This document shows positions 1 to 64,000 of a stretch of 64,000 bases of DNA, piece by piece. The stretch is from Microbacterium terregens. Its GTDB lineage: Bacteria > Pseudomonadota > Alphaproteobacteria > Sphingomonadales > Sphingomonadaceae. Numbering within the stretch: the first letter of the stretch is position 1; each line of letters opens with the position of its first letter. The DNA is taken from the NCBI RefSeq assembly GCF_027922045.1, contig NZ_BSEX01000004.1, forward strand, positions 62,001-126,000. Reading direction: 5' to 3'. The notes under the pieces were generated by a model, which was not told where the DNA came from, made no database searches, and saw only the letters and a list, made by a program, of their open reading frames with translations. The position numbers were made by a program, and so were the translations under genes.

Positions 1-156
1 TTCCCGGACGCGGTCGAGCGGGCGACCGGCCACCGGCCGGTCCTGCCTGCCCGCGTCGGCGACCTGTTCGAGCGCGAGGAGCGCTGCGATCGCCTGCCCG
101 CCACGTTCGAGGCGGTCACCGGCTACATCGCCGAACGCGCGGTGGCACGCGCGTGA
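1..156 (+). CDS. thrC: Threonine synthase, C-terminal end (partial)
   Basis: Only the last 51 codons are in the window; the frame is open from base 1 to the TGA at 154-156. The tail, with FPDAVERATG followed by VGDLFEREER, resembles the end of threonine synthase, the cytoplasmic PLP enzyme that makes threonine from O-phosphohomoserine. The catalytic part lies upstream of the window, so this call rests on the tail and on the neighbour: in sphingomonads thrC is often followed by a class I methyltransferase gene, as here. The stop overlaps the GTG start of that gene (GTGA), suggesting translational coupling. Confidence 0.7.
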   Translation, partial: FPDAVERATGHRPVLPARVGDLFEREERCDRLPATFEAVTGYIAERAVARA

Positions 157-1022
157 AGCTCATCAGCCTGATCGGCGAGCCCTGGCCCGACTATGGCCTC
201 GTGGACTCCGGGCATGGCCGCAAGCTGGAGCGCTACGGCCCCTATCGCTTCATCCGACCAGAGCCCCAGGCGATGTGGGCACCGGCCTCCCCGGACTGGG
301 ATGCGCACGGCGAGTTCGTGCCCGGCTCCGACGAGGAAGGCGGCGGCCGATGGCAGTTCGACAAGCCGGTACCGCGCGAAGGCTGGCCGCTCGCCTGGAA
401 CCAGGTCCGCTTCACCGCGCAGAACACGCCCTTCCGCCACCTCGGCTTCTTTCCCGACATGGCGCCGGTGTGGAGCTGGATGCGCGAGCAGCTGAGCGAC
501 GCGCAGGATCCGGAGTGCCTCAACCTGTTCGGCTACACCGGGGTCGGCACCCTCGCGCTCGCCTCGGCCGGCGCCCGCATGGTGCACGTCGACGCATCCA
601 AGAAGTCGGTCGAGGCCGCGCGTGGCAACGCCGTGCTCTCGGGCATGACCGACCTGCCCGTCCGCTGGCTGGTCGAGGACGCCAGCAAGTTCGTCGCGCG
701 CGAGGTGCGTCGCAACCGCCGCTACGACGGCATCCTGCTCGATCCGCCCAAATGGGGCCGCGGCCCCAATGGCGAGGTGTGGAAGCTGGAGGATCACCTC
801 CCGGGCCTCATCGCCGACTGCCGCCAGCTGCTCGACGAGAACTCGCGCTTCCTGTTCCTCACCGTCTACGCCGTGCGCATGTCCGCGCTGGCGATCGGCG
901 AACTGTTGCGCCAGACCCTGGCGGATCTGGGCGGCACCGTGGAATGCGGCGAGCTCGGCGTCCGCGAGGAAGCCCGCGGCCTGACGCTGCCGACGGCGAT
1001 TTTCGCGCGGTGGCGGCGGTAG
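153..1022 (+). CDS. Class I SAM-dependent methyltransferase (RlmI/RlmK-like)
   Basis: This 289-residue cytoplasmic protein has a Rossmann methyltransferase fold. The SAM-binding motif I is LFGYTGVGTLALASAG at about 125-140, motif II is VHVDAS near 144-149, and motif IV is LDPPKWGRG near 196-204. The DPPK motif and overall order resemble the rRNA cytosine/guanine methyltransferase branch (RlmI/RlmK, Methyltrans_SAM), but the N-terminal PUA domain of RlmI is absent, so the substrate is unproven; rRNA is the best guess. The GTG start overlaps the thrC stop, and no better start lies nearby. Confidence 0.8.
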   Translation: MKLISLIGEPWPDYGLVDSGHGRKLERYGPYRFIRPEPQAMWAPASPDWDAHGEFVPGSDEEGGGRWQFDKPVPREGWPLAWNQVRFTAQNTPFRHLGFFPDMAPVWSWMREQLSDAQDPECLNLFGYTGVGTLALASAGARMVHVDASKKSVEAARGNAVLSGMTDLPVRWLVEDASKFVAREVRRNRRYDGILLDPPKWGRGPNGEVWKLEDHLPGLIADCRQLLDENSRFLFLTVYAVRMSALAIGELLRQTLADLGGTVECGELGVREEARGLTLPTAIFARWRR

Positions 1023-1060
1023 CGGCTGGGTCACATCGACCGTAAACGCCCCAACCTAGT

Positions 1061-1182
1061 CTTTTCCCGTTCGTCTCGAGTAGCCGTCGAGCTTGTCGAG
1101 ACGGCATATCGAGAGACTGGCTGCGGCTCTCTCGATACGGGCTCTCGACAAGCTCGATCCCTACTCGAGACAAACGGAAGGG
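1061..1182. repeat. Large imperfect inverted repeat between convergent genes
   Basis: The left arm (about 1065-1119) and right arm (about 1123-1178) are near-complements. GTCTCGAGTAG at the left end answers CTACTCGAGAC at the right end, with CGAGCTTGTCGAGA against TCTCGACAAGCTCG inside. The arms flank a short centre with TATCGAGAGA and TCTCTCGATA. It fills the gap between the convergent methyltransferase and ccmB ends. It could fold into a long hairpin and act as a bidirectional terminator, but the sequence is typical of dispersed palindromic elements in sphingomonad genomes. Only one copy is in this window. Confidence 0.8.
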
Positions 1183-1200
1183 ATTGGGTACAGTCCCGCG

Positions 1201-1836
1201 CTATTCCCTCGCAAAGCGCAGCGCGGCGCCCGCGACGAACGGCGCGCCGGCCAGCAGCAGCAGGCTGGTGGCCGCGACGAGCTTGAGGCCGGAACTGCCG
1301 CCCTCCAGCGCGCCGGCGCCGAACACCAGCAGGGGGAGCGCGAAGGGCAGCATCACCATGCCGGCCACCGCGCCGGCGCCGCGCAGGCCGGCGACCAGCG
1401 CGGCGGTTGCGACGGCCAATGCAGCCAAGCCCGGGGTGCCGAGCAGAAGCCCCAGTTGCAGCCTCAACAGCACGTCCGCCGGCATCTCCAGCAGCGCTGC
1501 GCTGAGCGCCGCCGCCAGCATCACGGCGGGTCCGAAGCCGATCCAATGGCCTAGGATCTTGGCCAGCGCGACACCCGCACCGGACAGTCCTCGGACCGCG
1601 AACTGGTCGATTACGCCCGATTCGAGGTCCGGCAGCACCAGCCGTTCGACCGGCAGCAGCGCAGCGAGCAGCGCGGTCGCCCACACCACCCCGCCGCCGA
1701 TCCGCGCGAGCAGCTTCGCGTCCGGGCCGATCGCGAACGGGAACAGCGTCGCCACCAGCAGGAAGAAGGCGAGCGTCAGCATCAGCCCGCCGCCGCTCCA
1801 GGCGCGACGCAGCTCGCGCAGCACGATCGCGATCAT
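1201..1836 (-). CDS. ccmB: Heme exporter permease CcmB
   Basis: This 211-residue inner-membrane protein has about six hydrophobic segments and begins with a short cytoplasmic MIAIVLRELRRAW stretch. Length, hydropathy and the LPDLESGVIDQFAVRGLS region fit CcmB, the membrane subunit of the CcmABCD system that provides heme to CcmE for cytochrome c maturation in the periplasm. Its ATG overlaps the ccmA stop by four bases, so the two are cotranscribed. The remaining ccm genes are not in the window. Confidence 0.92.
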   Translation of the reverse strand: MIAIVLRELRRAWSGGGLMLTLAFFLLVATLFPFAIGPDAKLLARIGGGVVWATALLAALLPVERLVLPDLESGVIDQFAVRGLSGAGVALAKILGHWIGFGPAVMLAAALSAALLEMPADVLLRLQLGLLLGTPGLAALAVATAALVAGLRGAGAVAGMVMLPFALPLLVFGAGALEGGSSGLKLVAATSLLLLAGAPFVAGAALRFARE

Positions 1837-2417
1837 GCCGCCGGCTCCAGCGGCAGCACGCGGGCGTCGGGCAGCGCCACCGGCACATGGCTCGCCACCA
1901 GAACGATGCCGCCCCCCGCGCGGTGCCGTGCCACCAGATCCTCCAGCAGGGTGGTCGAGGCGGCGTCGAGGCCGTTGACCGGCTCGTCCAGCAGCCAGAT
2001 GGCGGCACCGCCCGCGACCACCCGCGCCAGCGCCGCGCGCCTACGCTGGCCGGTCGACAGCATCCGCACCGGTACTTCCGCGAGCGCCCCGAGCCCCACT
2101 GCCTCCAGTGCGTCCGGCACCCGCCCGCGCGCGCCATCGAGCGCCGCCCAGAAGCCGATGGCGTCGGCGAGCGTGCGTTCCGGATCAAGTGCGGCGGCCT
2201 CCGCCAGCAGCGCCGGCGCGCCGCTCGCCTCGACCCGGCCCGCGGCGGGGGCGAGCAGGCCGGCGGCGATGCGGATCAGGCTGGACTTGCCGACGCCGTT
2301 GGGGCCAGTCACCAGCGCCGCCTCCCCAGGGCCCAGCGCAAGGCTGAACCCTTTGAACAACAGCCGCCCGCCACGGATGCAGGCAACGTCGTCCAGCACG
2401 AGCGCCGCCGTGCTCAC
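1833..2417 (-). CDS. ccmA: Heme exporter ATP-binding protein CcmA
   Basis: This 194-residue ABC ATPase has Walker A GPNGVGKS at 38-45, a signature LSTGQRRR near 121-128 and Walker B IWLLDEP shortly after. The short length and pairing with ccmB identify CcmA, which energises the CcmABC complex in cytochrome c biogenesis. It overlaps the upstream zincin gene and the downstream ccmB gene by four bases each, forming a tight three-gene operon read leftwards. Confidence 0.93.
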   Translation of the reverse strand: MSTAALVLDDVACIRGGRLLFKGFSLALGPGEAALVTGPNGVGKSSLIRIAAGLLAPAAGRVEASGAPALLAEAAALDPERTLADAIGFWAALDGARGRVPDALEAVGLGALAEVPVRMLSTGQRRRAALARVVAGGAAIWLLDEPVNGLDAASTTLLEDLVARHRAGGGIVLVASHVPVALPDARVLPLEPAA

Positions 2418-2824
2418 GCGCCCGCGGCTTCCTCCAGCGCGTGCATGTCGGCATCGGACAGGCCGAAATGGTGTCCCACCTCATGCACCACGACATGGGT
2501 GATGAGCGCTTCCAGCGAGACGTCGGTCTCGACCCACTCGTCGAGCAAGGCGCGGCGATAGAGGTGGATGCGGTCGGGCATGGCAGCGCCGGTCCAGGCC
2601 GATTTCTCGCCCACCGGCAGCCCGTGGTAGAGGCCGGTCAGCGCGAACGGATCCTCGATGCCCATCGCGTCCAGCGTCTCGTCGTCCGCGAACTCCTCGA
2701 CCAGCAGCACCACGTCCTTCAGATGCTCGGCAAAGGGCTCCGGGATGCGGGCGAGCGCGGCGCGGGCCAGCGCCTCGATGCGGGCGGCGTCGGGGGCGAA
2801 CTGCAAAGGCGCTTGCTCGGACAT
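2414..2824 (-). CDS. Zincin-like metallopeptidase family protein (DUF1025/MtfA-unrelated small type)
   Basis: This 136-residue protein has a metallopeptidase motif HEVGHHFGLSD at about 114-124, matching HExxHxxGxxD with two His and a possible third Asp ligand for zinc. It has no signal peptide, so it should be cytoplasmic. Small proteins of this type lie next to ccmA in many alphaproteobacteria, but their substrate is unknown. I chose the ATG at 2824 (MSEQAP); an ATG four codons upstream at 2836 is also possible. It is the first gene of the operon with ccmA and ccmB and is divergent from the pterin dehydratase gene, only 47 bases away. Confidence 0.8.
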   Translation of the reverse strand: MSEQAPLQFAPDAARIEALARAALARIPEPFAEHLKDVVLLVEEFADDETLDAMGIEDPFALTGLYHGLPVGEKSAWTGAAMPDRIHLYRRALLDEWVETDVSLEALITHVVVHEVGHHFGLSDADMHALEEAAGA

Positions 2825-2871
2825 GGCTTCGTCCATAGGCCTTGCCGGCGAGGCCGCACAAGGAGGGTCGA

Positions 2872-3159
2872 ATGGAGCTGTTGAACGAGGCGGAGCGCGC
2901 CGATGCGCTCGACGGACTGCCGGACTGGGACCATGACGACGCGCGGGACGCAATCACGCGCAGCTTCACCTTCGACAATTTCAGCCAGGCCTTTGCCTTC
3001 ATGACCCAGGTGGCGCTGCTGGCGGAAAAGGCCAATCACCACCCGGAATGGTCGAACGTGTGGAACCGCGTGGACATTCTCCTGACCACGCATGACGCGG
3101 GCGGGCTGTCGTACCGCGACATCGACATGGCCCAGGCGATCGACGCCCTGGTGGAATAA
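2872..3159 (+). CDS. 4a-hydroxytetrahydrobiopterin dehydratase (pterin-4a-carbinolamine dehydratase)
   Basis: This 95-residue cytoplasmic protein has the family's conserved NHHPEW motif near the middle and the [20 protein letters not shown] tail of the DCoH/PCD fold. The enzyme dehydrates 4a-hydroxytetrahydropterin so that the pterin cofactor of aromatic hydroxylases can be recycled. The ATG at 2872 is preceded by a good AGGAGGG ribosome-binding site. No aromatic amino-acid hydroxylase is nearby. Confidence 0.92.
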
Positions 3160-3194
3160 AGGACCCTCTGGCGTCCCCGCCCGTTGGACGGGCG

Positions 3195-4328
3195 ATGCCG
3201 AACCGATCCGACCGCCCGATGCGGCTGGGCTTCCCCGTCAAGGTGATGGGCAAGCCCGAGCTCAAGAGCAACGACACCCGCCGCTGGCAGGCGGGTCCGC
3301 ACCTGAAATGCTCGCTCGAGCATGTCGACCGCGTGCTCGACTATTGCGCCGCCAAGGGCATCTCCATGTACCGGCTGTCGTCGGACCTGGCGCCCTATGC
3401 CACCCATCCGGACATGCCGCAGTTCCACGCCATGGTGGCGGAAAGCGATGCGGAGCTCGCCGCATTCGGTGCCAAGGCGCGGTCGCTCGACATGCGACTG
3501 TCCTTCCACCCGTCGCAATATATCCTGCTCAACAGCCCGAACCCGGAGCTGACCGCCAAGAGCATCCAGGATCTCGCCAGCCAGTCGGAAATGCTCGACC
3601 GCATGGGGCTGGACGACGAGGCGGTGGTCATCACCCATGTTGGTGGCGTGTATGACGATCGCGAGGCGGCGCGCGCCCGCTGGATCGACGGCTGGGAGCA
3701 ATGCCCGGAGCATGTCCGCCGCCGGCTGGTGCTCGAAAACGACGACCTCCGCTTCTCGGCCGCCGACGTGCTGTGGATCCATGCGCGCACCGGCGTCCGG
3801 CTGATCTTCGACTATCAGCACTTCTGGTGCCTCAACCCGGAAGGGCTGGACCTGCGCGAGACGCTGGAGCGTTTCATGGCGAGCTGGCCCGAGGGCGTGC
3901 GCCCCAAGATCCACTTTTCGTCGCCGCGCACCGAGATGCGTGAGGTGAAGCAGAAGATCACGCCCGCCAAGCGCGGCAAGGCGGCCAAGGACGAGGTCAC
4001 CAAGGCGCCGGTGAAACCGAATGCACGCGTGAAGACGGTGCTGCGCCCGCCGGTGTGGACGGGCCATGCCGACTTCACCAACCCGTTCGAATTCGCGACC
4101 TTCATGCGCACCGCAGAGGGGCTCACCTTCGACGTGATGCTGGAGGGCAAGTCCAAGGACCTCGCCCTCATCAAGCTGCGCGGCGACCTGCTGCGCTACG
4201 CGCCCGACGTGGCGGCTAGGTTCGGCATCCATGCCGAGGACGCCGCCGCGCTCGCCGCCGACGATGCCGCGCTGGAGAACGGCGTCGATGCGGAGGATGC
4301 GCCCGACGTGGACGAAGGCGCCGCCTGA
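3195..4328 (+). CDS. uvsE: UV damage endonuclease UvsE/UvdE
   Basis: This 377-residue TIM-barrel endonuclease of the UvdE family incises DNA 5' to UV photoproducts in an alternative excision route. Family signatures are MRLGFPVKVMG at the start, YRLSSDLAP near 57-65, the metal-site stretch LSFHPSQYILL near 101-111, THVGGVYDD, and LVLENDDLRFS with its metal-binding Glu and Asp. A Lys-rich stretch at about 253-285 (KITPAKRGKAAKDE and onwards) interrupts the C-terminal half, and an acidic Ala-rich tail follows. The start may instead be the ATG at 3219. It lies between pterin dehydratase and a DUF4126 gene. Confidence 0.9.
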   Translation: MPNRSDRPMRLGFPVKVMGKPELKSNDTRRWQAGPHLKCSLEHVDRVLDYCAAKGISMYRLSSDLAPYATHPDMPQFHAMVAESDAELAAFGAKARSLDMRLSFHPSQYILLNSPNPELTAKSIQDLASQSEMLDRMGLDDEAVVITHVGGVYDDREAARARWIDGWEQCPEHVRRRLVLENDDLRFSAADVLWIHARTGVRLIFDYQHFWCLNPEGLDLRETLERFMASWPEGVRPKIHFSSPRTEMREVKQKITPAKRGKAAKDEVTKAPVKPNARVKTVLRPPVWTGHADFTNPFEFATFMRTAEGLTFDVMLEGKSKDLALIKLRGDLLRYAPDVAARFGIHAEDAAALAADDAALENGVDAEDAPDVDEGAA

Positions 4329-4388
4329 TCCCCGGGGATACCCGGCGCCCTCCGCTCGTTGCCTTCCAGACCATTCCAGGAGACCCGC

Positions 4389-4829
4389 ATGCTTCGCTCC
4401 CTCCTCATCGGCCTCGTCGCAGGCCAGCGCGCCATGACCCCGCTCGCGCTCGTCGCGGGCGCCGCCCGGCGCGACCGCCTGCCAAAGGATGCGCCGGCCC
4501 GCGATCTGCTCGCCCATCCGCTGGTCGCGGGCGGTGCGGTGGCACTCGCTGCGGCGGAGATGGCGGGCGACAAGATGCGCACCGCACCCGACCGCACAGT
4601 CGTGCCGGGCCTGATCGCGCGCACTGCGACCGCAGCCTTCGCCGGTGCCGCTCTGGCCCCTGCCGAGCAGCGCAAGGCTGCCGCGGTGCTGGCCGCGGCG
4701 ACCGCAATCGCCGCCTCGTACGTGGGCTTGTCGCTGCGCATGCGGGCGCTGCGCCGCTACGGCCAGGACAAGAGCGGCTTCGTCGAGGACGCGCTGGTCC
4801 TGGGCAGCGGATTGGCCATCACGCGCTGA
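4389..4829 (+). CDS. DUF4126-like small membrane protein
   Basis: This 146-residue Ala-rich protein has an N-terminal MLRSLLIGLVAGQRAMTPLA segment and two or three further hydrophobic stretches, consistent with an inner-membrane protein of the DUF4126 type. Function is unknown. The ATG at 4389 has an AGGAG site eight bases upstream. It follows uvsE by 60 bases on the same strand and could be cotranscribed. Confidence 0.7.
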   Translation: MLRSLLIGLVAGQRAMTPLALVAGAARRDRLPKDAPARDLLAHPLVAGGAVALAAAEMAGDKMRTAPDRTVVPGLIARTATAAFAGAALAPAEQRKAAAVLAAATAIAASYVGLSLRMRALRRYGQDKSGFVEDALVLGSGLAITR

Positions 4830-4840
4830 CGCGGCCACCA

Positions 4841-4920
4841 TCGTGCTCCTGCGGAGGCAGGAGCCCAGGGCCACAAGCGCTGCGTTCCGTAACCCTGGAC
4901 CCCGGCCTCCGCCGGGGTAC
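4841..4920. repeat. Dispersed palindromic repeat, copy A
   Basis: It starts with the hairpin CTCCTGCGGAGGCAGGAG, followed by CCCAGGG, a short centre with AAGCGCTG, CCCTGG, and a second hairpin CCCCGGCCTCCGCCGGGG. The same unit recurs at 13078, 18055 and 25739. It fills the space between the convergent DUF4126 and Mfd-family genes and could terminate transcription both ways. Confidence 0.85.
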
Positions 4921-4926
4921 GGGGCG

Positions 4927-7900
4927 TCAGCCGTCCCCCACCTCGCCCAGCAGCGCCTGCACCCGGTCCGCGCGCGCGGCCGCATCCTCGATGCGCTCGG
5001 CCAGCACGTAACGCTCACCCTTTGCCTCCAGCCCCGCGGCCTTCAGCTTCGCCTTGCCGTAGGGCGTGAGCGCGATTCCGCCCGGCCCGGCATCGACCCG
5101 CGCGACTTCCGCCACCCGCGCCAGCTGGCGGATGCGCGCCACCGTCATCAGCCGCTGGGCGTCTTCCGGCAATTCGCCGAAGCGGTCCTCCAGTTCCTCC
5201 TCGAACCCGTCGAGCGCCGCCTCGTCGCCCAGCCGCGCAAGCCGGGCATAGAGGGTCAGCCGCACCTCGGCTTCAGGGATCCAGCCCTCCGGCAAGCGAC
5301 CCTCGATTCCCAGGTTCAGCTCCGGGGTCCACACCGTCACCTCCTCCCCGCGCGCCGATCGCAGCGCGAGGCCGAGCAGATGCTGGTAGAGATCGACGCC
5401 GATCAGCTTCATGTGCCCGGCCTGCGCCTCGCCCATCAGATCGCCGGCGCCGCGCATGTCGAGGTCGCGGGCGGAGATCGCAAATCCCGCACCCAGCCGG
5501 TCGAACGCCTGCAAGGTCCGCAGTCGCTTCAACGTGGACTCGGCGATCTCGGCACCGGCTTCGGTCATCAACAGCACCTGCCCGCGGCGGCCGCCACGTC
5601 CGACGCGGCCGCGCAGCTGGTGGAGCTGGCTCAACCCGAAGCGGTCCGCGTGGTGGACGATCATCGTGTTGGCGCGCGGCACGTCCAGCCCAGCCTCGAT
5701 GATGTTGGTGGCGAGCAGCACGTCGCCCGCGCCATTGGCAAAGGCGACCATCGCCTCGTCGATCTCGGCCGCAGGCATCTTGCCATGCGCGGTGACCAGC
5801 CGCAGCTCCGGCACCAGCTTCTTCAGCTCCGCCTCCAGCGGTGCCATGTCCTCGATCCGCGGCACCACCACGAAGCTCTGCCCGCCGCGACCCTTTTCGC
5901 GCAGTAGCGCGCTGCGCACCGTCACGGGATCGAAGCTGGCGATGGCGGTGCGGATCGGCTGGCGGCGCGCCGGCGGCGTCGCGAGGATCGACAGCTGCTG
6001 CAGGCCGACCAGCGCAGTCTGCAGCGTGCGCGGGATCGGCGTCGCCGACAGTGCCATGACGTGCCCCGCACCCAGGTCGCGCAGCTTGGCCTTGTCGGCC
6101 GCGCCGAAGCGCTGCTCCTCGTCGATCACCACCAGCGCAAGGTCGTGGTACTCCACTCCGGCGCCCGCCACCGCACCGGTGCCGATCACCACCCGGATCG
6201 AGCCGTCGGCAAGGCCGGCCTTGACCTCTCTCTTCTCCGCCTCGCTCGACAGGCGGGAGAGGCCGGCGACGGCGATACCGGTGCCTTCGAAGCGCTTCTG
6301 AAAGGTCTCCAGGTGCTGGCGGACCAGCACGGTGGTGGGTGCCGCGATCGCCACCTGGCGGCCGGCGAGCGCGACCATCGCAGCCGCGCGCAGGGCCACC
6401 TCGGTCTTGCCATAGCCGACGTCGCCGATCACCAGCCGGTCCATCGGCTTGCCCGAGGCGAGGTCGTCGCGCACGGCCGCGATCGCCCGCGCCTGATCCG
6501 GCGTCTCGGTAAAGGCGAAGCCGGCGGCGAAGCGCTCGTACGCAGCCGGGTCCGGCTCGATCGGATCGGTGGTGCGCGCGTCGCGCTCGGCGGCCAGGGC
6601 GGCGAGGCCCTTGGCGCTCTCCGCCACCGCCGCATCGATCGCGCCGCGCCGCTTCTCCCAGCTCGATCCGTCGAGCGAGTCGAGCGTCACCGAGTCGGCG
6701 TCGGCGCCGTAGCGCCAGATGCGGTCAGCCTCGGCGACCGGCACCAGCCGGCGGCCTTCGCGCGCATAGCCGAGCATGATCGCGTCCCCGCCATGCTCAC
6801 CCGGCAGCGTCTCCAACCCCATCACGGTCCCGATACCGAAGTCCTCGTGCACCACCACGTCGCCGATGCGCAGTTCGCCGGCACCCGCAAACAGCGGGTC
6901 GATCGCGGCAACCGCGCTGTCCTCTGCCAGCGCGCGTCCGCCGAGCAGGTCGGACGCGGCGACCACCGCCAGTCCTTCGACGCGGAACCCGCGCTCGATC
7001 GGCGCGACCAGGGTCGCGACCGTACCAGGTCCGAGCGCCCGCGCAGCCTGCCAGCTGGCGACCTCCTGCGGCTCGGTCTTGAGCAGCTTCCTCACCCGCG
7101 CGCCCAGGAAGCGCAGGTCGCGGCGCGATCCGACCAGCAGCAGCGCGCCATCCTCCAATGCGGCGCGGCCGAACCGCGCAAAGCCGCGCGAGGGCTGGCG
7201 CTGCTCGACGAAGCGCGGCGGCACTTCCCCGCCCTCCGGCAGGGCGAGCGTATCGGCCTTGGCCAACTGCGCGTTCCAATCGCTGTCGGACACGACGCCG
7301 GCGTTTGCGCGACGACGCTTGGCGCCGTCTTCGGCCAGCGCCAGGAAGCGTTTCCGACGCTTCTCGGCGCCGGGATCGCTGGCAATCGCGACCGGGGGCA
7401 AGTGCGCGAACAGCGATACGCCTGCCGCACCCTCCCCGACCCCGGGCTCCATGGCCCGGCCGATCTCGATGGTGTCCAGCGTCTCTTCGGAGCGCTGGGT
7501 CGCGGGATCATAGCCGCGGATCGCGGCGATCCGTCCCTCCACCACCTCGATCCGCACCGGGCGCGGGGCGTCCGCGGGGAAGATGTCGACCACGCCGCCC
7601 CGCACCGCGACCTCGCCGGGCTCGTCCACCCGATCGTCGGTGAAGTAGCCGATCGCCTCCGCCTCGGCCCGGAAGGGCTCCGGATCGAGTTCGTCGCCGA
7701 CCGCAAGCGCCGGCGGCGCCGCATCGAAGCTTTCCACCGGCGGCAGCAGCGGCACGGTCGCCTCCGCCGTGGTGATGCAGGCGAGCCGCGGCCGCTTGGC
7801 GTCCCCCGCCAGCAGCCGCAGCCGGCGGAGTGCTCCGACCCGGCGCCCCACATTGGCGGCGGAGGGCGGCGCATCGTCGCCCGGGATCGCGTCGCTCGAC

Positions 7901-8064
7901 GGCAGGTGCACCACCGCCGCGTCGGGAGCGAGGGCGGCCAGCGCCGCGGCAATGCGTTCGGCGCGCTGCTCGTCGGCCGCGATGAACAGCAGGTCCTGGT
8001 TCGCAACTGCGTCCGCCAGGGCAGCGGCAAGCGCCCCATAGGGCATGGGATCGGCGGTCGGCAT
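4927..8064 (-). CDS. Mfd-family ATP-dependent translocase (transcription-repair coupling factor or paralogue)
   Basis: This 1045-residue protein has the Mfd domain order. A UvrB-like N-terminal region ends near RGGVVDIFPADAPRPV. A CarD-type RNA-polymerase interaction domain follows at about 398-450 (IGDVVVHEDFGIGTV). Then come a RecG-like SF2 helicase with Walker A GDVGYGKTE near 546-554, DEEQRFG near 648, SATPIPRTL and GRVGRGG near 821, and a C-terminal TRCF domain. Mfd removes stalled RNA polymerase and recruits UvrA. It is about 100 residues shorter than E. coli Mfd and not in a recG-sdhE neighbourhood, so it may be a second, Mfd-like copy rather than the housekeeping one. The DNA and ATP motors look intact. 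Confidence 0.8.
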   Translation of the reverse strand: MPTADPMPYGALAAALADAVANQDLLFIAADEQRAERIAAALAALAPDAAVVHLPSSDAIPGDDAPPSAANVGRRVGALRRLRLLAGDAKRPRLACITTAEATVPLLPPVESFDAAPPALAVGDELDPEPFRAEAEAIGYFTDDRVDEPGEVAVRGGVVDIFPADAPRPVRIEVVEGRIAAIRGYDPATQRSEETLDTIEIGRAMEPGVGEGAAGVSLFAHLPPVAIASDPGAEKRRKRFLALAEDGAKRRRANAGVVSDSDWNAQLAKADTLALPEGGEVPPRFVEQRQPSRGFARFGRAALEDGALLLVGSRRDLRFLGARVRKLLKTEPQEVASWQAARALGPGTVATLVAPIERGFRVEGLAVVAASDLLGGRALAEDSAVAAIDPLFAGAGELRIGDVVVHEDFGIGTVMGLETLPGEHGGDAIMLGYAREGRRLVPVAEADRIWRYGADADSVTLDSLDGSSWEKRRGAIDAAVAESAKGLAALAAERDARTTDPIEPDPAAYERFAAGFAFTETPDQARAIAAVRDDLASGKPMDRLVIGDVGYGKTEVALRAAAMVALAGRQVAIAAPTTVLVRQHLETFQKRFEGTGIAVAGLSRLSSEAEKREVKAGLADGSIRVVIGTGAVAGAGVEYHDLALVVIDEEQRFGAADKAKLRDLGAGHVMALSATPIPRTLQTALVGLQQLSILATPPARRQPIRTAIASFDPVTVRSALLREKGRGGQSFVVVPRIEDMAPLEAELKKLVPELRLVTAHGKMPAAEIDEAMVAFANGAGDVLLATNIIEAGLDVPRANTMIVHHADRFGLSQLHQLRGRVGRGGRRGQVLLMTEAGAEIAESTLKRLRTLQAFDRLGAGFAISARDLDMRGAGDLMGEAQAGHMKLIGVDLYQHLLGLALRSARGEEVTVWTPELNLGIEGRLPEGWIPEAEVRLTLYARLARLGDEAALDGFEEELEDRFGELPEDAQRLMTVARIRQLARVAEVARVDAGPGGIALTPYGKAKLKAAGLEAKGERYVLAERIEDAAARADRVQALLGEVGDG

Positions 8065-8169
8065 CAGGCGGCGCCACCGGCGCGCACGGGCAATGGGTGC
8101 ATCGGGAACTCCAGCACGCCGGGCGGCGCGTGCGGGTTCAAACGAGCGCAGCCCAGCCGCGTTCCTTGG

Positions 8170-8757
8170 TCACTCCGCCTTGGCGATCCAATCGGCGAGC
8201 GAGCACTCGCGGGTGGGGCCGATCTCCGCATCCATGCTGTTGCGCATGATCTCCAGCGCCCATTTTGTACGCTGCGGATCGCTGCTGGCGACGGCATCCT
8301 CGGGCACCCACAGGTCGTACGCCCGCATGTGCGCGTCCGCGGCGGTGAACAGCACGCAGATGTCGGCGGCTACCCCGGTCAGGATCAGCCGGCTGACCCC
8401 CAGCTTGGGCAGCAGCACCGGCAGGTTGGTCGAATAGAAGCCGGAGAACTGCGGCTTGATGATGAAGTAATCGTCCTTGCGCGGCGCCAGCTTGCGGGTG
8501 AGCTCGCGCCCCGGCGCATCGCTCTCCGTCACGTTTTCGACGAGGCGCGAGCGTTCGGAATGCCATTCGCCGTTGTTGTCGTTGACGTAGATGACGGGCA
8601 CGCCCGCCGCGTCGGCCGCCGCGCGCAGCGACAGGATCGGCTCCGCAGCCGCCTCCGCCGCCTCCTGTAGCGGCGCCGCGTCCTCGAAATCGAGCGCGTT
8701 GATCATGTCGATGATCAGCAGCGCCGTCTTGCCGGGCGCCTGTTCCGTGTCCGCCAT
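8170..8757 (-). CDS. Isochorismatase-family cysteine hydrolase
   Basis: This 195-residue cytoplasmic protein has the isochorismatase-like hydrolase fold. The catalytic Asp is in LLIIDMIN near the N-terminus, a Lys occurs in the middle, and the Cys is in VAADICVLFTAADAHMRAY in the second half. Relatives include nicotinamidase, biuret hydrolase and N-carbamoylsarcosine amidase, so the amide substrate cannot be named. It is followed by the Mfd-family gene 105 bases downstream on the same strand and preceded by ruvB reading the same way. Confidence 0.85.
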   Translation of the reverse strand: MADTEQAPGKTALLIIDMINALDFEDAAPLQEAAEAAAEPILSLRAAADAAGVPVIYVNDNNGEWHSERSRLVENVTESDAPGRELTRKLAPRKDDYFIIKPQFSGFYSTNLPVLLPKLGVSRLILTGVAADICVLFTAADAHMRAYDLWVPEDAVASSDPQRTKWALEIMRNSMDAEIGPTRECSLADWIAKAE

Positions 8758-8878
8758 CGCCTCTCTCCTCGCCGCCGGCGCTTGCGAGCCGGTGGATCGT
8801 TCCAGCGCGCGGGGGAGGCTCCTGGTTCCGCTCGCGCCAGACCTGGCGACGGACGCGATCGCCGCCGCCGCCCGGCGC

Positions 8879-9901
8879 CTAGTCGAAAAGGCCGTCCTGC
8901 GAGTTCACCGGGGGTTCGATGCCGAGGTGCTTCCATCCGGCCGAGTTCAGGCAACGCCCGCGTGCCGTGCGCGCCACCATGCCGATCTGGATCAGATAGG
9001 GTTCGATCACTTCCTCGATCGTGTCGCGTGGCTCGCTCAGGCCCGCCGCCAGCGTCTCCACGCCGACCGGGCCGCCGCGATACACGTCGGCGATCATGGT
9101 CAGGTAGCGCCGGTCCATCGCGTCCAACCCCTGGTTGTCGACCTCCAGCCGGTTCAGGGCGGCATCGGCCGTGCGCGCGTCGACCGTCTCGGCGCCCGCA
9201 ACATTGGCGAAGTCGCGCACGCGGCGCAGCAGCCGTCCGGCGATGCGCGGCGTGCCGCGTGCGCGCCGGGCGATCTCGCGTGCACCATCCGATGCCACGT
9301 GCAGGTCGAGCAGCCCGGCCGCGCGCGTCACCACCCGCTCCAACTCGTCCACCGTATAGAATTGCAGCCGCACCGGGATGCCGAATCGGTCGCGCAATGG
9401 CGTCGTCAGCAGGCCCTGGCGTGTGGTGGCGCCGACCAGCGTGAACCGCGGCAGGTCGATCCGCACCGAGCGCGCCGAGGGACCTTCGCCGATCATCAGG
9501 TCGAGCGCGCGGTCCTCCATCGCCGGATAGAGCACCTCCTCGACCGCCGGATTGAGGCGGTGGATCTCGTCGATGAACAGCACGTCGCCGTCCTCGAGGT
9601 TGGTGAGCAGCGCGGCCAGATCGCCCGACTTGGCGATCACGGGGCCGGAGGTGGCGCGGAAGCCGACGCCCATCTCGCGCGCGACGATCTGCGCCAGCGT
9701 CGTCTTGCCGAGCCCTGGGGGGCCGAAGAACAGCACATGGTCGAGCGCGTCGCCCCGCGATCGCGCCGCGTCGATGAACACGCGCAAATTCTCGCGCGCG
9801 GCTTTCTGGCCGACGAACTCGTCCAGCGAACGCGGGCGAAGCGCGGCGTCGACGTCCTCGCCGCGCCGGGCGGGCGTCAGGATGCGATCGGCATCGCTCA
9901 T
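8879..9901 (-). CDS. ruvB: Holliday junction branch migration helicase RuvB
   Basis: This 340-residue AAA+ motor has Walker [10 protein letters not shown] at 60-68, Walker B LFIDEIHR at about 108-115, sensor-1 VGATTRQG, the arginine-finger region LRDRFG, and a C-terminal winged helix. Hexamers pull DNA through the RuvA tetramer during recombination. The start MSDADR at 9901 gives the usual family length. Unusually it is separated from ruvC-ruvA (13725-14830) by two forward genes and an NTF2-like gene. It faces the dehydrogenase gene across about 120 bases. Confidence 0.97.
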
Positions 9902-10023
9902 CGGCTTGCCGGCCCCATGGAGGACGGGATTGCGGCCTTCGGATCGAAGATGTCCATGGTTCGTTCCGTACCGATGCACCCCGCCCCCTGTCGAGGCACA
10001 TCGCACGCCGCTAGGCTGACGCG

Positions 10024-10926
10024 ATGACCGATCGCCCGCCCCTGTTCGTCATGACGCCGCTCGCATCCGAGATGATCGAGCAGCTGGAGGAGCGCTTCAC
10101 CGTTCACCGCGGCGGCGGTCCCGAGGACACGCGCGCCATCGTCGCGGGTGGCGCAAGCGTCATCGACGCCGCGATGATCGAGGCCCTGCCCCAGCTGGAG
10201 ATCATCGCGATCAACGGCGTCGGCTATGACGGCATCGACCTGGAGGCGGCCCGCGCCCGCGGCATCCGCGTGACGACCACGCCGGACGTCCTGACCGAGG
10301 ACGTCGCGGACCAGGCGATCGCGCTCATGCTGGCGGTGCAGCGGCGGATCGCCGCCAACGATCGGATGGTGCGCGACGGCGGCTGGATGGTCCCTCCCGG
10401 CCGTCAGGCGAGCGGCCGCCGCATCGGCATCTTCGGCCTCGGCCGCATCGGTCGCGCGATCGCACGCCGCGCCGAGCCGTTCGCGGCCGAACTCCTCTAC
10501 ACCGCCCGCCATGCGAAGCCGGACGTGGCCGGGCGGTTCCTGCCCGACATCCGCGCCCTGGCAGCCGCCTCGGACGTGCTGATCCTGTCTGCCCCCGGCG
10601 GCGAGGAAACGCAGCACATCGTCGGGGCCGAGGTGCTTGCGGAGCTTGGCCCCGACGGCGTGCTCGTCAACGTCGCGCGCGGCAGCCTGGTGGACGAGGC
10701 GGCGCTGATCGCGGCGCTCGCCGACGGGCAGATCGCCGGCGCCGGACTGGACGTGTTCGAGAACGAGTCGGACGTGCCGCGGGCGCTTCGTCACATGGAT
10801 CATGTCGTGCTCGCCCCCCACCAGGGGAGCGCCACCGTCGCCGGCCGCGCCGCCATGGCCGCGCTGGTGCTCGCCAACCTCGATGCCCATTTTGCGGGGA
10901 AGCCGTTGCCGACGCCCCTGGTCTAA
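10024..10926 (+). CDS. D-isomer-specific 2-hydroxyacid dehydrogenase (glyoxylate/hydroxypyruvate reductase-like)
   Basis: This 300-residue NAD(P)-dependent oxidoreductase has a Rossmann motif GLGRIG at 138-143. Catalytic residues are Arg in NVARGSLVD (about 219), Glu in GLDVFENE (about 246-248) and His in APHQGSAT (about 266). Members reduce glyoxylate, hydroxypyruvate or similar 2-oxoacids in the cytoplasm; the exact substrate is not readable. A glyoxylate or sugar-acid role would fit the glycoside hydrolase that follows 49 bases downstream. Confidence 0.88.
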
Positions 10927-10975
10927 GCGGCCTCCTTTCACCTAAGCATTGCTCAGACAAAAGGGAGAGGCAGGC

Positions 10976-13042
10976 TTGGCGATCAACCGGACGAAGGGGA
11001 CGCGCATCGGGCGCACGGTGCGGATGGTTGCGCTGCTGGGCGCAACCGGCTTGCTGGGCGCCGGTGCGACGGCGGAGCCGCCGCAGCAGCCTGCCGCGAT
11101 CGCGTTGCGGATCGATGCGGACGGCGTGCTGCGCACCCGGTTCGGCAACGACGCGCCTTGGTATCGCGACAATATCCCGCTATTCGAATCATCCGATCCG
11201 AAGCTCGACGCCGTCTATTACTATCGCTGGAAGCTGTTCCGCGCCCACCAACGCGACCTGGGTGAAAAGGGCTACATCAGCACCGAGTTCATGGACGATG
11301 TGGGCTGGCAGCGCGAACCCTATGCTAGTCTCAACGACGCGACCGGCTTCCACCTCTACGAGGGCCGCTGGCTGCGCGATCGCCGCTATGCGGGCGATTA
11401 CATCGACTTCCTCTACCAGGACGGCGGCAACGACCGGCACTTCAGCGAGGCGATCGCGGATGCCACCTACGCGCGCTTCCTGGTCGACGGCGACCGCGCC
11501 GATGCGGTCCGCCACCTGTCCGCGATGCGCCACATCTATGGCCTGTGGGACGACAAGTTCGATTTCACCAAGGGGCTCTACTTCATCGAGCCGCTGCTCG
11601 ACGCGACCGAATACACCATGTCCTCGATCGACGCCTCGGGCGGCAAGGATGGCTTTCGCGGCGGCGATTCGTTCCGGCCGTCGATCAACGCCTATATGTT
11701 CGCCAACGCGCGCGCGATCGCACGTCTGTCCGCCCTTTCTGGGGATGCGAAGACCGCCGCCGACTATGACGCACGCGCCGACCGGCTGCGCACCCGCGTC
11801 GAGGAAGCGCTGTGGAGCCCGAAGCTCGGCCACTTCATCGACCGGTACAAGGTCAACAACGAGCATGTGAAATATTGGGAGCCGATCCGCGGGCGCGAGC
11901 TCGCCGGCTACGTGCCCTGGACCTTCGGCCTGCCGAGCAACGACCCGCGCTTCGCCGACGCTTGGAGGCACCTGCTGTCGCCGCAGGGGCTAGGCGGGCC
12001 GTTCGGCATGCGCACGGTGGAGCCGAGCTACCCGCACTACATGCAGCAGTATCGCTACGAAGGCACGGCGCCCGAATGCCAGTGGAACGGACCCATCTGG
12101 CCGTTCCAGACGACGCAGACGCTGACCGCCATGGCCAATCTGCTACGTGACTATCGCCAGGACGTCGTCACCCGCGCCGACTATCTGCGCCTGCTGCGCC
12201 AATATGCGCAGCTCCACTTTCAGGGCGACCGGCTCGACCTGGAGGAGGATTATCATCCCGATACCGGCAAGCCGATCGTCGGCCTGGCGCGCAGCCACCA
12301 TTATTTCCATTCGGGCTTCACCGACCTGGTGATCTCCGGCTTGGTCGGACTGCGTCCGCGCGAGGACGATGTGCTCGAGATCGACCCGCTGGTGCCCGCC
12401 GGATCCGGGCCGGACACCCTTCAGTGGTTCCAGTTGCAGGACGTACCCTATCACGGGCGGCTGGTGACGATCCGCTACGACGCCGATGGCAGCCACTACC
12501 GCCAGGGTGCGGGCATGCGCGTGCTGGTTGACGGGCAGGAGGTCGCCCGCAGCGCCAAGGCCGAGCGGATCGAAGTGCCGATCTCGCGCCGCGCCGCGCC
12601 TGTACGCGCGACCCGCATCGACCGCGCCGTCGAACTGGTCCGCGGCCAATTCCCCAAGCCGAGCGCGTCGAGCGGCACGCCCGAGCGCATCCACGACGCC
12701 GTGGACGGCCGCGTGGTGTTCTTCCCCGAAAACGACCACGGCTGGAGCAGCCAGGCCGGCGAACGCGCGCCTTGGCTGCAGGTGGACTTCGACAAGGCCA
12801 CCGAGCTTTCTTCGGCCGAACTCGCCTTCTTCGCCGATGCCCAGCACGCCGCCCCGACCGGCTACACGATCGAGGCGCAGGTCAACGGTCGCTGGCAGAA
12901 AGTCACGGCTGAGCAGGACGCTCCGCTCGCCAACGGCATCACCAACGCCCGCTGGAAGCCGCTCCGCGCCACCGCGGTTCGGGTGCGCATGCGCCCGCAG
13001 GCGGGAAAGCCGGTGCGCGTGGTGGAGCTGAAGCTGTTCTGA
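10976..13042 (+). CDS. Exported MGH1-like (alpha/alpha)6 glycoside hydrolase with C-terminal discoidin-like domain
   Basis: This protein of about 688 residues has an N-terminal hydrophobic signal (MVALLGATGLLGAG) and a catalytic region at about 70-470 resembling the MGH1/GH63/GH37 (alpha/alpha)6 barrels, with GGDSFRPSINAYMFANA, WEPIRGRELAGY and ECQWNGPIWPFQTTQT. The final 130 residues (ENDHGWSSQ to VRMRPQAGKPVRVVELKLF) look like an F5/8 type C carbohydrate-binding beta-sandwich. It probably removes alpha-linked sugars in the periplasm or outside; the linkage is unknown. I prefer the TTG start at 10976 behind GGGAGAGG; TTG 10949 and an internal ATG are alternatives. It sits between ruvB and ruvCA. 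Confidence 0.75.
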   Translation: MAINRTKGTRIGRTVRMVALLGATGLLGAGATAEPPQQPAAIALRIDADGVLRTRFGNDAPWYRDNIPLFESSDPKLDAVYYYRWKLFRAHQRDLGEKGYISTEFMDDVGWQREPYASLNDATGFHLYEGRWLRDRRYAGDYIDFLYQDGGNDRHFSEAIADATYARFLVDGDRADAVRHLSAMRHIYGLWDDKFDFTKGLYFIEPLLDATEYTMSSIDASGGKDGFRGGDSFRPSINAYMFANARAIARLSALSGDAKTAADYDARADRLRTRVEEALWSPKLGHFIDRYKVNNEHVKYWEPIRGRELAGYVPWTFGLPSNDPRFADAWRHLLSPQGLGGPFGMRTVEPSYPHYMQQYRYEGTAPECQWNGPIWPFQTTQTLTAMANLLRDYRQDVVTRADYLRLLRQYAQLHFQGDRLDLEEDYHPDTGKPIVGLARSHHYFHSGFTDLVISGLVGLRPREDDVLEIDPLVPAGSGPDTLQWFQLQDVPYHGRLVTIRYDADGSHYRQGAGMRVLVDGQEVARSAKAERIEVPISRRAAPVRATRIDRAVELVRGQFPKPSASSGTPERIHDAVDGRVVFFPENDHGWSSQAGERAPWLQVDFDKATELSSAELAFFADAQHAAPTGYTIEAQVNGRWQKVTAEQDAPLANGITNARWKPLRATAVRVRMRPQAGKPVRVVELKLF

Positions 13043-13077
13043 CGAACGCGCAGTCCGGGCCTCTGCAACCCCTCTAC

Positions 13078-13170
13078 CGTGCTCCTGCGCAGGCAGGAGC
13101 CAGGCTTCAAGGCGCCGCAAGCCGTGGCTCTGCTTGGCCCTGGAGCCCGGCCTGCGCCGGCGTATGGGAC
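13078..13170. repeat. Dispersed palindromic repeat, copy B
   Basis: It begins with CTCCTGCGCAGGCAGGAG and has a degenerate right half with GGCCCTGGAGCCCGGCCTGCG. It belongs to the family at 4841, 18055 and 25739 and lies between the convergent glycoside hydrolase and NTF2-like genes. Confidence 0.82.
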
Positions 13171-13192
13171 GGAAGAGGGACCCTGCTTTTGG

Positions 13193-13621
13193 TTACTGCG
13201 TCCTTGCCGGCGGGATCGGCGTGTATTGCGTCGAGATCAGCCGCCAAGCGCCGCCGGACCGATGCGCGACATAGCGGACGCGCATGGAACGGGACGCACC
13301 GCCGGGAAGCATCACCGACATGCGCGACGTAACCACTGCAGTATCCCCGGCCGATCGCACAGCGACTTCATCGCTCTGGATCGGCGGCGCAGGCTTCTTC
13401 GCCTCGGGCGCGTAGAAGGCGAGCACCTCCGCGCGGGAGTCGACAGCACCAGCCGGCGAGATCTCTTCGTACTCGGGCGAAAGCGTCTCTTCGAGCGCAG
13501 CAGGATCGAACCCGAGGCGCGCCGCCTCGAACCGCTCGACCAGTCGACGCAGGGCCGCATCCTCAGCACTCGCAGGGCTTGTCGCAAGCAGCGCCACAAG
13601 GATCATCGCATGCATCGCCAT
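13193..13621 (-). CDS. Exported NTF2-like/DUF4440 family protein
   Basis: This 142-residue protein has a signal peptide (MAMHAMILVALLATSPASA) followed by a cone-shaped NTF2-like domain: LRRLVERFEAARLGFDPAAL, SPEYEEISPAG, and a C-terminal WRLISTQYTPI strand. Proteins of this kind bind small ligands or act as accessory proteins; no catalytic set is recognisable. It should be periplasmic. It lies downstream of ruvA on the same strand, with a gap of about 100 bases, and converges with the glycoside hydrolase gene across repeat copy B. Confidence 0.8.
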   Translation of the reverse strand: MAMHAMILVALLATSPASAEDAALRRLVERFEAARLGFDPAALEETLSPEYEEISPAGAVDSRAEVLAFYAPEAKKPAPPIQSDEVAVRSAGDTAVVTSRMSVMLPGGASRSMRVRYVAHRSGGAWRLISTQYTPIPPARTQ

Positions 13622-13724
13622 GTCGACCGTGCTTTCTTTTGGTGCCTCACCCCTTCCGAGGACAGCGCCCCCGTTCAGGCAGAGGCATCCTGCCGCGCAC
13701 GGGCCGCGGCGTCCAGCGCTGCCG

Positions 13725-14327
13725 CTATCGCGCCGCCTTGCGCAGCGCGAGGCGGACGAGCGCATCGAGGCTGGCACCCTCGCCGACCTCTTCGGCGGCC
13801 GCCTCCACCGCGCGCGCGGCTTCGGCCGGCTTGAAGCCCAGGTTGAGCAGCGCCGATACCGCGTCGGCGCTCGCGCCGCCCGCCGGGATCGTGGCGCCGG
13901 CGACGCCCGCGAGCCCGGGCGCGATGCCGCCGACTTTGTCCTTCAGCTCCATGGCGATGCGCTGGGCGAGCTTGGGCCCCACCCCATTTGCGCGGCCGAT
14001 GCCGGCCTTGTCGCCCTTGGCAATGGCGGTGCGCAGCTCGTCGGGGGCGAGCACCGACAGGATCGCCAGCGCGACGCGCGCACCCACGCCCTGCACGCCG
14101 GTCAGCAGCCGGAACCAGTCGCGCTCGTCGGCGGTGGCGAAGCCGACCAGCCGGATGAAGTCCTCGGCCACCAGCATCTCGGTGTGGATGGTGACGTGCT
14201 CGCCCACCCCGCCCAGCGCCTGCAGCGTGCGGGACGAGGCGCCGACGAGATAGCCGACGCCGCCCACGTCGATCACCGCGTGGTCGATGCCGGTCGACTC
14301 CAGCCTGCCTTTGAGATGCGCGATCAT
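13725..14327 (-). CDS. ruvA: Holliday junction DNA-binding protein RuvA
   Basis: This 200-residue protein has the RuvA layout: an N-terminal OB fold starting [10 protein letters not shown], paired helix-hairpin-helix motifs with [17 protein letters not shown] and [18 protein letters not shown], an Ala-rich linker, and a C-terminal RuvB-binding domain beginning [12 protein letters not shown]. Tetramers bind four-way junctions and load RuvB. Its ATG overlaps the ruvC stop by four bases (ATGA), so the pair is translationally coupled. Confidence 0.97.
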
Positions 14328-14830
14328 GCCCCCACTCCCGTTCGTCGGGCGCGCGCATGGGCGCTCGCCAGGTGATGCGCATGGGTGATCGCCACCGCCA
14401 GCGCGTCGGCGGCATCGGGCCCGGCCAGCTTCACGCCCGGCAATAGATGCCCGACCATCGCCTGGATCTGCCGCTTGTCCGCGCCGCCAGTGCCGACCAC
14501 CGCCTTTTTGACGATGCTCGGATGATACTCGCCGATCGCCAGCCCCGCAGTGGCGGCGGCGAGCAGCACCACGCCGCGCGCCTGCCCTAGCTTGAGCGTC
14601 GACTGGGCATTGGAATTGCCCAGCACTTCCTCGGCCGCAGCGCTCTCGGGGCGCTCCGTGCGGATCACCTCGCCCAGCGCCCCGAACAGGTGCGACAGAC
14701 GCCGGGGCAGTTGCATCGACGGGTCGGTGCGGATCTGCCCGTTGGCGACGTGGCTGAGGCGATTGCCGTCCGCGCGGATCAGGCCCCAGCCGGTGGTGCC
14801 GAGGCCGGGGTCGAGACCGAGGATCACCAC
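14324..14830 (-). CDS. ruvC: Crossover junction endodeoxyribonuclease RuvC
   Basis: This 168-residue resolvase of the RNase H fold has its first catalytic Asp in [14 protein letters not shown] (residue 7), Glu in [20 protein letters not shown], and two Asp in [16 protein letters not shown] near the end. It cuts Holliday junctions with RuvAB. I chose the GTG at 14830 because AGGAG lies seven bases upstream and the protein then starts as RuvC usually does. An in-frame ATG at 14851 lies inside the palindromic repeat and lacks a site. Following ruvA overlaps it. Confidence 0.95.
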
Positions 14831-14837
14831 CGGACCG

Positions 14838-14846
14838 CTCCTCCCC
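14838..14846 (-). promoter_or_regulatory. ruvC ribosome-binding site lying in a palindromic repeat
   Basis: On the minus strand it reads GGGGAGGAG, with AGGAG seven bases before the GTG at 14830. It decides the ruvC start. The same bases form one arm of the terminal mini-hairpin of the repeat at 14838-14962, so folding of the repeat in mRNA could hide this site. Confidence 0.7.
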
Positions 14847-14962
14847 AGCATGGGGAGGGGGACCAGCCGTAGGCTGGTGGAGGGGGGGCGCCGCCAGCGC
14901 CCCGGCGGTGGAAGCCCCCCTCCACCGCTCTGCGAGCGGTCCCCCTCCCCGTCCCGGGGAGG
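14838..14962. repeat. Compound inverted repeat between yebC and ruvC
   Basis: Each end carries a small hairpin (CTCCCCAGCATGGGGAG on the left, CTCCCCGTCCCGGGGAG on the right). Inside, long arms pair: GGGGGACC and GGTGGAGGGGGG on the left with CCCCCCTCCACCG and GCGGTCCCCC on the right, around a GGCGCCGCCAGCGCC centre. Elements of this shape are widespread intergenic repeats in Caulobacter and sphingomonads. It lies between yebC and ruvC, both read leftwards, so it would be transcribed in the ruvC leader if they share a transcript. Confidence 0.82.
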
Positions 14963-14972
14963 ATCAGACGCA

Positions 14973-15716
14973 TCAGCCGAGCTTCTCCATGACGGCGTCG
15001 GAGACTTCGTAGTTGCCCCACACGGTCTGCACGTCGTCATCGTCGTCGAGCGCGTCGATCAGCTTGAACAGCGTCGCGGCGTCGTCCTCGGTCACTTCGA
15101 CCATGGTCTGCGGCTTCCAGGCGAGCTTGGCGCCCTCGGCCTCGCCCAGCACCGGCTCCAACGCCTTGGCGACTTCGTGCAGGTCGCCCTGCGCGGTCCA
15201 GATCTCGTGGCCGTCCTCGCTAGAGGTGACGTCCTCGGCACCGGCTTCCAGTGCCGCCTCGAACACCTTTTCGGCGTCGCCGGCGCTTGCCGGATAGTTG
15301 ATGAGGCCGACGCGGTCGAAGCCGTGGCTCACCGAACCGCTCGCACCCAGGTTGCCGCCGTTCTTCGACACCGCGGTACGCACGTTGGTGGCGGTGCGGT
15401 TGCGGTTGTCGGTCAGCGCCTCGATGATGAGGGACACGCCGCCGGGCCCGAAGCCCTCGTAGCGGATCTCCTCGTAATTCTCCATGTCGCCCTTCGACGC
15501 CTTGTCAATCGCGCGCTGGATGTTGTCCTTGGGCATCGACTGCGCCTTGGCGGCGTTCACCGCCGCGCGCAGGCGCGGGTTCATGTCGGGGTCCGGCAGA
15601 CCCATCTTGGCTGCGACGGTGATTTCGCGGCTGAGCTTGGAGAACATGCCCGAGCGCTTCTTATCCTGCGCGCCCTTGCGGTGCATGATGTTCTTGAACT
15701 TGGAATGGCCTGCCAT
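14973..15716 (-). CDS. YebC/PmpR-family protein (probable transcription or translation regulator)
   Basis: This 247-residue protein starts [20 protein letters not shown], the hallmark N-terminus of the YebC family, and continues with the [20 protein letters not shown] and [17 protein letters not shown] motifs and the acidic C-terminus. YebC-type proteins are reported as DNA-binding regulators and, more recently, as translation factors that help ribosomes at proline-rich stretches. The length is typical. It precedes ruvC and ruvA, the common order in proteobacteria, but a palindromic repeat separates them. Confidence 0.95.
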
Positions 15717-15839
15717 GTGCTCTCTCGAATCCAGGGGCAGCCGGCTTCCCCGGGAAGCGGGCCGTCAATGCATAGACGGGTAGAAGAAACACCGCCCCCG
15801 AGACAAGCACAGTGCCTGTCCCGCGCGGCCGGGGCGGGA

Positions 15840-15859
15840 ACGGCGCCCGAAGGCGCCGT
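15840..15859 (-). terminator. Probable gapR terminator hairpin
   Basis: A perfect 8-bp stem ACGGCGCC/GGCGCCGT closes on a CGAA tetraloop, three bases after the gapR stop codon. No strong T-run follows. Confidence 0.55.
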
Positions 15860-15862
15860 CGA

Positions 15863-16099
15863 TCAGATGCCGAGCGCCTGCTTGTAGGTCTCGAGCAGCA
15901 TGTCCGCCTCGTCGCGGTGATGCTTTTCCATCCGGCGGAGGCGGATGATCGATCGCATGGTCTTCACGTCGAAGCCGGTCGACTTCGCTTCGGCATAGAC
16001 ATCCTTGATGTCGTCGGAGATGCCCTTCTTCTCCTCTTCCAGCCGCTCGATGCGCTCGATCAGAAGGCGCAGCTGCTCGGCGGAGATATTGTCGCTCAT
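15863..16099 (-). CDS. gapR: Nucleoid-associated protein GapR (DUF2312)
   Basis: This 78-residue, highly charged helical protein has [40 protein letters not shown] and an [11 protein letters not shown] tail, all characteristic of DUF2312. In Caulobacter the family member GapR binds AT-rich, overtwisted DNA ahead of replication and transcription and supports topoisomerases. The ATG at 16099 has CAGGA upstream. The N-terminal extension before MSDNIS in the open frame is not expected to be translated. It follows the DUF1244 gene by about 95 bases on the same strand. Confidence 0.92.
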
Positions 16100-16193
16100 G
16101 ATGGTCCTGTGGAATCTGTGGTGAACCGGGGCGTCTAGGCGATCCCCCGCCACCGCTCAACCGGTCGTGAGGCTCGCGCGCCTGGTTTGGCCT

Positions 16194-16511
16194 TCAGGCG
16201 AGGTCGGTCGGATTGCGCGCCAGGCTTTCCTGCATGCGCGCGAGCTGCGCCTCGGTTGCCGGCGGCTGGTGGCTGGCCTTCCACTCGGCATAGGGCATGC
16301 CATAGATCAACTCGCGGGCGGCTTCCCGGTCGATCGGCTGCTCCGCGCGGATGCTCGCGTCCTCCACCCATTCCGACAGACAGTTCCGGCAAAATCCCGC
16401 CAGCCCCATCAAATCGATGTTCTGCGCGTCCGAGCGATGGCGCAGATGACGCACCAGCCGCCGGAACGCGGCCGCAGCGATCCTGTCATCAAGATGGTCG
16501 ATGTCTGTCAT
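16194..16511 (-). CDS. DUF1244 domain-containing protein
   Basis: This 105-residue cytoplasmic protein contains the DUF1244 core: AAFRRLVRHLRHRSDAQNID, LMGLAGFCRNCLSEW with two Cys spaced by two residues, and AARELIYGMPYAEWKA. The family is conserved in alpha- and gammaproteobacteria but has no assigned role; the paired Cys might bind a metal. Here it precedes gapR and is divergent from pyk, with about 70 bases between the starts. Confidence 0.88.
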   Translation of the reverse strand: MTDIDHLDDRIAAAAFRRLVRHLRHRSDAQNIDLMGLAGFCRNCLSEWVEDASIRAEQPIDREAARELIYGMPYAEWKASHQPPATEAQLARMQESLARNPTDLA

Positions 16512-16582
16512 TTACGCCCTCCAAAGGTTGATCCGGATCGAAGAACAGGTAGAGCCGGTGGCTCGAAAACCAAGGATCGAGG

Positions 16583-18049
16583 ATGACAAAGGCTTTTACG
16601 CCCCGCTCGCGCAAAGTCCGCGTGCTCGCGACACTGGGCCCGGCCAGCAACACTCCGGAGATGATCGCCCGGCTGTTCGAAGCCGGCGCAGACGCGTTCC
16701 GGATCAACATGAGCCATGGCGACCAGGCGTCCAAGCTCCCGGTGATCGCGGCGATTCGCGCGCTGGAAAAGGAATATAACCGCCCGACCACGATCCTCGC
16801 CGATCTTCAGGGTCCGAAGCTGCGCGTCGGCCGCTTCGCCGAGGGCAAGGTGATGCTGGAAACCGGCAGCCAGTTCATCCTCGATCGCTCGGACGCGCCG
16901 GGCGACGCGACCCGCGTCGAGCTTCCCCACCGGGAGATTTTCGCCGCGATCACGCCGGAGGCTCGGCTGCTGCTGGACGACGGCAAGCTCGTGCTGCGCG
17001 TCGTCGAGCATGACGACACCCGCATCGTCACCCGGGTCGAAGTCGGCGGCATGCTCTCCAACAACAAGGGCCTGAACGTTCCGGACGTGGTGCTGCCGAT
17101 GGCGGCGCTGACCCCCAAAGACATCAGCGACCTTCACTTCGCGGTGGACGCGGGCGTCGACTGGATCGCGCTCTCGTTCGTGCAGCGGCCCGAGGATCTG
17201 GCGGACGCCCGCAAGCTCATCCAGGGACGCGCGGCGCTGCTCGCCAAGATCGAGAAGCCGTCCGCCGTCGTACGACTGGAAGAAATCGTCGAGCAGTGCG
17301 ACGGCGTCATGGTCGCGCGCGGCGACCTGGGCGTGGAGCTGCCGCCCCAGTCGGTGCCGCCGCTCCAGAAGCGGATCGTCGAGACCGCCCGCCGGCTGGG
17401 CCGACCGGTGGTGGTCGCGACCCAGATGCTCGAATCGATGATCACCTCGCCGTCGCCGACCCGCGCGGAAGTGTCGGACGTCGCGACGGCGGTCTACGAC
17501 GGTGCCGATGCGATCATGCTGTCGGCCGAAAGCGCCGCCGGCGACTGGCCGGTCGAATCGGTCGCAATGATGGATGCGATCGCCAATTCGGTGGAGCGCG
17601 ATCCCGGCCACGGCGACCGCGTCCACTTCACCATCACCCGTCCCGATCCGACCACCGCCGACGCGCTCGCCGAAGCTGCCAAGAACATCGCCCGCACGGT
17701 CGATGCCAAGGCGATCCTGTGCTTCACCATCTCCGGCTCGACCGCCCGGCGAATCGCACGCGAGCGTCCCGGCGTGCCGATCATGGTGCTGACTCCGAAG
17801 CTGGAGACCGCACGGCGACTCGGCCTGTTGTGGGGCGTCCACGCGGTCCACACCCGCGACGTCGGCTCGTTCGAGGAGATGATCGCCAAGGCGAAGCGCA
17901 TGATGCTGCGCCATCACATGGCCGGCGCCACCGACCGGGTGGTGGTCTGTGCCGGCGTGCCGTTCGGAACGCCGGGCTCCACCAACGTGCTGCACGTGGT
18001 GCGACTGATCGGCGACGAGCTCAAGAATTACGAAAAGAACAAAGCCTGA
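16583..18049 (+). CDS. pyk: Pyruvate kinase
   Basis: This 488-residue enzyme transfers phosphate from phosphoenolpyruvate to ADP in the last step of glycolysis. Visible motifs are TLGPAS and INMSHG at the N-terminus, LLAKIEKP with the catalytic Lys, the metal-binding MVARGDLGVELP, and ATQMLESMI. The C-terminal domain with ILCFTISGSTARRIARERP is complete. A GGATCGAGG stretch precedes the ATG. A strong hairpin follows the stop, and the HAD gene converges from the right. Confidence 0.96.
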   Translation: MTKAFTPRSRKVRVLATLGPASNTPEMIARLFEAGADAFRINMSHGDQASKLPVIAAIRALEKEYNRPTTILADLQGPKLRVGRFAEGKVMLETGSQFILDRSDAPGDATRVELPHREIFAAITPEARLLLDDGKLVLRVVEHDDTRIVTRVEVGGMLSNNKGLNVPDVVLPMAALTPKDISDLHFAVDAGVDWIALSFVQRPEDLADARKLIQGRAALLAKIEKPSAVVRLEEIVEQCDGVMVARGDLGVELPPQSVPPLQKRIVETARRLGRPVVVATQMLESMITSPSPTRAEVSDVATAVYDGADAIMLSAESAAGDWPVESVAMMDAIANSVERDPGHGDRVHFTITRPDPTTADALAEAAKNIARTVDAKAILCFTISGSTARRIARERPGVPIMVLTPKLETARRLGLLWGVHAVHTRDVGSFEEMIAKAKRMMLRHHMAGATDRVVVCAGVPFGTPGSTNVLHVVRLIGDELKNYEKNKA

Positions 18050-18054
18050 GGCCG

Positions 18055-18087
18055 ACCCGGTGCTCCCGGAAAGCGGGAGCACCGGGT
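18055..18087 (+). terminator. pyk terminator hairpin
   Basis: A perfect 14-bp stem (ACCCGGTGCTCCCG paired with CGGGAGCACCGGGT) closes on a 5-base GAAAG loop, six bases after the pyk stop. It is part of repeat copy C and has no T-run, so it may act as a 3'-end stabiliser or a bidirectional block. Confidence 0.65.
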
Positions 18088-18137
18088 ATGCGAACGCCAG
18101 CGCCTGCGGCCCTGGGCTCCTGCCTGCGCAGGAGCAC
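18055..18137. repeat. Dispersed palindromic repeat, copy C
   Basis: The right half, GGGCTCCTGCCTGCGCAGGA, is the inverse of the left half of copies B and D. The left half has been replaced by the perfect pyk hairpin. It lies between convergent pyk and the HAD phosphatase gene. Confidence 0.82.
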
Positions 18138-18144
18138 GTGCTTG

Positions 18145-18777
18145 TTATTCGGGTAGCAACCCCAGCCGCACCAGTTCGGCGCGGAAAGCCGCAGCGTCCG
18201 AGAAATGCACCGCGCGAAGGCCCGCGGCATCGGCGGCGGCCACGTTGGCGAGGTTGTCGTCCACGAACACCGCCTCGCCCGGTGCCAAGCCGAATCGGCG
18301 CAGCGCCAGCGCATAGATCGCCGGATCCGGCTTCACCAGCTTCTCGTCGCCCGACACCACCACGTCGCGGAACCGGTCGAACAACTCGGGCGCGGTCGCG
18401 CGGAACGGCGGCCAGAACTCGCCGGAAAAGTTGGTGATCGCGTAGAGCGGCACGCCCGCGGCATCCAGTTCCGCGACGATCTCGGCCATGCCGGGCACGG
18501 GCCCGCCGATGCTTTCGTTGAAGCGCGGCCCCCAGGCGGCGATCAGCGCGTCATGCTCTGGATAGCGCGCGATCAGCTCGGCCGAAGTCTCGGCGAAGGG
18601 GCGGCCGGCATCATGCTGGAAATGCCATTCCTGCGTGACGACGTCGCGCAGAAACGCCGCGAGCGCCTGATCGTCGTCGATCAGGCGCTCGTAGAGGAAC
18701 CGAGGGTCCCAATGGTAGAGGACGTTGCCGACGTCGAAGACGACGGCCTTGACCGGGTTCGGCACGTCGACCGTCAC
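18145..18777 (-). CDS. HAD-superfamily phosphatase (YihX-like)
   Basis: This 210-residue cytoplasmic protein has HAD motif I VVFDVGNVLYHWD at about 12-24, with the nucleophilic Asp followed by Gly rather than the usual second Asp, as in the DxGN group that includes E. coli YihX. Motif II is AITNFS, motif III has the Lys of KLVKPDPAIY, and motif IV is AVFVDDNLANV. Likely a sugar-phosphate or nucleotide phosphatase; the substrate is unknown. It lies 13 bases downstream of rpmJ and is probably cotranscribed with it. Confidence 0.88.
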   Translation of the reverse strand: MTVDVPNPVKAVVFDVGNVLYHWDPRFLYERLIDDDQALAAFLRDVVTQEWHFQHDAGRPFAETSAELIARYPEHDALIAAWGPRFNESIGGPVPGMAEIVAELDAAGVPLYAITNFSGEFWPPFRATAPELFDRFRDVVVSGDEKLVKPDPAIYALALRRFGLAPGEAVFVDDNLANVAAADAAGLRAVHFSDAAAFRAELVRLGLLPE

Positions 18778-18790
18778 CGAACCGGCAAGA

Positions 18791-18916
18791 TCAGCCCTGG
18801 CGTGCCTTGAAACGGCGATTCGTCTTGTTGATGACGTAGATACGGCCGCGGCGGCGGATCACGCGGTTGTCCCGGTGGCGATCCTTGAGCGACTTCAGGG
18901 AGTTGACGATCTTCAT
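18791..18916 (-). CDS. rpmJ: 50S ribosomal protein L36, zinc-free type B
   Basis: This 41-residue basic protein, beginning [20 protein letters not shown] and ending RRFKARQG, matches the alphaproteobacterial L36. The four zinc-binding Cys/His residues of the C+ form are absent, so this is the C- paralogue type. It sits in the large ribosomal subunit near the peptidyl transferase region. It is read leftwards, just ahead of the HAD gene, and is divergent from the lipoprotein gene. Confidence 0.95.
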
Positions 18917-19069
18917 GACCGGGTTCGCTTCTCGAAATTTGGGCTGACAAAAAGAGGCGCCCGCCTAGAAGCTGACGGCTTCCAAGTCAAGGATGGCGGC
19001 ATTGGAGCGGATGCGGCAAGCCGCGCGTTGAACACGGCACGACGATTCGGGCCGCACAGGAGCCAAGGC

Positions 19070-19687
19070 ATGAACAAGCTCGTACTGGCGCTTACCGCAG
19101 GGATCGCAAGCCTTACCGCGGGCTGTGCGACCACCCAGCGTGCCGCCCCGATCGATGTGACCCGCTTTCACCTCGGTTCGCCCGTGGAGCCGGGCAGCTT
19201 CACGATCGAGCCGCTCCGCACCAACGCGACCATCAGCCCCGAGTACCAGACCTATGCCGACGCGGTTTCGCGCGAACTGAGTCGCCTTGGCTTCACGCCT
19301 ACACGCACCACGGTGAGCAGCGATTCGCGCTATGTCGTCTCGGTCGCATTCCTGCGCGCCACCCGCGGCTATGTGGAAAAGCCTGCACCCTTTTCCGTGG
19401 GCCTGGGTGCCGGCGGCGGCAGCTTCGGCCGGCGCTCGGGCGTGGGCGTAGGCGGCGGCGTGACCCTGCCCGTCGGCGGCGGCCGCCAGCAGGCGGTGAT
19501 CGGCTCCGAGCTCTCCGCCCAGATCCGCCGTCGCGCGGACAACACGGTGGTCTGGGAAGGTCGCGCCATGACCGAGTCGCTGGAGGGCAAGACGTCGAGC
19601 CAGCCGATCACCGTGGCGGACAAGCTTGCCCGCGCCTTGTTCCAGGGCTTCCCCGGAGAGTCGGGGATCACTACCACGGTCAAATGA
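19070..19687 (+). CDS. DUF4136-like lipoprotein
   Basis: This 205-residue protein has a lipoprotein signal MNKLVLALTAGIASLTAGC, with the lipobox Cys at residue 19. The remainder has a DUF4136-type alpha/beta pattern (SPEYQTYADAVSRELSRLGF, YVVSVAFLRATRGYV) interrupted by a Gly-rich loop (VGLGAGGGSFGRRSGVGVGG) before the C-terminal strands. Role unknown; it should be anchored to a membrane facing the periplasm. The ATG at 19070 has an AGGAG site. Its stop overlaps the carboxypeptidase ATG by four bases, so the two genes are coupled. Confidence 0.83.
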   Translation: MNKLVLALTAGIASLTAGCATTQRAAPIDVTRFHLGSPVEPGSFTIEPLRTNATISPEYQTYADAVSRELSRLGFTPTRTTVSSDSRYVVSVAFLRATRGYVEKPAPFSVGLGAGGGSFGRRSGVGVGGGVTLPVGGGRQQAVIGSELSAQIRRRADNTVVWEGRAMTESLEGKTSSQPITVADKLARALFQGFPGESGITTTVK

Positions 19688-20805
19688 GCATCACCGTCAA
19701 CGCCGCCTTCGACAGCGGTAACATCCGCCTCGCCGGGAACGCGGGCGACACGCTGAACCTGGAGATCGTGCGCGATCACCAGTCCGACTTCTATCAGTGG
19801 TTCCACTTTCGCGTGGCCGGCGCCAAGGGGCGCCGGCTGACCTTCCGCATCACCAATGCGGGCGGGTCGGCCTATGCGTTCGGCTGGCCCGGCTACCGCA
19901 CGCGGATGAGCACCGACCGCGTGGCATGGCGGCAGGTCGCCGACACCGACTATGCCGATGGCGTGCTGCGCTGGACGGCGGAGATCGACAGCGACCTCGT
20001 GTGGTTCGCCTATTTCGCACCCTACACGATGGAGCAGCACGACGCGCTGGTTGCACGAATCGCTGGCGAGCCCGGCGTTACCGTGCGCGAGCTGGGCCAG
20101 ACGCTCGACGGCCGCGCGATCGATTGCCTGACGATCGGCACCGGCCCCAAGCAGGTGTGGTTCTACGCGCGCCAGCATCCCGGCGAATCGATGACCGAAT
20201 GGTTCATGGAAGGCGCGCTGGAAAAGCTGGTCGATCCGAACGACGCCACCGCCCGCGCACTGCGTGAAAAGGCGACGCTGCACCTGGTGCCCAACATGAA
20301 CCCGGACGGCTCGTTCCGCGGGCACTTGCGCACCAATGCGGCCGGCGTGAACCTCAACCGCGAGTGGCACACGCCGACGCCGGAGCGCAGCCCGGAAGTG
20401 CTGTGCGTGCGCAATGCCATGGATGAGACCGGCGTCGTCTTCGCCATGGACGTTCATGGCGACGAGGCGATCCCCGCCAACTTCCTAGCCGGATACGAAG
20501 GCATTCCCGCCTGGACCGATCCGCATGGCGAGAAGTTCTACGAATATGGCCGGCGGCTCGCCGCGGCGACGCCCGACTTCCAGCTGGAGCTCGGCTATGT
20601 GAAGTCCGCACCCGGCCAGGCGAACCTGTCGATGTCCACCAACCAGCTCGCCGAACGCTTCGGCGCGGTGTCGATGACGCTGGAGATGCCGTTCAAGGAC
20701 CATGACGCGAACTCCGATCCGGAGTTCGGCTGGTCGCCCGAGCGCTCCAAGAAGCTCGCGCATTCCTGCCTCGACACGCTTGCCGGGATGATCGACGAGC
20801 TCTGA
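19684..20805 (+). CDS. M14-family zinc carboxypeptidase (cytosolic carboxypeptidase-like)
   Basis: This 373-residue protein has an N-terminal beta-sandwich ([20 protein letters not shown]) typical of CCP-type M14 enzymes, then the zinc motif HPGES with ligands His165 and Glu168, NMNPDGS at 204-210, substrate-binding NLNREW at 223-228, the third zinc ligand in DVHGDE (His258), and catalytic Glu in TLEMPFKDH (about 334). No signal peptide is present. It should trim C-terminal residues of cytoplasmic proteins or peptides. Its start overlaps the lipoprotein gene. Confidence 0.9.
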
Positions 20806-20845
20806 TCCGTCCGTCCTGCCGTACTCATTTTCTCAAGGAGCCCCG

Positions 20846-21532
20846 ATGCCCAGCCTCGTCCTCATTCGTCACGGCCAGTCCGCCTGGAACCTGGAGAACC
20901 GCTTCACCGGCTGGTGGGACGTCAACCTGACCGAGCAGGGCATCGCCGAGGCGACGGCGGCCGGCGAACTGATGGCGGCCAAGGGGCTCGACTTCGACCA
21001 GTGCTTCACCAGCTTCCAGACGCGGGCGATCAAGACGCTCAACCTCGCACTGGAGTCGATGGGCCGCCTGTGGTTGCCGGTCGAGAAGGACTGGCGCCTC
21101 AACGAGCGCCACTATGGCGGGCTGACCGGCCTCGACAAGGCAGAGACCGCAGCCAAGCACGGCGAGGAGCAGGTCAAGATCTGGCGCCGCAGCTTCGACA
21201 TCCCGCCGCCCCTGCCGGAGGCGGGAAGCCCCTATGACCTCAGCAACGACCGTCGCTATGCCGGCATCGCCGTACCTGCGACGGAGAGTCTGAAGGACAC
21301 GATCGCGCGCGTGCTGCCCTATTGGGAGGCGCGGATCGTGCCCGAGCTCAAGGCCGGCAAGCGCGTGCTGATCTCCGCGCACGGCAATTCGCTGCGCGCG
21401 CTGGTGAAGCACCTGTCCGGCATCTCGGATGCGGATATCGCCAGCCTGGAGATCCCGACGGGGCAGCCGCTGGTCTACGAACTCGACGAGGCGCTCAACG
21501 CGACCGACCGTTACTATCTGCGCGACCGGTAA
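20846..21532 (+). CDS. gpmA: 2,3-bisphosphoglycerate-dependent phosphoglycerate mutase
   Basis: This 228-residue histidine phosphatase-fold enzyme interconverts 3- and 2-phosphoglycerate in glycolysis. The phosphorylated His is in [10 protein letters not shown] (residue 9), [20 protein letters not shown] is the dPGM signature, and the second active His is in [21 protein letters not shown] precedes the ATG. It lies between the carboxypeptidase and purE on the same strand. Confidence 0.96.
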
Positions 21533-21628
21533 CGCCGTTTCGCAGCGTGACACTTCGGGCAGGGCTTCGGCCTTGCCCGGTGCCGTGCCGCTCTCTAGGA
21601 AGCCGGCTTCCTCGCATTCGGGACAGCG

Positions 21629-22114
21629 ATGGCAGACCAACCTCTCGTCGGCATCATCATGGGCAGCACCTCCGATTGGGAGACGATGCGCCATGCAGCA
21701 GACGTGCTCGACGCCTTGGGCGTCCCGCACGAGACCAAGGTGGTGTCCGCGCACCGAACGCCGCGGCGTCTGGTCGACTATGCCGAGAGTGCGGCGGGAC
21801 GTGGCCTCAAGGTGGTGATCGCCGGTGCCGGGGGCGCTGCGCACCTGCCCGGCATGGCGGCCTCGATGACGCGGCTGCCGGTGCTGGGCGTGCCGGTGGA
21901 ATCGAAAGCATTGAGCGGCATGGATAGCCTGCTCTCGATCGTGCAGATGCCGGCCGGCATCCCGGTCGGTACGCTCGCGATCGGCCGCGCCGGCGCCGTC
22001 AATGCCGGCCTGATGGCAGCGGCGATCCTGGCCGTCTCCGACGATGCGCTCGCCGCCCGCCTCGACACCTGGCGCGCCGCCCAGACCGACAGCGTGGCGA
22101 TCGACCCGCAATGA
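21629..22114 (+). CDS. purE: N5-carboxyaminoimidazole ribonucleotide mutase PurE
   Basis: This 161-residue class I PurE has the GSTSDWETM phosphate loop, [16 protein letters not shown], the active-site [14 protein letters not shown], and [20 protein letters not shown]. It converts N5-CAIR to CAIR in purine synthesis. The ATG of purK overlaps its stop by four bases, a typical purEK arrangement. Confidence 0.97.
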
Positions 22115-23178
22115 CCCACGCTCCCGGCGCCACCATCGGCATCATCGGATCGGGCCAGCTCGGGCGGATGATCGGCATGGCCGCCGCCCAGCTGGGCTAT
22201 CGCATCCATGTCTATGCGCCCGATACCGGGCCGGCCAACGACGTCGCCGCCGCGCACACCCGCGGCGCCTATGACGACGGCGCGGCGCTCGCCGAGTTCG
22301 CCGCCCAGGTCGACCTCGTCACCTACGAGTTCGAGAACATCGCCGCCGAGCCGATCGCGACGCTCGAGGAACAGGTGCCGGTTCACCCCTCCTCCAAGTC
22401 GCTCCGCGTGGCGCAGGATCGCGTCGCGGAGAAGCGCTTCGTCGAGGATCTCGGTGGCCGGCCCGCCCGCTGGGCGGCGGTCGCCAGCCGCGCGGAGCTG
22501 GACGCGGCGATCGCCACCATCGGCTGCCCCGCGGTGCTCAAGACCACACGCTTCGGCTATGACGGCAAGGGCCAGGCCCGGCTTGCAGGGCCGGAGGACG
22601 CGGACGCCGCCTGGGCGGCGATCGGCGACGGCCCGGCGATCCTGGAAGCGTTCGTTCCCTTCACCCACGAATTCTCCATCATCCTGGCGCGCAGCCCGGA
22701 CGGTACGGTGGTCAGCTATCCGCCGGCGTGCAACGTCCACAAGGACGGCATCCTCGATACCTCGACCGTTCCCGCGCCGGCGGAAGTCGCCGCGCAATGG
22801 ACCGAGGCGGCAGCACTCGCCGGCCGCGTCGCCGAGGCGCTCGGCCATGTCGGCGTGCTGACGCTGGAATTCTTCTGCGGCGCCGAAGGCCCGGTGTTCA
22901 ACGAGATGGCGCCGCGCGTCCACAATTCCGGCCACTGGACGATCGAAGGCGCCGAGACCTCGCAGTTCGAGAACCATGTGCGCGCGATCTGCGGCCTGCC
23001 GCTCGGCCCAGTGCGGATGACGGGCCGCGAGGCGGTGATGACCAACCTGATCGGCGAAGACGCCGATGCCTGGCCCGAACTGATGGCGGAGCCGGGTGCC
23101 CACCTCCACCTCTACGGCAAGCGCGAGGTTCGTGCCGGCCGCAAGATGGGGCACGTCACGCGAGTCGTGCGCGACTGA
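22111..23178 (+). CDS. purK: 5-(carboxyamino)imidazole ribonucleotide synthase PurK
   Basis: This 355-residue ATP-grasp enzyme starts with the [20 protein letters not shown] nucleotide-fold motif and has [13 protein letters not shown] in the ATP-binding lid, EFFC and [14 protein letters not shown] as metal and substrate ligands, and ends HVTRVV. It makes N5-CAIR from AIR, bicarbonate and ATP, feeding PurE, with which it is coupled. Confidence 0.97.
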
Positions 23179-23393
23179 GCCTCGCGGGGCGCTGCTCGCG
23201 CCTGCAAGTCCAAGCGTAGCCCTTACTTGGAGCGTCGCCATCTTCGGCGAGCGGTCGTCTCCCTGGCGACCGGCTCGGGCGGAGGTACGCACCTCCCGCA
23301 CGCGCTCCACTTTGAGATGCACGCCGCGCAACTGCCGGCAAGTTCATTGCATTTGCTGCAATCGCGCCGAAACGCCACATGGATGGGGACAGA

Positions 23394-23408
23394 TGCTGCA
23401 CCGCAGCA
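23394..23408 (+). promoter_or_regulatory. Small hairpin in the leader of the short hypothetical gene
   Basis: TGCTGC and GCAGCA pair across a three-base loop (ACC), about 20 bases before the ATG at 23428. Further upstream TTGCA (23347-23351) and TGCAA (23357-23361) form another inverted pair. These may be a regulator site or an mRNA hairpin; I cannot tell which. The rest of the 250-base gap after purK shows no gene. Confidence 0.35.
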
Positions 23409-23427
23409 AACATCTAAGAGGTCCACC

Positions 23428-23556
23428 ATGTTCAGCCTGATCGCGCTGTATTTCGCCTATCGCAACCAGACCGTCGGCGCGCACATCGCACCGGTCTCCA
23501 AGACCACTGCTGCCAACGACCGCGCGATCGTCGCCGAGTTCGCCAAGGCCGCCTGA
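23428..23556 (+). CDS. Short hypothetical protein, 42 residues
   Basis: The frame from ATG 23428 encodes a small protein with a hydrophobic start (MFSLIALYFAY), then RNQTVGAHIAPVSKTTAAND and a helical RAIVAEFAKAA tail. It has an AAGAGG site eight bases upstream and a normal GC-rich codon pattern, so it is plausibly real. I do not recognise a family. It is isolated in the gap between purK and the converging oligopeptidase B gene, with a structured leader. Confidence 0.5.
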   Translation: MFSLIALYFAYRNQTVGAHIAPVSKTTAANDRAIVAEFAKAA

Positions 23557-23620
23557 CGCCCGCGCCGCAACTGCGCGGCGCACTCCCGACGGGCGGAGCC
23601 GCGGCTCCGCCCGCGAGGGC

Positions 23621-25678
23621 TCAGCCCTCGACCCCGAGCTGCCACAGCACGAACGCCATTTCCTCGGCGGCTTCCTTCAGGCTCTCCCACCGGCCCGACT
23701 TGCCGCCATGGCCTGCGCCCATGTTGGTCTTGAGCAGCAGCACATTGTCGTCGGTCTTGGTGAAGCGCAGCTTCGCGGCCCATTTGGCCGGCTCCCAATA
23801 GGTCACCCGCGGGTCGTTCAAGCCGCCCGAGATGAAGATCGGCGGGTACGCCTGCGCCCGGACGTTGTCGTACGGGCTGTACGAGCGGATCAGCTCGAAC
23901 GCCGCCTTATCCTCGATCGGATTGCCCCACTCCGGCCATTCGCCCGGCGTCAGCGGCAGCGTCTCGTCCAGCATCGTATTGAGCACGTCGACGAAGGGCA
24001 CGCTCGCGACCACCGCGCCCCATAGCTCGGGGTCGGAGTTCACCACCGCGCCCATCAGCTCACCGCCCGCCGATCCGCCGGCGATGGCGATCTGCCCTTC
24101 GCTGGTGAAGCCGTGCTCGATGAGCCCACGTGCCACGTCGACGAAGTCGTTGAACGTGTTGGTGCGCTTCTCGAGCTTGCCGTCCAGGTACCATTGCTGG
24201 CCGAGATCGTCGCCGCCACGGATGTGCGCGATGGCGAAGGCAACGCCGCGGTCGAGGAACGACATGCGGCTGGTCGAGAAGCCCGGCGGCACCGCATAGC
24301 CATAGGCGCCATAGGCATAGAGGTAGAGCTTGCCCGTGCCGTCGCGCGGGAAGCCGTTGGGGTAGACCACCGACACCGGCACTTCCGTGCCGTCGCGGGC
24401 GACAATCTTCAGCCGCTCGGTCGCATACTTCGACGCGTCATAGCCGCTGGGGATGGTCTGGACCTTGAGCACGCGCTGCTCGGCGGTGGCGACGTCATAC
24501 TCGATGACGGTACCCGGCGTGACCATCGACTCATAGCCGAGCCGCAGCTTGTCGACGGCGTACTCGGGGTTGTCTCCCAGCCCCACGACATAGCTCGCCT
24601 CCGGGAAGGCGATCGCCGTTCCCTCGCCGCCTTCGTAGCGGTGAAGGAAGATCTGATCGAGACCGTCCTCGCGTCCCTCGACCACGAAGAAGTCGGCGAA
24701 AGTGGTGACGCCGGTCATGTAGAAATGGTCGCTCGCGGGCACGCGCTCGGTCCATTCGGAGGGGCGCTCCAGCGGTGCGGTTACCAACCGGAAGTTCGGA
24801 TCGGTGTCGTTGGTGTGGATGAACAGCGTGCCGTCATGCTCCTCCACATCATATTCGACGTGCGGCTGGCGGGCGCGCACCAGGATCGGCTCGGCGGTCG
24901 GGTCGTCGGCGGGGATCAGCCGGACCTCGCTGGTGACATGATCGCCGGCGGAGATCACCAGGAAGCGGCGCGACTGGGTCTCGCCCACCGACACCCGCCA
25001 GCCCTCGTCCGCCTCGTGATACAACTCGACGTCCTGGTCGATCGGCGTGCCCAGCCGATGCAGCCGTGCATTGTCGGTCCGCCACTGGTCGTTGGCCAGG
25101 CCGTAGAGGAAGCCCGAGGAGTCTGCGACCCACACCAGTTCGGACAAGGTGCCGGGAATCACGTCGTCCAGCAGCGCGCCGGTGGTGAGGTCCTTGACCC
25201 GCGCCTCGAAGCGTTCGGAGCCATTGTCGTCGATGGCATAGGCGAGGTAGCGGCCGTCGGGGCTGACCGAGAGGGCACCCAGGCGGAAATACTCCTTGCC
25301 TGCGGCCAGCGCCGGCTCGTCCAGGATCAGCTCGTCCGCGCCGCCTGAGACGGGCTTGCGCCACCAGCGGCGATATTCCCCGCCGGTCTCGAAGTCGGAC
25401 CAGTAGAGCCAGTCGCCGTCCTTCTGCGGGACGGTGGCGTCGTCCTCCTTGATCCGCCCGCGCATCTCCTCGAACAACCGGTCGGTAAGCGGCTGGTGGG
25501 GCGCCATCACCGTCTCGAAATAGGCGTTCTCGGCTTCCAGGTATCCGAGCACGTCCGGATCGGTGACCTCGGGATAGCCGGCGTCGCGCAGCCAGGCCCA
25601 GGGGTCCTCTACGGTGATGCCGTGGCGTTCGAACTGATGGGGGCGCTGCTCTGCGATGGGGGGCGTCGGGTGGTTCAT
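23621..25678 (-). CDS. ptrB: Oligopeptidase B (S9 family serine peptidase)
   Basis: This 685-residue protein has an N-terminal strand and seven-bladed propeller (VSPDGRYLAYAIDDNGSE, GLANDQWRTDNARLHRL) followed by an alpha/beta hydrolase domain. The catalytic Ser is in GGSAGGELMG near 535, Asp in SGGLNDPRVTYWEPAKW near 620 and His in MGAGHGGKSGRWES near 656. Length and motifs fit oligopeptidase B, which cleaves short peptides after basic residues, usually in the cytoplasm; no signal peptide is seen. Repeat copy D lies just upstream of its start. Confidence 0.92.
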   Translation of the reverse strand: MNHPTPPIAEQRPHQFERHGITVEDPWAWLRDAGYPEVTDPDVLGYLEAENAYFETVMAPHQPLTDRLFEEMRGRIKEDDATVPQKDGDWLYWSDFETGGEYRRWWRKPVSGGADELILDEPALAAGKEYFRLGALSVSPDGRYLAYAIDDNGSERFEARVKDLTTGALLDDVIPGTLSELVWVADSSGFLYGLANDQWRTDNARLHRLGTPIDQDVELYHEADEGWRVSVGETQSRRFLVISAGDHVTSEVRLIPADDPTAEPILVRARQPHVEYDVEEHDGTLFIHTNDTDPNFRLVTAPLERPSEWTERVPASDHFYMTGVTTFADFFVVEGREDGLDQIFLHRYEGGEGTAIAFPEASYVVGLGDNPEYAVDKLRLGYESMVTPGTVIEYDVATAEQRVLKVQTIPSGYDASKYATERLKIVARDGTEVPVSVVYPNGFPRDGTGKLYLYAYGAYGYAVPPGFSTSRMSFLDRGVAFAIAHIRGGDDLGQQWYLDGKLEKRTNTFNDFVDVARGLIEHGFTSEGQIAIAGGSAGGELMGAVVNSDPELWGAVVASVPFVDVLNTMLDETLPLTPGEWPEWGNPIEDKAAFELIRSYSPYDNVRAQAYPPIFISGGLNDPRVTYWEPAKWAAKLRFTKTDDNVLLLKTNMGAGHGGKSGRWESLKEAAEEMAFVLWQLGVEG

Positions 25679-25738
25679 GCCCGCCCATGTGGGCCGGGAC
25701 GCCTGCGAAGTCGAGGGGAGCCAACGCTTGCATCTATC

Positions 25739-25816
25739 GTGCTCCTGCGCAGGCAGGAGCCCAGGGTTTCAAGCGCTGTGGCACGTGGCCCTAGGCTCCT
25801 GCCTGCGCAGGAGCAC
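25739..25816. repeat. Dispersed palindromic repeat, copy D (complete)
   Basis: This is the most regular copy. The left arm has CTCCTGCGCAGGCAGGAG then CCCAGGG; the right arm has GGCTCCTGCCTGCGCAGGAG and is its reverse complement apart from one or two bases. The AAGCGCTG centre is shared with copy A. It lies between the 3' end of rlpA and the 5' end of ptrB, both read leftwards. Confidence 0.88.
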
Positions 25817-25894
25817 AGGAAGGAAGGACGCTCCGCACCCTCTTCCGGTACCCCGCTCAGGCCGGAACACGGCTGGCTGGGATCTAGGGCGCCC

Positions 25895-26452
25895 CTAGCG
25901 CCCGCTTTCCAGCGCCAGCCGCTCGCGCAGGTTCGCCAGTTCCACCGCCGAGGCACGGGGCCGCTCCGGCGCCGGCTTGCCGTCGCGCAGCCGCGCCCGG
26001 TCCTTTTCCGGCGGCTCGACCCGGCGCACCCGCACTGCCGCATAGCCCTGCGTGCGGATGCCGAGCTGCTCGGCCGCGCCCCGGCTCAGGTCCAGGATGC
26101 GCCCGCGCGAAAAGGGTCCGCGATCGTTGATCCGCAGCAGGATGGTGCGCCCGGTGTCGAGCGCCGTCACCTCGACATAGCTCGGAAGCGGCAGGGTGGT
26201 ATGCGCGGCGGTGATCCCCTTCGGCCGGAAGCGCTCGCCGTTCGCCGTCTGGTTGCCGGATTCATTGCCGTACCAACTGGCATAGCCGACCGCGTCGTAG
26301 CTCGGATCCTCGGCCGGCGTGTAGCGGATGCCGCGCACCGTATAGGGCTTGCCGATCTTGACCGGCGTGTCGCTCACCGGCCGGAAGTGCTTGCCGCCGC
26401 ACGCGGCCAGGAGCGGCACCGCAAGCAGTGCCAGCCACGCCCCCCTGCGCAT
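25895..26452 (-). CDS. rlpA: Septal ring lytic transglycosylase family lipoprotein RlpA
   Basis: This 185-residue protein has the signal MRRGAWLALLAVPLLAAC with a lipobox Cys at residue 18, then the double-psi beta-barrel: YASWYGNESGNQTANGERF, AAHTTLPLPSYVEVTALDTG and LLRINDRGPFSRGRILDLSR. No C-terminal SPOR domain is present, so targeting to denuded septal glycan may differ from Pseudomonas RlpA. It should act on peptidoglycan from the outer membrane. I chose ATG 26452 for the clean signal peptide; ATG 26491 is an alternative. It is divergent from the aminopeptidase gene. Confidence 0.88.
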   Translation of the reverse strand: MRRGAWLALLAVPLLAACGGKHFRPVSDTPVKIGKPYTVRGIRYTPAEDPSYDAVGYASWYGNESGNQTANGERFRPKGITAAHTTLPLPSYVEVTALDTGRTILLRINDRGPFSRGRILDLSRGAAEQLGIRTQGYAAVRVRRVEPPEKDRARLRDGKPAPERPRASAVELANLRERLALESGR

Positions 26453-26650
26453 GGACGGAAGGGCGGACGGCATCTGGATCGCGTCGGGCATGCGGGCGGG
26501 GTATCGCAGCCGGCGGGGCGAATGAACCCCCAAGCGGTGAGCCGAGTCCGGGTGCGGCCCTGTCGCCCACCGGCTGAATCTGGCACAGCACGGCCTTCCG
26601 CAGCCGTGGGGCATCCCCCGCCGCCGCCCCGACCGCCAGATGGATTGCCG

Positions 26651-28447
26651 ATGCCTGCTTATTCCGAACGCCTCGCCACCCTCCGCACCCGGCTCGCGCA
26701 AGAAGGGCTCGACGGGTTCGTCGTGCCGCTGACGGACGAGCATATGAGCGAATATGTCGGCGGCTATGCGCAGCGGCTGGCGTGGCTCACCGGCTTCCAG
26801 GGCTCGGCCGGTACCGCAGTGGTGCTGTCCAGCGACGCGGCGATCTTCACCGACGGCCGCTACACGCTGCAGGTGCGCGAGCAGGTCGACGGCGCCGACT
26901 GGAGCTATGCCCAAGTGCCGCAGGAAAGCGTGGCGGGCTGGCTCGCTGGCCATGCGCCGCAGGGCGGCCGGATCGGCTACGACCCGTGGCTGCACACGCG
27001 CGAGTGGGTGGAACGGACCGCCGCCGCCCTCGCCCCGCGCGGCGGCACGCTGGTGCCGGTCGCGGCGAATCCGATCGATGCGCTCTGGGCGGACCGCCCG
27101 GAGCCGTCCGACGCCCCGCTCGCCGTGCAGCCCGACACTCTCGCCGGCCGCAGCGCCGCCGACAAGCGGGCGGAAATCGCCGACTGGCTGCGCGCCCAGG
27201 GCGCCGACGCGCTGGTGCTCTCCGCGCTCGATTCGGTCGCCTGGGCGTTCAACGTGCGCGGCACCGACGTGACCCACACGCCGGTCGCGCTCTCGTACGC
27301 ACTGGTCGCCGAAGATGGCACCGCCGAGCTGTTCGTGGCGCCCGACAAGGTCTGCGACGACGTCCACCGCCACCTGGGCAACGCCGTGCGCGTCCGCGAC
27401 AAGGCGGAGTTCGCATCCGCCTTGCGCGCCCTTGCGGGCAAGCGCGTCGCCGTTGATCCCGAGCGGGCGGTCGCGGCGATCTTCGACGCGCTCGGATCGG
27501 GCGGGGCCACGCTGCTGCCGATGCGCGATCCGGTGGTATTGGCCAAAGCGATCAAGAACCCGGCCGAGATCGCCGGTCACCATGCCGCCCAAGCGCGCGA
27601 TGCTGCCGCACTGGTGCGCTTCCTCAAGTGGTTCGAGGACACCGCGCCTGCCGGTACGCTGACCGAACTCGACGTCGTGGCGCGGCTCCACGATTTCCGT
27701 GCCGAAACCGGCGTGCTCAAGGACGAGTCGTTCGAGACGATCTCCGCCACCGGCGCGCACGGTGCCAGCCCGCACTACAAGGTCACGGACGAATCGAACG
27801 CGCCGATCCTGCCGGGCCAGCTGTTCCTGATCGATTCGGGCGGGCAGTACGCCGATGGCACCACCGACATCACCCGCGTGATGCCGGTTACCGAGCCCAC
27901 GGCCGAGATGCGCGACCGCTTCACCCGCGTGCTCAAGGGGCACATCGCGGTCGCCACCGCCATCTTTCCGGACGGCACAACGGGCGCGCAGATCGACGCC
28001 TTCGCCCGCCGCCCGCTGTGGGAGGCCGGCCTCGATTTCGCGCATGGCACCGGCCACGGCATCGGCGCCTATCTGTCGGTCCACGAAGGGCCGCAGCGCA
28101 TCGCCCAGCCGACCTATCCGGGCGGCGGCCCGCTGGAGCCGCTGCGCGCCGGCATGCTGCTCTCCAACGAGCCCGGCTATTACAAGGCCGGCGAGTACGG
28201 CATCCGCATCGAGAACCTGATGCTGGTGGTGGAGCACACGCCTGCGGGCGGCGATGCGACCATGCTGGCGTTCCAGACGACTAGCTTCGTGCCGATCGAG
28301 CGGCGCCTGATCGAGCCTGCGCTCCTGACCCCGGCCGAGCGCGCCTGGCTGGACGCCTACCACGCCGAGACGCTGCGTCGGGCCACGCCGCTGCTGGATG
28401 CGGACACCCGCGCCTGGCTGGAGGAGAAGTGCGCACCGATCGGGTGA
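26651..28447 (+). CDS. Xaa-Pro aminopeptidase (M24B, aminopeptidase P family)
   Basis: This 598-residue enzyme has two creatinase-like N-terminal domains (LAWLTGFQGSAGTAVVLSSD, then LSALDSVAWAFNVRGTDVTH) and a pita-bread catalytic domain. Metal ligands are the Asp residues in LIDSGGQYADGTTDITR, His in AHGTGHGIG, Glu in LSNEPGYY, and Glu in GIRIENL. It removes N-terminal residues preceding proline. The three-domain length of about 600 matches the eukaryote-like long form rather than the 440-residue PepP. The frame is open far upstream, but MPAYSERL at 26651 matches the family start. Confidence 0.93.
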   Translation: MPAYSERLATLRTRLAQEGLDGFVVPLTDEHMSEYVGGYAQRLAWLTGFQGSAGTAVVLSSDAAIFTDGRYTLQVREQVDGADWSYAQVPQESVAGWLAGHAPQGGRIGYDPWLHTREWVERTAAALAPRGGTLVPVAANPIDALWADRPEPSDAPLAVQPDTLAGRSAADKRAEIADWLRAQGADALVLSALDSVAWAFNVRGTDVTHTPVALSYALVAEDGTAELFVAPDKVCDDVHRHLGNAVRVRDKAEFASALRALAGKRVAVDPERAVAAIFDALGSGGATLLPMRDPVVLAKAIKNPAEIAGHHAAQARDAAALVRFLKWFEDTAPAGTLTELDVVARLHDFRAETGVLKDESFETISATGAHGASPHYKVTDESNAPILPGQLFLIDSGGQYADGTTDITRVMPVTEPTAEMRDRFTRVLKGHIAVATAIFPDGTTGAQIDAFARRPLWEAGLDFAHGTGHGIGAYLSVHEGPQRIAQPTYPGGGPLEPLRAGMLLSNEPGYYKAGEYGIRIENLMLVVEHTPAGGDATMLAFQTTSFVPIERRLIEPALLTPAERAWLDAYHAETLRRATPLLDADTRAWLEEKCAPIG

Positions 28448-28517
28448 GAGACCGAGATACGCATGCCCCCGTCACCCTGGCGAACGTCAGCGTGACAGGG
28501 GCGGGTATCCGCCCTCT

Positions 28518-28664
28518 TCAGCGGTCCCGATCCTCCTGCGACCCGCCAGCGCGCTCCTCGACGGGCGCAGGCGCCCCTTCCCCCGCGCGCGCCTGTGCCT
28601 TGCGCCGCCGCAGATTGTCGCGCAGCGCCTGCGCCAGCCGGGCCTGTTTTTCGGGGTCGTTCAT
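28518..28664 (-). CDS. Short basic hypothetical protein (48 residues)
   Basis: From ATG 28664 the protein reads MNDPEKQARLAQALRDNLRR followed by a Lys/Arg/Ala helix (RKAQARAGEGA) and a polar tail. An ATG four codons upstream (28676) is possible. Small Arg-rich helical proteins of this appearance recur in sphingomonads and are annotated as hypothetical; the role is unknown, though nucleic-acid contact would fit the charge. It lies between the aminopeptidase end and the tRNA-Thr gene. Confidence 0.65.
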   Translation of the reverse strand: MNDPEKQARLAQALRDNLRRRKAQARAGEGAPAPVEERAGGSQEDRDR

Positions 28665-28752
28665 CGCGCTTCGCATAAACCGCGCCATGCCGGGTTGACA
28701 ATCATCCGCGCCCCGCACATAGGCGCCCCTCCGCTGGCAACTGCCGGCGTGT

Positions 28753-28827
<75 letters not shown>

Positions 28828-28970
28828 TTTTTTCCTAGAAAATCAGACACTCCCTTCGGGGACCCGCCCCACGCATCAAGACGCGCGCGGCGCGCTTTCG
28901 CGCGTCGCGTTCAGGCTGCAGGCTAAGGGAACAGCGGCGGCGCAGACCTGCTGCACCGCCGCCGGAAGGA

Positions 28971-30500
28971 TCAATGCGCCGCGCTGGTGTCCGCCGCGCG
29001 GCGGGGCCGGGGGGCCAGCCAGATGATCGTCGCCGCCCCGAAAAAGGCCAGGGCCGACAAAAGGAAGATGTGGGTGGTGGCGAGCGCCATCGCCTCCTTG
29101 TCCACCAACTGCGCCACGATCGCGCGCACCTGATCGAGCGGCATGCCCTGGGCCGTCAGCGCGTCGATCGTGTGGCCATCGTTCAGCCGGCCGGTCACCT
29201 CGCTGCGCGCCACGCGGGAGCTGTCGTCCCACATGGTCGTCACCACGGAGGTGCCGATCGCGCCCGCCATGGTGCGCAGGAAGCTCATCAGGCCGGCGGC
29301 GGCCGCCGTCTCCTTGGGATCCACCGATCCCAGCGCCAGCGTCATGAGGGGCACGAAGAAGAACGGCATGCCGAACCCCTGGAGCAGCTGCGGGAAGGCG
29401 AGCGTCCAGAAATCCGCGCCGCTGTTCCACTGCGTGCGTAGCAGCGTCGTCATGCCCAGCCAGACGATACCGAAGCATACCAGCCCGCGCGGGTCGACCT
29501 TGGTCGAGAGCTTCGCAACGATCGGCGACATCACCACCGCCGCCACGCCGTTGAACGCCGTCGCATAGCCCGCATAGGTCGCGGTGTAGCCCAGGCTCGT
29601 CTGGAGCCACTGCGGGATGATGACGGCGGAGGCAAAGAAGGTGCCGAACGCGAAGAACAGCGAGGTGACCGCCACCGTATAGCCGCGGTGCCGGAACACG
29701 CGCAGGTCCACGATCGGCTCGGCCTCGGTCGCCTCCCAGGCCAGGAACACCAGGAAGCCGACGCCCGCGATCACTGCCAGTCCGACGATCATCGGATCCG
29801 CGAACCAGTCATGCTCGCGGCCCAGGTCCAGCATGATCTGCAAGGCGCCGATCCACAGCAGCATCAGCATCAGACCGATCTTGTCGACGCGCAGCGGCTG
29901 GGTCGGCGTCTCGGCATGGCGCAGCAGCCGCATCGCGCCGAATGCGCACAGCGCCGCCACGGGGATGTTGATGAAGAAGATCCAGTGCCACGACCAGCTG
30001 TCGCTGATCGTGCCGCCCAGGATCGGCCCCAGGATCGGCGCGACGACGGTGGTCATCGACCAGGCGCCCATCGCCTGCGCGCGCTGATCGGGGCGGAAGA
30101 TGCGCATCAGCAGCGTCTGCGACAGCGGCATCAGCGGTCCGCCGCACAGCCCCTGCCCGATCCGGCACGCGATCAGCATGCTCAGGCTGGTCGACAGCCC
30201 GCACAGCACCGAAAAGATGCCGAAGCCGATCATGCCGACCGTGAAGACCCTGACCGCGCCGAACCGGCCGGATAGCCAGCCGGTGAGCGGCACGCACACG
30301 GCCTCCGCGACCGCATAGGAGGTGATGATCCAGGTCCCCTGGCTGCCCGAGATGGCGAGACTGCCGGAGATGTGCGGCACGGAGACGTTGGCGATGGTGG
30401 TGTCGAGCACCACCATGAAGTTGGTGAGCGCGAGGACCGCGCCCGCAAGCAGCAGCCGCACGCCCGTAAGGGGCGTGGGCGACTCGGCCTTGGCGTTCAT
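28971..30500 (-). CDS. emrB: DHA2-family multidrug efflux MFS permease (EmrB-like)
   Basis: This 509-residue inner-membrane protein with about 14 transmembrane segments has the DHA2 motifs: LDTTIANVSVPHISGSL near TM1, GWLSGRFGAVRVF in the first loop, and the antiporter motif GPILGGTISDSWSWHWIFFI in TM5. With EmrA and the outer membrane factor it should form a proton-driven tripartite pump exporting toxic compounds. It follows emrA by 113 bases, with a terminator-like hairpin between, so its expression may be partly uncoupled. Confidence 0.93.
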   Translation of the reverse strand: MNAKAESPTPLTGVRLLLAGAVLALTNFMVVLDTTIANVSVPHISGSLAISGSQGTWIITSYAVAEAVCVPLTGWLSGRFGAVRVFTVGMIGFGIFSVLCGLSTSLSMLIACRIGQGLCGGPLMPLSQTLLMRIFRPDQRAQAMGAWSMTTVVAPILGPILGGTISDSWSWHWIFFINIPVAALCAFGAMRLLRHAETPTQPLRVDKIGLMLMLLWIGALQIMLDLGREHDWFADPMIVGLAVIAGVGFLVFLAWEATEAEPIVDLRVFRHRGYTVAVTSLFFAFGTFFASAVIIPQWLQTSLGYTATYAGYATAFNGVAAVVMSPIVAKLSTKVDPRGLVCFGIVWLGMTTLLRTQWNSGADFWTLAFPQLLQGFGMPFFFVPLMTLALGSVDPKETAAAAGLMSFLRTMAGAIGTSVVTTMWDDSSRVARSEVTGRLNDGHTIDALTAQGMPLDQVRAIVAQLVDKEAMALATTHIFLLSALAFFGAATIIWLAPRPRRAADTSAAH

Positions 30501-30576
30501 GGGCCTGTCCTTAAAGCGGTTGCGAGGCAGGTGGCATCAGCTGCCGGCTCGGCAACCGCGACAACAAAAGGAAACC

Positions 30577-30615
30577 AGAGCGGCGATCCGGGGAAGCCGG
30601 ATCGGACGCCGCTCT
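30577..30615 (-). terminator. Hairpin between emrA and emrB
   Basis: A 15-bp stem AGAGCGGCG+ATCCGG paired with CCGGAT+CGCCGCTCT, with a four-base bulge, overlaps the emrA stop codon. In the direction of transcription it is followed by the T-rich tract GGTTTCCTTTTGTTGTC, so it resembles an intrinsic terminator inside the operon. Confidence 0.65.
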
Positions 30616-31756
30616 AGTGCGAGCGGAGGTCGATCTCGGCGTCCATCGACAGGCCGACGCGCAGCGGATGCGCCTGCAGCTCCTTGGGATCGAGCGCGAC
30701 GCGCACCGGCAGGCGCTGGACCACCTTGATCCAGTTGCCGGTCGCGTTCTGCGCCGGGATCAGCGCGAACGACGATCCGGTGCCGCCCGAGAAGCCGATG
30801 ACGCGGCCGTGATATTCGATGTCGCCGCCATAAAGGTCGGAGGTGAGCGTCACCGGCTGGCCAACCTTCACGCGGTCGAGCTGGCCTTCCTTGAAGTTGG
30901 CGTCGACGTAGAGCTGGTTGAGCGGCACGATCAGCATCAGCGCGGTGCCCGGGGCGACGCGCTGTCCGACCTGGACGTTGCGGCGCGTGATGACGCCGTC
31001 GATCGGCGCGCGGATCACGGTGCGCTCCAAGTCGAGCTTGGCCTGGGCGAGCTTGGCCTGGGCGGCGAGCACCTCCGGCGCGGTCGCAGCCGTGGTGCCG
31101 CGGATCAGCGCGTTGTTCGCCGCAAGCTGGCCGGTCGCCTGGCCGCGGGTCGAGCTCGCCTGGGCAACGCCGGCACGCGCCAGCTCCAGGTTCGCACGGG
31201 CGGTGGCGAAGGCGTTGGTCGCGCTGCTCAGTTCTTCGCCCGAGACGGCACCGTTGGGCGCTAGCCGCTGGCGACGCTCCAGGTCGAGCCGAGCGCGCTC
31301 ATAGTCGGCCTGTGCAGCGACCAGCTGGGCGCGGGCACGGGCGATGTCGGCGTCCCGCGCTTCCACCTGCGCAGCAAGCGCGGTGCTGGTGGCGGAGGTC
31401 TGGCCATATTGCCGCTGCGCCCGCGCCAGATCCGCCTCGGCCTGGGCGACGGCGATGCGCGCGTCGCTGTCGTCGAGGCGCACCAGCACCGTGCCCTTGC
31501 GCACCGTCTGGGTGTCCGCAACCGCGACGCTCGCGACCTGGGCCGCGATCATCGGCGTGACGCTCGCGGTATCGGCGCCCACATAGGCGTTGTCGGTGCT
31601 GACATAGTGGCGGGAGACCAGCAGGTAATAGGCGCCGAAGATCACCGCTGCGATCAGCACCAGTACGGCGATGATCCCCAGCAACTTCTTGCGCCGACCG
31701 TTGGGCTTGGTGCCCTCGCCTGCGGCGGCCTGGTTGGGAAGGGCGGCGTCAACCAT
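30614..31756 (-). CDS. emrA: EmrA-like periplasmic adaptor of a multidrug efflux system (HlyD family)
   Basis: This 380-residue membrane fusion protein has a cytoplasmic start, one transmembrane helix (LLGIIAVLVLIAAVIFGAYY), a biotinyl-lipoyl half-motif (VRKGTVLVRLDDSDARIAVA), a long coiled-coil hairpin rich in Ala, Gln and Arg, then IRAPIDGVITRRNVQVGQRV and beta-barrel domains. It bridges the MFS pump and the outer membrane channel. The ATG at 31756 overlaps the end of the outer membrane factor gene by eight bases. Confidence 0.93.
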   Translation of the reverse strand: MVDAALPNQAAAGEGTKPNGRRKKLLGIIAVLVLIAAVIFGAYYLLVSRHYVSTDNAYVGADTASVTPMIAAQVASVAVADTQTVRKGTVLVRLDDSDARIAVAQAEADLARAQRQYGQTSATSTALAAQVEARDADIARARAQLVAAQADYERARLDLERRQRLAPNGAVSGEELSSATNAFATARANLELARAGVAQASSTRGQATGQLAANNALIRGTTAATAPEVLAAQAKLAQAKLDLERTVIRAPIDGVITRRNVQVGQRVAPGTALMLIVPLNQLYVDANFKEGQLDRVKVGQPVTLTSDLYGGDIEYHGRVIGFSGGTGSSFALIPAQNATGNWIKVVQRLPVRVALDPKELQAHPLRVGLSMDAEIDLRSH

Positions 31757-33218
31757 GGGTCGGGTCCTTGCGTGCGGTCGTGGCCGCGATGTTGGTGGAA
31801 AAGCCGCCGCCGAGCGCGCGGACGAGCTGGACGTCGAGCGCGAAGGACCGCGCCTCCAGGTCGGCAACCGCGGTGCGGTTCTGCAGCACCCGGTCTTCGG
31901 CGGTGAGAACGTCGAGGAAGGTCGAAAGCCCACCCTCGTAGCGCTGGCGCGCGAGCGACCACGCCTCTTCGGAGGCGGCAAGCGCCTCGCGGGTCTGGGC
32001 AAGCCGCTCGACCAGCGCGCGCTGGCTGGTCACCGCGTCGGCGACCTCGCGATAGGCGTTGGCAACCGTGCCGTCGTAGCTCGCGACCGCCTCGTCATAG
32101 CTGGCGCGCGCGCCGCGATACTGGCCCGACAGCTGCCCGCCGCGGAAGATCGGCAGGGTGAACGCCGGCCCGACCTGACCATAGGTGGACCCGCCCTTGA
32201 ACAGGTTGCCCAGGCCGAGCGACTGGAAGCCTACCAGCGCGTTGAGATTGATCGCGGGATAGAAGTCGGCACGCGCGACCTTGATTTCGCTCGCCCGCGC
32301 TTCGACCCGCGCCCGCGCGGCGGCGATGTCGGGCCGGCGACCGATCAGGTCGGTGGTGACGCCGGCCGGCAGCGCCCGCGCCCCCGGAGGAAGCGGTGGC
32401 AGCGCAATGCTCAGCCCCCGGTCCGGCCCCTTGCCCAGCAGCGCGGCGAGCCGGTTGCGGGTCAGGCCGATGTTCTCGTCGATCGCGGCGATCTGCGCGC
32501 GGATCGTCGGGATGGCCGCCTCTGCCTGCTTCACCTCGGCCCGCGTATCGAGGCCGTTGGTGACGCGCTGCGCGACCAATCGCTCGGTCTGCCTGCGGAC
32601 TTCCAGCGAGCGCAGCTGCACCGCCCGCTCGGCGGCCTGGCGCGCCAGATCGGCATAGGCCGCAGCGATGTTCGTCGAGAGCACCAGTCGCGCCTGCTCG
32701 ACATCGATCCGCGAAGCCTCCGCCTCCGAAGTGGCGGCGGCCAGGGCGGCGCGGTTACGACCCCACAGGTCCAGGTCGAAGCCCAGGGTCGCGGCGACCG
32801 AACCGGTGTCGTTCCAGCCGTGCGGCACGAAATCGGCTGGGATGCCGTTGTTGTAGCTCTGCTTGTTCTCGCTGACGTTGCCCTCGATGCCCACCGACGG
32901 CAGCCGGGCAGCGCCGCGCTGCTCGACGATCGCGCGTGCGGCGCGCAGCCGGGCGGCGGCGGCGACGACATCCGGGGAGTCGGCCAGCCCCTCCTCGATG
33001 AGCGCGCTCAGTTGAGGGTCACCAAAGCCGGTCCACCAGTCGGTTGCGGGCCAGGCGGAGGCGGTAGACGTGGTTGCCAGGCTCTGCTCGGCGGCAAAGC
33101 TCTGGGAGGTCCGCACCTCGGGCCGGGCGCCCAGGTTCGGCACTGGCGCACAGGCCGCCAGCGGGACGACACCGACCGCGGCGGCAAGCAGCAACGGCCG
33201 GAAGGAAAATCGGATCAT
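31749..33218 (-). CDS. Outer membrane efflux lipoprotein (NodT/OprM family)
   Basis: This 489-residue protein has a lipoprotein signal ending LAAC (about residue 23) and two homologous coiled-coil repeats typical of the TolC superfamily: WWTGFGDPQLSALIEEGLAD, GFDLDLWGRNRAALAAATSE, VTTDLIGRRPDIAAARARVE and FTLPIFRGGQLSGQYRGARA. It forms the trimeric exit duct for EmrAB. It is the first gene of the efflux operon and is divergent from the TetR gene across a promoter with two operator palindromes. Confidence 0.93.
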   Translation of the reverse strand: MIRFSFRPLLLAAAVGVVPLAACAPVPNLGARPEVRTSQSFAAEQSLATTSTASAWPATDWWTGFGDPQLSALIEEGLADSPDVVAAAARLRAARAIVEQRGAARLPSVGIEGNVSENKQSYNNGIPADFVPHGWNDTGSVAATLGFDLDLWGRNRAALAAATSEAEASRIDVEQARLVLSTNIAAAYADLARQAAERAVQLRSLEVRRQTERLVAQRVTNGLDTRAEVKQAEAAIPTIRAQIAAIDENIGLTRNRLAALLGKGPDRGLSIALPPLPPGARALPAGVTTDLIGRRPDIAAARARVEARASEIKVARADFYPAINLNALVGFQSLGLGNLFKGGSTYGQVGPAFTLPIFRGGQLSGQYRGARASYDEAVASYDGTVANAYREVADAVTSQRALVERLAQTREALAASEEAWSLARQRYEGGLSTFLDVLTAEDRVLQNRTAVADLEARSFALDVQLVRALGGGFSTNIAATTARKDPTHG

Positions 33219-33226
33219 GAAGCAAA

Positions 33227-33246
33227 ACCGTACTGATTGGTACGGT
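33227..33246. promoter_or_regulatory. Candidate TetR operator O1
   Basis: Perfect inverted repeat ACCGTAC-N6-GTACGGT, located nine bases upstream of the outer membrane factor ATG on the minus strand. It closely matches O2 at 33286-33305 and would overlap the efflux transcript start or leader. Confidence 0.8.
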
Positions 33247-33272
33247 GCGGCAGATGGCCCCGTGCCGCAGTC

Positions 33273-33300
33273 TTGTCAACTGAAAACTGTACTCTATAGT
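33273..33300 (+). promoter_or_regulatory. Promoter of the tetR gene with overlapping opposite -35
   Basis: The -35 TTGTCA (33273-33278) and -10 TATAGT (33295-33300) are spaced by 16 bases. On the other strand TTGACA (33274-33279) is a consensus -35 facing the efflux operon. Initiation from the plus promoter would fall at about 33306-33308, on the tetR start codon. Confidence 0.7.
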
Positions 33301-33305
33301 ACGGT
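33286..33305. promoter_or_regulatory. Candidate TetR operator O2
   Basis: Inverted repeat ACTGTAC-N6-GTACGGT, one mismatch from perfect, covering the -10 box of the tetR promoter and ending one base before the tetR ATG. Together with O1 it predicts autorepression and efflux repression by the adjacent TetR protein. Confidence 0.8.
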
Positions 33306-33306
33306 T

Positions 33307-33951
33307 ATGGAACAGGATGCGAAAAGGAGCTGCGGCAGGCGCGAGGCACGCAAGCAGGACCGGCGCCTGACGATCATGGCGACGGCGCGCCGGATGTTCC
33401 TGGAGAACGGCTATGCCGCGACGTCCATGTCGGCGATCGCGGCCGAGCTGGGTGGCTCGAAGGCGACGCTGTGGAACTACTTCCCTTCCAAGGAAGAGCT
33501 GTTCGATGCGGTTCTCGACGACGCAACCGCAGTTTATCGCCAGCAGCTGACGGATCTACTGCGACCCACGCCCGACATGGCAGCAACGGTGCTGGCCTTT
33601 ACGCGCAGCTTCATCGCGAAGATCACCTCTCTGGAAGCGGTACAGCTCCATCGCCTCGTCGCCACGGAAGCGGCGCGCTCGCCTGAGGTGGGCAGGATCT
33701 TCTCGCGCGTGCCCCAGCGCACTCGCCAGCTGCTGGCCGAGTTCTTCGCCGCTGCCATGGCCGCAGGGCAGCTTCGCCAGGCGGACCCCGCAGATGCCGC
33801 CAACGTGGTCACCTATCTGTGCATGGGGCTGCAACAGCGCATGCTGTGGGGCGGCGCGGCGCCCTCTGCGGCGGAGATCGAGGCGGGGGCTCAGACCGCG
33901 ACCGAGGTGTTCCTGCGCGCATATTCCCCGGACGGGACCGGCGGCGCCTGA
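33307..33951 (+). CDS. TetR/AcrR-family repressor of the adjacent efflux operon
   Basis: This 214-residue regulator has an N-terminal TetR helix-turn-helix: TIMATARRMFLENGYAATSM, then SAIAAELGGSKATLWNYFPS and KEELFDAVL. The all-helical C-terminus would bind the inducing drug. It is divergent from the efflux operon with two matching palindromes in the 88-base gap. No ribosome-binding site precedes the ATG at 33307, and the promoter -10 is only six bases away, so its mRNA is probably leaderless. Confidence 0.92.
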   Translation: MEQDAKRSCGRREARKQDRRLTIMATARRMFLENGYAATSMSAIAAELGGSKATLWNYFPSKEELFDAVLDDATAVYRQQLTDLLRPTPDMAATVLAFTRSFIAKITSLEAVQLHRLVATEAARSPEVGRIFSRVPQRTRQLLAEFFAAAMAAGQLRQADPADAANVVTYLCMGLQQRMLWGGAAPSAAEIEAGAQTATEVFLRAYSPDGTGGA

Positions 33952-34010
33952 GCTCTCGTCTTGGTGGGACCGAGGATGCATCCGTTCGCTCCCTCGCGCA
34001 TTCTGCCCCG

Positions 34011-35390
34011 GTGACCGTTTCCGAAACTCCCAGCATCGTCTGGTTCCGCCAGGACCTGCGCCTCTCCGACCAGGCCGCGTTTGCCGCCGCCGCGGCGGAA
34101 GGGCCGGTGCTCGCCGTCTATGTCCTCGATGATGAGACACCCGGCGAATGGCGGATCGGCGGCGCGCAACGCTGGTGGCTGCATCATACGCTCGCCGCAT
34201 TGGCCAAGTCGCTTGCCGATCTCGGCGTCGCGCTGGTGCTGCGGCGTGGCCGCGCAGCCGACGAAATTGCCAGGATCGCGGAGGAGACCGGCGCCAGGCG
34301 CGTCCATTGCCTCGCCCATCAGGAGCCCTGGTGGCGTGAGGCCGAGGATGCACTCGCCCGCTCGGTTGATCTGGTGCGCCACCCTGGTCGGCTGCTGGCC
34401 AAACAGGGCATGGTCCGCACCGGCAGCGGCGGGCCCTTTCGCATCTTCACCCCGTTCTGGCGCGCGCTCCAGCTCCACATGCCGCCACCGCCGCCCGAAC
34501 CGGCGCCCACCAACGTGCAGGGCATGGTCCATCCGCCGCGCAGCGATCGGCTCGAGGATTGGCACCTGCTCCCCACCGCCCCGAACTGGGCGGAGGGCTT
34601 CGCGCACTGGACGCCGGGTGAGGCCGGTGCCCGGGCGCGACTAGAGGCGTTTGCGGACGAAGTCGGCGACTATGATCACGCCCGTAACCTGCCTTCCACC
34701 GACGGCACCTCCAGCCTGTCGCCGCACCTGCACTTCGGCGAAGTCTCTCCCGCCACCGTCTGGCACGCGCTCGACGGCAAGGCTGGCGCGGAAAGCTATC
34801 TGCGCGAGATCGGCTGGCGCGACTTCGCGGCCAACCTGATCGTCCAGCTGCCCGACTATGGCACCGCCCACGGTCGCGCGAAGATGGATGCGCTTGCCTG
34901 GCGCACCGGCCCGGAAGCTGATGCGGAGTTCCGCGCCTGGACACGAGGGCAGACAGGTTACCCGATCGTGGACGCAGGCATGCGGCAGCTCTGGCACATC
35001 GGCTGGATGCACAATCGCGTCCGGATGATCACCGCCAGCTTCCTGGTGAAGCATTTGCTCATCGACTGGCGGCGCGGAGAGCGCTGGTTCTGGGACTGTC
35101 TGGTCGACGCCGACTATGGCAACAACGCCGTCAACTGGCAGTGGATCGCCGGCACGGGCGTCGACTCCAGCCCCTTCGGCCGGATCATGGCGCCGCTCGT
35201 CCAATCGCCCAAGTTCGATGCGGGAGCTTATATCCGCCGCTGGGTGCCGGAACTTGCCGGCCTGGACGACAGCAGGATCCACGACCCGCACGGCGCGGGC
35301 GTGGCGCCGGCCGGCTATCCCGAACCCCTGATCGCCCATCGCCCCGCGCGCGAGCGGGCGCTTGCCGCAGCAGCTGCGGCACGCGGCTGA
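34011..35390 (+). CDS. phr: Deoxyribodipyrimidine photolyase (class I CPD type)
   Basis: This 459-residue protein has an N-terminal alpha/beta antenna domain starting SIVWFRQDLRLSDQAA and a helical FAD-binding domain with SPHLHFGEVSP, TGYPIVDAGMRQLWHIGWMH, NRVRMITASFLVKHLLIDWR, and DADYGNNAVNWQWIAGTGVD. The enzyme uses blue light and FADH- to split cyclobutane pyrimidine dimers. The GTG at 34011 is the only reasonable start near the SIVWFR motif; no clear ribosome-binding site is seen. It starts 59 bases after the tetR gene, so readthrough is possible. Confidence 0.93.
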   Translation: MTVSETPSIVWFRQDLRLSDQAAFAAAAAEGPVLAVYVLDDETPGEWRIGGAQRWWLHHTLAALAKSLADLGVALVLRRGRAADEIARIAEETGARRVHCLAHQEPWWREAEDALARSVDLVRHPGRLLAKQGMVRTGSGGPFRIFTPFWRALQLHMPPPPPEPAPTNVQGMVHPPRSDRLEDWHLLPTAPNWAEGFAHWTPGEAGARARLEAFADEVGDYDHARNLPSTDGTSSLSPHLHFGEVSPATVWHALDGKAGAESYLREIGWRDFAANLIVQLPDYGTAHGRAKMDALAWRTGPEADAEFRAWTRGQTGYPIVDAGMRQLWHIGWMHNRVRMITASFLVKHLLIDWRRGERWFWDCLVDADYGNNAVNWQWIAGTGVDSSPFGRIMAPLVQSPKFDAGAYIRRWVPELAGLDDSRIHDPHGAGVAPAGYPEPLIAHRPARERALAAAAAARG

Positions 35391-35393
35391 AGG

Positions 35394-35419
35394 AGGCGTC
35401 GGCGCACACGCCGACGCCT
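35394..35419. terminator. Bidirectional hairpin between phr and the siderophore receptor gene
   Basis: A perfect 11-bp stem AGGCGTCGGCG/CGCCGACGCCT closes on a four-base loop CACA and lies between two convergent stop codons. No T-run on either side. Confidence 0.65.
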
Positions 35420-35426
35420 GCCTGGC

Positions 35427-37562
35427 TCAGAAGCGGTAGCTCAAGGTCACCGTCGCATTGCGCGGCGCCCCGTAGCGGTACTGGCTGAACGAGCCCACGT
35501 TGCTGTAGAAGGTCTTGTCGAACAGATTGTCGACGTTGGCCTGCAGCTGCAGCTGCTCCGTCACGGCATAGCGCGCCATCAGGCTCACCAGGGTATAGCC
35601 GTCCTGCTGGAAGCGATACGGGGTGTTCAGGACCGAGTTCGTGCCGTCCGAATAGGCTTTGCTGCGATAGTTCACGCCACCGCCGATGGTGAGGCCCGCC
35701 AGCGGACCCTGCAGGTCATAGGTGGTAAAGATCTTGAGCAGCTTGCGCGGCTGGTCGGTGTTGGCGGGTATGTCATCGGCATCTTCGGCCTTGAACTGGC
35801 TGTAGCTGGCGTTGACGTTCCAGCCTGGGAGCGGCTGGCCGGTCGCCTCCAGTTCGAAGCCTTTGCTGACCACGCCCTGGGCGGCACGATAGGGTTGGAA
35901 GATCTGGCCGTCGAGGATGACTTCCGGTCCGTCGATCTGCCCCACATTGTCCTGCTCGATACGGAACAGCGCGATCGAGGTCTGCAGCGCGTCGCCGAAG
36001 AAGCTGCTCTTCAGGCCGATTTCATAGGCATCGCCGTCCAGAGGATCGAGCAACTGGTGTTCGCGATCGTAAAGGTTCTGCGGCTGAAAAATCTTGGTGA
36101 AGCTGGCGTAGAGGCGGTGATTGGGTGTGATGTCGTAGAGCGCCCCGACATATGGGATGAACACGTCGTCATCGCCATAGTCGCTGTTCGTTCCCCAAGC
36201 ATAGCCCGTCTGCTTCCAGCTGGCGAGGCGCCCGCCCAGGATGACCTTGAACGGATCGGCCACGTTCAGGCGGACGGCGCCGTAATAGCCCGTCTGCTTG
36301 ATCCGCTCCTGCTCGTTGCGCACGGGCTCGGTACCCCAGACCGGCTCGGGATAGGGGATGCCCTCCTGGCCGATCACCGGGACGTCGGTGAGCCAGGGCA
36401 GCGGCGCCTCGTAATTGTCGGTGTAGCGCTTGAGGATGCTGTGCAGCGCGCCGACCACCACTTCATGGTCGCGCCCGAACAGGGACACCGCACCCTTCAG
36501 CTGGGCATCGAAGCTGTTCTGATAGCTCACGCCTGCCGACTTGTACGGATTGGTGCCGTCCATCGTGCCCGTCGCCTTGTCGACGGTGCCGTACAGGTAG
36601 AGCAACTGGGTATCGCTGGTGTTCTTGAGGCGGTTGTAATTGACCGTGAGGTTCCACCGGTCGCCGAGTTCCTGGCGGACGGTGGCAAAGATGTTCTGGT
36701 TGGTGCTGTTCCAATAGGTCCAGTCCGCCGCCGTCGTCTGGGAACGCGGAAGATCGGTGAGCGTGCCGTCGCTGTAGAAGGTCGGCAGCGCACCCCAGGT
36801 AGCGCCCCCAGGCTTGGTATCCTGATGGCTGATCCCTGCCCGCACCAGCGTCGTGTCGGTCAGGTCGGCGTCGACCACGCCATAAAGCACCCACTTCTTC
36901 TTGTTCTGGATGTCGATGTAGCTTTCGCCTTCCTCATAGCGGCCGACGACGCGCGCGCGCACGCGTCCGTCCGCCGTCAGCGCGCCGCCGACATCCGCCG
37001 ACAGGCGCCAGGTGTCCCAGCTGCCGAGGCTGGCGTTGACATAGCCGGTCAGGTCGGTGGCATCGGCGTGCTTGCGTACCAGGTTGACCGAGGCCGAGGG
37101 GTCGCCCACGCCCGACAGGAGGCCGGTGGCGCCCCGCACGATCTCCACCCGCTCATAGATGGACACGTCGATGCTGGTTTCACCATTGCCGCCCGCCAGC
37201 GTCCAGGCCGCCGGCACGCCGTCCACCTGGGTGTTCCGGATCTCGAAGCCGCGCGCGAAGAAGCTGTTGCGGACATCGTCGAACTCGTTCGCGGATACGC
37301 CGACCGCGTTGGTGATGACGTCCTTCACCGTGATCAGATTCTGGTCGAGGATGCGCTGCGCCGTCATGATGCTGACTGACTGCGGCGTCTCGCGGACCGT
37401 GAGGCCCAGGCCGGTCGCCGTGTCGATCGCATCGGGGAGAGTATAGGAACCGACCACGACGATCTCTTCGTCCGATGCGTTCGCGTCCGTTTCCTGCGCG
37501 GCTGCAGGAACCGCGACGAGCATGGCTGCTCCGCCCAGCAGAAACGCGATCTTCAATTGCAT
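35427..37562 (-). CDS. TonB-dependent siderophore receptor
   Basis: This 711-residue outer-membrane protein has a signal peptide (LKIAFLLGGAAMLVAVPAAA), a plug domain with TVRETPQSVSIMTAQRILDQ, FFARGFEIRNTQVDGVPA and EIVRGATGLLSGVGDPSASV, and a 22-stranded barrel ending in aromatic SYRF. The plug motifs place it in the FhuA/FpvA siderophore group. It imports ferric siderophore using TonB energy; the ligand cannot be named. The start MQLK at 37562 gives a proper signal peptide. A Fur-like palindrome lies about 50-67 bases upstream. Confidence 0.92.
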   Translation of the reverse strand: MQLKIAFLLGGAAMLVAVPAAAQETDANASDEEIVVVGSYTLPDAIDTATGLGLTVRETPQSVSIMTAQRILDQNLITVKDVITNAVGVSANEFDDVRNSFFARGFEIRNTQVDGVPAAWTLAGGNGETSIDVSIYERVEIVRGATGLLSGVGDPSASVNLVRKHADATDLTGYVNASLGSWDTWRLSADVGGALTADGRVRARVVGRYEEGESYIDIQNKKKWVLYGVVDADLTDTTLVRAGISHQDTKPGGATWGALPTFYSDGTLTDLPRSQTTAADWTYWNSTNQNIFATVRQELGDRWNLTVNYNRLKNTSDTQLLYLYGTVDKATGTMDGTNPYKSAGVSYQNSFDAQLKGAVSLFGRDHEVVVGALHSILKRYTDNYEAPLPWLTDVPVIGQEGIPYPEPVWGTEPVRNEQERIKQTGYYGAVRLNVADPFKVILGGRLASWKQTGYAWGTNSDYGDDDVFIPYVGALYDITPNHRLYASFTKIFQPQNLYDREHQLLDPLDGDAYEIGLKSSFFGDALQTSIALFRIEQDNVGQIDGPEVILDGQIFQPYRAAQGVVSKGFELEATGQPLPGWNVNASYSQFKAEDADDIPANTDQPRKLLKIFTTYDLQGPLAGLTIGGGVNYRSKAYSDGTNSVLNTPYRFQQDGYTLVSLMARYAVTEQLQLQANVDNLFDKTFYSNVGSFSQYRYGAPRNATVTLSYRF

Positions 37563-37612
37563 GACTTTCCCCACAACGCTCATTGCCCAAGGCATGGCTC
37601 CCGCTAGGAGAG

Positions 37613-37629
37613 TTGCGCATCATTCGCAA
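37613..37629 (-). promoter_or_regulatory. Fur-like box upstream of the siderophore receptor
   Basis: On the minus strand it reads TTGCGAATGATGCGCAA: arms TTGCG/CGCAA around a GAATGAT-like core, resembling proteobacterial Fur boxes at siderophore receptor genes. It lies 51-67 bases upstream of the ATG, within the 128-base gap to hemH. Confidence 0.55.
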
Positions 37630-37690
37630 TAGCAGGTCATGAGATTCTTGATCTTCGCTGGGACGGACGCGGCCCTGGTCAATCAACCGG

Positions 37691-38698
37691 CTAGGCGGCT
37701 GTCCTGACCCAGCCTGCGAGTTCCCGTGCCAGAACGGCCCGGAGCATCGCGATCCCGCCGGCGCTGGCGTTCAGGCACGGCAGATAGGCGAACTCGGCAC
37801 CGCCCGCTGCGACGAAGGTCTCGCGTCCCCGGATCGCGAGTTCCTCCAGCGTTTCGACGCAATCGGCCGAGAAACCCGGCGCGAAGATCGCCACCTTCGT
37901 CACGCCCTTGGCGGGAAGGCCGGCGAGCACCGTGTCGGTGGCGGGCCCCAGCCACTTCGCGGGGCCGAAGCGCGACTGGAAGCTGACGGTCAGATCCCGG
38001 CCCAGCGCCTTCGAGAGAAGCTGACCGGTCTCCAGGCACTGGCGGTAATAGGGATCGCCCAGGTCCATGGTGCGCAGGGGCATGCCGTGGAAGCTCGCCA
38101 CCAGCGCCTCCGGCTCCCAGCCGAGCGTCGCGACACTTGCCTCGACCGAAGCCTTCAACGCGTCAATATAGGCTGGATCGTCATGATACGGCGGCAGCGT
38201 GCGGACCGCCGGTTGCCAACGCATCCCCGCCAGCGCCTCGAACGCCTTGTCGTTCGCCGTCGCCGTCGTGGCGGCGCAATATTGCGGGTAGAGCGGCGCC
38301 AGCAGAATGCGCGCGCACCCCGCCTCCTTCAGTGCACGCGCCCGGTCGCCGATGGCGGGGCTGCCATAGCGCATCGCATAGTCCACCACGACGTCCTCGC
38401 CGAACGCCCCTTGCAGCGCCGCCGCCTGCTCCCGGGTGATGGCCGCAAGCGGGGACCCGGCGTCGGTCCATACCTGGGCATAGGCATGCGCCGACTTGCT
38501 GGGACGGGTGGTGAGGACTGCCCCGCGCAGGATCGGCTGCCACAGGAGTTGCGGAAGCTCGATGACCCGGCGGTCGGACAGGAACTCGGCAAGGTAGCGC
38601 CGTACCGCCTTGGGTTCCGGTGCGTCGGGCGTGCCCAGGTTGATGAGCAGCACGCCGACGCGGGGAGGCGGGGTGGCGGGATGGTTCGCCGGGATCAT
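37691..38698 (-). CDS. hemH: Ferrochelatase
   Basis: This 335-residue enzyme inserts ferrous iron into protoporphyrin IX, the last step of heme synthesis, at the inner face of the membrane. Motifs are VGVLLINLGTPDAPEPKAVR at the start, AMRYGSPAI, LAPLYPQYCAATTATANDKA, the metal-site VASFHGMPLRTMDLGDPYYR, TVSFQSRFGPAKWLGP and the active Glu in FSADCVETLEELAIRGRE. The ATG at 38698 has GGGGAGG upstream. It follows the ankyrin gene by 14 bases and so is the third gene of the catalase operon, an apt placement for heme supply. Confidence 0.95.
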   Translation of the reverse strand: MIPANHPATPPPRVGVLLINLGTPDAPEPKAVRRYLAEFLSDRRVIELPQLLWQPILRGAVLTTRPSKSAHAYAQVWTDAGSPLAAITREQAAALQGAFGEDVVVDYAMRYGSPAIGDRARALKEAGCARILLAPLYPQYCAATTATANDKAFEALAGMRWQPAVRTLPPYHDDPAYIDALKASVEASVATLGWEPEALVASFHGMPLRTMDLGDPYYRQCLETGQLLSKALGRDLTVSFQSRFGPAKWLGPATDTVLAGLPAKGVTKVAIFAPGFSADCVETLEELAIRGRETFVAAGGAEFAYLPCLNASAGGIAMLRAVLARELAGWVRTAA

Positions 38699-38712
38699 GC
38701 GACCGCCTCCCC

Positions 38713-39285
38713 TCACTTGGCCGAGAGCGCCGCTGTCAGCGCCGTGTTGCCCTGCGCGGCAGCGACCGAGGCGGCGGTCCGGCCGGTCGCATCCGCGATA
38801 TTGGCATCCGCTCCGGCCGCCACCAGCAGGTCGACCTGAGCGGTCCGGCTGAACAGCGCGGCCATCATCAGCGCGGTCTGACCGGCCTTGTTGCGCGCGT
38901 TCACGTCGCAGCCGGTCTTGAGCAACCGAGCGGCGATGGCGTCGTCACCCTTGAACGCGACGCCCATCTGGGCGGTGTTGCCCTGGCCGGCGTCCGGCTT
39001 GCACGGATCGGCACCGCGTTCGAGCAGCGCCTCCACTGCCTCCTTCTGGCCGTTGTACGCGGCGAGGATCAGCGGCGTGAAACCGCGCCTGTCATACCCG
39101 TCGACGTCGGCGCCGGCCCTCACAAGGGTGTCGATCATGTCGACCCGTCCCAGGCGGGCGGCGTCGAACAGCAGTTCCTGGCGGCGCTCCGCCGACGGCA
39201 CGGCGGTTGCCGGAGCCGCCGAGGCGGCCGGCACCTGCTGGGGAGTCGCCGCTGCAAGCAGCGCGGCAGTCAGCACGACAAACAT
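38713..39285 (-). CDS. Periplasmic ankyrin-repeat protein (AnkB-like)
   Basis: This 190-residue protein has a short signal peptide (MFVVLTAALLAAATPQQVPA) and four to five ankyrin repeats: LLFDAARLGRVDMIDTLVRA, FTPLILAAYNGQKEAVEALL, VAFKGDDAIAARLLKTGCDV, QTALMMAALFSRTAQVDLLV and TAASVAAAQGNTALTAAL. In Pseudomonas aeruginosa the ankyrin protein AnkB is encoded after katB and is needed for full KatB activity in the periplasm. The same order here supports that role by analogy. It is 73 bases after the catalase gene and 14 before hemH. Confidence 0.88.
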   Translation of the reverse strand: MFVVLTAALLAAATPQQVPAASAAPATAVPSAERRQELLFDAARLGRVDMIDTLVRAGADVDGYDRRGFTPLILAAYNGQKEAVEALLERGADPCKPDAGQGNTAQMGVAFKGDDAIAARLLKTGCDVNARNKAGQTALMMAALFSRTAQVDLLVAAGADANIADATGRTAASVAAAQGNTALTAALSAK

Positions 39286-39309
39286 CGGGGGTCCTTTGCT
39301 GAAGAGGGT

Positions 39310-39349
39310 GGGCCCCGGCACGAGGAGGGGGGGACGAGCGCCGGGGCCC
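39310..39349 (-). other. Hairpin in the katB-ankB gap
   Basis: A perfect 10-bp inverted repeat GGGCCCCGGC/GCCGGGGCCC with a 20-base spacer lies between the catalase stop and the ankyrin start. It may dampen ankB and hemH expression relative to katB or stabilise the katB 3' end; no T-run follows. Confidence 0.5.
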
Positions 39350-39358
39350 TCGGGGCGA

Positions 39359-41071
39359 TTAGTTCGCCCCGAACTGCTCAGGATAAGCGGCGCGATATTC
39401 GCTCGCCGCCTTCACGACTTCCGACAGGGGCACGTTCACCGCCTTGGCGACGCGCGTCCCATAGTCCTTGTCGGCCTGGTAGAAGTAGCTGAGCATCATG
39501 GTCTTCACCCGCATGGAGGTGACCTGGCCCAGGTCCCCCGCAAGGTTCTTGACCAAGTCCGCCTTGTCCTGCGGCTTCAGCGACCGGTAGAAGATGCCCG
39601 CCTGCTCGAAGTTGTTGGTCTTCTCGATCGGCTTGGAGTCCACGACGCCGGAGACTTCATAGGTCGAGTTGCGGAACTCGGCCGCCGTCGTCTTGGGCGC
39701 CGTGTCGGCCGGGAAATAGTTCACGTCCGACGAGCGCTGGGTAGCGTTCAGCTGCCCGTCCTGGTTGTTGTTCACCACGGCAACGCGCGGCCGGTTCACC
39801 GGAAGCGTCATGACGTTGGCGCCCACGCGATAGCGCTGGGTATCGGCATAGGAGAACAGCCGGCCCTGGAGCATGCGGTCGGGCGACGGTTCGATGCCGG
39901 GCACCATGTTCGACGGGGCGAACGCCGACTGCTCCGTCCATTCGAAGAAGTTGTCCGGGACCTTGTTGAGGGTCATCTCGCCGATCTTCTTGAACGGCAC
40001 GCCCAGCCATTCCTTGGTGTCGTCGAACGGATTGTAGTTGAGTGACGCGAATTGGTCGGCGGACATGGTCTGCACCATCAGGTCCCAGCTCGGGTGGTTC
40101 CCCGCGGAGATCTGGCCATAAAGGTCGTCGGTCAGGAAGTTGAAGTTTGCCTTTGCGACCTGCTCGCCGTTCAGGTTCTTGACGCCCTGGCGGCTGATCC
40201 AGCGGAACTTTGCGAAGATCGTCTTGCCCTCGGCGTTCACCAGCTTGAACGCATGGACGCCGTTGCCGTCCATGGTGCGGTAGGACGCCGGCGTGCCCAG
40301 GTTGGTCCACACTTGGGTGATCATGTTGGTCGCCTCGGGCGTCTTCGAGAAGAAGTCGAACAGGCGGTTCGGATCCTGCTTGTTGGTGACGGGCGAGGGC
40401 TTGAGCGAGTGGATCATGTCCGGGAACTGGATCGCGTCCCGGATGAAGAAGATCGGCAGGTTGTTGCCGACGAGGTCCCAATTGCCCTGGTCGGTGTAGA
40501 ACTTGGTGGCGAAGCCGTGCGGATCGCGCATCGTCTCCGGGCTGCCCGCGCCGTGGATCACGGTCGAGAAGCGGACGAACACCGGCGTTTCCTTGCCCGG
40601 CACGAACAGCGAGGCCCTAGTGATGTCGGAGATGTCGGCGGTGGCACGGAAAACGCCCTGCGCACCCGTGCCGCGGGCATGGACGACGCGCTCCGGCACG
40701 CGCTCCCGGTCGAACCGGGCCAGCTTCTCGATCAGGTGCGCGTCTTCCAGCAGCACCGGCCCCATGTCGCCCACTGCCTTGGAATGGCGGTTCTCGCCGA
40801 TGGGCGCGCCATTGTCGCGAGTGAACTGGGGTGCGCTGGCCGCAGCGCCATTCCCCCCGGCCTGAACGGTGCCTGCAACGCCCGGCTGCGACAGCACGGG
40901 CCGCTCGGGAACGGTCGGCGCGGCGGCGGTCTGCATGCGGCTTGCAGCCTGAGTCGAGGCGGGGTCCGCGACCTGGTGTGCCTGTGCAAGCACGGGCCCG
41001 ACGAGCGAGAGATTGATGCACGCAGCCAAGAGCCCGGCGCGCGAGGTAGTGAAAGCCATCATGTCGTCCAT
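39359..41071 (-). CDS. katB: Exported monofunctional heme catalase (KatB-like)
   Basis: This 570-residue clade-type small catalase carries an N-terminal signal peptide (FTTSRAGLLAACINLSLVGP, cleavage after VLAQA) and a low-complexity linker before the catalase core. The distal His is in RVVHARGTGAQG (about 131), Asn in VGNNLPIFFIRDA (about 204), and the heme-ligand Tyr in RLFSYADTQRYRVG (about 406). It should degrade hydrogen peroxide in the periplasm. ATGs at 41062 or 41059 are alternative starts. It heads an operon with an ankyrin gene and hemH. The roughly 240-base upstream gap contains no clear OxyR site that I can see. Confidence 0.93.
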   Translation of the reverse strand: MDDMMAFTTSRAGLLAACINLSLVGPVLAQAHQVADPASTQAASRMQTAAAPTVPERPVLSQPGVAGTVQAGGNGAAASAPQFTRDNGAPIGENRHSKAVGDMGPVLLEDAHLIEKLARFDRERVPERVVHARGTGAQGVFRATADISDITRASLFVPGKETPVFVRFSTVIHGAGSPETMRDPHGFATKFYTDQGNWDLVGNNLPIFFIRDAIQFPDMIHSLKPSPVTNKQDPNRLFDFFSKTPEATNMITQVWTNLGTPASYRTMDGNGVHAFKLVNAEGKTIFAKFRWISRQGVKNLNGEQVAKANFNFLTDDLYGQISAGNHPSWDLMVQTMSADQFASLNYNPFDDTKEWLGVPFKKIGEMTLNKVPDNFFEWTEQSAFAPSNMVPGIEPSPDRMLQGRLFSYADTQRYRVGANVMTLPVNRPRVAVVNNNQDGQLNATQRSSDVNYFPADTAPKTTAAEFRNSTYEVSGVVDSKPIEKTNNFEQAGIFYRSLKPQDKADLVKNLAGDLGQVTSMRVKTMMLSYFYQADKDYGTRVAKAVNVPLSEVVKAASEYRAAYPEQFGAN

Positions 41072-41313
41072 GTTGTCGGGTTAGGTGATGTCGGCGGTCG
41101 CTGGCATCACAGCGGTGCGGCCCCTTGGCCCGGCCGGGCGGTGGACCGCCAACGAGCAATGCCGATCACTGTGAGCGAGGAATTTGTCGGAGCATTGGTG
41201 CGCGGGCGGAATCCGAAAGCGATGCCGCTCCCAGCCTCTCGCGCCTGCAACTCGCCGCACTCGGCGTCGCCCCGGCTGGTTCAGCGGCTGCAAGTGCGCG
41301 ATAGCTACGCGCC

Positions 41314-42294
41314 ATGACCCGCCGTTCCGCTCCTGCCGCCGCCCTGCTTGGCATGCTCGCGTTGCTTGCCGGCGATCCAGCCGTCGCCCAGCAGCCGGGC
41401 CCGCCCGGCTTGAGCGTCGTCGACGCGGTGCAGAAGCTGAAGCCCGGCGGCTATCTGTGGGCGCCGCAGATCGCGCCCGACGGGCCGATGATGATCGTGG
41501 TGAGCCTTCGCCTGCAGCGCGCCTATGTCTATCGCAACGGCGTGATGATCGGCGTTTCCACCATCTCTTCCGGCGCCAAGGGACACGAGACGCCGACGGG
41601 CGTCTTCACCGTCCTTCAGAAGGACATCGACCATAAGTCGAATCTGTACAACGGCGCGCCCATGCCGTTCATGCAGCGCCTGACCTGGGACGGGATCGCC
41701 ATGCATGCCGGCAACCTGCCCGGCTACCCGGCCTCGCACGGCTGCATCCGGCTGCCGCTCGCCTTTGCGCGGCTGCTCTACGGCGCCACCAGCAAGGGCA
41801 TGACGGTGGTGATCACTCAGGATGCGCCGGTACCCCGCGTGGCTCCGACCCCGCAGCTGCTGAAGGCGGGCAAGACCACCCGCTCTCCGTCCGGGGATGC
41901 CGGCTTCTGGCAGCCGGAGCGGGCAGTCTCCGGCCCCGTTTCGATCATCGTCAGCGCGGCAGACCGGCGGGTGGTGGTGCTGCGCAACGGCGTGGAGATC
42001 GGGGCAGCCCCCGTCACCCTGCGCGGCGCCATTCCTCGCCCTGCGGCCTATGTCGCCAGCAGCGTCGATGCCGCCGGGGCGCACTGGACCAAGGTCGCGC
42101 TTCCCTGGGACGGCAAGGCGGCGAACTCCCCCGTCGCGGAGGACAAGGACCGCATCAGCGTCGATCCGCGCTTCCGGGATCGCCTGTTGCCGCTGCTGGT
42201 CGCGGGCACCACCGTCGTGGTGACGCCCGACAGCCTCAGCAGCGGCAGCACGGGCGCGCCGATCACGCTTATGACAGACACCGGCGAGCCCTGA
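41314..42294 (+). CDS. L,D-transpeptidase (YkuD family)
   Basis: This 326-residue protein has a signal peptide (LLGMLALLAGDPAVAQQ) and a YkuD catalytic domain with MIVVSLRLQRAYVYRNGVMI and the active-site GYPASHGCIRLPLAFARLLY at about 141-160, where His and Cys are catalytic. It forms 3-3 cross-links in periplasmic peptidoglycan or attaches proteins to it. The C-terminal half (ISIIVSAADRRVVVLRNGVE-like stretch near 208-240) repeats a YkuD-type strand pattern without the HGC motif, suggesting a duplicated, inactive domain. It is divergent from katB. Confidence 0.88.
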   Translation: MTRRSAPAAALLGMLALLAGDPAVAQQPGPPGLSVVDAVQKLKPGGYLWAPQIAPDGPMMIVVSLRLQRAYVYRNGVMIGVSTISSGAKGHETPTGVFTVLQKDIDHKSNLYNGAPMPFMQRLTWDGIAMHAGNLPGYPASHGCIRLPLAFARLLYGATSKGMTVVITQDAPVPRVAPTPQLLKAGKTTRSPSGDAGFWQPERAVSGPVSIIVSAADRRVVVLRNGVEIGAAPVTLRGAIPRPAAYVASSVDAAGAHWTKVALPWDGKAANSPVAEDKDRISVDPRFRDRLLPLLVAGTTVVVTPDSLSSGSTGAPITLMTDTGEP

Positions 42295-42356
42295 CCGCCG
42301 GCCATGGCGAAGTCCCCGATCCAGGGAACGAGCAGGGCTCTGGGAGCCAGCTCCGC

Positions 42357-44594
42357 TCAGTTGGCGTCGGCGAGCGCGGACGAGTGCCCGCCGACGCGGA
42401 ACACGGCGTCCATGGCCGTCGCGGGCATCGGCCGGCTGAGCAGGTAGCCCTGGAGCGAATTGCAGCCGATCTCGGACAGGAAGAAGCGCTGCTCGGCAGT
42501 CTCCACGCCTTCCGCCGTCACCTTCAGGCCGCTCGCCTTAGCCAGATCGATGATCGCCTGGATGATCGGACTGCCGTCCTCCGTGCTGCCGATGCCGCTC
42601 ACGAACGACCGGTCGATCTTGATGCGATCGACGTCGAAGTTGCGCAGATGGGTGAAGGAGGAATAGCCGGTCCCGAAATCGTCTAGTGCGACCTTCACCC
42701 CGCGTGCGCGCAGCGCCGTGAGATTGGGTTGGCAGGTGGCTGCATTCTCGATGAAGCTGGTCTCGGTGATCTCCACTTCCAGCCGGGCGGGGTCCAGGCC
42801 CGTTCGCCTCAGGATCTCCAGCACCCGCTCGGCGAAGTGCGCGTTGCGCAGTTGAACCGCCGAAACATTCACCGAAATCGTGCCGATCGGCCAGTTCACC
42901 GCTGCGCGACAGGCCTGCTCGAGCACCCATTCCCCGAGTTGCTCGATGAGCCCGGCCTCCTCGGCGATCGGCACGAAGATGGTCGGCGAGATGACGCCCT
43001 TTTCCGGATGCCGCCACCGAACGAGCGCCTCCGCGCCGGTGATGACCCCGCTCTGTGCCGAATAGAGCGGCTGGTAATAGACCTCCAGACCGGTGCCGGT
43101 CTCCAAAGCGGTGCGGAGTCCCGTCTCGATCTCCTTCCGCCGCCGCAGGCTGGCGTCCATCCCTTCGGCGAAAAAGGTGTAGCGTCCCTTGCCCGCGCTT
43201 TTCGCCTCGTAGAGCGCGATGTCCGCCTTGCGCGCGAGTTCGGTCCGCTCGCCCGCGTCGGCGGGCCCCATGGCGATGCCGATGCTGACGCCGACCCGCG
43301 CCTGGGTGCCGGCGATGTCGATCGGGCGGCTGATCTCCTCGACGATCCGCATGCACAGGATCTCGGCCCCGGCCGGGCCTTCGATGTCGCACTGGATGAT
43401 CGCGAATTCGTCGCCGCCCACGCGCGCGACCAGGTCCGTCGAGCGGACCAGCGCGGCCAGCCGAGTCCCCACCTGCCGAATGAGTTCGTCGCCGGCAGGG
43501 TGGCCGAGGGTGTCGTTGACGTTCTTGAACCCGTCCAGGTCGAGGTACAGAAGCGCGAGCGAGGTGGATGCGGCGCGCGCGTGGGCGAGCTGATGCGCGA
43601 GGCGATCGTCGAACAGCGCGCGGTTCGCGAGCCCCGTCAGCGAATCGTGGAAGGCGAGATGCTGCGCCTGCGCCTCGCTCGCCTCCAGCCGCAGCGTGCC
43701 CTGTCGCACATGGCGCAGCAAAATGGTCACGATCGCGAAGATGAGGAGAAGCGATGCGCCCATCACGGGGGCCACGCGCTCCACCAGCAGCGAACCCGGC
43801 TGGAACGGTTGCCAGACGACGTAGCCGAGCAACTGGTTCGCGGAGGAGCGCAGCGGCACCGCCCCCTCTGCCTGGGCGGCGAGCGGCCGCTGCGCAAAGT
43901 CCGCGCCCTGCACCCGGTACCGCTCGGAAAGCTCCCGCGTGAACCCCGTGTCGAGATACCGCACCGCGATGTGCAGGAACTCGGTACCGGCAGCCTGGGG
44001 AATGGTGCCGGTGTCCGAGGTGATCGGCTTTACGCTGACGATGGCAGGATGGCCGCTGACGATGGCGAGGTCGATCGTTCCCGGCGTCAGCGCCGACGGC
44101 CCCACATCTTCCGGGGAGGGCTGGCGCAGCTTGCGGCGCAGCTCCGCGACGAGCGGAGCGGCGATGCGCGCGATGTCTTGATGGTAGGCGGAGGCAGAAA
44201 GGCGGCGCCCGGCGCGCATCGCATAGAGTGGCTCGTCCTTGGGGTTCAGGACGAAGGCTTCGTCATGCCCGTAATAGGTGCGCATCCACACGCCGAGGTT
44301 GGTATCTAGCCACACCGGGTCCTGACGAAAGGCCCGCACGTGCCGGACCGCGTCGTCCCAGACGGTGACGCCCTCCTGGTCGTGCGCGATCCGCGCGATG
44401 CTCTGCGCAAGCACGGTCGAGATCACGCCATGTTCGCGCTGGAAGGCGAGCCGGTCGGCCTGACGCGCGGAGAACAGGACCAGCGCGGCGATCAGCACCG
44501 CCATCGCCGCGACCGTGGCGAGGGCAGGTGCAACCACTTGGGCGAGGAACCGCCTGCGGCCCGCGCGCCCGGCTGAGTTCTGTGCCGGCTCCAT
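42357..44594 (-). CDS. Membrane bifunctional diguanylate cyclase/phosphodiesterase (CHASE4-GGDEF-EAL)
   Basis: This 745-residue inner-membrane protein has TM1 at about 14-42 (VVAPALATVAAMAVLIAALV), a periplasmic CHASE4 sensor with HDQEGVTVWDDAVRHVRAF, TM2 near 270-290 (GASLLLIFAIVTILLRH), a GGDEF domain with intact VGGDEF near 392-396, and an EAL domain with intact GAEALVRW near 519-526 plus TSFIENAATC and DDFGTGYSSFTHLRNFDVDR. Both c-di-GMP synthesis and breakdown motifs are preserved; the net activity cannot be read. It stands alone between the L,D-transpeptidase and the xylanase-associated receptor genes. Confidence 0.93.
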   Translation of the reverse strand: MEPAQNSAGRAGRRRFLAQVVAPALATVAAMAVLIAALVLFSARQADRLAFQREHGVISTVLAQSIARIAHDQEGVTVWDDAVRHVRAFRQDPVWLDTNLGVWMRTYYGHDEAFVLNPKDEPLYAMRAGRRLSASAYHQDIARIAAPLVAELRRKLRQPSPEDVGPSALTPGTIDLAIVSGHPAIVSVKPITSDTGTIPQAAGTEFLHIAVRYLDTGFTRELSERYRVQGADFAQRPLAAQAEGAVPLRSSANQLLGYVVWQPFQPGSLLVERVAPVMGASLLLIFAIVTILLRHVRQGTLRLEASEAQAQHLAFHDSLTGLANRALFDDRLAHQLAHARAASTSLALLYLDLDGFKNVNDTLGHPAGDELIRQVGTRLAALVRSTDLVARVGGDEFAIIQCDIEGPAGAEILCMRIVEEISRPIDIAGTQARVGVSIGIAMGPADAGERTELARKADIALYEAKSAGKGRYTFFAEGMDASLRRRKEIETGLRTALETGTGLEVYYQPLYSAQSGVITGAEALVRWRHPEKGVISPTIFVPIAEEAGLIEQLGEWVLEQACRAAVNWPIGTISVNVSAVQLRNAHFAERVLEILRRTGLDPARLEVEITETSFIENAATCQPNLTALRARGVKVALDDFGTGYSSFTHLRNFDVDRIKIDRSFVSGIGSTEDGSPIIQAIIDLAKASGLKVTAEGVETAEQRFFLSEIGCNSLQGYLLSRPMPATAMDAVFRVGGHSSALADAN

Positions 44595-44800
44595 GGTTCA
44601 AGGGGTAGGGAGTGGCAGTTAAGGAGGTCTTGCCGCCAAGCCTTGCCACCCCCGACTCCTCAAGAAAAAATCTCCGGTGTCCTAAGGAGTTGCGCTACCC
44701 GGCACTTTCTCCCTGTGCGGGTCGTAGCGCCGCAATTCGAAGACCCGCGGCCCATCTTCCGTTAACGTCGAAATCATCAATCTGCTGGATAGCCGCGGGC

Positions 44801-47131
44801 ATGATCCCGATCTCTTGCCGTGCGCGCCTCATGTCCTGCGCCGCCCCGGCCTTCATTCTCTTGGCAACGCCTGCAGCGGCCGCTCCCGTGCAGGAGCCCG
44901 GCCCTGCGGCCGAACCGCAGGCGGAGGCGCACGAAGTCATCGTCACCGCGCAGCGCCGTCCGGAGCGTATCCAGAACACGCCCGTCGCGATCACCGCGCT
45001 CGACGAACAGGCGATCGTCCAGCGCAAGCTCAGCGACATCAAGGACGTGGTGACCTACACCCCCGGCTTCTCCGGCAACTCCGAAGACAGCTTCATCGAT
45101 ACGCTGGCGATTCGCGGCATCGTCTCGAACGACTATGGGATCGGCGGCGATCCCTCGATCGGCATCTTCAAGGACGGCGTCTATCAGGGGCGGACCGGAA
45201 GCGCGGTCACCTCCTTGTTCGACATCGAGCGCGCGGAGGCCCTGCGCGGGCCGCAGGGCTTCCTGTTCGGGCGCAACGCCATTTCCGGCGCGATCAACAT
45301 CGTCACCAACAAGCCCGACACGGAGCGAGTCCGGGGGCACGTCTATCTCGGCTATGGCGAGGTGGATCGCGTGGAGGCGGAGGCTGCGGTCAACCTGCCG
45401 CTGACCGAGCATTGGGCGCTGCGCGTCGCCGGATATCACACTGCCTCCGACGGGTGGGTGGACAATGTGTTCACGCCCGGTCGCGACGATCGGCTGATGG
45501 GTGAGAACCGCACTGCGGCGCGCGCCTCGCTGCTCTATACGGTGGGTCCGCTGCGCGTGATCGCCATGGGCGAGTATGAGCGGCGGCGGCTGGATGGCAC
45601 GCCCTATCGCGCTTCCAACGACGATCGCGAGGTGCTGGACGCGATCGACGACGCGCTTGGCATCGATCTCGTGGTCGGCGGTGGTCCTCGCGATGTGGAT
45701 ACGGAGCTAACGGACCCCCGCGACGACGGTGAGATCTACGGAGGCACGCTTCAGGCCGACCTGGATCTGGACTTCGCCACGCTGAGTTCCATCACCGCCT
45801 ATCGCCGCCACCGCTTCTTCTATTCCGAGGATTATGACGGGACGCCGCTTCGCATCGGCAACTACAGCCAGCGCCAGCGCGGCACCTATGCAAGCCAGGA
45901 GGTCCGCCTCGTTTCTCCGGGCACGGGTCGGTTCACCTGGTCGGCCGGGCTGTCCGGCTATCGCGAGACGGTGCGGGCCCGCTTCACCGAGCAGGCGGAC
46001 GAGACGGCCGTCTGCCTGGCCGGCTACGGCTACTCCAGTTGCGAGGAACTGACCCAGGACCTCTATGGCACGCCCTATGTTGCCGCGCCGGACGGTATCC
46101 TGGTCGACGTGAACGAGGCGCGGACGGTGAACACCGGCCTCTCCGCCTATGGCGACCTCAACTATCGCGTCCTCCCCAAGCTGAACGTCGGCCTGGGACT
46201 GCGCTACACCTGGGACCACAAGAAGTTCGGGCTGAACATCCTCCCGAGCGACACCACGCTCGGCAACATCTGGACGTTCGCCTATTACACCAACGGCTTC
46301 GTGACCGATGGCAGGTCCTGGCAGGGTACGACGCCGCGGCTCTACGTGCGCTATGAGATCCAGCCCCGGCTGAACGTCTACGCGAGCATCACGCGGGGCT
46401 ATAAATCGGGCGGGTTCGGCTCCTTCACGGTGGCAGCGCCCGGACCGATCGAGGACTACAGCCTCGTCCCCGACAGCACCAAGCCCGACGCCTTTGCGCC
46501 CGAGACGATCTGGAGCGAGGAGCTGGGGGTGAAGGGCGACCTTCTCGGCGGGCGGCTGCGGTTCGACCTCACCGGCTTCCTCTACAACTACCGCAATCTG
46601 CAGAGCGTCTTTTTCGACACCGAAACGCGCACGCAGCGGGTCCTGAACGTCGGGCGGGTGCAGGGATATGGTGCCGAGTTCGCGACGACCCTTCGCCCCA
46701 GCCGCTTCTTCGATCTGACGGGGACGCTCACCTATACGCATACGCAGAAGCGCGGCGACCGCGATTGCACGCTGCGCGACTGCGGCGGCCTTCCGAACCC
46801 CAGCTGGGCGTCGAGCGGTGTCGGCACCTTCCATTATCCCCTCGCCTCCGGTGAAGCCTATCTCGCGGGCGAGTGGGTCTACGAAGGGCGCGGGCGCCAA
46901 AGCTTCGACTGGCGCGGCATCACCCGCCGCCACGGCTATACCGCGGTGAACCTACGCCTCGGCTATCGCTCGGACGCCGGGTGGGAAGCCGTCGCCTATG
47001 TCGAGAACCTGTTCGACGCGCTCTACTATCACGGCGCGGAGAACGGTGGCGACCTGACCCCCGCTACGGTGTGGGGCGTAGCGCAGCCGCGCAACGTCGG
47101 CCTGAACCTGCGGTGGCGCTTCGGCGACTAG
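44801..47131 (+). CDS. TonB-dependent receptor (xylan-locus receptor 1)
   Basis: This outer-membrane receptor of about 776 residues has a signal peptide (SCAAPAFILLATPAAAA), a TonB-box region HEVIVTAQRRPERIQNTPVA, a plug with GIFKDGVYQGRTGSAVTSLF and RGPQGFLFGRNAISGAINIV, and a barrel ending NVGLNLRWRFGD. The plug signature is that of the large sphingomonad family for oligosaccharides and aromatics rather than siderophores. Its ligand is inferred from context: it is next to GH10, MGH1-like and GH43 genes. ATG 44801 is preferred, 44831 possible. Its stop shares bases with the stop of the convergent xylanase gene. Confidence 0.85.
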   Translation: MIPISCRARLMSCAAPAFILLATPAAAAPVQEPGPAAEPQAEAHEVIVTAQRRPERIQNTPVAITALDEQAIVQRKLSDIKDVVTYTPGFSGNSEDSFIDTLAIRGIVSNDYGIGGDPSIGIFKDGVYQGRTGSAVTSLFDIERAEALRGPQGFLFGRNAISGAINIVTNKPDTERVRGHVYLGYGEVDRVEAEAAVNLPLTEHWALRVAGYHTASDGWVDNVFTPGRDDRLMGENRTAARASLLYTVGPLRVIAMGEYERRRLDGTPYRASNDDREVLDAIDDALGIDLVVGGGPRDVDTELTDPRDDGEIYGGTLQADLDLDFATLSSITAYRRHRFFYSEDYDGTPLRIGNYSQRQRGTYASQEVRLVSPGTGRFTWSAGLSGYRETVRARFTEQADETAVCLAGYGYSSCEELTQDLYGTPYVAAPDGILVDVNEARTVNTGLSAYGDLNYRVLPKLNVGLGLRYTWDHKKFGLNILPSDTTLGNIWTFAYYTNGFVTDGRSWQGTTPRLYVRYEIQPRLNVYASITRGYKSGGFGSFTVAAPGPIEDYSLVPDSTKPDAFAPETIWSEELGVKGDLLGGRLRFDLTGFLYNYRNLQSVFFDTETRTQRVLNVGRVQGYGAEFATTLRPSRFFDLTGTLTYTHTQKRGDRDCTLRDCGGLPNPSWASSGVGTFHYPLASGEAYLAGEWVYEGRGRQSFDWRGITRRHGYTAVNLRLGYRSDAGWEAVAYVENLFDALYYHGAENGGDLTPATVWGVAQPRNVGLNLRWRFGD

Positions 47132-48249
47132 CGCTTGCGAGGATGCGCCTCGAACGCCGCCGCCAGGGCATCGCGCATCGGCTTGGGGCGAAACTCGGCG
47201 TCGAACGGCAGCGGGCGCTTGGGCAGCGCATCGGGTCGCGGACGAAAGTCGTTGAGCCAGCTGTATCGGTCCGACAGCCCCCAGCACATGACCGTGCGGC
47301 ACTGCGGATAGGAGAGCATGAGGTCCAGGTACGCGCGCGTATGTGCCGCGACCTCGGCATCCCGCTTGGCGATATCGCTGGGAAGCGGGTTGTCGTGCAC
47401 GTCCATCTCCGTGATCAGCAGCCGGAAGCCCATGGCCGTGACCTCGTCGAGGAACTTGCGCCACGCCGTCTCGTCCAGCGCGCCGAGGCCGGTCGGCGAG
47501 TCCGAATATTTGCTGCCCAGGTGGCTCTGCACCCCGAGCGCGTCCACCGGCACGTTGCGCTTGCGGAAGCCCTCCAGCAGCTTCAGCACCGCGTTTCGAT
47601 GCACTGCCTCGTCGCTGCGCCAGCCCATATAGTCGTTGTAGACCAGCTCAGCCGAGGGCGCCGCCGCCCGCGCGCTGTGAAAGGCGAGATCCAGCGTCTG
47701 CTGTGCGCCGCCCATGGCCTTCGACAACGCCGTCTCGCGCAGCATGCCGGTGTCGGAGTCGATCGCCTCGTTGACAACGTCGAAGCTGTCGATGACGCGG
47801 GCATAGCGCCCGGCCACCCTGGTCACATGCTCCTGGAGCAGCCGCTCGGCCGCGCGTGCGGGCTGCGCACCGAAGTCGTGTTCGGTGACCCATTTCGGCG
47901 TCCAGCGCTCCGAATGCCACAGCAGCGTATGCCCGCGTACGCCCAGGCCGTTGCTGGTTGCCCAGCCGATCAGCGCGTCCGCAGGGCCGAAGTCGAACGT
48001 CGTGGCGTTGGGCCGGGTGATGCTCCACTTGAGCTCGTTCTCCGGCACGATCAGCGCACACTCGCGGGCATTGAGCGCGCGATAGGCGGCGTCGGCGAAA
48101 TTGCCCTTGCCGATCGTGCTGCCGAACCGGATGCCGCTGGCGGCGGCGATTGCGCCCAGACCGTCACCGCGGGGCGCGGCTTGGAGTGGCAGCACGAGCG
48201 CGCCGGCGGCCCCTGCGGCTCCGGCAAGAAATTGGCGGCGATCGAACAT
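47128..48249 (-). CDS. Endo-1,4-beta-xylanase, GH10
   Basis: This 373-residue exported enzyme has a Tat-type signal (DRRQFLAGAAGAAGALVLP) and a GH10 TIM barrel: IVPENELKWSITRPN, GHTLLWHSERWTPKWV, the acid/base Glu in DVVNEAID (about 160) and the nucleophile Glu in LLITEMDVHD (about 280), then MCWGLSDRYSWLNDFRP. It cleaves internal xylan links, probably in the periplasm on imported oligomers. It is the last gene of the GH43, MGH1-like, GH10 operon, 23 bases after the preceding stop. Confidence 0.95.
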   Translation of the reverse strand: MFDRRQFLAGAAGAAGALVLPLQAAPRGDGLGAIAAASGIRFGSTIGKGNFADAAYRALNARECALIVPENELKWSITRPNATTFDFGPADALIGWATSNGLGVRGHTLLWHSERWTPKWVTEHDFGAQPARAAERLLQEHVTRVAGRYARVIDSFDVVNEAIDSDTGMLRETALSKAMGGAQQTLDLAFHSARAAAPSAELVYNDYMGWRSDEAVHRNAVLKLLEGFRKRNVPVDALGVQSHLGSKYSDSPTGLGALDETAWRKFLDEVTAMGFRLLITEMDVHDNPLPSDIAKRDAEVAAHTRAYLDLMLSYPQCRTVMCWGLSDRYSWLNDFRPRPDALPKRPLPFDAEFRPKPMRDALAAAFEAHPRKR

Positions 48250-48272
48250 GGGCTTTCTCCGGTTTCCGGGGC

Positions 48273-49865
48273 TCAGCCCTGGTCGAGGGGGATGCGGCGA
48301 TTGGGGTGGACTGTCAGCGTGCGGGGCAGTCGCCCGGCGAGGCGGAGCGTGACCCGCTGCGGCTTGGGCTCAATCCCGAGCAGCGCGCGCGGGGTGCCGT
48401 CCGTAGCGGTGATCAGCCGCACGGCACCGCCCTCGATCCGGCCGAGCAGCTTGCCCGACAGGGTGAGGCTCGCCCCCCTGCCGTCATAGGCCATCGCCGC
48501 CGTCCGACCGGCGTCCGTCGGCAGGGACAGCTGCGTTCCGACCGCGGCGGGGTGCCCGGGGCGCACGTTCCAGTGGAGCGCGTCGGGCTCCTCCACAACG
48601 CCCACCAGGCGCCAGCTATAGTCCACCATCACCAATGCGCAGGGTGAATAGCGTGGCTGGTCCTCGCCATGGGTGAAGGCGCCGGTTTCCGGATCGATCT
48701 GCTGGCGGAAGCTCGGGTCCGCCTGGATGGCCTCGCACCAGGCGTTCATCATCTCGGTGAACTCGGCCGTGCGGCCATAATGCTCGATCCAGCGCGGTGC
48801 GCGCATGGCGGTGAGCGCCTGCGACGCGCCGCCCCAGCTGTTCGCCGGGATCGGGCGCACGAACGTCGGATCGTCCATCGCGATCGACGCCATCGGGTAG
48901 CGCGTCCAGAACGCCTGCCGGTTGCCCAGCTGCCGGGCCCACAGGGTGTCGAAGGTCTTCTGGTCGACGACATGCTCCCCGCAGACGCGGCTGAGAATGT
49001 CGGAGCGCACGCGCACGAACTGATTCTGCGCATTCAGGTCGTAGAAGGCGGCATCCTCGGCGACATAGAGCGTGTCCAGGATCCGCCGCCGGATGGCTTC
49101 CGCCTGCTCGGCCCAGCGTGCGGCCTCGTCGCGCTTGCCAAGCGCCTCGGCCATCGCCGCCAGCGCCCGGCGGCCGCCGTACACCGTCGCGGACAGGTCC
49201 GGACACAGCCGCGGCAGGGAGGCGATCGGATGGTGGGTGCGCGCGTCCTTGTTCGGGCACTGGTTCGGCATGCCCTTCCAACGCGGCGAATTGTCGTGGC
49301 CGGTGTCATAGGTGCAGAAGCCCTCGACCAGCCCGGTGCCGCGCGTGTTGCGATGGCGCATCAGCCAGCCGTCCCACGCGCCGCACGCCCGATAGGCCGC
49401 CTCCAGCAGCTCGCCGTCCCCAGTCGCCCGCGCCAGGTCCCAGGCGGTGGCGGCGATCGGCACCACCATCTGGATCTGGCCGAAGCCGGTCTCGACGACC
49501 TTGTTGTTCGCCGGCAGCTGACCGTCGGCGCGCTGCAGTTCGAAGAAGGTCAGGTGGCTGTTGCGCGCAACGTCGGGGCGGAACTTGCGGTACAGCAGCG
49601 CCTCGTGGGGGCCGCACTCCTGCCAGATGCCCTGGTAGACCGATCCCTCGATCAGCACCGGCTTGCTGACGTACGGCATGACCTTCACGTTGCCGGCGAG
49701 CACGTCGAGCGCGGCGTCATAGGCGGCCTGCCAGCGCGTGTTCGTGGTCGAGAAGCGCGGCACGCCTGCTGCCCCGCCCTGCTGGGCACGGGCAAAGGCG
49801 GGCATAGCCAGCGTGGCAGCGGCGCTGCCCGCAAGGAACGATCTGCGATCCAAGGACGACCTCAT
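48273..49865 (-). CDS. Exported MGH1/GH63-like glycoside hydrolase
   Basis: This 530-residue enzyme has a Tat-type signal (DRRSFLAGSAAATLAMPAFA) and an (alpha/alpha)6 barrel with CTYDTGHDNSPRWKGMPNQC, the Asp-containing NSPRW motif shared by GH63/GH37-like enzymes, and WTRYPMASIAMDDPTFVRP and ANSWGGASQALTAMRAPRWI later. A C-terminal beta domain follows. It likely removes a terminal side-chain sugar from hemicellulose or pectin fragments; the linkage is unknown. Its ATG overlaps the GH43 stop by four bases. Confidence 0.82.
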   Translation of the reverse strand: MRSSLDRRSFLAGSAAATLAMPAFARAQQGGAAGVPRFSTTNTRWQAAYDAALDVLAGNVKVMPYVSKPVLIEGSVYQGIWQECGPHEALLYRKFRPDVARNSHLTFFELQRADGQLPANNKVVETGFGQIQMVVPIAATAWDLARATGDGELLEAAYRACGAWDGWLMRHRNTRGTGLVEGFCTYDTGHDNSPRWKGMPNQCPNKDARTHHPIASLPRLCPDLSATVYGGRRALAAMAEALGKRDEAARWAEQAEAIRRRILDTLYVAEDAAFYDLNAQNQFVRVRSDILSRVCGEHVVDQKTFDTLWARQLGNRQAFWTRYPMASIAMDDPTFVRPIPANSWGGASQALTAMRAPRWIEHYGRTAEFTEMMNAWCEAIQADPSFRQQIDPETGAFTHGEDQPRYSPCALVMVDYSWRLVGVVEEPDALHWNVRPGHPAAVGTQLSLPTDAGRTAAMAYDGRGASLTLSGKLLGRIEGGAVRLITATDGTPRALLGIEPKPQRVTLRLAGRLPRTLTVHPNRRIPLDQG

Positions 49866-51502
49866 GGGTTGAGCTCCGGATGGTCGACTCGGAACCAGTC
49901 GACGTCGATGTGGCCGCTCGGGCCCCGCTGGTTGAAGGTGAACAGCGCCGGGCGCGATCCCTTCCACCAGGAGAAGCGGGCGAGCGGAATGGCCTCGCCG
50001 ACCGGCGTGAAGCCGTCCGTGCCGAGGCTGTAGCTGTAGCGCACGGTCTGGTCGCTGCCGACCTCCGCCCGCAGCTCGATGGTGTCGGCGCTCAGCCGCG
50101 GCCCGGCCTGTTCCTCGCCTTCGCGGGCCAGGGTCAGGTGGGTTTCACCCCGCTCGCGCACCGCACCGATCCAGCTCGGACGCACGCCGAACAGGGTGAG
50201 ACCGGCACGCTGGCCATCCGCCATGTGGGACAGGTCGATCCGCGCGGTGATGCGGCTCTCCGGCCCCTGCAACACCTGGGTCAGCGTGTTGCGCGCCGTC
50301 ACCAGATGCTGCGCCTCCCCCGCCTCCAGTCGCAGCCAGCCCGGACGCGCCGACAGGCTCCAGCGCTTGTCATCCGGATTGTGGTTCCACGCCCATTGCA
50401 GGCCAAGCCTCGGCGCGCTGAACTCGTCGGAGTCCTGCAGCCGTTCCCGCGTGGGCGCATGGCCGGTCTTGGGCCAGGGCGGCGTCATGATCGGCTCGCC
50501 CGAGGTCTTGCCCGCGATTGGCCGCCCCATCACCGGCCAATCGTCCACCCAGCCCACCGGCTGGAGGTGGACGATGCGGCCGAACGCGCCGGTGCTGTTG
50601 AAATGGGCGAACCATCCCTCGCCCGATGGCGTCTCGATCCAGCCGCCCTGATGTGGTCCTTCCAGCGGGGTCGAGCCCTGCTCCAGCACCACGCGCCACT
50701 CATAGGGCCCGCGAATGTTGCGGGCGCGCAGCGCGACCTGCTGTCCCTTCTCAACCCCGCCGATGGGCGCAAAGATATAGTACCAGCCGTTGCGCTTGTA
50801 GAACTTCGGCCCTTCCAGGATCGGCAGGTTCGCCTTGTCCTCGACGATCACCTCGCCCTTGTCGAGCACGCGAGTCCCGTCCGCGCTCATGCGGTGGAGG
50901 ATCAGCGGACCGGCGCCATGCCGCGAATGGACCAGCCAGGCGGTGCCGTCTTCGTCCCAGAAGGGGCACGGGTCCTCCAGCATCCGCTCGTCGATGACCT
51001 TGACCGGCTTGCTCCACGGACCAGCCGGGTCGCCGGCGGTCGCCATGAACACGCCTTCGTCGATCGTCGCCCAATAGACGTAGAACCGGCCGTTGTGATG
51101 CCGGATCGACGGCGCCCACACGCCGCCTGCGTAGCGCGTGCCCCCCACCGGCTTTGAGATCTTGTCGGTGAGGCTGTGCGGTCCCGGCATGTCATATTCG
51201 GGCGCGAACGGCAGGCGCGGCAACACGCTGCCGATGATCGTCCAGTGCACCAGGTCATAGGACCGCAGGATCGGGATGCCGGGCGAGAAGTGGAAGCTCG
51301 ACGACACCATGTAGTAGGCGGTGCCCACCCGGATGATGTCCGGATCGGAATAGTCGGCGAACAGGATCGGGTTGCGGAACGTGGCGGGTGCGGTGGCCGG
51401 CTGCTCCGCAAAGACTGATGGCGCACCGCCGCACAAGATCAACGCAAGCAGTGCCGCCCCGGTGCGTACAGACCTCCGCCGTCCCAAGCCTTGAACCATC
51501 AA
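49862..51502 (-). CDS. GH43 glycoside hydrolase (beta-xylosidase/arabinofuranosidase-like)
   Basis: This 546-residue protein has a Sec-type signal (GAALLALILCGGAPSVFA) and a five-bladed GH43 propeller. The catalytic base Asp is in FADYSDPDIIRVG (about 53), the pKa-modulating Asp in MLEDPCPFWDEDGTAWL, and the acid Glu in LPILEGPKFYKRNGWYYIFA (about 228). The C-terminal half is a beta-sandwich of the GH43_C2/DUF1349 kind. Members remove xylose or arabinose from xylan and arabinan. It is the first gene of the operon, behind a LacI-type operator-like site. Confidence 0.92.
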   Translation of the reverse strand: MMVQGLGRRRSVRTGAALLALILCGGAPSVFAEQPATAPATFRNPILFADYSDPDIIRVGTAYYMVSSSFHFSPGIPILRSYDLVHWTIIGSVLPRLPFAPEYDMPGPHSLTDKISKPVGGTRYAGGVWAPSIRHHNGRFYVYWATIDEGVFMATAGDPAGPWSKPVKVIDERMLEDPCPFWDEDGTAWLVHSRHGAGPLILHRMSADGTRVLDKGEVIVEDKANLPILEGPKFYKRNGWYYIFAPIGGVEKGQQVALRARNIRGPYEWRVVLEQGSTPLEGPHQGGWIETPSGEGWFAHFNSTGAFGRIVHLQPVGWVDDWPVMGRPIAGKTSGEPIMTPPWPKTGHAPTRERLQDSDEFSAPRLGLQWAWNHNPDDKRWSLSARPGWLRLEAGEAQHLVTARNTLTQVLQGPESRITARIDLSHMADGQRAGLTLFGVRPSWIGAVRERGETHLTLAREGEEQAGPRLSADTIELRAEVGSDQTVRYSYSLGTDGFTPVGEAIPLARFSWWKGSRPALFTFNQRGPSGHIDVDWFRVDHPELNP

Positions 51503-51522
51503 CCCCTCCTCATCCCAAACAG

Positions 51523-51536
51523 CGAGAGCGTTACCA
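51523..51536 (-). promoter_or_regulatory. LacI-type operator-like site upstream of the GH43 operon
   Basis: On the minus strand it reads TGGTAACGCTCTCG. The first ten bases match the TGnTAnCGnT part of LacI-family operators, while the second half is degenerate. It lies 21-34 bases upstream of the GH43 ATG. A similar, more symmetric site at 51655-51668 faces the other operon. Confidence 0.5.
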
Positions 51537-51654
51537 CGCTTCTTGTTGCTGCATCTGCGTTGTTCGCGTGGCGACTTGGTGCCGCTTTCCAGACGTAGAA
51601 CATAGCATTGACGTGTTCAACAAGTGGAACTACGTTTCAACATATCTCGCGAGA

Positions 51655-51668
51655 CGTTAGCGCTATCG
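51655..51668 (+). promoter_or_regulatory. LacI-type operator-like site upstream of receptor 2
   Basis: CGTTAGCGCTATCG, with a perfect TAGCGCTA core, matches the TGTTAGCGCTAnCA type used by LacI-family regulators such as Caulobacter XylR. It lies about 87-100 bases upstream of the receptor ATG, downstream of a possible -35 TTGACG (51608-51613). Confidence 0.55.
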
Positions 51669-51754
51669 CTTACGACTTGGCAGCAGACGGGCCCACCGTC
51701 GCGCCGCGGGGCGACAGGCCGATCAACGGGTCGGCAGCAAAGGGAGGATGTTTG

Positions 51755-54700
51755 ATGGGCACTCGGGCTCTAGTTCGCGCGCACCTGCTGGCCGGCTCAG
51801 CGGTACTGATGGCCGGAGTGTTGCCCGGCGGCCCGGCGTTCGCTCAGGCGGTGCCCGTCCAGGCCACGGAGCAGACGGCGCCTGCCCCCATCGGCTCCAA
51901 CGGCACTGCCCAGACCAGCACCGTCGCCGATCCCAACGGCCAGGCGGGCAGCCAGGTCAATGGGGAGGGTGAGCCCGGCGCCGACGTCGTCGTCACCGGA
52001 TCCCGCATCGCCCGCACCGGCTTCGACGCGCCGACCCCCGTCAACGTCGTCGACGCGCAGGAGGTGAAGCTTTCGGGCAACGTCAACATCGAACGCACCC
52101 TCCAGCAAATCCCGCAGACGGTCGCCTCGCAGCTGGGCGGTGCCACGTCGAACACCGTTCCCGGTGGCTATGCCGACGTCAATCTTCGCGGCTTCGGCTC
52201 GACCCGAAACCTGGTGCTGGTGAACGGCCGGCGCTTCGCGATCTTCGGGCCGGAACAGGTCGTCGATCTCAACACCATCCCCTCGACGTTGATCGCCCGG
52301 ACCGAGATCGTCACTGGCGGTTCGTCCGCGGTCTATGGCTCGGACGCGATCACGGGCGTGGTGAACTTCATCATGCGCACCGATTTCGAGGGCGTGGAAG
52401 CGCGCGCGCAGCTCAACCTGGCGGGGCCGACGAGCACGCCCACCTATAATTATGATCTCACGGTCGGCGGCAACTTCGCCGAAGGGCGCGGGAACGCCGT
52501 GATCTCGATGAACTATCTCGACCGCGGCTCCATCACCCGCGGCCAGCGGGGTAGCTTCGCCTATCTGTCGCTCGCCGATCGGTGCGTCGTGCCCGGATCG
52601 GGGAGCGCGAGCGGCCCGGGAACGCCGTTCACGCCTGCCGGAGGACTTGGCTGCGTCGCCGGCGGCGGCGAGCTCGGCTTCGTCGCCAGCGGATCGGGCG
52701 ACATCCCCAACGGCCGCTTCTCCGGCATTCCGGCTTTCGGTGGCACCAACGCCGCGCTGAACGCCGCCTATGCCGCAGCCGGCCTGAGCGGCCTCGGTGG
52801 CCGCGGCTTCACCTTCAACGACGAAGGCTCCTCGGCCCGGCCGGCGCTTACCCCGCAGGACGACTTCAACCTCGGTCCGGACAACTACCTCATCCAGCCG
52901 CAGAAGCGCTGGATGATCAACAGCTTCGCGCACTATGACTTCACCGACTCGATCACCGGCTACATGGAGCTCCACTACTCGCACAACGAGGTGGATGCCC
53001 GGCTCGCGCCGACCAACGTCGGCTCGCCGACGCTGTTCAACGCCGACAACCCCTATCTCACGCCCGCGTTGCAGGAGGTCTTCCGGCAGCTCGACCTCGC
53101 CGAGACCGGACCCACGACCGTCACCAGCGGCACCGCCACCCGGATCAACAACCCGGGCGATGGCCTTGCGCTCGTCACTGCCGGCCGCCGTTACGTCGAG
53201 GTCGGCGCGCGGGCCGCGACCGAGCGGCGCAACGTCTATCGCGGCGCCTGGGGCCTGCGCGGCGATCTCGGGAACGCGTCCGAGAACTTCCTGACGGACC
53301 TGAAGTGGGACGCCTACTACACCTACTCGCGCAGCGAGAACACGCTGCAGCTGCGCAACGCCCTGTCGCGCAGCCGGCTTCAGGAGTCGCTGCTTTCGGA
53401 AGGCGGCGCGGCTCCCTTGTGCAACATCTTCGGCGCGAACGTCAGCGCGGAATGCGCAAGCGCGATCCGCATCAACGCGACCAACACCACCGTCGCCACC
53501 CAGCAGGTCGCGCAAGCAAGCCTCACCGGCAACCTCGTCAACCTGCCTGCCGGCGGGGCGGGCTTCTCGGGCGGCTTCGAATGGCGCAAGGTGAGCGCGA
53601 CCTTCTCGCCCGACTCCTTCCTCGCGTCCGGGGACGTCGCCGGCTTCAATCCGGGCCTCCCCACCCAGGGCTCGGTGTCGGTGAAGGAGGCTTTCGGCGA
53701 AGTCCGCATCCCGCTGATCCACAACACGCCGCTGATCGAGCAGCTCGCGTTCAACGGCGCGTTCCGCTACTCCGACTACAGCCTGAAGGGCGTCGGCGGG
53801 CAGTGGACCTATTCGGCCGGCCTGGACTGGCGCGTATCCCGGGACCTGACCCTGCGCGGCCAGTATCAGCGCGCGATCCGCGCACCCAACGTGGGCGAGC
53901 TCTACGGCGGCATCAATCGCGTCGTCGGCGCAGCGACCGATCCCTGCTCGAGCCGCGCGCCGGTGTCGCAGCAGACCGACGCGGTTCGCGCGGTGTGCAT
54001 CGCGACCGGCGTGCCAGCGGCCGCCGTCTTCTCGCCCGAGGTGCAGCCGAACGCGATCATCCCCGCGGACTTCGGCGGCAACCCCAACCTCGATGCCGAA
54101 AAGTCCAACACCTACACGGCAGGCGCCGTCATCACGCCGCGCTTCGCGCCCGGCCTGTACCTGAGCGTCGACTATTTCAACATCGACCTGAAGGGGGCGG
54201 TCGCTGCACTCGGCGGCGGGCTGCAGAACACCTTCAACCTCTGCTATCTGACGCTGCAGGACGCAAACAGCGAATATTGTCGCGCACTCAACCGCGATCC
54301 CCGCACGGGCGAGATCAACGATCCCTACGTCGCCCGCATCCTGAACGCGAATACGGGCGCGCTCCAGACCGAGGGCATCGACTTCGCCGGCCGCTATCGC
54401 TTCGACATCGGATCGGGCGATACCTCGGTCGAGCTCAGCTCCACCTTCACCTATCTGCTCGACTTCACCTCGACGCCGGTGGCAGCCTTCCCGGACATCA
54501 AGAACAAGTGCGTCGGCGCATATGGTCCCACCTGCGGGCAGCCGCTGCCGGAATGGCGCGGCACCACGCGGGCGACGCTCAACATCGGCGATTTCTCGGC
54601 GAGCGTTCGCCATCGCTACATCGGCCCGGTCACCACCGACCGCTACATCGTGCCGCTGCGCCAGAATGCGGAGACCGCCCCGCCGATCACCAACTTCGCC

Positions 54701-54904
54701 TATCCGCGCCTCGCCGCGCAGAACTATGTCGACGTCTCGTTCAGCCTGGGCGTGACCGATAAGGTGGAGTTCTTCGGCGGCGTCAACAACGTACTCAACA
54801 ACAAGCCCCCGATCACCACCCAGGGGCCGAGCGCCAACACCTTCTCGGCCACCTACGACGTGCTCGGGCCGGAGTTCTTCCTCGGCGCGACCGCGAAGTT
54901 CTGA
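51755..54904 (+). CDS. Large TonB-dependent receptor (polysaccharide-locus receptor 2)
   Basis: This 1049-residue outer-membrane receptor has a signal peptide (HLLAGSAVLMAGVLPGGPAF), an N-terminal polar extension, a TonB-box region ADVVVTGSRIARTGFDAPTP, a plug with VNLRGFGSTRNLVLVNGRRF and TEIVTGGSSAVYGSDAITGV, and a barrel closing in AKF. This plug type (GSRI, LVNGRR, GGSSAVYGSDAI) is common among carbohydrate receptors of Xanthomonas, Caulobacter and sphingomonads. AGGGAGG lies seven bases before ATG 51755. It leads an operon with the GH28 gene 49 bases downstream and is divergent from the GH43 operon. Confidence 0.9.
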   Translation: MGTRALVRAHLLAGSAVLMAGVLPGGPAFAQAVPVQATEQTAPAPIGSNGTAQTSTVADPNGQAGSQVNGEGEPGADVVVTGSRIARTGFDAPTPVNVVDAQEVKLSGNVNIERTLQQIPQTVASQLGGATSNTVPGGYADVNLRGFGSTRNLVLVNGRRFAIFGPEQVVDLNTIPSTLIARTEIVTGGSSAVYGSDAITGVVNFIMRTDFEGVEARAQLNLAGPTSTPTYNYDLTVGGNFAEGRGNAVISMNYLDRGSITRGQRGSFAYLSLADRCVVPGSGSASGPGTPFTPAGGLGCVAGGGELGFVASGSGDIPNGRFSGIPAFGGTNAALNAAYAAAGLSGLGGRGFTFNDEGSSARPALTPQDDFNLGPDNYLIQPQKRWMINSFAHYDFTDSITGYMELHYSHNEVDARLAPTNVGSPTLFNADNPYLTPALQEVFRQLDLAETGPTTVTSGTATRINNPGDGLALVTAGRRYVEVGARAATERRNVYRGAWGLRGDLGNASENFLTDLKWDAYYTYSRSENTLQLRNALSRSRLQESLLSEGGAAPLCNIFGANVSAECASAIRINATNTTVATQQVAQASLTGNLVNLPAGGAGFSGGFEWRKVSATFSPDSFLASGDVAGFNPGLPTQGSVSVKEAFGEVRIPLIHNTPLIEQLAFNGAFRYSDYSLKGVGGQWTYSAGLDWRVSRDLTLRGQYQRAIRAPNVGELYGGINRVVGAATDPCSSRAPVSQQTDAVRAVCIATGVPAAAVFSPEVQPNAIIPADFGGNPNLDAEKSNTYTAGAVITPRFAPGLYLSVDYFNIDLKGAVAALGGGLQNTFNLCYLTLQDANSEYCRALNRDPRTGEINDPYVARILNANTGALQTEGIDFAGRYRFDIGSGDTSVELSSTFTYLLDFTSTPVAAFPDIKNKCVGAYGPTCGQPLPEWRGTTRATLNIGDFSASVRHRYIGPVTTDRYIVPLRQNAETAPPITNFAYPRLAAQNYVDVSFSLGVTDKVEFFGGVNNVLNNKPPITTQGPSANTFSATYDVLGPEFFLGATAKF

Positions 54905-54953
54905 CCTGGCGGGGTGGGCCAGCCCACCCCCGACCTGCGGAGAAAGAGACAGG

Positions 54954-56525
54954 ATGCTGATCGATCGTCGTGCCGCGCTGCTGGGCGGAGCCGTTGCCGC
55001 CGGTGGCCTGCTCCTGTCCCCCGCATGGGCCGCCGGGCAGGTGGCAGGCGACGGCTGGGTCAGCGTGCGCCGCTTCGGGGCGAAGGGCGACGGCCGTGCG
55101 CTCGACACCTCCGCCATCAATCGTGCGATCGACCATGCCGCAGCCCGCGGCGGCGGCACCGTCGTGTTCCCCGCCGGCACCTATGCCGCGCATACCATCC
55201 GGCTGAAGAGCCGAGTGTCGCTGTACCTGGACCAGGGCGCGACGATCCTCGCCGCCGCCCCCACCGCCACTGCCGGCTATGACGTCGCCGAGCCGCAGGA
55301 CCCGCGCGCCGTGGGCTTCCAGGATTTCGGCCACAGCCACTGGCGCAACAGCCTGATCTGGGGCGAGGGGCTGCACGACATCGCGATCCTCGGCCCCGGT
55401 CTCATCTGGGGCAAGGGGCTCGGCCGCGGCGACGGCAAGGACAATTGGCTCAAGGACCCCTCGGGCCCGGGCACCGGCAACAAGGCCATTGCGCTGAAGA
55501 ACTGCCGCAACGTCCTGCTGCGCGACTTTAAGGTGCTCGAAGGCGGCTGGTTCGCGCTGCTCGCGACCGGCGTCGACAACATGACGATCGACAATGTCGT
55601 CGTGGATACCAACCGCGACGGCTTCGACATCGACTGCTGCCGCAACGTGCGCGTCACCAACTGCACGGTGAACTCGCCCTGGGACGACGGCATCTGCCCC
55701 AAGTCGAGCTATGCGCTGGGCGAGCCGCGCATCACCGAGAACCTGACGATCGCCAACTGCTTCGTGACCGGCAACTACCAGGTGGGGTCCGTCATCGACG
55801 GCAGCTTCCGCAAGATGCCGGCCGACTTCGCCCCCCAGATCCACGGCCGCATCAAGTTCGGGACCGAGACCAACGGCGGCTTCCGCAACGTCGCGATCAG
55901 CAACTGCGTGTTCGAGGACAGCCGCGGCCTCGCGATCGAGACTGTAGACGGCGGTGTGATCGAGGATTTCGCGATCAGCAACATCACCATGCGCGGGATC
56001 GTCGACGCGCCCCTGTTCCTGCGCCTGGGCAAGCGGATGCGCGGCCCCGCGGGCCGGCCAATCGGCACGCTCAAGCGGATCATGATCCAGAACGTGACCA
56101 GCAGCAACGCGACGCCCCTGCCCTCGGTCTTCGCCGGGCTCGCCGGCCATCCGATCGAGGACGTGTCCCTCTCCGACGTCTACCTCCACCATGTCGGCGG
56201 CGCGCCGGCGGCAATGGCGCAGGTGCGCCCGCCCGAAAACGAGCTCGGCTATCCCGAGGCCACCATGTTCGGAGACCTTCCCGCCACCGGCCTGTTCGCG
56301 CGCCACCTGCGCAACCTGGAAATGCACCATGTCGAGATCGCGACCGCGGCGCCCGATCCGCGGCCGGCGATCTGGCTGGAGGACGTGGCCGATGCGGACA
56401 TCACCAATTTGCGCGCGCCGCGAGGCGAAACGTTCGCGCTCACCGACGTCACCGGCTTCCGCAGCACCGGCGCCCGCTGGCTGAAGGACCGGCAGGTCGA
56501 CGGCCGCATCACCGACCGCTTCTAG
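54954..56525 (+). CDS. Exported GH28 polygalacturonase-like hydrolase
   Basis: This 523-residue protein has a Tat-type signal ([18 protein letters not shown]) and a right-handed beta-helix. The N-terminal motif is VRRFGAKGDGRALDTSAINR; catalytic motifs are NRDGFDID (about 220-227) and SPWDDGIC (with Asp244 and Asp245), and GRIKFGTET has the RIK substrate-binding motif (about 299-301). These fit GH28, which hydrolyses galacturonan or rhamnogalacturonan; the canonical NTD is NRD here. It should act in the periplasm. It follows receptor 2, so the receptor may import pectic oligomers. Confidence 0.88.
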   Translation: MLIDRRAALLGGAVAAGGLLLSPAWAAGQVAGDGWVSVRRFGAKGDGRALDTSAINRAIDHAAARGGGTVVFPAGTYAAHTIRLKSRVSLYLDQGATILAAAPTATAGYDVAEPQDPRAVGFQDFGHSHWRNSLIWGEGLHDIAILGPGLIWGKGLGRGDGKDNWLKDPSGPGTGNKAIALKNCRNVLLRDFKVLEGGWFALLATGVDNMTIDNVVVDTNRDGFDIDCCRNVRVTNCTVNSPWDDGICPKSSYALGEPRITENLTIANCFVTGNYQVGSVIDGSFRKMPADFAPQIHGRIKFGTETNGGFRNVAISNCVFEDSRGLAIETVDGGVIEDFAISNITMRGIVDAPLFLRLGKRMRGPAGRPIGTLKRIMIQNVTSSNATPLPSVFAGLAGHPIEDVSLSDVYLHHVGGAPAAMAQVRPPENELGYPEATMFGDLPATGLFARHLRNLEMHHVEIATAAPDPRPAIWLEDVADADITNLRAPRGETFALTDVTGFRSTGARWLKDRQVDGRITDRF

Positions 56526-56527
56526 CG

Positions 56528-56554
56528 CGCCGCCGCCCGGGATGGGCGGCGGCG
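56528..56554. terminator. Bidirectional hairpin between GH28 and receptor 3
   Basis: A perfect 11-bp stem CGCCGCCGCCC/GGGCGGCGGCG with loop GGGAT lies between two convergent stops. No T-run follows. Confidence 0.65.
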
Positions 56555-56561
56555 GCAGGGT

Positions 56562-58955
56562 TCAGAAGCGGGCGCCCAGTTCCACGCCATAGAAGCGTGG
56601 CTCGCCTGCGATGTAGGTTGGAATGCCGAAGCCGCCGCCGGTGTTGCCGGCGTCGATCAGATATTGCTCGTCCGTCAGGTTCCGCGCAAAGCCCCCGATG
56701 CGATAGCGGCCGTCCGCAGTTTCGATGCCGGCCCGCAGGTTGACCAGCGCATAGCCGTCCTGGCTGATCGCTTCGTTGTTCGGGACCTCGAAATACACCT
56801 TCGATCGGTAGGTGACGGTCGGGGTCGCATAGAGCGTCCAGTTGCCGACCGGCACGCGCAGCGATGCACCGCCCGAGGCAGTCGTGTCGGGCTGCAGGCG
56901 GAAGCGGTTGCCGGCATAGACGCCGTTCGCCGCATCATCGGCGATGCCGCCGTCGAGGTAGGAGAAGCTGCCGAACAGGGTCAGCACGGGCGAGATCGCC
57001 AAGCTGGCTTCCAGCTCGACGCCCAGATTGTCGGCCGATCCAGCGCTTTGCGTCCGGGTGACGCCGTCCTCGCCGGTGACGGAGACCTGGAACCCCTTGT
57101 ACCGCTGGTAGAAGACGGACGCCGCGCCGGTGAACGGGCCGACCCGGCCCTTGATGCCGCCTTCGTAGTTCCAGACCGTCTCCTCGGGCACCAGCTGGAG
57201 GTTCGGCACCACGCCACCGGCGCTGTTGGCAGCGCTCAGCTGCACGACGGGCGAGCGCCGGCCCTTGCTGACGGTGCCATAGAGGTTGAGGCTGTCGTTC
57301 AGCCGGAACAGCGCATTGAACCGCGGAAGCAGCGCCGCGAAGCTGCGCTGCGCCGTCAGCTTCGCGCCCTGGGTGTTCGCGGTGCCGATCAGGCTGGTAC
57401 GAATGCCGAGCGCGGCCAGGATCACGGAGTTGGGCTGGATCGAGCTGTAGCCGGACTTGCGGTCCTCGATCAGCACGCGGGCGCCCGCGGTCAGTTCAAG
57501 CCGCGGAGTTGGGATCCAGGTGGCGTCGGCGAACACCGAATAAGTGTCGTTGTTGCCGTAGTTGCTGAACTCCGACGCGTAGGGAAGCTCGCGAAGCGCC
57601 CCGCCGGTGACGATCGACGTCACCTGCGTCGCCGGGATGGTACCGTTCGGCAGAACGCAGCCCGTTCCCGTCGGGATACCGATCGCCTGCAACTGCGCGC
57701 GGACCGGCGCATAGGCTGCCGCCACCGAGCAGGCGAGATAGGTCCCTTCCTCCGTCGAGAAGGGCACGCGCTGGTAGCCGTTTTCGAAAAAGGCGTTCCA
57801 GCCGAAGGCCGCGCGATACTCGGCACCTTCGAACGAGAAGCGGCCCTCATGGCTCCACTGCTCCCCCTTCGCATCCTCGGCGAACTCGAGGTACCAGGCC
57901 GGGCCGCCATCGGCGTCGAACACCTCCAGCGCGTCGAAATGGCGGAAGCCGTTGACGGTCGTGAAGCGGATACCGTCCGCCAGGTCGACGTTCACCGTCA
58001 GATTGGCGTCATAGACGTTGCGGTCGAGTCCGAGCTTGCGGGCGCCGAGCACCTCCTCGCTATAGGGAGAGCCCGACAGCTCGGCATAGCCATAGTCGCC
58101 GGTCTGCCCGCCGGTGGGGGCATGCGCGCGCGACTTGAACGCGGTGCCCGGGTTGCGCTGCCCGTCATAGGTGAGGACCAGGTCCGCGGTGACCGCATCG
58201 CTCGGCTGCCAGCGGAGCGATCCGCGGATGCCGCGCTGGTCCTGGCCATTGAGGTCGTCCTGGTCGACCCGGCCCTGGTTCTGGTTCGGAACGTCGGGAT
58301 CGCCGGCGATGTTGCGGACGTAGCCGCGGCGGTATTTGTAGGCGAAGGCGATCCGCCCCGCCAGCACCTCGTCCCCCGCGTTCACGAAGCCCGAAACCTG
58401 GGTACGATCGAAATTGCCATAGGAGCCGGCGAGCTCGCCCGAGAAACCCGGCTCGGGTGCGGCGGGCACGATGCTGATCGCGCCGACCGCAGCCGCGGTG
58501 CCGAACAGCGTCGCCTGCGGGCCCTTCACCACCTCGATGCGGGCCAGGTCGTAGAGGTCCTGATAGGCGCCCCGCGAACGGCTGATGTCGACGCCGTTAT
58601 AGTAGAGCGTGACGCGCGCACCCTGTTGTGCGGAGCCTGAGTCCGAGGTGATGCCGCGGATCACGAAGCCGGGATTGTTGGCGCTCTGCTCCTGCACCTG
58701 AAGGCCCGGGATGAACGCTGCCACCTCGTCCAGCTCGGACACGCCGATGTCGGCCATGTGCTGGCCCGACAACGCGCTCACCGTGACGGGCACGTCCTCG
58801 ATCCGCTGCGCCCGCTTCTGTGCCGTGACGATGACTTCGTTCGCCTCGAACGCCGACCCGTCGCCCTCCGGCTGCGCACTCGCCTGCGCCAGCGCCCCCG
58901 ACGAGACGCCCGCGCCGAGCGTCGCCAGCACGAGCCCAAAACCAAACTTCCGCAT
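56562..58955 (-). CDS. TonB-dependent receptor 3
   Basis: This 797-residue outer-membrane protein has a signal peptide (MRKFGFGLVLATLGAGVSSG, cleavage after ALA), TonB-box ANEVIVTAQKRAQRIEDVPV, a plug with VIRGITSDSGSAQQGARVTL and EVVKGPQATLFGTAAAVGAI, and a barrel ending GVELGARF. It is a sphingomonad-type TBDT of unknown ligand. It is divergent from phoD, and the 172-base gap has phosphate-box-like half-sites, so phosphorylated compounds are a possible ligand as well as oligosaccharides. Confidence 0.88.
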   Translation of the reverse strand: MRKFGFGLVLATLGAGVSSGALAQASAQPEGDGSAFEANEVIVTAQKRAQRIEDVPVTVSALSGQHMADIGVSELDEVAAFIPGLQVQEQSANNPGFVIRGITSDSGSAQQGARVTLYYNGVDISRSRGAYQDLYDLARIEVVKGPQATLFGTAAAVGAISIVPAAPEPGFSGELAGSYGNFDRTQVSGFVNAGDEVLAGRIAFAYKYRRGYVRNIAGDPDVPNQNQGRVDQDDLNGQDQRGIRGSLRWQPSDAVTADLVLTYDGQRNPGTAFKSRAHAPTGGQTGDYGYAELSGSPYSEEVLGARKLGLDRNVYDANLTVNVDLADGIRFTTVNGFRHFDALEVFDADGGPAWYLEFAEDAKGEQWSHEGRFSFEGAEYRAAFGWNAFFENGYQRVPFSTEEGTYLACSVAAAYAPVRAQLQAIGIPTGTGCVLPNGTIPATQVTSIVTGGALRELPYASEFSNYGNNDTYSVFADATWIPTPRLELTAGARVLIEDRKSGYSSIQPNSVILAALGIRTSLIGTANTQGAKLTAQRSFAALLPRFNALFRLNDSLNLYGTVSKGRRSPVVQLSAANSAGGVVPNLQLVPEETVWNYEGGIKGRVGPFTGAASVFYQRYKGFQVSVTGEDGVTRTQSAGSADNLGVELEASLAISPVLTLFGSFSYLDGGIADDAANGVYAGNRFRLQPDTTASGGASLRVPVGNWTLYATPTVTYRSKVYFEVPNNEAISQDGYALVNLRAGIETADGRYRIGGFARNLTDEQYLIDAGNTGGGFGIPTYIAGEPRFYGVELGARF

Positions 58956-59054
58956 CTTTCTGTTTCCCCCAAACGGCGACGCGGCCCGACTAGGGAGGAC
59001 AGGTGACAAAGCGGCGGCAGCCGCATGACGCGGCGGTGACGCCCGCTTCCCCAA

Positions 59055-59082
59055 AGTGTCACGCCTCCGCAACCGAAGTGTC
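59055..59082. promoter_or_regulatory. Direct AGTGTC repeats upstream of phoD
   Basis: AGTGTCACG (from 59055) and AGTGTCGCG (from 59077) are 22 bases apart, two helical turns, ahead of phoD. PhoB boxes use TGTCA half-sites every 11 bases; the middle half-site is missing here, so the call is weak. Confidence 0.3.
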
Positions 59083-59127
59083 GCGCGCGCTGCTTAGTGG
59101 CCGCGGCAGATTTGGGGAGCATTTTCG

Positions 59128-60774
59128 ATGACGATCAACCGCCGCGGCGCCCTGTCCCTGCTGGGGACGGGCCTTGCCCTGACGTTGCCCGCAGGCGCCG
59201 GCGCGGCACCGGCCACGGGCCGCTTCGACCATGGGGTCGCGAGCGGCGATCCCGCCGCAGACGGCGCGATCCTGTGGACGCGAGCCACCCCGCCCGCCGG
59301 GTCCAACGCCGACGTTCCGCTGCGCTGGCACGTCGCCCCGGCCGCGGACGCAGCGCCGATCGCCTCCGGCGAAGTCGTCGCCCGCGCGGCACGCGATTTT
59401 ACCGCCAAGGTCGCGGCAAGCGGCCTTTCCGCTGGCACCGAATATTGGTTCTGGTTCACCAGCGGAGACGGCACGCGCTCGCCGGTCGGCCGCTTCCGCA
59501 CGCTTCCGACGGGCGCCACCGCGGAACTGGTGTTCGCAGTCGTCTCCTGCCAGCTCTACCCGGGCGGGCTCTACAACGCCTATGACGCGATCGCGCGCAG
59601 CGACCGGCTCGACGCGGTGCTCCACCTGGGCGACTATATCTATGAATATGGCGCGGAAGGATATGGCGCGGAGATGGGCGCCAAGCTCGGCCGCCTGCCC
59701 GAGCCCCGGCACGAGATCCTGACGCTCGCCGATTACCGCCTCCGCCACGCGCAGGTGAAGCGCGACCCCGACATGCAGGCAGCCCACGCCCGCGCCGCGT
59801 TTATCTGCGTGTGGGACGATCATGAGGTTGCCAACGACAGCTGGATGCACGGCGCCGAGAACCACGACGCCGGCACCGAGGGCGACTGGGAGAAGCGCAA
59901 GGCGGCAGCGATGCAGGCCTATTTCGAATGGATGCCGATCCGCGACCCGCGCCCGGGCGATCCGTGGGACGCGATCAACCGCAGCTTCGAATTCGGTGAT
60001 CTGGCGACCCTGGCGATGGTCGAGACCCGCCTGCTGGCCCGCGCGCGCCAGGTCGCGGCGAAAGGCGCGGCGCCTACTGCGGCCGACTACGCGCCGATGA
60101 TGGCGGAGCGTGCGCGCCCCGATCGGGAGTTGCTGGGCCCGCGCCAGCAGCGCTGGCTCGAGGGAACGCTTGCGGCCTCGGTGAAGGCCGGCAAGCCGTG
60201 GCAGGTCCTGGGCAATCAGGTGGTGATGGCACGCGTCGCCGGACCCGATCTGGAGCGTCAGCTGGGCGCCGAGCGCTACGCGGCGACGATCGCGAAAATG
60301 CCCGCCGCCTATCGCGAGCGGATGGCTGGCGCAGTCGCCTCCTATCGCGCCGGGCTGCCGTTCAACTTCGACAGCTGGGACGGCTATCCGGCCGCGCGCG
60401 AGCGGCTGTACGCCAGCTTCCGCCGGGCAGGGTCGCGGCCGATCGTGCTGTCGGGCGACAGCCACGCTGCCTGGGCCAACGACCTCCACGACCAGAAGGG
60501 TACGCTTGCCGCCGTCGAGTTCGGCACGACTGCGATCAGCAGCCCTTCCTATGGGTCGCTGCTGCCGGGCATCGGCCGGCTGATCGCGGATGCGAATGAG
60601 GAAGTGCAGTTCTGCGACCAGGACAACAAGGGGTTCCTTCGCCTGACGCTCACCCGCGAGGCGGCGGTCGCGGAGTTCGCGACCGTCTCCACCATCGTCG
60701 CCAAGCCCTACACGACCGCGGTCGCCGCCCGCTTCCGGGCGACCTCCCGCGGGCCGCTCCAGCGGCTGGCCTGA
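59128..60774 (+). CDS. phoD: PhoD-family alkaline phosphatase/phosphodiesterase
   Basis: This 548-residue protein has a Tat signal (NRRGALSLLGTGLALTLPAG), an N-terminal PhoD domain FDHGVASGDPAADGAILWTR, and a metallophosphatase core: VVSCQLYPGG with the Fe-ligand Cys, HLGDYIYEYG, ICVWDDHEVANDSW and LSGDSHAAWAND. PhoD uses Fe and Ca to hydrolyse phosphomono- and diesters in the periplasm under phosphate limitation. It is divergent from receptor 3 and converges with the twin-helix protein. Confidence 0.95.
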   Translation: MTINRRGALSLLGTGLALTLPAGAGAAPATGRFDHGVASGDPAADGAILWTRATPPAGSNADVPLRWHVAPAADAAPIASGEVVARAARDFTAKVAASGLSAGTEYWFWFTSGDGTRSPVGRFRTLPTGATAELVFAVVSCQLYPGGLYNAYDAIARSDRLDAVLHLGDYIYEYGAEGYGAEMGAKLGRLPEPRHEILTLADYRLRHAQVKRDPDMQAAHARAAFICVWDDHEVANDSWMHGAENHDAGTEGDWEKRKAAAMQAYFEWMPIRDPRPGDPWDAINRSFEFGDLATLAMVETRLLARARQVAAKGAAPTAADYAPMMAERARPDRELLGPRQQRWLEGTLAASVKAGKPWQVLGNQVVMARVAGPDLERQLGAERYAATIAKMPAAYRERMAGAVASYRAGLPFNFDSWDGYPAARERLYASFRRAGSRPIVLSGDSHAAWANDLHDQKGTLAAVEFGTTAISSPSYGSLLPGIGRLIADANEEVQFCDQDNKGFLRLTLTREAAVAEFATVSTIVAKPYTTAVAARFRATSRGPLQRLA

Positions 60775-60780
60775 GCGGAC

Positions 60781-60807
60781 CCGGCGGCGGAAACTATCCG
60801 CCGCCGG
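60781..60807. terminator. Bidirectional hairpin between phoD and the twin-helix gene
   Basis: A perfect 11-bp stem CCGGCGGCGGA/TCCGCCGCCGG with loop AACTA lies between convergent stops. Confidence 0.65.
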
Positions 60808-60817
60808 CACACCGCGA

Positions 60818-63817
60818 TCAGATGCCCGTCGCGTACAGGCTGTGGTGGGTCAGGATGTAGAGCGTCCGCCGGTCGGGCCCGCCCAGCAGCAACTGCAGCG
60901 GCCGCTCCGGCACGTCGATCCGCCGCTGCAGGCGCGAGTCAGGGCCGTAGACGAACACCTGCCCGTTCGCGACATAGAGGTTGCCGGCAGCATCCCGGGC
61001 CACGCTCTCGCCCCCACGATCCGCCACGATCTTGAGGTCGGTCACCCGGCCGCCCTCGCCCACGCGGCCGCTGTAGGTCCGATTCTCCGATGCGTTGGTG
61101 ACGACCACCCGGCCGTCCGCATCGGCCGCGACCAGCCCATAGGCATCCAGCGTGTCCGACCAGCGCCACCCGCGATGATCGTCGGGTCCCTGGTTCCACA
61201 CGCGGAAAGCCGGCAGCACCAGCGATCCGTCCGGGGAGACATATTCCTGCGCCTTCGCCTCCCCCAGCTTGTCGACGAAGAAGTGGGACAGCGGCGGGTA
61301 GGCGTAGGTCGCGGGATCGATGCGGTCGGCAAACTCGCCATTCGCCCAGACGTTGACCGGGAGCAGGGTCGAGGCGCCGTTGTGCGCGCGGACTGGCGTC
61401 GGTGCGATCACGCGGACATCGGCCGGCTTCTGCGGGTCGATGCTGAACACCGTCCCGTCCCGACCTGCGGAGGAGAGCACCAGCAGGTCGCCGGAACGAT
61501 CGACCGCCAGGTTGACCGCGTCGAGCGGCGCGTCGGCGACGATCGTCAGCCCCTCGGGCTTGGACCAGCCGTGGATGCGCTGAAAGAAGCGGTCGATGAA
61601 GAAGAGCTTGCCGTTGGCATCCACCGCCCCGCCCGCGATTGAGTAGAAGCCGTCGGCGAGCTTCTCCACGCCCGGCGACACCGGCACCCCGGACTGGGTT
61701 GCGGCGACCGTGGGCGCGGACGGCAGGTCGAGCCGCGCGAACTCCCGCTCCCGGACCTCCTGTTGCCGGGTCATGTCCTTGATCGCGTTCTCGAACGGGA
61801 ATTTACTGACGCGGGTGAAGGTGCCGCAGCCTTTCGCGTCGCAGCTCGCAAAGCCGCTCTCGGCGTTCACATGGACGTTGCGGAAGCGGATGTCGCCCGA
61901 GTTGTAGAGCTTCACCGCCGCATCCATCGGCTTGATCGACCGCGTCACGCGATAGCCGTGGTAGTTGGCGAACAGGATGTTGCGGGAGTTGTGGAATTCG
62001 GTCGAGACCGCGTTGACGCCGTCCTGCACCTCCTGCTCGGTCTGGGGCGCCAGGAACTCCCAGTTCTCGACGTTCTTGAGCACGATCTCGGCACGATAGT
62101 GGTGCTCGGCCGACAGCTGGTAGACATGCCCCGGCGTCTTGGTGTCCGAGACGTAGAAGCCGGCCGACGCCAGCGTGTTGGGCGACCAGAGCGCCGCAAA
62201 GGTGCCGCCGCCGCCGTCCGTCACCCAGATGCTGGGATATTGCCCATCGAAGCGCGCACGCGGATCGCCGAAGCCGATCGGGCTGCCCTTGGTCAGCACG
62301 GTGCCGCCGCCGCCCTGGATCTTGACGTCGTTGACCTCCGACGCCTCGCCCGCGCGCCACAGCAGCGCCGTCGCGCGCGGGTTCACGCCACCGGTCCACA
62401 ACCCCAGGCCGTGGACGATGGCATTGCCCCCCTTCGCGCTCTGGATCAGCGCCTTGGGTCCGCCGACGCCCATGAACGCCGGCGTCTCGTCCGGCAGGTA
62501 GAGGTGGGTGAGGCTCGGGTGGAGCGCGATCAGCACGCTGTCCGGACGCAGCTTCAGCGTGTCGGTGACGCGGTATCGCCCCATCGGCAGATACAGCACG
62601 CGGTGGGTGTCGATGGCACGCTGCAACGCCGCGGTGTCGTCGGTCGTATCGTCGCCCTTTACGCCGAGGTCGCGGACGTTGGTCCATTGCGACACGGGCG
62701 GCAGCGCGCGGATCTTTGCCGCCGGGCGCGCCGGCGTGCGACCGAGCGGCGCCATCTCGACGTCGGTCGCATAGTCGCCGATCGTGCCCAATCCGGCGAG
62801 CTTCAACCCGTAGGAGAAGTCCTTCACCTGGTAGCGGGCCCCCGACCCGGCCACCGTCTTCCCGCTGTCGCGAAAGCGGGCGAACGTCGGCGTGTTGACC
62901 GCCACCGCATCGGCGAAGCCGACCTGGGTGAAGACGTTGTTCTCTTCGGAGATCAGCACGCCCGCGTTCGAGACATTCTCGAACCGCACCTGCTTGCCGA
63001 ACAGCGAGTCCGAATAGCCGCGGTCGATCTCGATCCCGATCGGCGTGTCGCGGATGGCGACGTTCACCAGCGTGAGGTCGACCTCATGCTCGCGGATCGC
63101 GGCGTCGCGCTGGCCCTGGAATTCGGAATCGATCAGCGTGAACTGCCAGGCAGGCGAGGTCTTTTCCGACATGATGCCATAGCGGCCGCCGTAGAAGCGG
63201 AGGTTCTCGAACTCGTTGCCCGCCTGATAGACGCCCGCGAGCCCGGAGCCGATGTGGAAGTCGACGTGGCGCAGATAGCCGTGCTGCGCGACGCGGAAAC
63301 GCACGGCAACCGCGCCGGCATTGCCCGCGCCGATGCGGAAATCCACGTTGGAAAGCGCCGAATAGAAGGTGCTCGACGTGGCATCGAAGATGCTGGGGTC
63401 GAACGGCACGCTGGTGCGCGGCGGCACCGGCGCCTTGCCGACACGATATTGATCCTCGCCCGTGAAGGCCACCATTGCTGCAACGCCCGAGCCGAAGCCG
63501 CCGGTGTTGTCCCCAAGGATGATCTCGGGACGAGTCGGGCCGACGCCGAACACCCGCACGGCGGACTTCACGAAGATGGTGCGGCTGATGCGGTACCGGC
63601 CGGAGGGAAGGAAGACCACGCCGCCGTGACCGCCTTCCGCAGCGGCATCGATCGCCTGCTGGATCGCCGCACTATCGTCTGCGCGTCCGTCGCCGACGCC
63701 CCGGACGGTGATCGCACGCGGGTCGTCGGGAGCCTGGAGGTAGACCGATGATGACTTTGCCAGAACCGGGGCGGGCAGCATCAATGCCGCCGCGCCGAGC
63801 AGCCAGGTCGCCTTCAT
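60818..63817 (-). CDS. Exported twin beta-helix protein (GH55-like) with C-terminal propeller-like domain
   Basis: This 999-residue protein has a signal peptide (MKATWLLGAAALMLPAPVLA) and two pectate-lyase-3 motifs: VGDGRADDSAAIQQAIDAAA (about 41-60) with VFLPSGRYRI, and VKGDDTTDDTAALQRAIDTH near 388-407 with LYLPMGRYRV. Two tandem beta-helices are the architecture of GH55 exo-beta-1,3-glucanases. After about residue 720 the sequence changes to an NHL/SMP-30-like propeller (LAVDRSGDLLVLSSAGRDGT, GLVAADADGRVVVTNASENR, VARDAAGNLYVANGQVFVYG). The catalytic residues are not identifiable by eye. AGGGAG precedes the ATG and an operator-like site lies upstream. Confidence 0.8.
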   Translation of the reverse strand: MKATWLLGAAALMLPAPVLAKSSSVYLQAPDDPRAITVRGVGDGRADDSAAIQQAIDAAAEGGHGGVVFLPSGRYRISRTIFVKSAVRVFGVGPTRPEIILGDNTGGFGSGVAAMVAFTGEDQYRVGKAPVPPRTSVPFDPSIFDATSSTFYSALSNVDFRIGAGNAGAVAVRFRVAQHGYLRHVDFHIGSGLAGVYQAGNEFENLRFYGGRYGIMSEKTSPAWQFTLIDSEFQGQRDAAIREHEVDLTLVNVAIRDTPIGIEIDRGYSDSLFGKQVRFENVSNAGVLISEENNVFTQVGFADAVAVNTPTFARFRDSGKTVAGSGARYQVKDFSYGLKLAGLGTIGDYATDVEMAPLGRTPARPAAKIRALPPVSQWTNVRDLGVKGDDTTDDTAALQRAIDTHRVLYLPMGRYRVTDTLKLRPDSVLIALHPSLTHLYLPDETPAFMGVGGPKALIQSAKGGNAIVHGLGLWTGGVNPRATALLWRAGEASEVNDVKIQGGGGTVLTKGSPIGFGDPRARFDGQYPSIWVTDGGGGTFAALWSPNTLASAGFYVSDTKTPGHVYQLSAEHHYRAEIVLKNVENWEFLAPQTEQEVQDGVNAVSTEFHNSRNILFANYHGYRVTRSIKPMDAAVKLYNSGDIRFRNVHVNAESGFASCDAKGCGTFTRVSKFPFENAIKDMTRQQEVREREFARLDLPSAPTVAATQSGVPVSPGVEKLADGFYSIAGGAVDANGKLFFIDRFFQRIHGWSKPEGLTIVADAPLDAVNLAVDRSGDLLVLSSAGRDGTVFSIDPQKPADVRVIAPTPVRAHNGASTLLPVNVWANGEFADRIDPATYAYPPLSHFFVDKLGEAKAQEYVSPDGSLVLPAFRVWNQGPDDHRGWRWSDTLDAYGLVAADADGRVVVTNASENRTYSGRVGEGGRVTDLKIVADRGGESVARDAAGNLYVANGQVFVYGPDSRLQRRIDVPERPLQLLLGGPDRRTLYILTHHSLYATGI

Positions 63818-63836
63818 CCATCATCTCCCTCTGTTC

Positions 63837-63850
63837 TGGTATCGTTATCA
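63837..63850 (-). promoter_or_regulatory. LacI-type operator-like site upstream of the twin-helix gene
   Basis: On the minus strand it reads TGATAACGATACCA (plus strand TGGTATCGTTATCA), fitting TGnTAnCGnTAnCA in full. It lies 20-33 bases upstream of the ATG at 63817, where a repressor would block initiation. Confidence 0.6.
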
Positions 63851-63910
63851 TTTTCGCACCGACGGAAGCGCCGAATGCAGCCGGGTTCCGGCCCGTGCGT
63901 AGCGGTGATC

Positions 63911-64000
63911 TCAGGAAAGGTGGTGGGCCAGCGCCTGTGCGGCGATCGCCACCTGGGTACGGTTGCGCACGTTCAGCTTGCGCATCAATGCGGTCATGTG
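63911..64000 (-). CDS. LuxR/NarL-type response regulator, C-terminal end (partial)
   Basis: Only the last 29 codons are in the window, read leftwards and ending at the TGA complement at 63911-63913. The segment HMTALMRKLNVRNRTQVAIA is the recognition and final helix of a LuxR-type helix-turn-helix domain (compare H-x-x-x-I-x-x-K-L-x-V-x-x-R-T-x-A). The receiver or other sensory part lies beyond the window. It is upstream of the twin-helix gene on the same strand, separated by 93 bases containing the operator-like site. Confidence 0.85.
   Translation of the reverse strand, partial: HMTALMRKLNVRNRTQVAIAAQALAHHLS

Follow-up and report, generated by a model that had tools for sequence, protein, structure and literature searches.

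In the CUT loci of Xanthomonas campestris, a TonB-dependent receptor (TBDR) lies beside degradative enzymes, an inner-membrane transporter and a regulator, and xylan and pectin are among the examples in the passages of that work used here (PMC1790865). For sphingomonads, excerpts of a study of Sphingobium fuliginis place TBDTs in a context of carbohydrate and xylan genes (PMC7142613), a context shared by the region described below; the strings 'gluconate', 'glycos' and 'phosphatase' do not occur in that paper. The reference enzymes of family GH55 in the consulted sections of a further paper are PcLam55A, CtLam55, MnLam55A and SacteLam55A (PMC10637969), and the same paper has no occurrence of 'propeller' or 'gluconolactonase'. 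Among the literature matches listed, judged by title and abstract opening in a search whose coverage leaves out most subscription journals, none described the gene sets that we call unit 1 and unit 4, or a GH55-propeller fusion.

Sphingomonas from leaves and soil have numerous TonB receptors without an assigned substrate. Here, we analysed a window of 64,000 nucleotides (the whole stretch of DNA, numbered from its first letter), within which the 19 kb at 44801..63817 had been put forward in a preliminary description as a single candidate locus for xylan and pectin utilisation. We read these 19 kb instead as a mosaic of four units, each conserved on its own, of which two serve carbohydrate utilisation (probability roughly 0.8). 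The region shows that adjacency in a single genome can mislead, and splitting it yields two assignments that can be tested. One is a locus for rhamnogalacturonan and xylan, with a LacI-type candidate operator; the other is a glycan locus linked to gluconate and centred on a GH55-like family.

Gene content of the region

A profile search recovered the genes named in the preliminary description, namely three TonB-dependent receptors and the GH10, GH43, GH28-type, MGH1-like and GH55-like genes, and Pfam added a PhoD gene (59128-60774, plus strand) absent from its list. The features are as follows.

42357..44594, minus strand: CHASE4-GGDEF-EAL c-di-GMP enzyme, unit 3, divergent from TBDR1 (profile match and linkage)
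44888..47131 (approximate), plus strand: TBDR1, TonB-dependent receptor, unit 3 (profile match)
47128..48249, minus strand: GH10 endo-xylanase with a Tat-type signal, unit 1 (PF00331, 269 bits)
48273..49865 (end approximate), minus strand: MGH1-like (alpha/alpha)6 glycosidase with a C-terminal beta sandwich, unit 1 (PF22422, 111 bits)
49862..51502, minus strand: GH43 with GH43_C2, arabinofuranosidase/xylosidase type, unit 1 (PF04616, PF17851)
51655..51668, no strand: LacI-type palindrome CGTTAGCGCTATCG, probable operator, in the GH43/TBDR2 divergent region
51755..54904 (start approximate), plus strand: TBDR2, TonB-dependent receptor, unit 1 (PF00593/PF07715)
54954..56525, plus strand: GH28-type rhamnogalacturonidase (BT4146 type), unit 1 (NCBIfam NF049898)
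56562..58955, minus strand: TBDR3, TonB-dependent receptor, unit 2, partner of PhoD (profile match and linkage)
59128..60774, plus strand: PhoD-type phosphatase, unit 2 (PF09423, 344 bits)
60818..63817, minus strand: Twin1, 999 aa, outer gene of unit 4 (PF12708 in two stretches, SGL matched at the C-terminus)
63837..63850, no strand: LacI-type palindrome TGGTATCGTTATCA, weak, ~20 bp ahead of the start of Twin1 (no better than chance in the window by itself)
63911..64000, minus strand: small LuxR-type regulator, 3' end only, the rest lying past the window edge, unit 4 (placed by its collinearity with G001, L006:4366-13869)

As first described, the GH43-MGH1-GH10 string is compact and divergent from TBDR2-GH28: GH43 and MGH1 abut or overlap, 23 bp separate MGH1 from GH10, and 49 bp separate TBDR2 from the GH28-type gene. 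Two minus-strand open reading frames were rejected as genes, 59059-60810, which is antisense to the PhoD gene (59128-60774, plus strand), and 51797-55180, which is antisense to TBDR2; neither has a Pfam match. Among the genes scanned, Pfam matched no SusD family member, where a Bacteroidetes-type locus would have a SusC/SusD pair, and a scan for promoters and terminators gave a result below the shuffle means. We likewise found no sugar transporter among the window genes scanned (those right of ~23.6 kb). The consecutive MFS, HlyD-type and OEP genes at 28971-33143 are an efflux set, not a sugar transporter.

For comparison, we used 151 genomes drawn from the genus Sphingomonas (G numbers) and a collection of named loci (L numbers), which generally overlap and are hence not independent (L009 and G064 are apparently one record). 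The window has the character of Sphingomonas DNA, and the nearest relative among the genomes compared, G001, is collinear with nearly all of its length at 95-98% identity. Gene families, linkage, conservation of the unit 1 operator, predicted folds and conserved residues were all established by computation. In the relatives compared, gene order is conserved in part: the centre, 47128-56525, is kept together, and the flanking genes go with other partners.

Unit 1, a candidate rhamnogalacturonan and xylan locus

The MGH1-like gene is present in 7 of the 151 genomes, in all of which GH43 adjoins it and a rhamnogalacturonidase orthologue lies 2.1-6.3 kb away. TBDR2 adjoins the rhamnogalacturonidase in six of these seven (in G001 by collinearity), and G019 has a TBDR2-like gene (52% identity) farther from it. 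The rhamnogalacturonidase itself, at 70% identity or more, is found in 12 of the 151 genomes, and the five without MGH1 have either GH43 alongside it (G072, G119 and G042) or TBDR2 (G112 and G087). The GH10 orthologue (at least 68% identity) occurs in 4/151 genomes and is represented at the unit 1 locus in 4/4, in G019 by a fragment only, with an intact copy ~65 kb away. Once two close relatives are set aside, identity among the unit 1 proteins is 65-78% and the flanking genes are not the same, which indicates that the gene set is kept by more than recent shared synteny. The genes of 47128-56525 behave as a co-inherited unit, probably co-regulated.

The best PDB relatives of the GH10 protein are the beta-xylanases 9uj3 (E 4e-97) and 9upa (E 7e-96), while those of GH43 are 6mly, HiAXHD3 and beta-xylosidases. 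The 'GH28' gene scores 643.6 bits against the NCBIfam model NF049898 (rhamnogalacturonidase, BT4146 type), for which the cut-off is 500; it differs from the BT4146 type in its proteobacterial TBDR setting beside GH10 and GH43. The MGH1-like protein scores 24.0 bits against the rhamnosidase profile PF17389 (cut-off 24.5), and NCBI names 12/120 of its homologues, among the matches listed, alpha-L-rhamnosidase, with MGH1-like, trehalase family and alpha-glucosidase as further names. Its predicted model (mean pLDDT 73.9) comprises an (alpha/alpha)6 barrel and a C-terminal beta sandwich, for which the fold matches (VIA-align) to amylo-glucosidase, GH78 and GH63 are tied, with no GH family ahead. 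Given the neighbouring genes, an alpha-L-rhamnosidase (GH78-like) role is perhaps the best guess.

The enzyme families were first taken to point to arabinoxylan and pectic fragments. The flanks of orthologous loci hold RhaT (G005), GH106, another GH28 and a pectinesterase (G033), and a LacI regulator (G150), genes that point to rhamnose-rich pectin as the target. The cupin, hydrolase and amidase genes that also flank the G033 locus do not favour pectin, and none of the ten genes scanned beside the G106 locus is a pectin gene; they include a chemotaxis receptor, efflux genes and two further TBDRs. The target of unit 1 looks more like rhamnogalacturonan and xylan than polygalacturonate.

Two other targets were weighed. 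With GH10 and a GH43 bearing GH43_C2, whose nearest PDB relatives are by name xylanases and arabinoxylan/xyloside enzymes, unit 1 could be an arabinoxylan locus in which the rhamnogalacturonidase attacks a minor substituent. We consider this unlikely, as the constant parts are the rhamnogalacturonidase, GH43 and MGH1, whereas GH10 is at the locus in 4/7 MGH1 genomes, in one of the four as a fragment, and two relatives have RhaT, or GH106 with pectinesterase, next to the locus. Somewhat less likely again is a covalent xylan-rhamnogalacturonan hybrid for which both enzyme sets are needed jointly. Such hybrid polymers are known in plants, and the GH10 clade (at least 68% identity) is confined to genomes carrying the unit 1 locus (4/4), but these four genomes include two close relatives, and the position of GH10 varies, after MGH1 in two and after the rhamnogalacturonidase in two, one being the fragment.

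Under the preferred reading of a rhamnogalacturonan and xylan locus, exported GH10, GH43, MGH1/GH78-like and rhamnogalacturonidase enzymes would cut rhamnogalacturonan-rich pectin and xylan, TBDR2 would import the oligosaccharides freed, and a LacI-family regulator encoded elsewhere would bind the palindrome between the divergent operons. Measured against the consulted description of CUT loci (PMC1790865), unit 1 is partial, with no inner-membrane transporter or regulator among the genes of 47128-56525, although orthologous unit 1 loci do carry RhaT (G005) and LacI (G150).

A conserved palindrome in unit 1

The upstream regions of 4/7 genomes have in common a 10-mer that is the core of the palindrome TGNTAGCGCTANCA. 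With two mismatches or fewer, TGNTAGCGCTANCA is present in 9/9 loci that have TBDR2 or the divergent pair (the window and G064 being close relatives), among them G112 and G087, which were not used in finding it and show 0 mismatches. In random 450-bp windows of the same DNA, 94/6400 reach two mismatches; the upstream regions tested were 320-760 bp (300 bp for G072). In G072, G119 and G042, which have GH43 and the rhamnogalacturonidase pointing the same way, the best upstream match has 4-5 mismatches; G042 also has a palindrome with one mismatch, which lies past the rhamnogalacturonidase by ~1.2 kb and not within the upstream region that was scanned. The match CGTTAGCGCTATCG is within chance in the window alone and significant only through the orthologous loci. 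The class of the palindrome suggests a LacI-family regulator as its likely reader.

The twin-helix gene probably belongs to a separate locus

The GH55-like gene, Twin1, is adjacent to the xylan and pectin genes in the window, G001 and G064, as would be expected if the 19 kb were a single xylan/pectin locus in which the GH55-like enzyme strips a side chain. Further loci lean the same way: a distant twin-helix homologue in L080 adjoins GH43 and CE1-type esterase genes, in L054, L056 and L060 the twin gene is surrounded by GH43, MFS and LacI genes (with a GH51-like gene in L054 and L060), and GH10 is near the twin gene in 3/92 loci. We nevertheless regard a single locus as very unlikely. Of the 12 genomes with the rhamnogalacturonidase (at least 70% identity), 7 also hold a twin-helix gene, and the two genes lie within 30 kb of each other in just 2/7, G001 and G064, both close relatives of the window. 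In 10 Sphingomonas loci, many of them from a single clade, the twin gene has a GH43-like gene no more than ~10 kb away; this is only modestly above a rough chance estimate of ~5 in ~88, which uses 3-20 GH43 genes per genome among the matches listed; GH43 was sought by tblastn with four GH43 queries, so some were possibly missed.

The grouping as one system holds for 47128-56525, which behaves as co-inherited, and is not supported for the GH55-like gene, TBDR3 and TBDR1. We rejected 44801..63817 as one system on the 2/7 linkage of twin gene and rhamnogalacturonidase, the pairing of TBDR3 with PhoD and that of TBDR1 with a c-di-GMP enzyme. Twin1 is part of a separate, widespread locus rather than of the xylan/pectin unit. 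The twin gene may still have a hemicellulose or xylan link, since it is near GH43 and CE1-type esterase genes in L080, L054, L056 and one Sphingomonas clade, and near GH43 also in L060.

L054, L056 and L060 have a TBDR4-like receptor too, with esterase genes in L054 and L056, and are probable arabinoxylan loci.

Unit 4, a candidate gluconate-linked locus

Unit 4 runs past the right edge of the window. Beyond the matching point, G001 has a small LuxR-type gene, GntP, a FadR-type GntR, GntK, Twin2 and TBDR4, with the gluconate:H+ symporter gene (GntP) starting ~450 bp on. GntP passes the TIGR00791 cut-off and GntK that of TIGR01313. Twin1 or a paralogue is present in 66/151 genomes. We examined 92 twin loci (72 named, nearly all from Sphingomonas, and 20 selected from matches at 58-65% identity), scoring presence by chosen identity cut-offs of 30-60% depending on the gene and more than 60 bits, with some loci short. 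Near the twin gene we found LuxR in 81, TBDR4 in 80, GntR in 74, GntK in 67 and GntP in 56, and PhoD, TBDR3, the rhamnogalacturonidase and TBDR2 in one (L009).

GntK is present in 65/66 twin genomes vs 12/85 others (Fisher p 9e-29, uncorrected for phylogeny), and lies no more than 12 kb from the twin gene in 63/65, counts that leave out the second fragments of broken twin genes in G019 and G088. The layout of unit 4 varies, with inverted blocks, twin genes flanking TBDR4 on both sides, or GntK or GntP missing, and this varied arrangement argues for functional linkage. In 4 of the 12 genomes with GntK and without a twin gene, GntR and/or GntP is kept beside GntK (L155-L158), and the query gene set revealed no clear substitute enzyme at twin-less GntK loci. 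L042, with a twin gene and none of the query genes around it, offers no substrate hint from its neighbours.

Since GntP and GntK pass their cut-offs, the end product of unit 4 is most likely gluconate. PQQ-glucose dehydrogenase as an obligate source of gluconate was rejected, its co-occurrence with the twin gene being weak: a PQQ dehydrogenase over the cut-off is found in 39/66 twin genomes vs 36/85 others (p 0.05, uncorrected for phylogeny). Release of glucose followed by periplasmic oxidation to gluconate may be one route. Counting the G001 sequence to the right of the window, unit 4 comprises each of the four parts of a CUT locus as given in the passages concerned, namely a receptor (TBDR4), enzymes (Twin1/Twin2, by inferred activity), a transporter (GntP) and a regulator (GntR) (PMC1790865); in the consulted text of that paper 'GntP' does not occur and its CUT passages contain no GH55-type enzyme.

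In L023 (4000-9500), the TBDR4 and GntP matches are each in three pieces, as if inserted DNA interrupts them. The twin-helix gene is in two adjoining pieces, apparently broken, in G019 (C1:1669009-1672015) and G088 (C1:4012799-4015695).

Twin1 combines a GH55-like twin helix with a propeller

Twin1 comprises a GH55-like twin beta-helix (residues ~26-699) and an SMP-30/gluconolactonase-type propeller (residues ~713-999). GH55 enzymes are its top sequence and fold matches, and its model has the GH55 twin beta-helix (rib-cage) fold over residues 26-699, followed by the six-bladed SMP-30/gluconolactonase propeller fold. We aligned the best 120 of 4315 and the best 120 of 873 homologues with the window's own sequence (241). 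The general acid E594 and the relay residues E571 and H572, located by aligning the sequence with 8jhh and 3eqn, are invariant (241/241). Q178, H179 and N201 are also invariant, and the alignment of the N-terminal helix is too weak to pair them with Thr149, Gln174 and Ser198 of SacteLam55A. The likeness to GH55, as portrayed in the sections consulted, extends to the twin beta-helix fold, the general acid Glu and the Glu-His relay pair (PMC10637969).

Twin1 differs from GH55 in its extra propeller, in its linkage to gluconate uptake genes and in the loss of the helper Tyr and the aromatic block. The position of the acid-orienting Tyr (Tyr505 of SacteLam55A), 597 in Twin1, is V in 121/121 close homologues and N/H in 120/120 distant ones. 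In the aromatic block closing subsite -1, the equivalent of Trp444 is S or D/N in 241/241; that of Trp446 is W in 156/241 aligned homologues, and W531 is W in 48/120 distant ones. With the Tyr and the aromatic-block Trp lost, beta-1,3-glucan specificity may not hold for Twin1. In the propeller, the position aligned with the first-blade Glu of 3e5z, which we take to be the lactonase metal ligand, is A/S/T in 241/241, where the alignment to 3e5z is weak by score. The Ala/Ser/Thr at this position sets the Twin1 family apart from the SMP-30/gluconolactonase propellers 3e5z and XC5397 (3dr2), and a working lactonase is not supported, for want of the metal Glu.

Lyases and epimerases also carry PF12708-type helices, as seen among the matches, and with parts of the GH55 subsite lost, Twin1 and Twin2 might be glycan-binding or lyase/epimerase-type beta-helix proteins rather than hydrolases. 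We judge this improbable given that the general acid and relay residues are invariant in 241/241 and that GH55 enzymes are the top matches in both sequence and fold. Under the hydrolase reading, Twin1/Twin2 would act on a glycan as inverting hydrolases of the GH55 kind, and TBDR4 would take up its fragments; gluconate would enter the cell through GntP, be phosphorylated by GntK and pass on through central metabolism, under regulation by the FadR-type GntR. Here, as for unit 1, we infer the substrates, the direction of flux and the regulators.

Among the matches listed, relatives of the Twin1 family are also found in metagenome-derived genomes of Acidobacteria, Sedimentisphaerales and Lentisphaerae, and bear generic names only (for example 'glycosyl hydrolase family 28-related protein', 'gluconolaconase', 'sugar lactone lactonase YvrE'). 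We tentatively suggest that Twin1 and its relatives could form a new GH family, derived from GH55, in which subsite -1 is remodelled and the propeller lacks the metal, acting on a glycan that yields gluconate and not glucose on breakdown, and that together with TBDR4 and GntP/GntK/GntR they could make up an unrecognised carbohydrate system in 66/151 genomes. If so, a candidate substrate for unit 4 would be, for example, an oxidised (aldonate-ended) or gluconate-bearing glycan.

Palindromes in unit 4

A palindrome at two mismatches is found upstream of Twin1 in 8/91 loci vs 2/273 shuffles, and a LacI-class palindrome around the TBDR4 start in 47/78 loci vs 2/234 shuffles. The TBDR4 palindrome and the unit 1 palindrome share the LacI class, so a single regulator could act on both units, and regulatory cross-talk between them could follow.

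Units 2 and 3 and other observations

TBDR3 and PhoD are divergent neighbours in 4/4 further genomes examined (L169-L172). PhoD (at least 64% identity) is present in 38/151 genomes, near the twin gene only in G001 and G064, and the pair is a candidate for outer-membrane uptake of a phosphorylated compound. Orthologues of TBDR1 (E 1e-120 or better) are found in 4/151 genomes, and in both non-sibling genomes, G080 and G110, the CHASE4-GGDEF-EAL gene is divergent from it as in the window, so that TBDR1 is possibly coupled to c-di-GMP signalling. Neither pair gives support for counting it with xylan or pectin, and unit 2 (TBDR3/PhoD, phosphorus) and unit 3 (TBDR1/CHASE4-GGDEF-EAL) would act outside both carbohydrate units.

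Contig C3 of G001 has, among the matches listed, two GH43 matches with identical scores (C3:2736 and C3:176824), and a PQQ dehydrogenase scores equally on C1 and C3 of this genome; the duplicate-score matches on C3 possibly reflect a duplicated segment or assembly redundancy. Elsewhere in the window, an ankyrin-repeat gene adjoins a catalase gene (38713-41071), a pairing that is commonly seen.
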